From positions 1-37,814 of the forward strand of contig WRNB01000008.1 of the NCBI GenBank assembly GCA_009776805.1: a stretch of DNA of 37,814 bases. The letters are read 5' to 3'. Every line of letters starts with the position of its first letter. The first letter of the stretch is position 1. The notes under the pieces are model-generated. The model searched no databases. It had not been told where the DNA came from and saw only the letters and a list, made by a program, of their open reading frames with translations. Of this stretch, positions 1 to 37,814 are shown piece by piece. This stretch comes from Candidatus Bathycorpusculum grumuli. GTDB lineage: Archaea > Thermoproteota > Bathyarchaeia > Bathyarchaeales > Bathycorpusculaceae. Both the position numbers and the translations under genes were made by a program.

Positions 1-411
1 ATGTGTAGTTGTGTGTGGATTGTGGTGAAAATTATTTTTGCAGACGTGAATCATTATTGTGTAGTAGTCAAAAATTTGACTCGCTACGACTGAATAGTAA
101 CAACGTTTTTATGGTAAAGTCAAATATTTAGAGAATTGTGTTTTTTATGTTGATGGTTGGGATGTTTTTGTTAAGGTGTTGCTGAACGATTGTTATGTTG
201 TTGGTAAGTTGCATATTGTTGTTATTGTGCAGGATAATAGTAATACTTGTTATCGTTTAGGGTGGTTTACGTGTAGTGTAAATGTGGTTTTTAAATGTGG
301 TCTGGTGGTTGATACTTTTTTAAAGCTGTGGAAAAATTTGACAACGTCTGAGGTCTTCGCTCAAATTCAAACAATAGTACTATCTTCCTATAAGTGAAAA
401 CTCTCAAATTA

Positions 412-2130
412 TTAATAGTTAACGGTCGTTCTTTGGTGTACTTTGTTCAAAATAAATTCTAAAAACGTTTTTGTATCTACTTTATCTTTAGAATATAAAT
501 AAAAAAACTTATACGGGTAAGTGTTATCATTGTCTTGAGGTTCTTCTTTTCGTAATTCGTCATAAGTGTTGTAGTCCTTTTCTCCCTTAAATCTAATAAA
601 TGTCTTCTCTTTATCGATTTTTGCGTAAAATTTATTTTCTGCAGGCAAAAGAACAAAATCAAAAGTTTTATGGTGCTTATTGCAAAACTCTTGCAATTCG
701 TCTAACAATTGTAGTATTTCAAAACCATCTTTAATACTAGGATGGGTCAATTTTATTTCATCATATAGCTTTTTATCAATTTTTTTAGTGCTACATAAAT
801 CTTCCATTTCATTCAAATGATTAATCAGCGGTTTAAAAGCCCCTGCAACTTCACAAGCAACACCTTTTTGGGTACCCAGCCAGTGGACATACTCTTCATG
901 TGACTTCCAGATAGGGCTTTTTCTTTCATCCCTTTTGAAATATTCAGCCACATCCGGTTCATTGTTAATAACATTTTTCATATAAAATAATAGATCGATG
1001 TCAGATAACAATGAAAAAGATAACCCTTTTCCAATATCATTTTGCTTGACCGACAACGATTTTGAAGAGAAAACTTTATTTAAAAATGCATCAAATGTAA
1101 TATGGGCATATTTTTTTTGGGTAAATATGGATTTAAGTGAAATACCAACTGCTTTTCTTAAAAGATAATATTCATATAATACAACCGGGTGATTCACAAT
1201 CCACTTCGCCTGTGCATTTTTTGCGTTAATAACGTTATCAATAACACTTAATGCTACTTTTTTAAATGCAGGGCGATAAACGTTATCCTTGTCAACTATC
1301 ACACTAAGACTACTTAACAATCTATCAATGTCCAAAACAACATTTTCATAACCCGACATAAGTGTATCTCTTGTTATGTAGTCCAACTTATCTACATCAA
1401 CTGTTGAGGAGTTTAAAAGACGAATAAGACAATTCTTTATACCTCTTTCAGTTTTTATGTCGGTTGAGTCGGCTGGGTTTACAGTATAGCAACAACCTAA
1501 AATTGAACGTATTATTAAATCCAAGTTAGGTTTTTTATAGGTACTGTCTGTAAAGATTTTAGTAAAAGTCTCAAAATTTTTAATGATAACTATTGAACTC
1601 ATTTTTTCATGTTGCGAAGGCCCTTTCTTATCTTTATCAGCTTTCGTAATAATTGTTGTATAGTCTTGTTTAAATGCGTTTTTTACTGATAGGTCTAACG
1701 AATTGTTAGCCAGAATTTGCGCAATTAATTCTTCATCTAAGGTAAGCTCACCGAGACTCTTTGCTTGATAATTAAATAAATCTTCACAAGTATGAGAAAA
1801 AGGGGCATGCCCTATATCGTGTAAAAGACAAGCTAACAAAAAAGACTCTTTATTTTGCTGTAATATTAACTGATACTTTTTTAAGGAAGTTTGTGTCACA
1901 TCATTACTCAAACAATTGTTATAAAATCCTTCAAAAGCTTTTTGACCTAGATGATATGTACCAATAGAATGAATAAATCGGTCATGTCTTGCTGACGGAT
2001 ATAAAACTCTAAAGCTTGTTTGCTCAACCCATTTCAGACGTTGGAATTCTGCTGTGTCAATAATTTTCCAATAAGGCTCTTCGACTTGGATATATCCATG
2101 TACAGCGTCCTTGATGATTTTTGTTTTCAT
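412..2130 (-). CDS. HD-domain phosphohydrolase (SAMHD1/YwfO-like, COG1078-type)
   Basis: 572 aa; motifs DTAEFQRLKWVEQTSFRVLYPSARHDRFIHSIGTYHLG and LLACLLHDIGHAPFSHT, typical of dNTPase-like HD hydrolases. Confidence 0.88.
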   Translation of the reverse strand: MKTKIIKDAVHGYIQVEEPYWKIIDTAEFQRLKWVEQTSFRVLYPSARHDRFIHSIGTYHLGQKAFEGFYNNCLSNDVTQTSLKKYQLILQQNKESFLLACLLHDIGHAPFSHTCEDLFNYQAKSLGELTLDEELIAQILANNSLDLSVKNAFKQDYTTIITKADKDKKGPSQHEKMSSIVIIKNFETFTKIFTDSTYKKPNLDLIIRSILGCCYTVNPADSTDIKTERGIKNCLIRLLNSSTVDVDKLDYITRDTLMSGYENVVLDIDRLLSSLSVIVDKDNVYRPAFKKVALSVIDNVINAKNAQAKWIVNHPVVLYEYYLLRKAVGISLKSIFTQKKYAHITFDAFLNKVFSSKSLSVKQNDIGKGLSFSLLSDIDLLFYMKNVINNEPDVAEYFKRDERKSPIWKSHEEYVHWLGTQKGVACEVAGAFKPLINHLNEMEDLCSTKKIDKKLYDEIKLTHPSIKDGFEILQLLDELQEFCNKHHKTFDFVLLPAENKFYAKIDKEKTFIRFKGEKDYNTYDELRKEEPQDNDNTYPYKFFYLYSKDKVDTKTFLEFILNKVHQRTTVNY

Positions 2131-2135
2131 TTTTA

Positions 2136-2507
2136 CTAATTGCCTAGAATTTTGTTTGAGGCTGTAATAAATTCGGTTATTACATTATTAGGCAAGCCCG
2201 ACCTAAAATGTCTTTCTAACATTTGAATAACTGGAATTTTATCCGGTTTAACCTTAATTTCTAATCCATTATCATTTGATGACGCGACAAAAAAAGGATA
2301 GTCATCTTCAAATTCAAAAATCCCGTTAATCGAAAACTTTGTAAAGTAGTCTAATTGTTTAAGTGAGTCGTTAACTTGGTTATTAAAAATAATCAAATCA
2401 TTAAATGAAACTTCATGTCGATTACGTATAACTGCCTCTATTATAAAATTTCCAATAACAACATCACAACTTATTGACTTACACATATTTCCATCATTCA
2501 TCTCCAA
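2136..2507 (-). CDS. Small uncharacterised protein, partner of the HD hydrolase
   Basis: 123 aa; ends 5 nt upstream of the HD gene on the same strand; weak full-length resemblance to the 128-aa ORF at 17910..18296, which sits in the same place next to a second HD gene. Confidence 0.75.
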   Translation of the reverse strand: MEMNDGNMCKSISCDVVIGNFIIEAVIRNRHEVSFNDLIIFNNQVNDSLKQLDYFTKFSINGIFEFEDDYPFFVASSNDNGLEIKVKPDKIPVIQMLERHFRSGLPNNVITEFITASNKILGN

Positions 2508-2677
2508 ACAAACGAAGCTTATTATTACGGAAGACTATAGGAAAACAATAAAATCATATATAACTCTTTTTTGTAGAGGAAGTAATTTTCTCTAATTAAT
2601 TCTTCAATTTTGCTCTGTGGCACCTGTTTTTAGTGTGTTCGGTTTTCGGTTAATGTCTGCTCTTGGATGATATGTTG

Positions 2678-2794
2678 TTATTCACTGTTTTTTATGGCTT
2701 TTTCTAGTTCTTCACGGGTTATAAGCTCTCGTCTGTGCAATTCTTTCAGCACGCTTATCTTGAAACGCAGTCCTATACTCGCATTATTAGACAT
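2678..2794 (-). CDS. Small ORF of 38 aa, SHOCT-like (MSNNASIGLRFKISVLKELHRRELITREELEKAIKNSE)
   Basis: Read by hand from the reverse complement; ATG to TAA; C-terminal half fits the short SHOCT-like pattern LKEL..R.LIT.EEFE; may be a remnant. Confidence 0.4.
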   Translation of the reverse strand: MSNNASIGLRFKISVLKELHRRELITREELEKAIKNSE

Positions 2795-2917
2795 ATTAAC
2801 CGCTAAGTTTGGTCGGTTGTAACTATAAAAACATTAATCCGTAGTTCCCGCTATTTTTTCTAGGTACAAATACTAAACTTGTCTACGCAAAATAGAAACA
2901 GGACACTCAATACCAAC

Positions 2918-3146
2918 AATTCAGACTGCGCAAAAACACTAAAAATAATATTGTTAAACACTGTGTGTAGGCAGCCTCCGAAAACCCCATTTCAAAAAAC
3001 TAAGCAACATAGTTACACGGTTTTCGGCACGTGATTTTTGGGAAAATATAGGTTTTCGGAGGTCGCCTGTAGTGTCTGTGTATTCACGTGTGGTTGTATA
3101 TTGTGTGTTTGAGGGAAAATACTTGGGTTGTTGCGCAGTCTGAATT
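2918..3146. repeat. Outer perfect 16-bp inverted repeat AATTCAGACTGCGCAA (2918..2933) / TTGCGCAGTCTGAATT (3131..3146) flanking a MITE-like element
   Basis: Direct sequence match. Confidence 0.8.
2968..3073 (+). mobile_element. MITE-like element copy 1 (about 100 bp, TIR AGGCAGCCTCCGAAAACC...GGTTTTCGGAGGTCGCCT)
   Basis: Terminal inverted repeats; near-identical inverted copy at 18501..18604; TA dinucleotides at the ends. Confidence 0.8.
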
Positions 3147-3528
3147 TGTAACAATCATTAACCCTCTTAATCACCTCTTGAGTAATAACTGTAAAGTGTG
3201 TATAGCTTATTTTTGGCATTAAATCGTACAATACTAGCTCACGTTTAGTGCCGTCTGAAGATGTGATTATTTGATTATGTATATCACCCGTTTCAGTGTT
3301 TTTATATTTACAGTCCGTTATCATTAAAGGACCTGTTCCATTATTGATAATTTTTATGGATATTTTGTTTATATAATTAGTAAAAACAATTTCACAAAGT
3401 GGTCTAACACTGTTTTTATTGTGCACCATTTGTATCCTACTAAAAATCCATGTATAAATCACTGAAATAAAGGCTATAATTGTTGTTGCAATCAGTGTTA
3501 AATTTGCTGTTGTCACCATCCGCAACAT
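3013..3528 (-). CDS. Hypothetical membrane-anchored protein whose C-terminus reads into the MITE-like element
   Basis: 171 aa with an N-terminal TM segment (TLIATTIIAFISVIYTWIFS); the last ~40 aa lie in repeat and flanking sequence, so the natural C-terminus is probably replaced. Confidence 0.55.
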   Translation of the reverse strand: MLRMVTTANLTLIATTIIAFISVIYTWIFSRIQMVHNKNSVRPLCEIVFTNYINKISIKIINNGTGPLMITDCKYKNTETGDIHNQIITSSDGTKRELVLYDLMPKISYTHFTVITQEVIKRVNDCYKFRLRNNPSIFPQTHNIQPHVNTQTLQATSENLYFPKNHVPKTV

Positions 3529-3853
3529 CGATCATTCATCTATGTATTTCCTCATAGTTTTTACCATTTTACGATATATTATCGTAGCCTCAAAAATGAA
3601 ACACTAATTTTATAAAAGCCTGACGAGTAATAATGGCGCGTGGTAGTGTTAATTTAGCGGATCGGGTTCAAGCGGAGGATAGAATTTTTAGAAAAAATGG
3701 AAAAGGTATATTGACTTTTTTGATTCAATGTGATATAGTGAGTATTGGATTGAAAGTAATTAATGATTGACTCTTTTTTTGCGGAAGAAATAAAAACAAC
3801 GCGGAAGAGCTTTTAGGGGAATCTAAGGACGAATCATTAAAAGGCGCGACTAA

Positions 3854-4465
3854 ATGTCAGTTTCAATCGTTGCAATTAAAGAGGTTTATGAAGCGTCGAG
3901 TAAAGTTTCGGCGATAACTTGTACTATGAATATGACATTTTCAAAAGGTAAGCTTGCAGAAGACAAATTTATAGTAGACTGTATAATCGCAAACGATGGC
4001 AACATTATGGTAAATCTTGCCTCTGTTTTTATGATAGAACCAGAAGCAAGAGAGGCAACCGATGATGAATGTGGCACCATTATGGTGGAACTACAAAAAT
4101 ATAGTGATGAATTAAAACGCGGGCTATTGGATGAAAAAGCGCAGCAAAACATATTAAAAATGCTAATACGCGTAGGAATAATTAACGAAAGTACAGTTGG
4201 AATGAAAAATGCAAACGGTATTAAATTTTCAGCATCGCTAAGCGACTTAAATGTTACATTTTTAAGTGGACGTTTTAATGGAAGTACTATTAAGTTAACT
4301 GGCGAAATGTTAGCAGATGGAAAGTTTTGGGCAAATGATGAAGCACCTTTTGTAATGGTATCGCCAAAAGAAAGGAAACTGTCTAAAGCGGAACAGGCTC
4401 AAGTTATAGCAGAAATACAAAAAGAGAGCAGACGAGTAGTGTTTGACTCACCTGCGTTGAATTAA
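3854..4465 (+). CDS. Hypothetical protein
   Basis: 203 aa, normal codon structure, no family recognised. Confidence 0.6.
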   Translation: MSVSIVAIKEVYEASSKVSAITCTMNMTFSKGKLAEDKFIVDCIIANDGNIMVNLASVFMIEPEAREATDDECGTIMVELQKYSDELKRGLLDEKAQQNILKMLIRVGIINESTVGMKNANGIKFSASLSDLNVTFLSGRFNGSTIKLTGEMLADGKFWANDEAPFVMVSPKERKLSKAEQAQVIAEIQKESRRVVFDSPALN

Positions 4466-4469
4466 ATAA

Positions 4470-5093
4470 CAAAAAAATTCGTTGATAACACTGGGAATTA
4501 CGCAAATGGTGCTCGAGGGTGTAAGGTAGCGAACACATTCAAGCCTTATAACGAATTTCTTTTCCGAGCTTTTTTAGCAAAGCATAAGGGTGAGTACGAA
4601 ACTGTCCTTTGGTCTGGCGAACCGAAGGAGTGGGCAATGCCGATAACACTAGAAAAATCTGCGAAGAACATAATGCACACCTTAAACACAGGGAAAAGCC
4701 GTGGAAAACTAACGAGATGTTATTAGACGAAGCAAGTATACTAACCCTTATGCTAATTGGGAAAAAAGCGATGAATAAATGTCAGAAAATGGTGACATAT
4801 TTGCACAATCATTCAATACGCTTATAAATCAACAAAAAATCGAACATTGGAAATCTGCTTCAAGAGCAACCGTCGAAAATACTTGTGGTCAAGCATACGT
4901 TATATTTGGCGAGAAACGTCGAGAAGGTAATATTTATAGTCAGGTAGAACGCGAAGTTTTAAGCAATAATACCAACATAAACCAAAAAGTTATGTTTATA
5001 AACCCCAAAACTTGCAAAATTATTGGAACATGCGATAAAACAAATTTACTTATATGGGCAATAGTTAGTAGTATTGTGTTTTTACAAGTTTGA
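4470..5093 (+). pseudogene. Degenerate protein-coding remnant in several frames
   Basis: Protein-like stretches in shifted frames (KKFVDNTGNYANGARGCKVANTFKPYNEFLFRAFLAKHKGEYETVLWSGEPKEWAMPITLEKS..., then ENGDIFAQSFNTLINQQKIEHWKSASRATVENTCGQAYVIFGEKRREGNIYSQ...). Confidence 0.4.
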
Positions 5094-5209
5094 AAAGTAT
5101 TGTCAATGTCGTAAATACCTTTGTGTTTTTTGTTTGCATGTTTTGTTGTAGGCTATCTCTTTTGAGGGTTGTTAGACTTGTTAAGAATTATTGTGTGGTG
5201 TGTGTTTTT

Positions 5210-5435
5210 TTAGAGTAGTTTTATGAATTCTTCTTTTGTAAGTCCTGTGTCTTTGATTATTTTGTTTAAAAATCGTTCCTTATTTTTTCTCCTGCGTGTG
5301 CTGGAACTACTGTTAATCTGTTGTCTGGGTGTTTTAAGATTATGTGGTTTTCGTGTGTTCGGACGGTTTTGAAGCCTATTTTGGTTAGTGTTTTGATTAG
5401 TTTTTTGCGGGTTGGGGTTTTAGGTTCATTTAGGT
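5210..5435 (-). pseudogene. hicA: HicA-like toxin, frameshifted and lacking a start codon
   Basis: Reverse complement reads PKTPTRKKLIKTLTKIGFKTVRTHENHIILKHPDNRLTVVPAHAGEK, then after a one-base shift at an A6 run KERFLNKIIKDTGLTKEEFIKLL*; matches the HicA fold pattern; lies directly downstream of hicB. Confidence 0.75.
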
Positions 5436-5458
5436 TTGAACCTCAACGAATTGAACAC

Positions 5459-5647
5459 CTAAAGTTCAGTACGACTGTGTTGTTTTAAGTCTTCAGTTTG
5501 TGCTTCTAAGTAGCCTTGGATGGCTTCTTTTATTCTCTCCATCACTGTATCCAGAGTTTTAGCTTGCGTATGACATCCCGGCAACTCGGGAACGGATGCA
5601 ACATAATGGCCATCCTCGTCTTTTTCAACTACAACGCTAAATTTCAT
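5459..5647 (-). CDS. hicB: HicB-family antitoxin
   Basis: MKFSVVVEKDEDGHYVASVPELPGCHTQAKTLDTVMERIKEAIQGYLEA is a classic HicB N-terminal domain; internal Met at 5647 preferred over the 97-aa ORF start. Confidence 0.88.
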   Translation of the reverse strand: MKFSVVVEKDEDGHYVASVPELPGCHTQAKTLDTVMERIKEAIQGYLEAQTEDLKQHSRTEL

Positions 5648-6142
5648 ATCTGCATTCCTGATAGTATACTTTTTTAAACAGATACTAAAAGGGTTTCCAT
5701 ATTTTTGTTTTGAACTCTTGCAGAGTTTGAACCCAAGACTTAATGACGACATCTCACATTAGACTATGTCATAAAGTACTTTAACTGGGGTGGTCTGTTA
5801 AACCAGAAAATCTTTGCGATCCAAATTGCCTCTTACACCAAAATTATCATACACAAAAAAATTATCCTTTAGCTTTTACTGCTCAGCAGGGTTATCTGTT
5901 GGACCAAAAACTAATATCGGCAAAGTTGGTACATTAAAGGGGATCATACGTGTATGGGGTGTGAACTTGGAACAGTTGTTCACCAAAGGCGTGTTAGTGT
6001 AAGGAGTTATAGTGCATAAAAATTTTGATGAACCTGAAAATTATCAGTTAAGTATCTTGTTAATTGGCTTAAGGTTTGGTAAAGGTGGAGGTTGTAAAGT
6101 GGTTAAAACACAAAGTTTGGTATGGGTTCATTATTATGTTGG

Positions 6143-6217
6143 CGGGTCCGACGGGAATTGAACCCGCGACCCCCGGATTAAAAGTCCGGTGCTCTAGCCT
6201 GACTGAGCTACGGACCC
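6143..6217 (-). tRNA. tRNA-Lys (anticodon TTT)
   Basis: Cloverleaf on the reverse strand: GGGTCCG acceptor, CCGGA-CTTTTAA-TCCGG anticodon arm, GCGGG-TTCAATT-CCCGT T-arm. Confidence 0.95.
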
Positions 6218-6446
6218 GCTTTTTATATGTTGGAGCTGTTAAAAACAAGGTGGGGTTTTTTAGCTTTTCGATTCTGTTGGTGTTAAATTAATGTTTAAGA
6301 ATTATTTCATAGTTTTAAGTCGTGTTTGTTGTGGTTATTTTTTTTGTTTTAACGTTTGTATTTAGTGTTAAATTGTGTTTTTCTTTTAATTTTATTTTGG
6401 GTTTGTTGATAAATAAAATTTATGGGTAGTTTAGTGTCTGGTATTG

Positions 6447-6549
6447 TAGTGGTGGTCTCAAAACTTTTTTCAGGAAAATATGTGATATAGTTGTGTGGTT
6501 TTTTGTTGGTGATTTTTGGAAAAATGTGGTTTTTTGGTGGTTGTCTAGT
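6447..6549 (+). mobile_element. Degenerate MITE-like copy
   Basis: Aligns almost gap-free with copy 1: ATATAGTTGTGTGGTTTTTTGTTGGTGATTTTTGGAAAAATGTGGTTTTTTGGTGGTTGTCT versus ACATAGTTACACGGTTTTCGGCACGTGATTTTTGGGAAAATATAGGTTTTCGGAGGTCGCCT. Confidence 0.65.
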
Positions 6550-6964
6550 TAGTGTATCGAATGTGTTATAGTGTGGTGATGTGTTAATTAGGGTAAAAAT
6601 GTGTTAATTACTTTTTATCAATTTGTTAGTGTGAAAAATCTGTTTTTATTTTATAGTGTTTCTTTAGTTGTTGATGTTGTGTTTGTTTTTATGTGTGTGT
6701 TTTTTTTGGTGTGTGTCTATTTAAATGTTAGAGTTGGTGTGAATAATGTTTTATGTTGTTTTACATGTACCTGTTGTGTTTTTTTTTGGTAGAGGTTAAA
6801 AAACTTTCATTGTTTAATGCTATTATCACACGTTTATACACTGTTTGTATACATATTTTTTTCATTTTTGTTAGTTTGGAAAAATAAATTATTAGTCACA
6901 TATATACGTCCATGATAACAAACGTTATTTCTTATACTACTGTACACTGTATCGGTGCCTAAAC

Positions 6965-8173
6965 GTGATTTCATGGAAAAATTCATTTAAACGATTAAAC
7001 GAAGAATATGAGTTGGCAAAGAAAAAGAAACAAGCTGTAGATAATCTGTATATTACAGGAAAAATCTCACAGTTTACTCGTGATTCTTTCAACAAAGATA
7101 TAAATGCAACAATTGTTGATATTGAAAGACAACAAAAAGATCTTTTAGAAAAAATGCAATTTAAAACAGACGAATTAGCGAGTCAAATTAATACTTTGGA
7201 ATCCATTCTTGCGAATTATGAAATTCAACATGTAGTTGGTGAAATTGAAGAATGCGCGTACCAACGTGATGTTTTGCTTTTTACAGCGGTTATGGATGCA
7301 ACCAGAAATGAGTTGGAAACAATTAAACAGGCAACAATGCAATTATGTGTACCAGTGTCTACTATTCAAACAATAGTGCCGCCGGAATTGCCAGTTGACA
7401 CTCCAACAGTTGCAGCTCCAGTTATGGACTGTGTTACAACAGAGAATACTACTCCAGTTGAAATTTCATTACCAGTTGAGACTCAAGTTGAATCTGCTAT
7501 ACTTGAAACTCCAATCTTCGAAGCTACTTCTGATCCAATCTTGGAAGCAATAGAAAAACAAACATTTACTTCAAATGTATCTGTAACTGAGGAGCCAGTT
7601 ATGGAGTCAGCTTTGATTGAGGATGTTGCTGTGGTTGTTGAGGAGCCAGTTATGGAGTCAGCTTTGATTGAGGATGTTGCTGTGGTTGTTGAGGAGCCAG
7701 TTATGGAAGCTCTAAGCGAAGCTGCACCAGTTATCGAAGAGGTATCACCAATTGATTTAGCAGAAACATGTGAACCAATTGAAATTGCAACAAACGACCA
7801 AATGTTTTTAACAACACCCATAGTTGAAGAGTCAGTAATGGAATACAATATGGTGGAAGATGCACAATTTGATACTACCGCAATTATTGATACTCCAATT
7901 GAAGAAGCCGTTACTGAAATAGCTGCTGAAGACGAGCTAGTTTCTGATGTTCCTTTACAAGTTTTCGAAGTCACAGAACAAGTTCCAATTGAACAAACAC
8001 TCGAAAAAGTTATGGAACAATTAAACACTCCAGCAGTTGAAGCCCTAACAGTAGAGGAGTTGACACATGACAGCCACCCTTCTATAGCGCCTCTTCAGGC
8101 GCCTTCCGACATAATAGCCGAAGCAGTAAGCGACGGGCAAATCGACGAAAGCGGCGAAGACACAACTGAATAA
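6965..8173 (+). CDS. Coiled-coil N-terminus with a long acidic, V/E/P-rich low-complexity tail
   Basis: 402 aa from a GTG start; K/E/Q-rich coiled-coil N-terminus, then EEPVMESALIEDVAVV repeats. Confidence 0.8.
   Translation: MISWKNSFKRLNEEYELAKKKKQAVDNLYITGKISQFTRDSFNKDINATIVDIERQQKDLLEKMQFKTDELASQINTLESILANYEIQHVVGEIEECAYQRDVLLFTAVMDATRNELETIKQATMQLCVPVSTIQTIVPPELPVDTPTVAAPVMDCVTTENTTPVEISLPVETQVESAILETPIFEATSDPILEAIEKQTFTSNVSVTEEPVMESALIEDVAVVVEEPVMESALIEDVAVVVEEPVMEALSEAAPVIEEVSPIDLAETCEPIEIATNDQMFLTTPIVEESVMEYNMVEDAQFDTTAIIDTPIEEAVTEIAAEDELVSDVPLQVFEVTEQVPIEQTLEKVMEQLNTPAVEALTVEELTHDSHPSIAPLQAPSDIIAEAVSDGQIDESGEDTTE
7589..7707 (+). repeat. 51-bp in-frame tandem repeat, two full copies plus the start of a third
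   Basis: GAGGAGCCAGTTATGGAGTCAGCTTTGATTGAGGATGTTGCTGTGGTTGTT at 7589..7639 and 7640..7690; GAGGAGCCAGTTATGGA at 7691. Confidence 0.95.
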
Positions 8174-8353
8174 GCTAACTTTTTTTATTTTTTTTCTAAC
8201 TCAATTTTTTTGTAACACATTTTTTTTGCAACAAACTCTATCGTCCAGGTTTGTATGAAAATATTTTGTGATTTCGCGTTTTTTTAGTGTCTATTTGTTG
8301 TTGCCTAGTTTTTTTATGAAATATTAATAACTCTCTTATGGAACATTATATTT

Positions 8354-8851
8354 ATGCCTAAACAAACTAAAACTAAAGACAGTACTAAATCTAGATCTAA
8401 ATCTAAAAATCGTAAAATACAACCTGAAACTCCTGGGATAACAACAAGAAAATCGTACTGGGTAATGTTAACGCTCTTTATGGTTATAGTTTTTTCAATC
8501 GCCAGTTTCATATTAGGTCTTGGTGTAGTTAATACTGTTGTTTTAATGCTCACAATAACTTTTCTGCTTTCTCTTATTGGTTTTGTTAGCACTACTTCTT
8601 CTAACTTGTCTAAATCAAAACGAGCAACTTTTCTCTTTGCAGGTGCATCTATTATTGGTTTTGGCGTCTGGGCAATTATTGCTATAGTTTCAACAGCTAC
8701 TGGATTAATAGAAAACTTGTTTGCTGATACTTTCTATCTCATTCCAAGTATTGTTATATGTTTAACTGCAGGTGCGTTTATAGGTGAATTACTGGGAAAA
8801 AACAAACGTATACAAACATTTGTCTTCAAACCCGAAGATATTCCACCTTAA
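8354..8851 (+). CDS. Small integral membrane protein with a basic N-terminus
   Basis: 165 aa; KTKDSTKSRSKSKNRK N-terminus and several hydrophobic segments. Confidence 0.75.
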   Translation: MPKQTKTKDSTKSRSKSKNRKIQPETPGITTRKSYWVMLTLFMVIVFSIASFILGLGVVNTVVLMLTITFLLSLIGFVSTTSSNLSKSKRATFLFAGASIIGFGVWAIIAIVSTATGLIENLFADTFYLIPSIVICLTAGAFIGELLGKNKRIQTFVFKPEDIPP

Positions 8852-8944
8852 AACTTTAACTTTATTTTTCTCTTTCATACAGAACCTTTAAGAGTATAAG
8901 ATTTAGCATGTTTTTTTAACAATAAAGTACAGGACACGATTTAA

Positions 8945-9823
8945 ATGAAGTTTGGTATACTTACCCGAAACCATGAAGCATGGAGCAGCACCCAAGTGCG
9001 AGAAGCTCTAACACGTAATAACCTAAATTATGAATGCTTTACATTTCCAAAACTCGTTGCCAGATTAGCATACAAACCGTACTTTAAAATATATAATACA
9101 GATATTCTTGAAAATTTAGACGCACTAATAATACGTCCTATTGGTCGTGGATCACTTGAAGAACTTGTTTTTCGCATGGATATGCTTTACAGACTTGAAC
9201 GTAAAGGCCTATACATGATCAATCCCCCTAACGCAATTGAACACTGTGTCGATAAATACGATATTTTAGCCCTACTAGAAGACTTTGGGGTTCCTGTACC
9301 TAAAACATTGGTTACCGAAAGCGTAAACGAAGCTATTGCAGCATTTAACGAACTCGGCGGAGACGTTGTTGTCAAACCAATATTTGGTTCACGTGGTCAA
9401 GGTGTAACACGCATAAACAATATAGATGTTGCAGACACAATCTTCAAAGCAATAGCTTTCCACCATGGAGTAATCTATATGCAAGAATTCATTCAACATG
9501 GATTCTCGGATATACGTGCTTTTGTCATAGGCGATCGTGTTATTGCCTCAATGCGACGTGTAGCTAATAGCTGGAAAACTAATTACAGCCGAGGCGCAAA
9601 ACCTGTACCCGAAAAAATTTCCAAAGAATTTGAAGATATCGCAGTAAAATCTGCCAAAGCAGTAGGCTGTAAAATCGCAGGTGTAGACATCATCGAAAGC
9701 CAAAATGGCCCATATATTGTTGATGTTAACAGCCAACCAGGATGGAAAGGCCTGCAAACAGTTACAAACATAAACATTGCAGAAGAAATCATTCACTATA
9801 CACTAAACGAACTTAGACAATAA
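8945..9823 (+). CDS. RimK-like ATP-grasp ligase (MptN/LysX/RimK group)
   Basis: 292 aa; GGDVVVKPIFGSRGQGV, MQEFIQHGFSDIRAFVIGDRVIASMRR and DVNSQPGWKGLQ ATP-grasp motifs. Confidence 0.9.
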   Translation: MKFGILTRNHEAWSSTQVREALTRNNLNYECFTFPKLVARLAYKPYFKIYNTDILENLDALIIRPIGRGSLEELVFRMDMLYRLERKGLYMINPPNAIEHCVDKYDILALLEDFGVPVPKTLVTESVNEAIAAFNELGGDVVVKPIFGSRGQGVTRINNIDVADTIFKAIAFHHGVIYMQEFIQHGFSDIRAFVIGDRVIASMRRVANSWKTNYSRGAKPVPEKISKEFEDIAVKSAKAVGCKIAGVDIIESQNGPYIVDVNSQPGWKGLQTVTNINIAEEIIHYTLNELRQ

Positions 9824-9824
9824 T

Positions 9825-10826
9825 CTACTCTTTAAATGCCAACAACCTTGCATAAACATCTTCAATAAACACTGGAAAAACCTTTTCTTTACCAGCCTTA
9901 ACAAAAACCCTGCTTTTATCTTTAGTAAACTCACCAATAAAATAAGCACACAACCCCAACTTACTTAAAACCTCAACAGCTACATTTTTCAACAAAGGCG
10001 GCACTGCAGCTAAAACCAACCCAGTAGAAGACAACGCTAACACCTGTTCATCACTAAAACCAAACTGTTTTTGCAACTCTAAAACATCCTCTAAAATAGG
10101 AATATCATCCCAACACACTCTAAAACCTATGCCAGATGCTTCTGATAACTCATTAAGTGCAACTACTAAACCTCCCTCAGTTGCATCATGCATTGCATTA
10201 ACACATCCCATTTCAGCAAGTTGCTGTGCTTCCCATACACAACTTTGTAACTTTACCATGTTACTGATTTTTTCCGTTTTTTCTGCGCCAAAAAGTTTCT
10301 CTGCAGTTTTTGGATGGGTTAACACAAAATTAGTTAAAGTTTCAATACCAACAGGTTTAGTGCACATTATTAAATCACCTGGTTTAGCATTTTTTGGGGT
10401 TACAAGTTTGTCTGGTTCAACAATGCCATAAACGGTACAAACTCCTAACAAATCATTGATGCTGTCGTACATGCCAGTATGTCCCCTGACAATGGCTATG
10501 TCATATTCATCAGCAGCAGCACATGTTTGTTTCATTATGTCTTCAAAAATTTTTGTATCAATCGTTTTTGGTCCAAGTAAATTAATGGTGCAGAATTGGG
10601 GTTTTGCTCCGAAAAGGGAAAGGTCCGATGAAGCATAATTGATTAAAAACCAGCCAAACCATTTTAATGGAACGCCTGTGCAGGGGTCGGTTGAAATTAC
10701 TAGTAATTGGTTGCCTAAACGGTGAACTCCAGCATCGCCGCCAATCATAGGTGGTATAATTACTTGTTTGTTGGTTTTAATATAGTTGAGAAGTTTTTGT
10801 AATTGTTGGTTATCAAGTTTTCCCAT
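9825..10826 (-). CDS. AIR-synthase/ThiL/HypE superfamily protein
   Basis: 333 aa; VISTDPCTGVP, INYASSDLSLFGAKPQ, MHDATEGGLVVALNELSEASGIG; 16 nt downstream of the thiT-like gene. Confidence 0.85.
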   Translation of the reverse strand: MGKLDNQQLQKLLNYIKTNKQVIIPPMIGGDAGVHRLGNQLLVISTDPCTGVPLKWFGWFLINYASSDLSLFGAKPQFCTINLLGPKTIDTKIFEDIMKQTCAAADEYDIAIVRGHTGMYDSINDLLGVCTVYGIVEPDKLVTPKNAKPGDLIMCTKPVGIETLTNFVLTHPKTAEKLFGAEKTEKISNMVKLQSCVWEAQQLAEMGCVNAMHDATEGGLVVALNELSEASGIGFRVCWDDIPILEDVLELQKQFGFSDEQVLALSSTGLVLAAVPPLLKNVAVEVLSKLGLCAYFIGEFTKDKSRVFVKAGKEKVFPVFIEDVYARLLAFKE

Positions 10827-10842
10827 ACTGCATCTACTATTG

Positions 10843-11394
10843 TTATGTATATATTTTTAGCACGTTGGTTTTATGTAAAAGGTAAATGATGATGATGCTT
10901 ATTATTAATTCAGGTAACATGTAGCTTCCATTATACAGTATTGAGTAAACCAGTGGATTCATTCCTTTAGGTGCGTATTGTCCAAAAAAGATGGCGCCTG
11001 AAATTAGGTGCATAATGAATCTTCCAATAATTGCAATTGTAGTTCCAGTGATTGGATGATTTTTGAAAAAACCTGCTAGTCCTATGCAACCAAATGCTAA
11101 GGGGTAATCTAATAGTATTTGTGTTGGATAGTATACTTGTGGATGAATTGCTAATTGGACAAGGCCATAGATGATTCCGGTAAAAATTCCTATTTTTGGT
11201 CCTCGGCGCATTGCTAACCAAAGTATGGGTACCATAGTTCCTGCAGTAACTGATCCGCCTTGTGGAAAACCTATACCGGGTATTAGGCTTAGGGCTGTGC
11301 TTAATGCAACAAAAATTGCTATTTCTGCAAGAATTTGAGCGTTAATTCTGCTTTTAATTTTAGGATTTGGGTTATTATTTTTTACGTTTTCCAT
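10843..11394 (-). CDS. thiT: ThiT-like thiamine ECF transporter S component
   Basis: 183 aa, multi-TM; IAIFVALSTALSLIPGIGFPQGGSVTAGTMVPILWLAMRRGPKIGIFTGIIYGLVQ; preceded by a TPP riboswitch. Confidence 0.9.
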   Translation of the reverse strand: MENVKNNNPNPKIKSRINAQILAEIAIFVALSTALSLIPGIGFPQGGSVTAGTMVPILWLAMRRGPKIGIFTGIIYGLVQLAIHPQVYYPTQILLDYPLAFGCIGLAGFFKNHPITGTTIAIIGRFIMHLISGAIFFGQYAPKGMNPLVYSILYNGSYMLPELIISIIIIYLLHKTNVLKIYT

Positions 11395-11397
11395 TTA

Positions 11398-11492
11398 TTT
11401 CCCTCCGCCAGTATTATCTGGTTCAGGTTCATTGGGTCGGTAACCATTAAGTTACCCTCTCAGCTGAGTCATTATCTCAGCTCCCCAGATTT
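11398..11492 (-). promoter_or_regulatory. TPP riboswitch (THI element)
   Basis: Reverse complement: CTGGGGAGCTGAGATAATGACTCAGCTGAGAGGGTAAC...GACCCAATGAACCTGAACCAGATAATACTGGCGGAGGGAAATAAATG; the conserved CTGAGA, ACCTGA and GCGNAGGGA cores are present. Confidence 0.95.
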
Positions 11493-12430
11493 TTATTGAA
11501 CAAAAGATAATTTGGTGTTGTCTTATTTAGGTTTTTCACCCATTTTTTATTACTACAACAAACAGTGTTTGAATGTAGTGCTTATGTGAGTGAATATGTG
11601 TTTTTTATGGTTATGGCTTAAGGGGGTGTTATTTTTTGTTGTGTTTTTTGTGTGTAAGGTGTGTTGTAGTGGATATAATTGGAAGTAGTGTTTGTTGTAG
11701 TGTTAAATTGTTAAGTGTTAATTTTGTTGTAGGTGTGTTGTGTTTTGTTTTTTGTTTTGTAAAGTTTGAGTTATATGTTAGAGTGTGAGTTGTAAGTTTG
11801 TTGATGTATTGGTATGGGTGGTTGTGTAAATTGTGTGTGGTAAATTAAATGGTGTTTATAGGTTTTTAAATTTTGTTTGGCGGAAAAAGAGTGTGTGTAA
11901 TTTGTTTTTTTAAATTTGTAATGAAAACAAACTGTAAATTAGCTAGAAAGTGTTATGGTGGTTGTTGTAATAAATGTTTTAGTTACTTTTTTTTAAATGT
12001 TTGTTAAATTTCTGTAATAATTTTATTATATGTAGCATCTTAAAGTTTTCTATATATGGTTTGGAATGTTACTGTGTTGTGTTTATGGGTGTGGGTTTTT
12101 GAGGTTGTCTGTAGAGGTGTAATTTAATAATGTGCAAAACTAATTTTGGGCTGTTATGTATTGTTGGAATAATTTTTTGGAGGCTGTGTTTTATTGTGAT
12201 TGTGTCATAAAAAGTAAGTAACAAATTAGATATATTGGTATATGTCTGCTTTATAGTAGTTGATATAATATTTTTTTAATGTTTTATATGAAAATGGTGT
12301 GTTTGTGGCGTGTTTTTTGTATCCAATTTTTTTTGTTTCATAAGAGTTTACCGCCGACAAGTCGGTGCTGGAAGAATTGCAAAAACAGAAAAAATGTTTG
12401 TATGGAGTTTGTGTTGTTTCTTTTTTTGTT

Positions 12431-13531
12431 TTATTGTGTTATTGAATGGTACCAACTGATGATGTATTCAGGTAATATTAATCCGCGTTGTGCGATACGT
12501 TCAGCTAGTTTTACTGGAAGTGGACTTAGGACAAAGGCGGCGCGTGTATAGAAACGACGTGGAGTGTTTAGTCTTGCTTCTTCGTCTAAGATAATTTTTA
12601 AGTCTGCTTTTTTTGCTAATGCAGAGTTTTTGTTACTTGTAATTGCAAACACTGTGCCTGCACATTTTTTAAGTGCCTCAGCCCAAATGATGACTGGCTG
12701 GGTTTCACCACTGTAAGAAATGAGCAATTCCAAGTCACCTGATCTTGGGTGAGGCGTGTTTACACCACGGGTAATGTACACGTTGTCTCCAAAAAAGCTT
12801 TTAATGTGAAATAAACGCACACCTGTCATTTTAGCTATTTCGTTACCTGTTCCTTTTCCGCCCAAAAATATGTTAGTACGTTTTTCCATAACATCTACAA
12901 GTTGTTTGTAGGTTTCGCTGTTAACGTTTGAATCTATCATCTCGCCTATTTTTTGAAATTCTTCATTACATAAACTGTAAACATCATCAACTTCTAGATT
13001 ACGAAAAATAGCTTCTATTATACTGTTTAACAGTTGAAGAGTTCCTAATTCAAATATGTCTCCCATAATGCCTGTTTCACTGTATTCAGCAGAAGGTTTA
13101 GATTTTCCTCGACCTTTTAAAATAACTGTTGTGCCATGCTTGTTTGTAATGTCTGCCAAAGGCGATTCGTAAACTGAAGTAAGCAACCCCATAGAAAACT
13201 TGGTTGATTTAGTTTCCTCAATATATCTGCTAAGATCTTGAGCCATAACTAACGGATCATCACTGTAACCACTGCCAGAATTCATTAAAAGCAACGTTTT
13301 TTTGTATCTCCTCTCAAGATCAAAAGCAGCATCATGCATATTACGACCTGGAAACCCTGGATCATCAGGCGTCAAAATAACCTTGTTTCTCCACCCAACC
13401 TGACTAAGTGCAATTTGACTCATAGCCGCATTTAAAGAGTATAATGAACGCCCAGAACCTCCACATATAACACAATCAGCAGATTTTATATCTTCAAAAA
13501 GCCTCGCAAGTTCTTTACGCTTTATATTCAT
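12431..13531 (-). CDS. Double SIS-domain sugar isomerase-like protein
   Basis: 366 aa; CGGSGRS...LLLMNSGSGYSDDP in the N half and GGKGTGNEIAKMTGVR...LLISYSGETQPVI in the C half. Confidence 0.8.
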   Translation of the reverse strand: MNIKRKELARLFEDIKSADCVICGGSGRSLYSLNAAMSQIALSQVGWRNKVILTPDDPGFPGRNMHDAAFDLERRYKKTLLLMNSGSGYSDDPLVMAQDLSRYIEETKSTKFSMGLLTSVYESPLADITNKHGTTVILKGRGKSKPSAEYSETGIMGDIFELGTLQLLNSIIEAIFRNLEVDDVYSLCNEEFQKIGEMIDSNVNSETYKQLVDVMEKRTNIFLGGKGTGNEIAKMTGVRLFHIKSFFGDNVYITRGVNTPHPRSGDLELLISYSGETQPVIIWAEALKKCAGTVFAITSNKNSALAKKADLKIILDEEARLNTPRRFYTRAAFVLSPLPVKLAERIAQRGLILPEYIISWYHSITQ

Positions 13532-13929
13532 AACATTTTCTTGAATTTTGTTAACGAATCCAATACTACTTACCTTGCTTTTGATGACAACGACAACCTC
13601 AATTTACACGTTATGCATGACCTACTTATATTATTCTTCCTTCACCAAACAAATTTCATGAAACAATTTTCTATTGAAGATGATGAAAAACATTTTTCAA
13701 GGAATAATTCACCATTCTATAAGCCGATGCCTGGTAGAATTACAAAAGCAGTCAAGTTTTCATGAAAGAGTACACCATCAGCTACACCGTTGATAAAAGA
13801 ACCATAAATCAGTAAATGTGTTCATGGAAACTGTCATAATTAATCAAACTTTTAACGGTTATACTTTATCGCAGAGTATTACTTATATTATATAATCTTG
13901 ACTATACCACTACACAAAGGTACATCCTG

Positions 13930-14682
13930 ATGGTTGTCATAGTTAACATAACTGAAAAACCAAAACTCAACAATCCAGTGCTAATAGAAGGCTTACCTGG
14001 TATTGGTTTTGTAGCAAGTGTTGCATCACTGCATTTAATTAACAAACTAAAAGCTAAACGATTTGCCCAAATTGTTTCTTCAAGCTTTCATGACTTTGCC
14101 GTAACCGTACAAGATGGTAGTGTACGTTCACCTATAAATGAATTATACTATGTTAAACGAGGTGACAAAAACAGAGATCTAATCATTTGGTATGGAAACA
14201 CCCAAGCATTATCAATTGCGGGACAATATGAACTGTGTGGAAAAGTGCTCAAACTCGTAAAAGAGTTAGGTTGTAATTATGTTGTATCAATTGGTGGTTT
14301 CAAAAAAGATGAAGCACAACCCATACCCACTATATACAGTACTGCAACTGATTCTGACACAATGAAAACCGTTATAGATTTCGATACCAAAATAATGGTT
14401 GGAAACGTTTTTGGTATCGCAGGTATAAGTATTGGTCTTGCAAAATTATACGATATGAAAGGTTTTTCTTTGCTTGTTGACACACCTGGTGTAACCCCTG
14501 ACGTAAATGCTGCACGTTACGCTTTATTTGTCCTGTTTAACTTTTTAAATCTCAAAGTTGATTTAACTGACCTTGAACAAACAGGTGACGAAATTAAACG
14601 TACACTAGAATTAATCGGCTTAATAAAAAATGTTTCAGAAGAAAAGAAAAAAGAGGCGCAACAATTACGCTGGTTCATATAG
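13930..14682 (+). CDS. PAC2-family proteasome assembly chaperone-like protein
   Basis: 250 aa; PVLIEGLPGIGFVASVASLHLINKL, ELGCNYVVSIGGF. Confidence 0.88.
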   Translation: MVVIVNITEKPKLNNPVLIEGLPGIGFVASVASLHLINKLKAKRFAQIVSSSFHDFAVTVQDGSVRSPINELYYVKRGDKNRDLIIWYGNTQALSIAGQYELCGKVLKLVKELGCNYVVSIGGFKKDEAQPIPTIYSTATDSDTMKTVIDFDTKIMVGNVFGIAGISIGLAKLYDMKGFSLLVDTPGVTPDVNAARYALFVLFNFLNLKVDLTDLEQTGDEIKRTLELIGLIKNVSEEKKKEAQQLRWFI

Positions 14683-14683
14683 T

Positions 14684-15106
14684 TTAAGCATTTGTCTCGA
14701 TAATGAATTGGTTGTAAATTTTTTGCACTCTTTCGGCTGCTGGACCAGAGCCCTCAGTGACACCGTGTTCAGTTACCCTTACTTTATCCATAACCCAAAT
14801 GAATCCCTGATCTTCATATAGTTTGACCATTCTTGGAAACACTTTTTCCAGTCTTTGTGCAAGTGCCTTTAAGTCAAAAGCTTCATCAGCAGTAGAAATC
14901 TGTGCAACAATACTTCCGTTAATAAATAAACGATTCATTTTTTCACCTTTTTCTTCTTTAGCATCCGTCAAAGCTAAACTCAAATTATCTGGATTAATAC
15001 CGATTAGAGTGCCTGTGAAACTTTTACCGTTAATTGTTGTTACTGAAACAAACTTTTCTGTTAATGCTGCAATTTGTGTAAAATATTTTCTCTGTGCTTC
15101 AGACAT
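14684..15106 (-). CDS. Lsm/Sm-like RNA-binding protein with a C-terminal extension
   Basis: 140 aa; LTEKFVSVTTINGKSFTGTLIGINPDNLSLALTDAKEE...RLFINGSIVAQI is an Sm fold pattern. Confidence 0.85.
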   Translation of the reverse strand: MSEAQRKYFTQIAALTEKFVSVTTINGKSFTGTLIGINPDNLSLALTDAKEEKGEKMNRLFINGSIVAQISTADEAFDLKALAQRLEKVFPRMVKLYEDQGFIWVMDKVRVTEHGVTEGSGPAAERVQKIYNQFIIETNA

Positions 15107-15382
15107 ACTTTAATTCTCCATTACCTTACAAAATTGTATAGCAACTATTTATATTTAAATGCATGATTTAATAATATCAATAATAATAACGGAAAGCAAA
15201 TAATTTTTTACCCTCTTATGATATAGCCAAATAGCTTAAAAATTAGATTTGCAAAATCCATAAAATTCCATGTTAACGCATGTTACCTTCTAAAACTTTA
15301 GTAAATCCGCTATTTGTTAAACAAATCATAATTTTTAAATGTAATAAAACGTTTGAAAAACATGATATACATCAAATTAAAT

Positions 15383-15488
15383 AGTGTATTGTGGTATGAG
15401 CGGCACGTGAAAGAAAGGAGAGAAAATGTTTACAACTGTTAAATCTTAACGCGTGCCGCCCATAAATCAAATTTACCACTCATTATTT
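15383..15488 (+). ncRNA. Candidate structured RNA: long GC-rich hairpin with an SD and a mini-ORF in the loop
   Basis: Arms 15395..15409 TATGAGCGGCACGTG and 15450..15464 CGCGTGCCGCCCATA (13 Watson-Crick, 1 wobble, 1 mismatch); outer GTGG/CCAC; loop GGAGAGAAAATGTTTACAACTGTTAAATCTTAA. Confidence 0.6.
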
Positions 15489-16134
15489 TTAAACCTTACT
15501 TGATATGTTATGTTAAGTTTTGCTTCAACATTAATGTTCTAATAACGTTTAGAAATACAAGTCCATAACCGAGTTTTAGGATAAAAAACGCCTAATTTTC
15601 TTCCACACCAAACCCCACAAACCCAAACATGCAAACTAAACATCATGCGTTTGTGCAACAAAACTATTCTACAATCTGCTACTGCACTAAACAATGAAAA
15701 ATACATGTACAATGACTATCATATAACACGCGAAACGACAATTAAATAAATGCGTACACACACTCTTACAAATAGTGGCTGAAGCAAGACAAACAATATT
15801 CAAAATGTGCACGATTGTTATGGACTCATGGCTTTTTTAAAGCTCAAAAAGATAGCCTGATGTTATTGGTTGTTAGGTAGGTTTTGTTTGGTGGAAGGTT
15901 TTGTTTTGGTCGATTGTTCCCCAGTGTTTGTTTGTGGTTTTTTTGTTTGTTTTTGGGGTGGTGTTGTTTTGTGTTTTTGGTGTTGTGTTTTGGTTTTGTT
16001 TTGGGTGTTTTTGTTATTGTGTGTGGTGTTGTTATTTTTTGTGTATTTGGTGAGTTGGTGGTTTGTGTTTTTAATGTTTTTTGTAGTTTTTCGTTAAATT
16101 TGTCAAAAAATAATAACATCTAAGGTTTACTTGT

Positions 16135-17913
16135 TTATTTTTGTTGAACACAGGTTCTGAGTGGGTTTAACCTGTTGAAATATGTAGTGGCAGCATTTTT
16201 CAAAAATTTGACTAATTCATCTACCGTTACGTTTTGACCTTTTTCGGGTTTAATTTTCCGTTTGTCGTAAAATATATAAAAATACGTATTCACGTGACTC
16301 TTTTTATCTTTTTCAGCCGTTAGTATTGAAATGCTTCCATTTAATTCAACGGGGTCTGGTTTGTTTTTAAACTGTACAAGTATATTGCCGATATCTTCTT
16401 TTAAAAATCCGCTCATAAACATGTTTGCCTTTATAACAATGACTTCGGGAGAGTCAATCCATGTTTTTAAAAAATTTATAAATTGTTCAACAAATTCTAT
16501 CTGTGCTTCCTTCACTTGTATCTCCATTATAATATCTGGAGTTGTTTTTAGCTGTACCTTTGCCTCCTCAAGTTTTGCGTTTAATTTTTTTACTGTATCT
16601 CCGTTTATGATGGCAGTATCTGAGTTTGGTTGACAATCATATGCAGACTGGTTTTTATCAACTAAACTTTTTAACAGTGTAAATAGAACTAAAAATATAT
16701 CGCTCATGTTTTGTCTTATACCCGTTCCTTGTGCATCAAAAAGTGTAGTATACTCTGCCTCAGATTTCCAAAACGATTTCATGCGTTTATTTCGCGCAAA
16801 TAATTGTTTAATTAGTGCATCACTACATTTATTCTTAATGTAGCATATTATATCATCATCACAAAGTAATGCTATGTTCTGTTCCATAATTTCTTGCTTT
16901 CCGTTTATAATAACTGGCACGTTAAATTTTTGCCCTTCTTCCGTCAAAGAGTCATACGAAAATAATTTTTTTCCACTTTTTTCCAAGAAATACTTAGAAA
17001 CTTCTTCTATTGCTTGTTGCAATATAAAATTTTCATAAACACATACAGGGTGACTGTGTATCCATTTTCTTTCAAAATCATGCGCAACAATAACACTCTC
17101 TATAGCACTTATAGCATTTTGTTTAAACCCAATCTTTAATTCGTTTCCATGAAAACATATTACCATATTACTTAGCAATCTTCTATAATCAATTGCGACA
17201 GCATCATATCCTGCTGCGTAAGCATCCCTTATAAGATAATCTAGCTTGTCTACATCTATCGTAGAAGAATTTACAACACTTATTAGTGCATTTAACAGTT
17301 GTTTTCCCGTATCACTTGGGGTCACTTCATAAGGATACCCTGTTATGCAACGCGCAAAAAACTCTTGATTTTTATCTATCACTGCTGGAAACTTTTTAAG
17401 TGCTAGTAGTGCGCTCATAATTTCGTGTGGAGCCGCTTTGCTGCTGATTTTTTTCTTTTCATTTTGAACTGTTAACTCCTCATCGATACTACTTTTTCTG
17501 ACCTCTTGTACCAATAAAACGTCAAGAGGATCTGGCTTCTGAACATTTGTATTAATAGAAAGATAAAAATTTTCTCCAGTGTGTGAAAATGGCGCGTGAC
17601 CTATATCATGAAACAAACACGCTAACTGCACTGTTCTTTTGATATCACCAAGTCCACCGTTAGGAAACAATTGTTGAAATAGCTTATTATTATCTAATGA
17701 TGTAAATATGGCTTCGGTTGCTATCTTCCCAAGGTGGTATACCCCTAAAGAATGAGAAAATCTGTCATGTGTAGAGGTGTGATACAGTGATGAAAAACTG
17801 GTTTGCCTTATTCTTCTGAGGCGTTGAAATGCAGCTGTATCCACTACATTTTCAAAAATATTTTCATCGATCTCAATATATTCGTCATATACTGGATCGC
17901 GAATAATTTTCAT
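16135..17913 (-). CDS. HD-domain phosphohydrolase, paralogous to 412..2130
   Basis: 592 aa; DTAAFQRLRRIRQTSFSSLYHTSTHDRFSHSLGVYHLG, VQLACLFHDIGHAPFSHTGENF. Confidence 0.88.
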   Translation of the reverse strand: MKIIRDPVYDEYIEIDENIFENVVDTAAFQRLRRIRQTSFSSLYHTSTHDRFSHSLGVYHLGKIATEAIFTSLDNNKLFQQLFPNGGLGDIKRTVQLACLFHDIGHAPFSHTGENFYLSINTNVQKPDPLDVLLVQEVRKSSIDEELTVQNEKKKISSKAAPHEIMSALLALKKFPAVIDKNQEFFARCITGYPYEVTPSDTGKQLLNALISVVNSSTIDVDKLDYLIRDAYAAGYDAVAIDYRRLLSNMVICFHGNELKIGFKQNAISAIESVIVAHDFERKWIHSHPVCVYENFILQQAIEEVSKYFLEKSGKKLFSYDSLTEEGQKFNVPVIINGKQEIMEQNIALLCDDDIICYIKNKCSDALIKQLFARNKRMKSFWKSEAEYTTLFDAQGTGIRQNMSDIFLVLFTLLKSLVDKNQSAYDCQPNSDTAIINGDTVKKLNAKLEEAKVQLKTTPDIIMEIQVKEAQIEFVEQFINFLKTWIDSPEVIVIKANMFMSGFLKEDIGNILVQFKNKPDPVELNGSISILTAEKDKKSHVNTYFYIFYDKRKIKPEKGQNVTVDELVKFLKNAATTYFNRLNPLRTCVQQK

Positions 17914-18296
17914 ACCGTTAATAGCTCTGATTGTTGTATAACTTTTTTGTTCATGAAGGCTAGCATAGTTTTAATGGAAAAAGGTGAACGAAAACACATC
18001 CATAAATCGATAGTTTCGATTCCCTCTTTGAGTTCTATGTACGCGTCTTCTTGACCAAAATTTCCTACCTCAAAAAAATCAGCATAATTTTCCTTCATTG
18101 CGACAATATCGCTTTCTCTGTATAGTAAAATTACTTGCTCTTCACCAGTTTCATTTAAAAATTGGCTTACATTTGTGCCGTACTTTATTAATTTTTTAAA
18201 AGTAACACGTCGCTTGGTTGCGTTTGCTTGTAGTAATTCGATAAGTGCATTTCCTGCAAGATCTTCAATGCCTATAAATTGTCTCACGTTTCCCAC
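17910..18296 (-). CDS. Small uncharacterised partner protein of the HD hydrolase
   Basis: 128 aa; overlaps the HD gene by 4 nt (ATGA); GNALIELLQANATKRRVTFKKLIKYGTNVSQFL resembles GNFIIEAVIRNRHEVSFNDLIIFNNQVNDSL of 2136..2507. Confidence 0.75.
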   Translation of the reverse strand: MGNVRQFIGIEDLAGNALIELLQANATKRRVTFKKLIKYGTNVSQFLNETGEEQVILLYRESDIVAMKENYADFFEVGNFGQEDAYIELKEGIETIDLWMCFRSPFSIKTMLAFMNKKVIQQSELLTV

Positions 18297-18500
18297 TCCT
18301 AACCTGAATTTATGTTATTATTTGGGTATATTAAACTTTGGTAAAAATAATGTAACTAGCTACAGTGATTGGTCAAAGTTGTTTAACTATCTTTTGTGCC
18401 CAAAAGAGCAATGTCATCAGGTTATCTTTTTGAGTTTTAAAAAAATGTGTGTCCATAACTTGTGTGCAAGTGTTGTGGTGTAGTTTTTTTTGTGTCAGTA

Positions 18501-18604
18501 TAGACGACCTCCGAAAACCTATATTTTCCCAAAAATCACATGCCAAAAACAGTATAACTATGTTACTTAGTTTTCTGAAATGGGGTTTTCGGAGGCTGCC
18601 TATA
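18501..18604 (-). mobile_element. MITE-like element copy 2 (inverted relative to copy 1)
   Basis: TAGACGACCTCCGAAAACCTATATTTTCCCAAAAATCACATGCC...GAAATGGGGTTTTCGGAGGCTGCCTATA; reverse complement differs from copy 1 at only about 7 positions. Confidence 0.85.
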
Positions 18605-19564
18605 GTAAATTTTTTGGTTGTAAAAATTTTGTAGTTTTATTGTTTTTGTAGTTGTGTAATAGTTAGTTTATTGTGGAAAAGTGATTTGTAAAATGTGTGC
18701 GTTGGTTATGGGTGTATGGTTTTTTTTGTTAGGTATTAGTTTTGGTGTGTTTGTTGGGTGGGGTGTAAGTTTTGGAGGTGGTGGTGTTTGAAAGGTTTGT
18801 GTGTTTTGGGGTGTTTGTAGTTTTGTTGTGTTTGGTTGTGTGTTTTGTGTTTGTGTATTTTTGTTCAAGAGTTTGGTGGTATGGTGGGTTTGTTTTTGTT
18901 TCTAAGAAAAACGTGTACAATATAATGTTGTTTAGGTGGATATTTTGGTTAAGGTTGTTTTTGTTGTTTGTTAGTTTTTTATGTGTGTTTTGTTTGTTTG
19001 TGGTTTTTTTGTTGGTAGGTGTTTGTTTGGTGGTTTTGTGTGTTACTGGTGTGGTGTTTGTTGGTGGTTTGTTGTGTTTTTTGTTGTTTTGGTGTATAAT
19101 TTTTATGTGTTGTGGGTGTGTTTGGTATAGTTTTGTTTTAATGTTGGTTTTTGTAATTGTTTTGAGTTGTTGGAGTAGTGTTTTTTATGTAGTGTTTGTG
19201 TTGTTTGGTTATGTTGTTTTGTTTTATTTTTCACTGGTATACTTGGTAGCAGGTAACGTAGTGGTTATTATAAACCAAAAAGTTTTTAGCTTGAAATATT
19301 GCTTTGTTGAGTAGACTTGATATGGTCGATGCTGGAAAAGTAAATAAATTCGATATTGCACAGAAAACAATGCATTATTTGCCTTGTGGTTGTATATATC
19401 AGGATACTGATTGGATGTTGTTGCGAATAAATGAGTGTAAATATCACCATTATAAAAGAACAGTAAAAAGGCCCTATAGGCCAAAAGCTGAATGTGTTAG
19501 ACCATAAACAACAATAGCTCAAAAAATTGTTACGTATTTAACAGTTTACCCGGTGTGTGGGTGT

Positions 19565-20285
19565 TTAATATGCGCCGTCAATAACAGCAGAGATATGTTT
19601 ATACAGTTTTTTATTTTTATGTATGTGCTTTATCCTTAGGTTTATGCCAGTTAATAAATCTCTCCAGAAAGTCGGGTCTTTCACCATAGGATGCAAAAAG
19701 TACAAATCTCTAATAGTCCAAGGTTCACCGATATCGAGTATTCCATTTTCTGGCGTTTTCCCTTTTTTTACTGTTTTGTAAGCATTTATTATCTTAATTA
19801 CAACGATGTTTTCAAAAATCCATGATCTATGGTCTAAGTTACCTGATTTAAGTTCTGAAACCCAATTGGCGAACATAGGTAAGAAATCTCTGTTTGAGAC
19901 TTCAAAAATTTCTTTATATCCCAGACGTAGAAAACAAACATTTTACTTTTAGAGGGTAAATCAATCAAATCGTAAAAATATTTACCGCGTTTTTTTATTT
20001 CTTTAATTATATCACAATTTTTAGATACCGAAACGAGAGTTTCCTCTAAATTGTAATTGTCAATTATGTTGGGTATTATTTCATTCCAGACATCGCTATA
20101 ACTAAGCATATATCTGTACTCTTGCGGTAAATTGCGGCGTTCAATACCTTTTGGAATTAGTTGAGCTGTTCCCAGTCCATCAAGGGTACACTGGTGAAAA
20201 TCTTTGAAAGTTCCAAAAATATTCTCTCCACGAGCTATTGCTAATTGGTTAGATGTCGGTGATTGGTTTTGATATGGCTAGTGTG
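19565..20285 (-). pseudogene. Frameshifted hypothetical gene
   Basis: Open frame QNQSPTSNQLAIARGENIFGTFKDFHQCTLDGLGTAQLIPKGIERRNLPQEYRYMLSYSDVWNEIIPNIIDNYNLEE...SKSKM continues after a shift near 19925..19945 as LRLGYKEIFEVSNRDFLPMFANWVSELKSGNLDHRSWIFENIVV...; the annotated 91- and 103-aa ORFs are its halves; no clear start codon. Confidence 0.6.
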
Positions 20286-20551
20286 GCGGCTTTGTTTGAC
20301 CAGCATTCTTTGCATATTACGCCGTATTTTGGGGTGTCGATTTTGATGTCTTCGGATGTAAATTTGTCATGGCATAGTTCGCAGACAGTTGCGTTTTTTA
20401 GTTCATAGTTGTTGATGGTTTTTATGATTTCTGGGTTTTCGCGTAGGCAGTTTTCTATTAGTCTGCTTTTTGAGAGGGTTTTATCTGTCGATAGTTTGCT
20501 AAGTGCGTTGTCTAGTTCTTTTGAGATGGATATTGCTATTTTATTGACCAT
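20249..20551 (-). CDS. Ribbon-helix-helix-like protein with a C-terminal CxxC..CxxC zinc motif
   Basis: 100 aa; MVNKIAISISKELDNALSKLSTDKTLSKSRLIENCL then CELCHDKF...CKECW. Confidence 0.65.
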   Translation of the reverse strand: MVNKIAISISKELDNALSKLSTDKTLSKSRLIENCLRENPEIIKTINNYELKNATVCELCHDKFTSEDIKIDTPKYGVICKECWSNKAATLAISKPITDI

Positions 20552-20599
20552 GTTCAGTACACCTTGTTTTTTGGTATTACCATAGTAGTAACGTTTTTA

Positions 20600-20940
20600 T
20601 TTAATTTTGTGTATCTCAGACAAGCAAAAACAAGTTACAAAACAATTGAACGCGCCTACGGTAACATAGAGGTTAGGCAGATACTTGAAGGCGTTTTTGA
20701 GTTAACCAATGAACCTGTTGCGGATTTGGAGCATGAGTTTGGCTCCGATGGTACAGGTCTTACTACATCTTGTAAACAAAATTATGAGAATGGTCGGCAA
20801 AAAATCAAACTCACAAAGGTTACGAAAAAATTGTGGCAATGGTTGGTCTTAAGTATAAGTTTATTTCATCTTTTAAATACGCTGCTAAGTCTACTGTTCA
20901 TGAGTCACTTTATTTTGAGTCTTTATTAGCTGAATTTGTT
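20600..20940 (+). pseudogene. Transposase remnant (DDE type), frameshifted
   Basis: SYKTIERAYGNIEVRQILEGVFELTNEPVADLEHEFGSDGTGLTTSCKQNYEN, then in a second frame KGYEKIVAMVGLKYKFISSFKYAAKSTVHESLYFESLLAE. Confidence 0.7.
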
Positions 20941-21390
20941 TGTTGGTATGGTTGGGTGGGTTTGGTGGTGGGTGTTTGTGGTTTTTTGTCGTGGGGTATT
21001 TGTGGTTTGGTGGTGGGTGTGGGTGTGGTTTTGTGTTTTTGTCTTAGGAAATTTTTTTGGTTGTGTTTGAAGGGTAGTGTTGTTTGGTGGGTGGTGTTTG
21101 AAGAGTTATTTTTGGATTTTTGGAAGTGGTTTTTTGAGTATATGGGTGTTTTAATGTGGAGGGTTGTTTTTTTGCTTTTTAGGTGATGTTTTTTTGTTGT
21201 TGTGTTAAGTGTTTGTTGTGTGTGGGTAGTGGGAGGTGTTTATTTGGGTTTGTGATTTAAATGTCAAATGTTTGTGTTATTTGGATTATTTTGAGGGTAT
21301 AAATGTGTGAGAATTTTGGTGCAAATTATATTGTCCCAAAGTCAGTTTGTCCGTAACTTATATAGCCTGCTTTGGTTATACCTGACGATT

Positions 21391-22485
21391 ATGTCTGACC
21401 AAGGAGCAGTGCATAGTGGGAAGCAGCAAAGTGTGTTTAAGCGGTTTCTAAAAGTTTCTTTGCAATTAATTGTTATGGTTGTAATGTTTGCTGTATTGCT
21501 TTGGTATGTGGGCATAAATGAATTGTATGTAGTGTTGCTTACAATTAAAATTGAATATTTGATGTTGGCTTTTTTGATGTATTTTGGGATAAATGTTTTA
21601 TTTGCGTTACGATTGCAGAGGATTTTGAAAAAAGATAATATTAAGACTTCTTTTAAAAAAACGTTATTTGCGCAATATGCAGGTATGTTAACAAGTGATG
21701 TTACTCCAGGTCGCTCAGGGTATATATTAACTCCAGTATATCTAAGAGATCAAAATGTGCCCACACCCAAATCTCTCTCCGCTATACTAGGTATACAAAC
21801 AATAGAGTTTCTCATAAAAGTGACAGGTGGTATTGGTGCAGTAATTTACTTAATTAAATATGTTCCAGCAACGACATGGAGTGTAATATTTCCACAAACA
21901 ATTGTAGGTGTAAATATAGGTGTAATGGTTGCCGTTTTTGGCATAATTTTAATGCTCGTAGGCGCAATTTTACTGGCATTATGCACATGGTCAAAAAAAG
22001 CTCTAGTGATATTTACAAAAATCGCAAATATCCGCTTCATAAGACGCTTCACAGGTGGTCTAATAAGTAAACTTGAAGAATTCAAAGACAGTGCTCACAA
22101 CACCAAAAAAGCCGTTCCCGAAATACTAATCTTAACATTAACCTGTTGGATACTGAAAGGCTTTGAATGGTGGTTCCTGGGCATAGCAATAGGCATCAAT
22201 ATACCTTGGATAGCCTTCTTCCTAATACACCCGCTAGTTACTGCTCTTGCATTTGTACCTCTAACTCCTGCTGGAATAGGTGTACAAGAATTCGGAATCG
22301 TAGGTATACTAGGACTACTAGGAATACCAGTTGCTACAGCAGGCGCATTTGCAATCATCGCACGGGGACTGCTAATTATCGAAGACCTAATTGGACTACC
22401 ACATATCGTGAAATCAACAAGTTTACTCTTCACACATAAAAAATCCATACAAACAACCGAAAACTCAACCACATTATCATCATAA
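21391..22485 (+). CDS. Lysylphosphatidylglycerol synthase-TM/UPF0104-like flippase family membrane protein
   Basis: Multi-TM; QYAGMLTSDVTPGRSGYILTPVYLRDQNVP, PLTPAGIGVQEFGIVGILGLLG; ATG at 21391 preferred to the GTG at 21307. Confidence 0.88.
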   Translation: MSDQGAVHSGKQQSVFKRFLKVSLQLIVMVVMFAVLLWYVGINELYVVLLTIKIEYLMLAFLMYFGINVLFALRLQRILKKDNIKTSFKKTLFAQYAGMLTSDVTPGRSGYILTPVYLRDQNVPTPKSLSAILGIQTIEFLIKVTGGIGAVIYLIKYVPATTWSVIFPQTIVGVNIGVMVAVFGIILMLVGAILLALCTWSKKALVIFTKIANIRFIRRFTGGLISKLEEFKDSAHNTKKAVPEILILTLTCWILKGFEWWFLGIAIGINIPWIAFFLIHPLVTALAFVPLTPAGIGVQEFGIVGILGLLGIPVATAGAFAIIARGLLIIEDLIGLPHIVKSTSLLFTHKKSIQTTENSTTLSS

Positions 22486-22636
22486 CGTTAAAAACCTAAC
22501 TCAACTTGGTCGAAATCAAAAACTGACAAAACTATACATGTAATGCAAAGAATTACACTTGTTAGATGCTAAAATCCTGAAATGTGAAAATGATAGTGAC
22601 GTAACGCCTAAAAACATTGGTAGTGGTTGTTTTTGG

Positions 22637-22710
22637 TGGACCGTACCGGATTTGAACCGGTGATCTTCGCCGTGTGAAGGCGACGTCCTAGCCAACTAGA
22701 CTAACGGTCC
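22637..22710 (-). tRNA. tRNA-Val (anticodon CAC)
   Basis: Reverse strand GGACCGTTAGTCTAGTTGGCTAGGACGTCGCCTTCACACGGCGAAGATCACCGGTTCAAATCCGGTACGGTCCA; full cloverleaf. Confidence 0.95.
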
Positions 22711-23729
22711 AATTTGAAGTTAAAAATATATGGTTCCCTTCATAAAGTATTCCCTTTTACTGTGGCATAATAACAATCTAAAAAACAAAAAAAGGTGTAT
22801 CACGAAAAAATATGTGCTTAATGACTTTAGAATAAAATTGTGATCTTGTATCAAAATTTTTTTGTATTTGAACTCTAAAATGTTTTTAATAATGCATTTT
22901 TTAATTTTGACTTATATTTTTAGTTAGTTTTTAGATAGTTTGTGTGGTTTTTAAATGTTTGTGGTGGGTTGTTTGGGTGTTTGGGGTGTTAAATACTGTT
23001 GGTGAGTTTTTGGGGTGGTGTTGGGGTTTGTGGTTTGTTTTGTTTGTAATTTTGTTAATTGCATTATGTTTGTTAGTTTAGTTGTGAAGAGTAATGTTTT
23101 TTTGATTAGTAATTTGGTGAGGGGGTTGTGAAATGTGTAAAGTATGGTGGGTGTGTTGGAGTGGGTGGGTTTGAGGATTTAGTAGGTGTTTGTTTTTTTG
23201 TTTTTTTTGTTGGTGTGGTTGTGTGGTTTTTGTGTTTTTATCTGTGTTTGGTTTGATTATTTGACAGTGGTTTTGTTTAGTTTTAGCGTGCAAAAATGAA
23301 AAAGGTTAATATTTTTTTGGTTTGGTGTTGTATTGCGAATTTTTACGGTGTGTTGAAAGAATATGTTAGGTTCAAATGGTAAGTTAATGTAGTGATGGGT
23401 GGTAAAGATGTTGTGTGAAAAGTTGTGGCTGATTTTTTGTTTTAGATGGTGGTGGTTGTGGTGTGTATTAATGGTTGGGTGAAATGTTTTGTGTTTTTGG
23501 TGAAGAGTTTAGAATTTGTTTTAAATATGTGGGTGCTGTTTATTTTAGTGTGTTAGTGGTTGATTTTTGGATTGGGTAATTTGTTAGTTTAAAAACGTTC
23601 AATAATTAATTGTAATGTTCATTAAAAACATAAAAAATAATAAGAATTAATGTTTGTACCGTATAAATTATGTGGGAAAACAGTAATGTTTATTGTGTTT
23701 GACCTTGTAAATGCGACAATCTATTTAGT

Positions 23730-24767
23730 TTGTCCACAAAATCATTTATCTACATAATAGTTATTGTTACCTTAGGGATGCATGTGGGTCAGTCAATGTT
23801 TAAGGAAACGACTAAGCTTGAAATAGTTAGTTTGATGGATAATATTGTGGATTTTACGTCTTATAGTCGTAACCCTGTAGTTAAAACATTATGGAAATGG
23901 CTTAAAATCAAAGACAGTGAGGGATATAGTCAAACTCATAGACAAATGCCGATTGCTGAGCATGGTTTTTCAATGTTAGTACGAGTTTTTGTTGATGAGA
24001 AATGTTATAGTATACTTTTTGATACTGGAGTGAGCGATGAGGGAATTATTGTTAATGCTCAACGTATGGGAGTTGATTTAGGTGAAGTTGATCTTGTGGT
24101 TCTTTCACATGGACATTATGATCATTTTGGTGGGTTACAGGCTGTTGTAAAGGTAATTAATAAACCAAATTTACCTGTTATTGTACATGAGAACATGTTT
24201 AGGCGACATGGAACTGATGGCCCTTATGGGGTTAGAGCGCATCCATTTTTTCCTACTTCTGAACAGTTAAGTCCAGCTAAATTTATTCCCACTAAGGAGC
24301 CGTGTTTAATTGCTGGGCAGTCTGTTCTTGTAACAGGTGAGATTCCACGTCGGACTAGTTTTGAGCGAGGATGTGGGTTGAATAGGGTTTTAAGAGATGG
24401 TGTTTGGGAATTTGACCGGTGGGTTTTAGATGATCGTGCTTTGGTGGTGAATCTTAAGGGGCGGGGTTTGGTGGTTATTTTGGGATGTGCACATGCTGGG
24501 TTAATAAATACTGTACGTTATGCTCAAGAAGTTACTGGTGTTAGTTCGGTTTATGGTGTTGTTGGTGGTTTTCATTTAGGCGGTTTGGAAAATGAAAAGT
24601 TACTTCCACAGACTATTGTAGAGTTAAAACAGATAAATCCTAAATTGATTATTCCATGTCATTGTACAGGTTGGCGTGCAAATTATGTATTGTCTGAATT
24701 GTTTCCTCAGGCGTATATACATAATAGTGTAGGAAATCTTTATCAACTAAATAATCTTGAAATTTAA
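23730..24767 (+). CDS. Metallo-beta-lactamase-fold hydrolase (COG1237-like)
   Basis: SILFDTGVSDEGIIVNAQRMGVDLGEVDLVVLSHGHYDHFGGLQAVV, VVILGCAHAGLINTVRYAQEVTG, VVGGFHLGG; true start uncertain (TTG at 23730 or ATG at 23778/23796). Confidence 0.9.
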   Translation: MSTKSFIYIIVIVTLGMHVGQSMFKETTKLEIVSLMDNIVDFTSYSRNPVVKTLWKWLKIKDSEGYSQTHRQMPIAEHGFSMLVRVFVDEKCYSILFDTGVSDEGIIVNAQRMGVDLGEVDLVVLSHGHYDHFGGLQAVVKVINKPNLPVIVHENMFRRHGTDGPYGVRAHPFFPTSEQLSPAKFIPTKEPCLIAGQSVLVTGEIPRRTSFERGCGLNRVLRDGVWEFDRWVLDDRALVVNLKGRGLVVILGCAHAGLINTVRYAQEVTGVSSVYGVVGGFHLGGLENEKLLPQTIVELKQINPKLIIPCHCTGWRANYVLSELFPQAYIHNSVGNLYQLNNLEI

Positions 24768-24845
24768 TGTTGATATATAATGTGAAGAGTTAAATAGTGT
24801 TTTTGATTAGCAAGTTATATAACATTAAATGTTTGAGGAAGCTTT

Positions 24846-25898
24846 ATGGGTAAAGGTCCATTGTTTATTATTCCTTTTCGTTGCACCTTTGGGTGTGATA
24901 GTAACTGTGTTCATTGTATTTCTGCTGGAAAACAAGCATTAGTAGATGAAGTTGATACCGCAGGTGCTAAACATGTAATAGATCAAATTAGTGAGTTTGG
25001 TGCAACTTTTTTTGGGTTAACTGGAGGTGAACCGTTTCTACGTAAAGATCTTCCAGAAATTATTAGTTATGCTAAACATAAAGGATTAAGTGTTAGTATA
25101 ATAACTGACGGTCATAAAATGGATAATGCTGCAGTTAAAATGTTAATAGATAATCAAGTACGTGTTTCTGTAAGCATAGATGGAACAGAAAAAATTAATG
25201 ACACCATCAGAGGCAAAGGCGCATATAAAGCGGCTGTTTCAGCCATTAAAGTTTTTTCCAAAACAAACTTACTTGACTGTCTTGTGTGCACCTTTGCAAA
25301 AACAGAAAACAACACAACCAACGTTAACAAAAATGATATAGTTCATGTAATTGAACTTGCTCAAAAAAACAATGCCCGTTGGGCAGTTTTTCACGGTTTT
25401 GTCCCATTTAGTAAAGAAAGCCTTAAAGCAGATCCAACTCCCCAACAATACGAGTGGGCATGTAATACCCTCTATGATCTTATGCAAGAATACAAAGATC
25501 AACCAGAAATTAATGTTTACATCCCTTTCATGGCACGCGTTGCTAAACAACGAGGAATGCCAAATTTTGATGATTGGTACAACAATTTTTTCTTAGGCAA
25601 ATGTTGGTTTGGTAAATTTCTAAGTATTGCAGAAAATGGTGAAATTATTCCTTGTAGCTATAATGATGTATATCGTGCAGGAAACATTAAAAATAAACCT
25701 CTTGAACATATCTGGAAAGACATGGAAAGTAATGAATTTTTTGCAAAAGCTCGCGATAAAAACAATCTTAGAGGTAAATGTGGTATATGTGAATATAAAC
25801 ACTTATGTGGAGGTTGTCGAACAGCAGCTCTATTTTATACCGATGATATACATGGTTCTGATCCACGATGTCCCTACATACCTAAAAATTTTAAATAA
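24846..25898 (+). CDS. Radical SAM/SPASM-domain protein
   Basis: CDSNCVHC (CxxxCxxC), FGLTGGEPFLRKDL, C-terminal CGICEYKHLCGGCRTAALF. Confidence 0.93.
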   Translation: MGKGPLFIIPFRCTFGCDSNCVHCISAGKQALVDEVDTAGAKHVIDQISEFGATFFGLTGGEPFLRKDLPEIISYAKHKGLSVSIITDGHKMDNAAVKMLIDNQVRVSVSIDGTEKINDTIRGKGAYKAAVSAIKVFSKTNLLDCLVCTFAKTENNTTNVNKNDIVHVIELAQKNNARWAVFHGFVPFSKESLKADPTPQQYEWACNTLYDLMQEYKDQPEINVYIPFMARVAKQRGMPNFDDWYNNFFLGKCWFGKFLSIAENGEIIPCSYNDVYRAGNIKNKPLEHIWKDMESNEFFAKARDKNNLRGKCGICEYKHLCGGCRTAALFYTDDIHGSDPRCPYIPKNFK

Positions 25899-25945
25899 AA
25901 ACATTTAAAACAATTTACAGTGTATTAAGTGTGTAAAACGCTGAT

Positions 25946-26170
25946 GTGATAACTCAAATGGTTGATACTGTAACGGAACAAAAAGATGATGCTACGTTTG
26001 AAGAAGTTAAAACACAGGTTTTAAAATATATAGTAGAACATAAGAATGCTAAAACCAGTGACATTATTTTTAATTTAGATTTTGATCCTGAATTAATTAT
26101 AGATGTATTAGACAGTTTAGAAAATGATGGTAAAGTTAAAAGTAGTGATATTCAATTAACTGGAAAATAA
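25946..26170 (+). CDS. Small winged-helix-like protein
   Basis: 74 aa; QVLKYIVEHKNAKTSDIIFNLDFDPELIIDVLDSLENDGKVKSS fits a wHTH. Confidence 0.65.
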   Translation: MITQMVDTVTEQKDDATFEEVKTQVLKYIVEHKNAKTSDIIFNLDFDPELIIDVLDSLENDGKVKSSDIQLTGK

Positions 26171-26591
26171 AAACAAAAAACCAGGTAACTGTCTCCAATA
26201 ACAATCTTAAGTGGCATAGTTGAATATGATATCCTAATCATACACTCCTTACATGTGTCCATAGTAATTCTTAGTTAACCACTATACACTAAACCAACTA
26301 AGCAACTATTTAACATCCACCGTTTAAATAAAACCTTTTAAACTTGTATGTTTTTTCTGAAACATTACACTTATTTTTTTTAACCCTTTAACAAACATCT
26401 TACAAATTCATATATTTTTTACGTCATTACAAACTTTTTTTAATAAAGACCATTTTTTTAAAACAGTTTTAAACATTTTACAATCAACATTTATGTCATA
26501 CATTAGATTTCCTTGGTATTTATGATAGTTGTGTTGTGTGCTTGTTTTGTGTAGAGAAGAGTTTAAACTATGTTTGGTAATTTAAATCGGT

Positions 26592-26930
26592 ATGAAAAAG
26601 CCCGAGTTAAGTGATGTGGATTTTAAACAGGTAATTGGAGTAAAAAAAGAAACCTTTGAAGTCATGGTTGAAATTTTAACACTTGCCTACCAAGCTAAAC
26701 ATAAACGCCGAGGCAGACACGCCAAACTCTCCATACAAGATATGCTCTTAAATACTGGCGACAATACGTCACCCAACTAGAATTAAGCATAGAATTCCAA
26801 GTAGGTGAAGCCACAACCCATGATGTGATTGTATGGGTGGAGAATTCTTTAGCTAAAAGTAAAAAATTTAGTTTGTTGGCCGAGAGGCTCTTTTAAAACA
26901 TCCAGAAATAGAAATTACATTAATTGATGC
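26592..26930 (+). pseudogene. IS5-like transposase remnant
   Basis: MKKPELSDVDFKQVIGVKKETFEVMVEILTLAYQAKHKRRGRHAKLSIQDMLL, then after a frameshift LKYWRQYVTQLELSIEFQVGEATTHDVIVWVENSLAKSKKFSLL. Confidence 0.75.
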
Positions 26931-27528
26931 GACCAAGAATCCTATTAGACATCCAAAAAAATTGGTGTGCCTACTGGGGTAAAAAGTAGTGGCACACACT
27001 AAAAACACAGCTAATTGTTAATGCTAAAACATGTGAGATAATTTATACTGTTCATGTGAAGGTAGTGTGTATGTTAAATTTTATGAATTAGTATAGTGTT
27101 GGGAGTGGTTTTGGTGTGTGTTGAGGTTAATGTGGTAGTGTTATTGGGGAATTAGGTTGTGTAAGAATAGTTGTGTTTTTAAGAAGAGTCTAAAAGGGTG
27201 TGTTGTTTGTTGTGGGAAGTTTGGTGTTTTGTGTATACCGGGTTTTTAGTTGGCATCTTTGTAATTGTTGGGTGTTTGAGATTGTGGTTAATGGTATTGT
27301 AATTGTGGCGATGTTTGGGTTGTGAATGTTTTGATTTGTGGCTATTAATTTTGAAAACAGAAACTAATCATCTAGAGGTCTCTTGTTTGTTTTGGAGTGA
27401 ACTTTGTTTTGAAGCCATGTGTCAGACTATGGTGTTGTGGTTAGAAAAAAAATAGCGGAAAGTACCGTTAACTTATTTTTAAAACTTGAGTTAATTACTA
27501 TAACAGACATGTAGTAGTTTAAACCTGT

Positions 27529-28461
27529 TTAGTAATAGAATACTTCATTATTATGTATAGTAATTTTCTCTCCGTTAGAGGTTTCCTTATAATTGTGTGT
27601 ATCAAGATTATCTAAAAACATTGTTGTTTGTGAATCAATCATATCAATAAGATGTATAATGTAAGCATAAACCGTTTTTGCTCTATCCCCATAAATGTGA
27701 TGATGCCCCCTAATAATTGAAATCAAATGATAAAAAAACACTTCATCAAACAAATCAACAACAAAATCTTTAATACTATACAACATCTCACAACCATAAT
27801 CTATATGGGAAACAAAACCGTTTTTAGCATAATCACCCATATAATACTCACGAATTTTACCAATATCATGACAAATAACTCCAACGTAAATAAGCTCACT
27901 ATAAGGTAAAAGCCGTTTATCATTATCAACCACTGTTTTTGCTAAACGCAACATTTTAATGGTATGACCTGCAAGACCACCTGGACAAGCATCATGCATC
28001 TTATTTGCAGCAAACTCTGTAAAAAAACGTTCTTTTAACTCACCCTCAACAAGTTTATCTACTAACTGTCTAACCCGTGGATTAACATGTTCCAAAAACT
28101 CGTAAAAATCACTATCAAGCTGCTTCTTATTATATCCAAACAAAAAATCTGTAGCTTTATAACCATAAACATCCGCTTTAACAGACTTGAACACAATTGA
28201 AGGCATATCTTGCCAAACATCAACTACACCTAAAACAGTCAAAATCTTACTTGCTGCAAATGCCTCACGAAACGCTTCAACATTTTCACTCCACACCGTA
28301 AAACCAATAACTAATTTTTGATCTCGAACACAACCCCTGACAAAAAGTTCACCATTTTTTGAGGTTTTATAAACAAAAGAGCTAACATAAACACTACCTT
28401 CTACCTTTTCACCTTTTGTTTTATCTATCACTGATTTTATATCTACTTTCATACATAACAA
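27529..28461 (-). CDS. OB-fold + HD-domain protein, YhaM-like 3'-5' exoribonuclease family
   Basis: 310 aa; N-terminal OB-like region, GGLAGHTIKMLRLAK, GVICHDIGKIREYYMG, RGHHHIYGDRAKTVYAYIIHLIDMIDSQ. Confidence 0.85.
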   Translation of the reverse strand: MLCMKVDIKSVIDKTKGEKVEGSVYVSSFVYKTSKNGELFVRGCVRDQKLVIGFTVWSENVEAFREAFAASKILTVLGVVDVWQDMPSIVFKSVKADVYGYKATDFLFGYNKKQLDSDFYEFLEHVNPRVRQLVDKLVEGELKERFFTEFAANKMHDACPGGLAGHTIKMLRLAKTVVDNDKRLLPYSELIYVGVICHDIGKIREYYMGDYAKNGFVSHIDYGCEMLYSIKDFVVDLFDEVFFYHLISIIRGHHHIYGDRAKTVYAYIIHLIDMIDSQTTMFLDNLDTHNYKETSNGEKITIHNNEVFYY

Positions 28462-28763
28462 CCATTTATTAATTGACTGTCCATTGTAGCCAAAATAATG
28501 AACTCTTTAAACTATAAAGTGTTTTTGAAACTCACACATTTATCTTGACAATTTTTTTAGACAAACCCATGTTTAACCTTACAGTACAAACATACCGTAA
28601 CTATAAACATGTTACACAAACTCATCAGCACAACAAATAAAATATTTTCTTTGAATTTAGTAAACTGTTACATAGTTCTCTATGTGATAAAGATGTTTCT
28701 TTTTCTATAAACCAAAACATTTAAAGAACGCTTTTGTGGGTTAAACTTAGAAATAAGCTTGTT

Positions 28764-28838
28764 GGGCGGGTAGATCAGTCTGGCATGATCGCCACGTTGG
28801 CATCGTGGAGGTCGCGGGTTCAAATCCCGCCTCGTCCA
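28764..28838 (+). tRNA. tRNA-Ala (anticodon GGC)
   Basis: GGGCGGGTAGATCAGTCTGGCATGATCGCCACGTTGGCATCGTGGAGGTCGCGGGTTCAAATCCCGCCTCGTCCA; G3:U70 pair present; CCA follows at 28839..28841. Confidence 0.95.
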
Positions 28839-29161
28839 CCAAACAACTTTGCATATCAAGGCGTGATTTACGCCGTATGTTGATTAGGGTGTTAATTTAT
28901 AATTGTTTTTGTTTTGTTATTTTTTTGTAGGTGTGTATTTTGGGTTTTGGCAGGTTTGTGTTGGTGTTTTTTGGTTGTGTCATTTGGTATTTTATCATTA
29001 ACCACTATATAATCAAATCTATATTAGGACACTGCCAATATTGGACGTTAAAGTTGACAGTACACAGGACAAAAATGTTCTTTGTTGACAGCTAAAAAAA
29101 GTGTCAGGTTTATTTATCGATACTTGCTAACTTGGTGTTTTTAGGTTAAACCGTGTCACAG

Positions 29162-29443
29162 TTAGTTGAGGTTGCTAAGTCGTTTAATTAACTCAGAGTA
29201 ACATAGTTTTTTCTTTTCTGTGCTAAGTGTGAAGAGTACTTTTGTTGTCATTTCCGTTGAAATAGTGAATATGTAATTTAATTTTATAACGCTGTCTTTT
29301 ATAGCACCTTCCTCTTTGTTGAGAGGTATTCCTTTCATTTTGAGGTTGCTAGTTATGCCCGCTACTATTATGTTGTCGTGTTCTTCAAAGAGAACTACTG
29401 CAGGTCTAATTTTTACCTCGTTGGTATCGGTGAATTGTACCAT
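29162..29443 (-). CDS. MazF/PemK-like toxin
   Basis: 93 aa; KIRPAVVLFEEHDNIIVAGITSNLKMKGIPL...DSVIKLNYIFTISTEM. Confidence 0.75.
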   Translation of the reverse strand: MVQFTDTNEVKIRPAVVLFEEHDNIIVAGITSNLKMKGIPLNKEEGAIKDSVIKLNYIFTISTEMTTKVLFTLSTEKKKLCYSELIKRLSNLN

Positions 29444-29464
29444 TGCTAAAATTACATCCCAGGT

Positions 29465-29698
29465 TTAGGCATTTTCCCAAGCCTCATCCTCGTCATTATC
29501 CCAGAGCTCTTTCATCTTTGTCTGCTGAATAGTGTGAAGAAATGCATCATATTGTTTTCGCGTTTTAGTTTCTTTGGCTGTTTTTATCAAATTTAGAATT
29601 GTTTCATTATATGTTTCTCGGGGGTATTTGCGAATGTTTTCTAGTTCTTTGACTACGGCTCTTGTAAGTTGTATGGTGGTAAAATTTTCATCACTCAT
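29465..29698 (-). CDS. Antitoxin-like protein partner of the MazF/PemK-like toxin
   Basis: 77 aa, immediately upstream on the same strand; TTIQLTRAVVKELENIRKYPRETYNETILNLIK pattern. Confidence 0.75.
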   Translation of the reverse strand: MSDENFTTIQLTRAVVKELENIRKYPRETYNETILNLIKTAKETKTRKQYDAFLHTIQQTKMKELWDNDEDEAWENA

Positions 29699-29745
29699 AC
29701 ATAATCAACTATAGTTAATTATTATAAACTTGTAACATTTTAAAG

Positions 29746-31035
29746 TTATTCGTCAAATTTACTTTTTAATTGCACATATCCTTGTTGTTTTAATTGCAAT
29801 ATAGAGCATTCTGGTACGTCACTATCAACCACAAGATTTGCTCCAACCCAACTATCTGTACCAATTTTTACACCAGGCATAAATGAAACATTTATCCCTG
29901 TTTTCACATTATCAGCAAAAACTACGCCAAGCTTACGTTTACCAGTATCTACCTTTTTATCTTTCACAGTCATTTTAATACTGTCACAATCAAATCGCAA
30001 ATTTGCTGTTATAGTACCAGCACCAAAATTACAATTTTCACCAATTATACTATCACCTACATATGAAAGATGCCCTACGTGAGTATTATCCATTATGAGA
30101 CTATTTTTGATTTCAACAGCATTTCCTACACGAGTTTTTTTGCCAAGACAAGTTCCTGAACGTATAAAACAGTTAGGACCAACATCCGCTCCTTCATCAA
30201 TAAAAACTGGACCCTCAATATATACACCTGAACGAATTCTCGCTGTTTTTGCTACGTGAACTCGTCCAAAAAGATGCACACCTTGTTCTACAACACCCAA
30301 AACTTGAAGATCCATATGATTAAGCACCCAAATATTTGCATCAAGCAAATCCCACGGTCTACCCACATCAAACCAAGCCTTTTTATCAAGCTCTAAAACC
30401 TTCACAGTTTTACCCTCTGAAGCTAACATAGTTAAAGCATCTGTTAATTCCCACTCACCACGCACAGACTTTTTAACCTGCCCAAGCTTTTCAAAAACAG
30501 TTTTTGAAAACACATAAACCCCAGCATTTACCAAATTTGATGGAACATCCCCAGACTGAGGTTTTTCTATAATACTTTTGAACTCTTTATCATCTGTCAA
30601 CTCTATTATACCATAATTTTTAGGCTCATCAACCGCTACAGCTGCTATAACCGCTTGAGGTTTAAATGTTTCATACATATCAACTGCTTGCTTTACAGTA
30701 TTTTGTGCAAACAACAAATCCCCATAAATTAACACAAACTCATCTTCCACAAACGATTCAGCCACCATAGTTGCATTACCTGTACCCCCAAGCATTTTTT
30801 GTTCAACATAACTGATTTTTAAACCCTGACTTGACCCATCACCAAAATAATCTTTAATCTTCTCACCCATATAATGGGTAACAATTACAACATCCGTAAT
30901 ACCCGCAGTTTTTACTGCATCAAGACAAAACTGTAAAATAGGTTTCCCAGCTATTTTTATTAAGTGTTTAGGCCGTGTAGATGTTAAAGGCTGAAGTCTT
31001 TGACCTTCTCCTGCAGCTAACAAAACAGCTTTCAT
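29746..31035 (-). CDS. glmU: Bifunctional sugar-1-phosphate nucleotidylyltransferase/acetyltransferase (GlmU-like)
   Basis: MKAVLLAAGEGQRLQPLTSTRPKHLIKIAGKPIL plus C-terminal left-handed beta-helix hexapeptides; overlaps the upstream gene by 4 nt. Confidence 0.9.
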   Translation of the reverse strand: MKAVLLAAGEGQRLQPLTSTRPKHLIKIAGKPILQFCLDAVKTAGITDVVIVTHYMGEKIKDYFGDGSSQGLKISYVEQKMLGGTGNATMVAESFVEDEFVLIYGDLLFAQNTVKQAVDMYETFKPQAVIAAVAVDEPKNYGIIELTDDKEFKSIIEKPQSGDVPSNLVNAGVYVFSKTVFEKLGQVKKSVRGEWELTDALTMLASEGKTVKVLELDKKAWFDVGRPWDLLDANIWVLNHMDLQVLGVVEQGVHLFGRVHVAKTARIRSGVYIEGPVFIDEGADVGPNCFIRSGTCLGKKTRVGNAVEIKNSLIMDNTHVGHLSYVGDSIIGENCNFGAGTITANLRFDCDSIKMTVKDKKVDTGKRKLGVVFADNVKTGINVSFMPGVKIGTDSWVGANLVVDSDVPECSILQLKQQGYVQLKSKFDE

Positions 31036-32405
31036 TTTAATGAACCTTCAATTTGTTTAGTTACTAAAACAGTTGCTTTATGCATTAATTCTTTTGCAGC
31101 ATTACCTGTTTTACCTTCGGCAGTTATACGAATAAATGGTTCTGTACCAGACGCACGAATCAAAAACCACCCGTCTTCAAAAGCTAATCGTATACCATCG
31201 ATAGTTGAAAAATCTGTATACTCACAAAATTCACTCTTTATTATTCCTACAATAAGTGTGACTACATCTGTTTTTATTTCATTAGGGCATTTAATATTTT
31301 CTCGCAACGTTACATACTTTGGTACTTCCCCTACAAATTCATCAACTGTTTTTCCCTCAGCTTCCAATGCCTCCAAAAAAAGTGCTGCCGACAAAAGTCC
31401 ATCTGGGCAATAATGTTGCAGTGGATGTACCCAAGCTCCACATGGTTCCCCGCCAAAAACAGCTCCTTCACATTTTATTGCCTCAGAAATGTAAACATCA
31501 CCTACTCTTGTGCGTATAACTCTGCCCTCAAAAAATCCAGCCATTGTCTCAATACACATAGATGCTTCAACATTTGTCACAATTACACCTCCACCTGCCT
31601 GTTTTAAAGCGTAAGCACTATATGCTGCTAATGAGCGGTCAAAATCAACAAATCTGCCATTTTCATCCACAAATGCTACCCTATCAGCGTCACCATCAAA
31701 GGCAATGCCAATATCTGCACCAAGTGCACAAACAGTTCTATACAGGTTTTTAAGTGATTCAGCTGTCGGTTCACTTGGTCTATCTGGAAAATGTCCATCG
31801 GGTTGAGCGTTTAATGCTGTTACTTTACAACCAAGTGATTTGAGTAATTGTGGTGCGAATTGATATGCTGCACCGCAACCTGGATCAATAACTATGTGCC
31901 ATTTTTTATGTAATACCGCGGCTTTTTTAACCATTTCAAGGTACGATGGGTATGCGTCGTAGTGGCTAGTTTTGCCTAAACAGTTCCAATCTGCTAAGGC
32001 GTATTGTTTTTCTGTAATAATTTTTTCTACAATTGTTTGGTCTATGTCTGCGTAAGATAGGGTTTGGGAGTTAAAAATTTTTATGCCGTTGTATTGAGGT
32101 GGGTTATGTGAAGCTGTTATCATAAAGCCTACATCAGCTCCTAAAATACGGGTTGTGTATGCTAAGACAGGTGTGGGGACTATGTTTAATATTTTAGTGT
32201 TTACTCCGCATGAAAGTAGGCTTGAGATTAATGCGTTTTGTATCATGTTGCCTGAAACTCTTGTGTCACATGCTATTGTGGCTTGTTTAGCTTTAGCGTA
32301 TGTTGCAACGGCTGAACCGACGTTGCATGCTAAAGTGGGTGTTAGTTCGTTGTTAATTAGACCGCGTACACCTGAACTTCCAAACAATTTGCCCATTGTA
32401 TCCAA
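31032..32405 (-). CDS. glmM: Phosphoglucosamine mutase/phosphomannomutase
   Basis: MITASHNPPQYNGIKIFN, IAFDGDADRVAFVDENG, RASGTEPFIRITAEG. Confidence 0.92.
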   Translation of the reverse strand: MDTMGKLFGSSGVRGLINNELTPTLACNVGSAVATYAKAKQATIACDTRVSGNMIQNALISSLLSCGVNTKILNIVPTPVLAYTTRILGADVGFMITASHNPPQYNGIKIFNSQTLSYADIDQTIVEKIITEKQYALADWNCLGKTSHYDAYPSYLEMVKKAAVLHKKWHIVIDPGCGAAYQFAPQLLKSLGCKVTALNAQPDGHFPDRPSEPTAESLKNLYRTVCALGADIGIAFDGDADRVAFVDENGRFVDFDRSLAAYSAYALKQAGGGVIVTNVEASMCIETMAGFFEGRVIRTRVGDVYISEAIKCEGAVFGGEPCGAWVHPLQHYCPDGLLSAALFLEALEAEGKTVDEFVGEVPKYVTLRENIKCPNEIKTDVVTLIVGIIKSEFCEYTDFSTIDGIRLAFEDGWFLIRASGTEPFIRITAEGKTGNAAKELMHKATVLVTKQIEGSLK

Positions 32406-32972
32406 CCTAATTATAGTAGGGTGTTATTACATTAAAAACTTGCCCTACAGGCTATGGGAAACGTGTAAAAACTTGTTTGTGGTTAAATATTAAATGGTAA
32501 ATAAATTTTGTGTTGGGTATCTGCTAAAACAGCGGTGTGTTGTAAAATAGTTTGTTATGAATGTGGTGGTTATTTGGTGAGTTGGGTAGTGTGGTTGTGG
32601 TGTTAAATTTTTTTTGTTGGTTTGTTTGAGGGGTGGTGTTTGTGGTGTTTTGTTGTTTTGGGTATTTGAAATGTGTGTTGTGTGGTGAATTTGGAAGGGT
32701 GGTTTGTTGGTGGATGTTAAGTTTTTGTGGTGGTGTGTGGGTGTGAATGTGGCTGGGTATGAAACAACAATCAAACATGTATACATATATGGAGTGAGCA
32801 GCCACATTCACGTGGCATAAATACGTGTGTATAAATAAAAACTTAACTATACATTATTGTGTTGTTATGATTTATACTTTCAATTATGATACGTAACAAC
32901 AGTACCCCAAAAGTACGTGCAGGGTTTGCTTTGAATGTGCCATTTTAGTTTGCGCTTTTTTTTGTTAGCTTT

Positions 32973-33488
32973 TTAAATTGGGTTTTGAGATGTTTTCTTT
33001 TGAAAAATTTCTTGTAGTGCTGTTGTTTCTTTTATTGTCTCAAAAACCATGCACGTTAAAGTTTTTTGCAGTCCAATAATATGTCTTAATTTATCTACAA
33101 CAAATTTACCTGTAGCATTAATGTTTTCAGTTCTGATTTTAATCAGCAAATCCCAATCACCTGTTATTATGTGAACTTCTTGCACTTCTGGCAGTTGAGC
33201 TATTTCTTTTGCAATGTCCCGTTGAGTAATTATGGGTGATCCATCGGTTTTGTCACTATAAAAAACAGATGCAAAAATAAACGCGGTGGTTGTTAGATTT
33301 AGTTTTTCAGCAGATAATATAGCACGGTACTGCTTTATTATACCTAATTCTTCCATGCGTTTTATCTTTGCAAATACTGTAGTTATTGGCGTGTTAATTT
33401 TTTTGGCTATTTGATTGGCGGTTAGTTTACTGTTTTCCTGTATTAACAACAGTATTGTCAAGTCTTTATCGTCAAGTTTAATGCTCAT
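32973..33488 (-). CDS. Lrp/AsnC-family transcriptional regulator
   Basis: 171 aa; LDDKDLTILLLIQENSKLTANQIAKKINTPITTVFAKIKRMEELGIIKQYRAIL plus a RAM-like domain. Confidence 0.92.
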   Translation of the reverse strand: MSIKLDDKDLTILLLIQENSKLTANQIAKKINTPITTVFAKIKRMEELGIIKQYRAILSAEKLNLTTTAFIFASVFYSDKTDGSPIITQRDIAKEIAQLPEVQEVHIITGDWDLLIKIRTENINATGKFVVDKLRHIIGLQKTLTCMVFETIKETTALQEIFQKKTSQNPI

Positions 33489-33497
33489 ATGTAAATA

Positions 33498-33575
33498 TTA
33501 CAAGTTTCCAGCATATAAACATGTATTTATTGTAAATTAGACAAGTTTTTTATAAAAAATTTATTATACTTGTAA
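33498..33575. promoter_or_regulatory. Candidate Lrp/AsnC operator repeats in the divergent promoter
   Basis: TTACAAG at 33498..33504, ACAAGT at 33541..33546 and the inverted CTTGTAA at 33569..33575 between the regulator and the asnA-like gene. Confidence 0.45.
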
Positions 33576-33600
33576 CAACATTACATGTTTAACAGATAAA

Positions 33601-34581
33601 GTGAATGATATGATTCTGCAAGATAACCAAACAATTAAACCACCAAAATCACTAGACCAACTCACAATACAAGAAATTGAAAAAAAAGCTATCATAGGCA
33701 GAATACTAACCTACACTTTAGAAAGTTTAACATCAACATATGTAAAACAAGACTTCCAATGGCTCCTACCAGTCGTCCTAAGTCAGAGCACAGATCCACT
33801 TTGGCCAGACCCAAACTCATCAATCGAAAAAAGAATCGAATTAGACATTTACGGAAAACCTGTGCGCACAATGACAAGCATGATTGTCCACAAAATAATC
33901 GGAGCCTCAACAGTATACCCAAAACTATTCACACTTGCACCAAATATTCGCATTGAAAAAGCAGAACGCGGCAAAACTGGAAAACACATTTATGAATTCA
34001 CCCAACTAGACTTTGAAGCTCAAGGAGCAACCTCAAAAGATGTTTTCACACTAGTTGAAACAGCACTCTGCACTTTAATCAAAGATCTAAAACAAGATCT
34101 AAAACAAGAACTACAACAAATCAACCGCTTTGATGCTCTACCCACTTTAAACACACCGTTTAAAATTTTTGACAGTAAAGACCTAGAAAATAAATACGGT
34201 ACAACATGGGAAGACACTATCACAAAAGAAATCACACAACCTATTTGGATTACAAACATTCCCCGCGAATTCTACGATTTTGAAGATTTCGCAACAGGCA
34301 AATGGGACAATTACGATTTATTCATGCCACAATTCGGAGAAGTCCTTTCAGGATCCAAACGTGAATACGAATACAACAAAATCATCCATAAAATGGAACA
34401 ACATGAAGTACGAAAAGAAAACTATTCACTACTCATCCAAATGGCCAAAGAAAACCGTATAAAACCAACAGCAGGTGCAGGCATAGGCATCGAACGTATA
34501 GTTGGATATATCACAGGCGTAAAACACATCGCTGAATGCCAACCCTACCCAAGAGTGCCTGGAATAGTACATCAATTATAA
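33601..34581 (+). CDS. Archaeal asparagine synthetase A-like protein (class II aaRS-like, AspRS-related)
   Basis: 326 aa; RIELDIYGKPVRTM..., EFTQLDFEAQG, AGAGIGIERIVGYITGVKHIAECQPYPR. Confidence 0.87.
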   Translation: MNDMILQDNQTIKPPKSLDQLTIQEIEKKAIIGRILTYTLESLTSTYVKQDFQWLLPVVLSQSTDPLWPDPNSSIEKRIELDIYGKPVRTMTSMIVHKIIGASTVYPKLFTLAPNIRIEKAERGKTGKHIYEFTQLDFEAQGATSKDVFTLVETALCTLIKDLKQDLKQELQQINRFDALPTLNTPFKIFDSKDLENKYGTTWEDTITKEITQPIWITNIPREFYDFEDFATGKWDNYDLFMPQFGEVLSGSKREYEYNKIIHKMEQHEVRKENYSLLIQMAKENRIKPTAGAGIGIERIVGYITGVKHIAECQPYPRVPGIVHQL

Positions 34582-34732
34582 ATTCAACATATCTTGATCA
34601 TTAAAGAAATACGTTATACAAGGATGCATAACGGACAAAACCAGATAAATACACTATAGCCCAGAGTATAGCATCAACGTAACCCTTTAATGCAATAAAA
34701 AATAACATAAAATACAAGTCTGAGGTAAAAAT

Positions 34733-36613
34733 ATGAATCCATATCTAGAAGTACTTCAACCTAAATTATCCACTAAAGATTTTGAAAAATTATCAGCAAT
34801 AGATAATCCAAATGTCCATGAATTCATAGCAAAAACTAGTGACATGTGTCACCCAGAAAAAATTTTCATCTGCAGCGATGCAGCCGAAGATATTGCATAT
34901 GTGAGAAAACAAGCAGTAACATATGGCGAAGAACAAGCCACACTTACACTTGAAGGACACACAGTACATTTTGATGGTGAAAAAGACCAAGGACGAGACC
35001 GACAAAACACAAAATATCTTGTGCCTAAAGGCGTCTTTTTAAGCAAAGCACTCAACCAAATGGACCGACAAGAGGGTTTAACAGAAGTTCGAAAAAAACT
35101 AAGTGGCTTAATGTCAGGCAGAACAATGATTGTTCGTTTCATATCATTAGGACCACGCGATTCAGTTTTCACCATTTTAGGTGTACAATGCACTGACTCA
35201 TGGTATGTTGCCCACTCAGAAGACTTACTCTACAGAGTTGGTTATGACCAATTTGTAAAAGCCGGACCAAAAAGCGACTTTCTCAAAGTTATACATTCAG
35301 CAGGCAAATTAACAGAAGAAATGGTAAGTGCCGAACCTGACAAAAAACATATTTACATTGACCACATGGACAACACCATTTATAGTGTAAACACTCAATA
35401 TGCAGGCAATAGTGTAGGCTTTAAAAAATTAGCATTCCGTCTTGCAATACGCAAAGCAAGTAGTGAAGGTTGGTTAGCAGAACACATGCTACTAATGGGT
35501 GTTCACGGACCAAACAAACGTAAAACCTATTTTGCTGGAGCTTTCCCAAGTGCATGCGGAAAAACTTCAACAGCAATGTTGCCTGGTGAAACTATATTAG
35601 GTGATGACATTGCATACATACGCGAAATAGATAGCGTTGCTAGGGCAGTTAACGTTGAAAGTGGCATTTTTGGTATAATACAGGATGTAAACGAAAAAGA
35701 TGACTCTTTAATTTGGAAAGTTCTAACAACCCCTGGTGAAGTTGTATTTTCTAATATTTTAGTCAAAGATGGTAAACCATATTGGTTAGGTATGGGTAAA
35801 GAATTACCTAAAGAAGGTTTAAACTATACAGGTCAATGGTTTGAAGGTAAAAAAGATGAAGCCGGTGTTGAAATATCTGCAGCGCATAAAAACGCGCGTT
35901 ATGCAGTAGCTTTACCTGCATTAGAAAATGTTGATTCTGAGCTTAATAATCCAAATGGTGTAGAGTTAGGTGGTATAATGTATGGTGGACGCGATGCGAA
36001 AGCCTATGTGCCTGTTCAACAAAGTTATAGTTGGGAGCATGGTATTGTTGCGTATGGTGCATCGTTGGAAACGGAAACAACATTTGCAACAATAGGTAAG
36101 GAAGGTATTCCGGAAATTAATATGATGAGTATTCAGGATTTTATTTCAATACCTCTTGGTAAGAATGTTAGTAATAATTTGGAATTTGGGCGTAAACTCA
36201 AAAAGCAGCCAATAGTTTTTGGTGTAAACTATTTTCTGCGTGGGGTTGTAGATGGTAAGTATCTTAATAGTTCACGTGATAAGCATGTTTGGGTTAAGTG
36301 GATGGAGCGAAGGGTTCATAATGAAGTTGATGCGATTAAAACTCCAACAGGGTTAATTCCTAGGTATGAGGATTTAAAGTTGCTTTTTAAAGAGGTTTTA
36401 AATAAGGATTATGCAAAAGAAGACTATATTAAGCAATTTACGATTCGTATACCGGAGAACTTGTCTAAGATTGAGCGTGTTTCTAAATTTTATCAAGAAA
36501 ATGTTACTGATATACCGTTGGAAATGTTTGGGCAGCTTTACATGCAGCGTGATCGATTATTATCGGCGCAACAAAAGTATGGTGACTATATCTCGCCTGA
36601 AAAATTTGAATAA
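34733..36613 (+). CDS. pckG: Phosphoenolpyruvate carboxykinase (GTP)
   Basis: 626 aa; FPSACGKTSTAMLPG, ILGDDIAYIRE, GMYGGRDAKAYVPVQQSYSWEHG-like motifs. Confidence 0.95.
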   Translation: MNPYLEVLQPKLSTKDFEKLSAIDNPNVHEFIAKTSDMCHPEKIFICSDAAEDIAYVRKQAVTYGEEQATLTLEGHTVHFDGEKDQGRDRQNTKYLVPKGVFLSKALNQMDRQEGLTEVRKKLSGLMSGRTMIVRFISLGPRDSVFTILGVQCTDSWYVAHSEDLLYRVGYDQFVKAGPKSDFLKVIHSAGKLTEEMVSAEPDKKHIYIDHMDNTIYSVNTQYAGNSVGFKKLAFRLAIRKASSEGWLAEHMLLMGVHGPNKRKTYFAGAFPSACGKTSTAMLPGETILGDDIAYIREIDSVARAVNVESGIFGIIQDVNEKDDSLIWKVLTTPGEVVFSNILVKDGKPYWLGMGKELPKEGLNYTGQWFEGKKDEAGVEISAAHKNARYAVALPALENVDSELNNPNGVELGGIMYGGRDAKAYVPVQQSYSWEHGIVAYGASLETETTFATIGKEGIPEINMMSIQDFISIPLGKNVSNNLEFGRKLKKQPIVFGVNYFLRGVVDGKYLNSSRDKHVWVKWMERRVHNEVDAIKTPTGLIPRYEDLKLLFKEVLNKDYAKEDYIKQFTIRIPENLSKIERVSKFYQENVTDIPLEMFGQLYMQRDRLLSAQQKYGDYISPEKFE

Positions 36614-36758
36614 ATTGTATAGGGAAATTTTATTTTTCCCATAAATATTTTTTTATGTTAGGTATATGTTTGTTGGGGGTTGTGGGTTTGATTTTTGTTT
36701 ATTTTAGTTGTGTATTTGGTGTTTGTAAAGAAAATGCTTAATTTTAACAGTTGATATT

Positions 36759-37382
36759 GTGTGTGTGATTGTTATGCATGTTGAAATGTTTCCGACGGGT
36801 AGGCTTCAAACTAATTGTTATGTTGTAAGTTGTGTTGAGACAAAGGAGGCTGTGATTATTGATCCTGGGATGGATTTTGAAGTTGAAGCTCAACCGGTTT
36901 TTAAATATGTTGATGAAGAAAAGCTTAAAATAAAATTTATTGTTAATACGCATGGTCATCAGGATCATATAAATAGTGATATTTTGATGCAAAAAAAGTA
37001 TTCTGTGCCTATTTGTATTCATGAGCAGGATGCTTATTTTATAGAATGTTTGGGGCCTCGTAGTGTTGTTGATGTGTTGCTTAAAGATGGTGGTAGTGTT
37101 GTGTTTGGGAATGTGTGTTTAAAAGTTATGCATGCGCCTGGGCATTCGAGGGGTGGTATTTGTCTTGTTGGTGATGGGGTTATGTTTTCAGGGGATACGT
37201 TGTTTGCAGAGTGTATAGGTCGTACAGATTTTGTTGAAAGTTCGCCAAAGGATATGGTTGTGACTTTGCGGAAAATAGTGGGTTTGCCGGATGGGTTGCT
37301 TGTTTATCCGGGGCATGATGAAGTTACTGTGTTGGGTAAGGAAAAGTTGGTGAATCCGTTTTTGGTGAATTTGAAATTGTAA
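36759..37382 (+). CDS. Metallo-beta-lactamase-fold hydrolase (glyoxalase II-like)
   Basis: 207 aa; FIVNTHGHQDHINSD, HAPGHSRGGICLVGDGVMFSGDTLF, YPGHDEVT. Confidence 0.9.
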   Translation: MCVIVMHVEMFPTGRLQTNCYVVSCVETKEAVIIDPGMDFEVEAQPVFKYVDEEKLKIKFIVNTHGHQDHINSDILMQKKYSVPICIHEQDAYFIECLGPRSVVDVLLKDGGSVVFGNVCLKVMHAPGHSRGGICLVGDGVMFSGDTLFAECIGRTDFVESSPKDMVVTLRKIVGLPDGLLVYPGHDEVTVLGKEKLVNPFLVNLKL

Positions 37383-37402
37383 GTGTTTGTTGTTGTGGTG
37401 TG

Positions 37403-37660
37403 TTAGTGTTGTGTTTGTTCGTGTTGTTTGTTTTTTGTTTTGTATGATATGAATGCAATGGTCATGAGTAGTATGCCGATTCCTGTTGTTGTTGTTGATA
37501 TTGTTTGGTATGGTAGTGTCATCATTATTGAATCGCCTGTCTCAATATTTGCTGTATCAGATGTTGGAATTTGATTATCATGCAAAGAATACAATACAGT
37601 ACTCAACACAAAAAGTATCAATGTAACAACTATCAAACATATTTCCTTTTTAAATTTCAA
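37403..37660 (-). CDS. Small membrane protein, two TM segments
   Basis: 85 aa; EICLIVVTLILFVLSTVLYSL and GIGILLMTIAFISY. Confidence 0.55.
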   Translation of the reverse strand: MKFKKEICLIVVTLILFVLSTVLYSLHDNQIPTSDTANIETGDSIMMTLPYQTISTTTTGIGILLMTIAFISYKTKNKQHEQTQH

Positions 37661-37711
37661 CTTTCTCCCTCAAAATATACAACACTTTTTTTTAACACCC
37701 CACCATATATA

Positions 37712-37732
37712 ACAGGCAACCTCCGAAAACCT
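37712..37732 (+). repeat. Solo copy of the MITE terminal repeat (ACAGGCAACCTCCGAAAACCT)
   Basis: Matches the TIR of the copies at 2968 and 18501; the downstream interior does not clearly match within the window. Confidence 0.55.
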
Positions 37733-37814
37733 CTTAACTAGCATGTACATTATAGGTAACAAAGACAAAGCAGGGAAACTACATGGGCCAACAACACTTA
37801 TTTGGAACACAAAC

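Follow-up and report, generated by a model that had tools for sequence, protein, structure and literature searches.

Kilobase-scale domains of alternating strand-specific mutation in the genomes of a Candidatus Bathycorpusculum clade

Strand asymmetries in described systems and in Candidatus Bathycorpusculum

Strand asymmetry is usually read at the scale of the replichore, the gene or the whole organelle genome. In the replichores of bacteria and some archaea one strand carries an excess of G+T with a correlation length of hundreds of kilobases, and transcription-associated mutational asymmetry likewise leaves a G+T excess on one strand. In the published model for vertebrate mitochondrial DNA, deamination of C and A in single-stranded DNA turns the exposed heavy strand T- and G-rich through C->T and A->G changes on the same strand, most clearly at fourfold sites, with one polarity that covers the whole molecule and is tied to replication origins (PMC4182315). 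Strand-coordinated clusters, or kataegis, arising from damaged single-stranded DNA (e.g. PMC6786661) are strand-coherent mutations in kilobase-scale tracts; they occur as single bursts and mostly affect C in a deaminase motif.

The genomes of one clade of Candidatus Bathycorpusculum are a mosaic of ~1-kb domains. Within each, C->T, A->G and, less often, A->T changes build up on one strand, and which strand is affected varies between domains without regard to gene direction. The same-strand coupling of C->T and A->G, the G+T-rich result and the clarity of the signal at fourfold sites are those of the mitochondrial heavy strand, whereas here the polarity of a cellular chromosome changes sides at ~1-kb intervals and A->T is present. 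Unlike in kataegis, A and C both change, free of a motif, and the polarity of a locus seems to be retained over many substitutions. The scale of ~1 kb, unlinked to coding or replication arms, sets the pattern apart from replichore skew, and its lack of alignment with annotated gene direction from transcription-associated asymmetry. A brief search of the open-access literature found no description of such a pattern, and as far as that search could tell a strand-specific mutation process at the ~1-kb scale is apparently new in a microbe.

The skew mosaic

The window, meaning the whole stretch of DNA analysed (37,814 nt, contig C8 of genome G000), is a mosaic of keto-rich (G+T) and amino-rich (A+C) strand domains. 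The initial annotation had described such domains from hand counts, which were reproduced exactly (58/60 G+T at 19021-19080, 54/60 at 22981-23040 and 15/60 at 15601-15660), and had listed ten G+T blocks, each with a keto skew above zero on average (+0.26 to +0.80). The seven A+C blocks that it listed all have the negative mean expected of them but with far smaller amplitude when every site is counted (-0.08 to -0.24); they stand out at fourfold sites (-0.73 at 33751-34000 and -0.64 at 30251-30500). In the HMM segmentation of the window, many segments are strongly keto (+0.7) and one is strongly amino. In 300-bp windows the keto skew has an SD of 0.217 and reverses 12 times beyond +/-0.25, in keeping with the roughly ten or more reversals claimed. 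A codon-matched null, in which synonymous codons were resampled and intergenic Markov sequence was used (100 runs), gave an SD of 0.081 and a mean of 0.49 reversals, and none of 5 runs of a first-order Markov null showed a reversal; the pattern is therefore not a product of chance, codon usage or Markov composition. The observed sign changes exceed those of the codon-matched null (12 versus at most 3), the comparison on which the annotation had staked its claim. Low-complexity arrays were rejected as well, since the repeats within keto blocks are weak composition matches and form no arrays.

The extreme keto block of the window (18610..19231, + strand) is intergenic, with skew up to +0.83, a + strand nearly without A and C, and a short break at 18902-18925. 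Further strong keto blocks were delimited by the HMM on the + strand at 11597..11841 and 22897..23284 (both intergenic), at 15858..16095, where the left edge is sharp, and at 20935..21672, which ends within a flippase-like (LPG_synthase_TM) gene (21307..22485, + strand). Another strong keto block (36648..37443, + strand) holds an intact metallo-beta-lactamase-fold gene (36759-37382, + strand) with a fourfold skew of 0.84-0.89. The strong amino block on the + strand, equivalent to keto on the - strand, is located at 13155..13535 (HMM), and amino domains on the + strand, keto on the - strand, were identified from the HMM and fourfold skew at 29870..31205 (level -0.3) and 33574..35583 (fourfold skew to -0.73).

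Several switches lie within genes. Fourfold skew runs from +0.41 through -0.09 and -0.35 to -0.41 along the flippase-like frame, and from -0.45 to +0.68 within the one frame of a GTP-type PEP carboxykinase gene (34733..36613, + strand), while a SIS-domain gene (12431..13531, - strand) switches from +0.67 to -0.46 in gene orientation. In most clade orthologues of the flippase-like gene the 5' end is less negative than the remainder. The SIS-domain gradient is alike in the G008 and G010 orthologues (+1.00 to -0.65/-0.72) and was not seen in those of G001 or B. soli. Assembly chimerism fails as an explanation because switches fall within intact reading frames and are alike in the independently assembled relatives G008 and G010.

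The pattern extends throughout the genome (1.43 Mb read), with 200-bp skews elsewhere as far as +0.94 and -0.92 and strong (+/-0.7) HMM states making up 15% of 1.1 Mb. It is present at fourfold and intergenic sites and in both G/C and T/A, regardless of coding direction. Patches measure ~1 kb, switches fall inside genes, and the autocorrelation of skew has dropped to 0.2 at a distance of 1 kb and to ~0.05 at 2 kb. In the neutral sequence of strong blocks A/(A+G) moves from 0.68 to 0.27 and C/(C+T) from 0.31 to 0.06, with GC nearly constant.

With a correlation length of ~1 kb in place of one sign per replichore, ordinary replichore asymmetry is insufficient, as the annotation had held. Resection or forks starting from fixed points would produce a saw-tooth skew, and a few loci, e.g. 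33.5-37.5 kb, have this shape, but over 1.1 Mb the skew rises as sharply as it falls (at every lag the z of increment skewness stays within about +/-1.5), and such a break- or origin-centred process is disfavoured as hardly credible. Coding strand also fails as a full explanation: gene-oriented fourfold skew averages only +0.07 (SD 0.34), adjacent genes on opposite strands have positively correlated skews when read in genome orientation (r 0.13), and intergenic skew is independent of flanking gene orientation. In the control G007 gene-oriented bias is present, with r -0.64 between opposite-strand neighbours. The same three results, together with the switches within genes, weigh against transcription-coupled asymmetry, in which the non-template strand of sense and antisense transcripts would be exposed (R-loops) and the domains would mirror local, largely antisense transcription. 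Consistent with that reading, domain size is akin to transcript size, and the sequence lying 200-600 bp upstream of tRNA genes has a skew opposed to the direction of the tRNA (-0.17+/-0.07 and -0.24+/-0.07, n=18); overall we consider it improbable.

Mutation spectrum and its possible sources

Spectra were obtained from the dispersed repeats of this genome, those of relatives being too few. In coherent copies, compared with the family consensus, C->T amounts to 33% per C and A->G to 13.5% per A, A->T exceeds T->A (5.1% vs 0.9%; 171 vs 28 changes, unbiased by selection), and most of the remaining substitution types are balanced. Copies with more net A->G also have more net C->T (correlation 0.71), the polarity of copies is dispersed (chi2 873 on 169 df), and the sign of inserted repeats agrees with the local flank in 22 and disagrees in 7. 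In the long repeat pair C34/C51 there are 117 keto transitions versus 16 opposite ones, and the sign flips abruptly along the alignment. Within the window, a family 0 copy (18602..18726, + strand) aligned to its consensus has 10 A->G and 15 C->T with no G->A or T->C, and 3 A->T with no T->A. Adjoining this keto-rewritten copy is a young MITE-like family 2 copy with terminal inverted repeats (18496..18602, + strand, 96% to consensus), itself unrewritten, of which a second copy lies at 2968..3074 (- strand, 95%). The polarised copies and repeat pairs support the earlier proposal of a process that acts on one strand in short domains and makes both A->G and C->T, and they add A->T, which had not been predicted, to its spectrum. 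Repeat-induced point mutation was rejected, since the changes reach single-copy genes and intergenic DNA too and include strand-coherent A->G besides C->T.

The best mechanism we can offer, tentatively, is that single strands exposed locally undergo deamination, as proposed for mitochondrial heavy strands, and that repair is weakened. The keto strand would repeatedly be exposed as single-stranded DNA at domain positions, in R-loops, gaps or displaced strands; exposed cytosine would deaminate to U and become T, exposed adenine would deaminate to hypoxanthine and become G, and some A->T may come from abasic sites left after hypoxanthine excision. Such marks would persist through weakened repair, with EndoV lost in the clade and uracil-DNA glycosylase (UDG) not found in G000, and one might guess that a G+T-rich displaced strand favours its own re-exposure. 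C->T and A->G are indeed coupled on one strand, as asymmetry of the mitochondrial type requires. Spontaneous adenine deamination is far slower than cytosine deamination, and here the two rates of transition, A->G and C->T, lie within 2-3 fold of each other, which counts against a spontaneous origin.

Enzymes could produce such comparable rates more readily than spontaneous chemistry, as in hypermutation of single strands by cytidine and adenosine DNA deaminase(s) serving as a defence or diversity system. Transition rates, however, differ only about twofold between neighbour contexts (the strongest neighbour effect concerns A->T, at 0.11 when G precedes vs 0.03-0.04), with no strong motif preference of the kind known for AID/APOBEC enzymes, and the mutated bases lack the enzyme motif that kataegis or deaminase hypermutation would need. 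In 1.43 Mb of the genome a crude scan for motifs found only a ComEB-like dCMP deaminase, and A->T by itself is no deaminase product; we judge enzymatic hypermutation very unlikely.

Low context dependence also fits nascent-strand misinsertion, in which a low-fidelity polymerase in gap-filling or repair patches would make T.dG, G.dT and T.dT mispairs, each placing G or T in the strand being synthesised (A->G, C->T and A->T, respectively), so that this strand turns keto-rich and the entire spectrum, A->T included, arises in one step. A Y-family polymerase is present and MutS absent, but both features recur in almost every member of the genus that lacks the phenotype; MutS, absent genus-wide except in G006, was rejected as a specific cause, as was an additional Y-family polymerase, there being one copy only. 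NucS/EndoMS acts on G/T, T/T and G/G mismatches, and its presence in G000, G001 and G010 speaks against misinsertion and rejects NucS loss as the cause. The exonuclease motifs of PolB1 look intact in sequence, which argues against broken proofreading, and a polarity fixed per locus requires an extra assumption. Misinsertion is thus a possible source, if a rather unlikely one.

Clade distribution, repair genes and consequences

Among the sampled genus members the phenotype is confined to one clade, the termite Ca. Bathycorpusculum G000 (which holds the window), G001, G008 and G010; the others have chiefly gene-oriented codon bias. The host of the G000 genome is an archaeon from termite guts. 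With regard to deamination under weakened repair, EndoV is absent from all four phenotype genomes and present in the six controls compared, and its loss lies on one and the same branch as the phenotype and counts as a single event. EndoV is also missing or broken in a separate pair, G004 and G012, which have no clear phenotype in ~20 kb each, so its loss may be insufficient by itself. Within the genus, UDG is absent from G000 only. The prediction that UDG-positive clade members show the A->G side only failed: in G001, G008 and G010 the C->T side is as strong as in G000, and GC versus skew does not separate them from it. A full-length EndoQ-like protein, below the curated cut-off, occurs in the phenotype genomes too and could cover U and hypoxanthine.

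Gene-mean polarity is ambiguous across species, with r 0.25-0.48 within the clade yet 0.30 versus G007. Conservation is better for the contrast within genes (r 0.21-0.54 for the clade versus G000, 0.89 for G008-G010 with n=10, and 0.28 versus controls). Fourfold sites are short of full saturation, and inheritance could account for the conserved contrast. Because intact genes sit in neutral sequence almost devoid of A and C, some domains at least appear to have kept their polarity for long, and domain polarity is probably at least partly long-lived. That the chromosome is partitioned into ~1-kb domains which are fixed in position, maintain themselves and have opposite mutational polarities, with local strand identity inherited and driving DNA and protein composition, is conceivable but doubtful.

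Genes with a fourfold skew above +0.5 encode on average 11.7% Val and 4.3% Thr, versus 4.5% Val and 9.0% Thr for those below -0.4. Keto-rich DNA in such genomes also yields long stop-free, spurious hydrophobic ORFs, which calls for caution. The asymmetry flips every kilobase, is partly conserved between species and is strong enough to accompany altered protein composition, and it offers a natural test bed for the location of single-stranded DNA in an archaeal chromosome and for the in vivo roles of EndoV and UDG.

Skew domains in the window and the genome

The MAG is 2.29 Mb in 173 contigs (97.6% complete), of which the window is contig 8 entire, and its nearest named relatives are Candidatus Bathycorpusculum MAGs. 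This Bathyarchaeales genus includes termite-gut lineages (PMC10684969), and the tree position of the MAG points to a termite origin. Genes of the window include ordinary archaeal ones (CdvA-like, PEP carboxykinase, GlmU-like, phosphoglucomutase), with three tRNAs and one TPP riboswitch. Two HD-domain proteins weakly similar to dGTP triphosphohydrolases are encoded on this same contig (412-2130 and 16135-17913). For the own genome 1.43 of 2.29 Mb was read, relatives were represented by samples of 18-240 kb, and gene calling relied on an in-house hexamer model.

The initial annotation described alternating keto (G+T) and amino (A+C) blocks; its hand counts of G+T were reproduced exactly and the sign of every listed block held, but over all sites the A+C blocks are weaker than the G+T blocks. 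At fourfold degenerate sites amino domains are strong, reaching -0.73. Skew, (G+T-A-C)/N, reverses 12 times in the window vs a mean of 0.49 and a maximum of 3 in 100 runs of a codon-matched null, confirming the excess of reversals, and its variance and extremes are also far above that null. Strong (+/-0.7) HMM states cover 15% of 1.1 Mb of the own genome, where the most extreme 200-bp skews are +0.94 and -0.92.

Skew runs in genome orientation, since flanking gene direction has no effect on intergenic skew and adjacent genes on opposite strands are positively correlated in that orientation. G/C and T/A skew carry the signal together (r 0.84, intergenic), correlation falls off within ~1 kb, and up and down switches are equally sharp. 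At tRNA genes (18 in the own genome, three of them in the window) the 200-600 bp upstream are keto-rich on the strand opposite the tRNA (-0.17 and -0.24, each +/-0.07).

Mutation spectrum of dispersed repeats

The own genome is rich in dispersed repeat families, many ~100-250 bp and MITE-like and several with terminal inverted repeats; the smaller samples of the relatives yielded far fewer repeat pairs. Locus L021 (33-2090), at a contig end, holds a CRISPR-like array of ~27 repeats of ~37 bp (CTTTCAATTCCCGTTTGTTGGGATGTTATTTTGAACC). The spectrum was taken from 260 copies in 37 families, each aligned to its family consensus, which stands in for the ancestor, with copies partly non-independent through subfamilies. 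Single copies mutate strand-coherently and mostly match the sign of their flanks (22 vs 7, p 0.008). Repeat copies in the window lie at 2968-3074, 18496-18602 and 18602-18726; the last carries 25 keto transitions and 0 opposite ones, and the younger MITE adjoining it (18496-18602) is 96% identical to consensus and has not been rewritten. In a long repeat pair on contigs C34 and C51, changes in the first ~900 bp run nearly all in one direction, and the direction is reversed over the final ~350 bp.

Folded coherent copies show C->T at 33% per C and A->G at 13.5% per A. They also show 171 A->T vs 28 T->A, an asymmetry that is unbiased because transversions played no part in choosing copies; counts of A->C vs T->G, and of C->A vs G->T, are about balanced. 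Neighbour context has a weak effect, except that A->T is ~3x commoner after a 5' G (0.11 vs 0.03-0.04).

Distribution across the genus, repair genes and proposed mechanism

Orientation-corrected fourfold variance is 0.10-0.22 in G000 (the own genome) and its relatives G001, G008 and G010, vs 0.02-0.06 in the other genus members sampled. These four form one fully supported clade in a midpoint-rooted flippase tree. In controls such as G007, fourfold skew is gene-oriented codon bias and opposite-strand neighbours correlate at r -0.64, the reverse of the sign in the clade.

EndoV is absent from these four genomes and from G002 and G004. It is present in G003, G005, G006, G007, G009 and G011, as it is in each of the eight further families searched in the order. 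In G012 it is apparently broken by in-frame TGA codons (C26:7790-8342), apparently a recent loss independent of the termite clade. G004 and G012, a separate pair in the tree, show no raised variance (~20 kb each), so sufficiency of EndoV loss is unsupported. Within the genus UDG is missing only from G000 (the family search matched 18 of 21 genomes); the G010 protein as query also found no match there, in a search without its own positive control genome, and with the MAG 97.6% complete the absence may reflect a gap in the assembly. The best-scoring ~220-aa HhH-GPD glycosylase group of most relatives, defined by score and length only, is seemingly missing from G000, G002, G008 and G010. An EndoQ-like protein occurs in all genus members searched but the incomplete G002, NucS is present, and MutS is missing nearly everywhere.

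The pairing of C->T with A->G on the same strand has been ascribed, in a mtDNA model, to deamination of exposed single strands (PMC4182315). Here too, deamination in exposed single strands would give both transitions, and abasic sites would add A->T. An alternative reading of the whole spectrum is misinsertion into the nascent strand through T.dG, G.dT and T.dT mispairs. We prefer deamination because the clade has a reduced set of repair genes for exactly the lesions that this process makes. The near-equal rates of A and C are awkward for spontaneous chemistry, and a prediction that the A->G side alone would appear in UDG-positive clade members failed in a composition test.

Proteins and reading frames

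Across 1050 own-genome genes, local skew correlates at 0.57 with protein FLVGWC content; strongly keto genes (fourfold skew above +0.5) encode 11.7% Val and 4.3% Thr, vs 4.5% and 9.0% in strongly amino genes (below -0.4). DNA of G+T only has no stop codons and thus gives rise to spurious ORFs that are long and hydrophobic, made up of F, L, V, W, G and C. Such ORFs are seen in keto blocks, including one at 18772-19314 of the window that has no NCBIfam match. Locus L019 (5020-6392) is a repetitive coding region, keto-rich on the reverse strand, and probably encodes a beta-helix-type surface protein.

Polarity switches occur within intact reading frames, including those of a flippase-like gene (21307-22485) and the PEP carboxykinase gene (34733-36613). 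Partly conserved within-gene contrasts, some of which shared ancestry can explain, suggest that polarity and position are not purely random. Even within strong blocks, genes keep matches to complete protein families (e.g. a beta-lactamase-fold gene, 36759-37382). One massive burst would be expected to destroy them, so we infer that at least these loci have probably long kept a single polarity.
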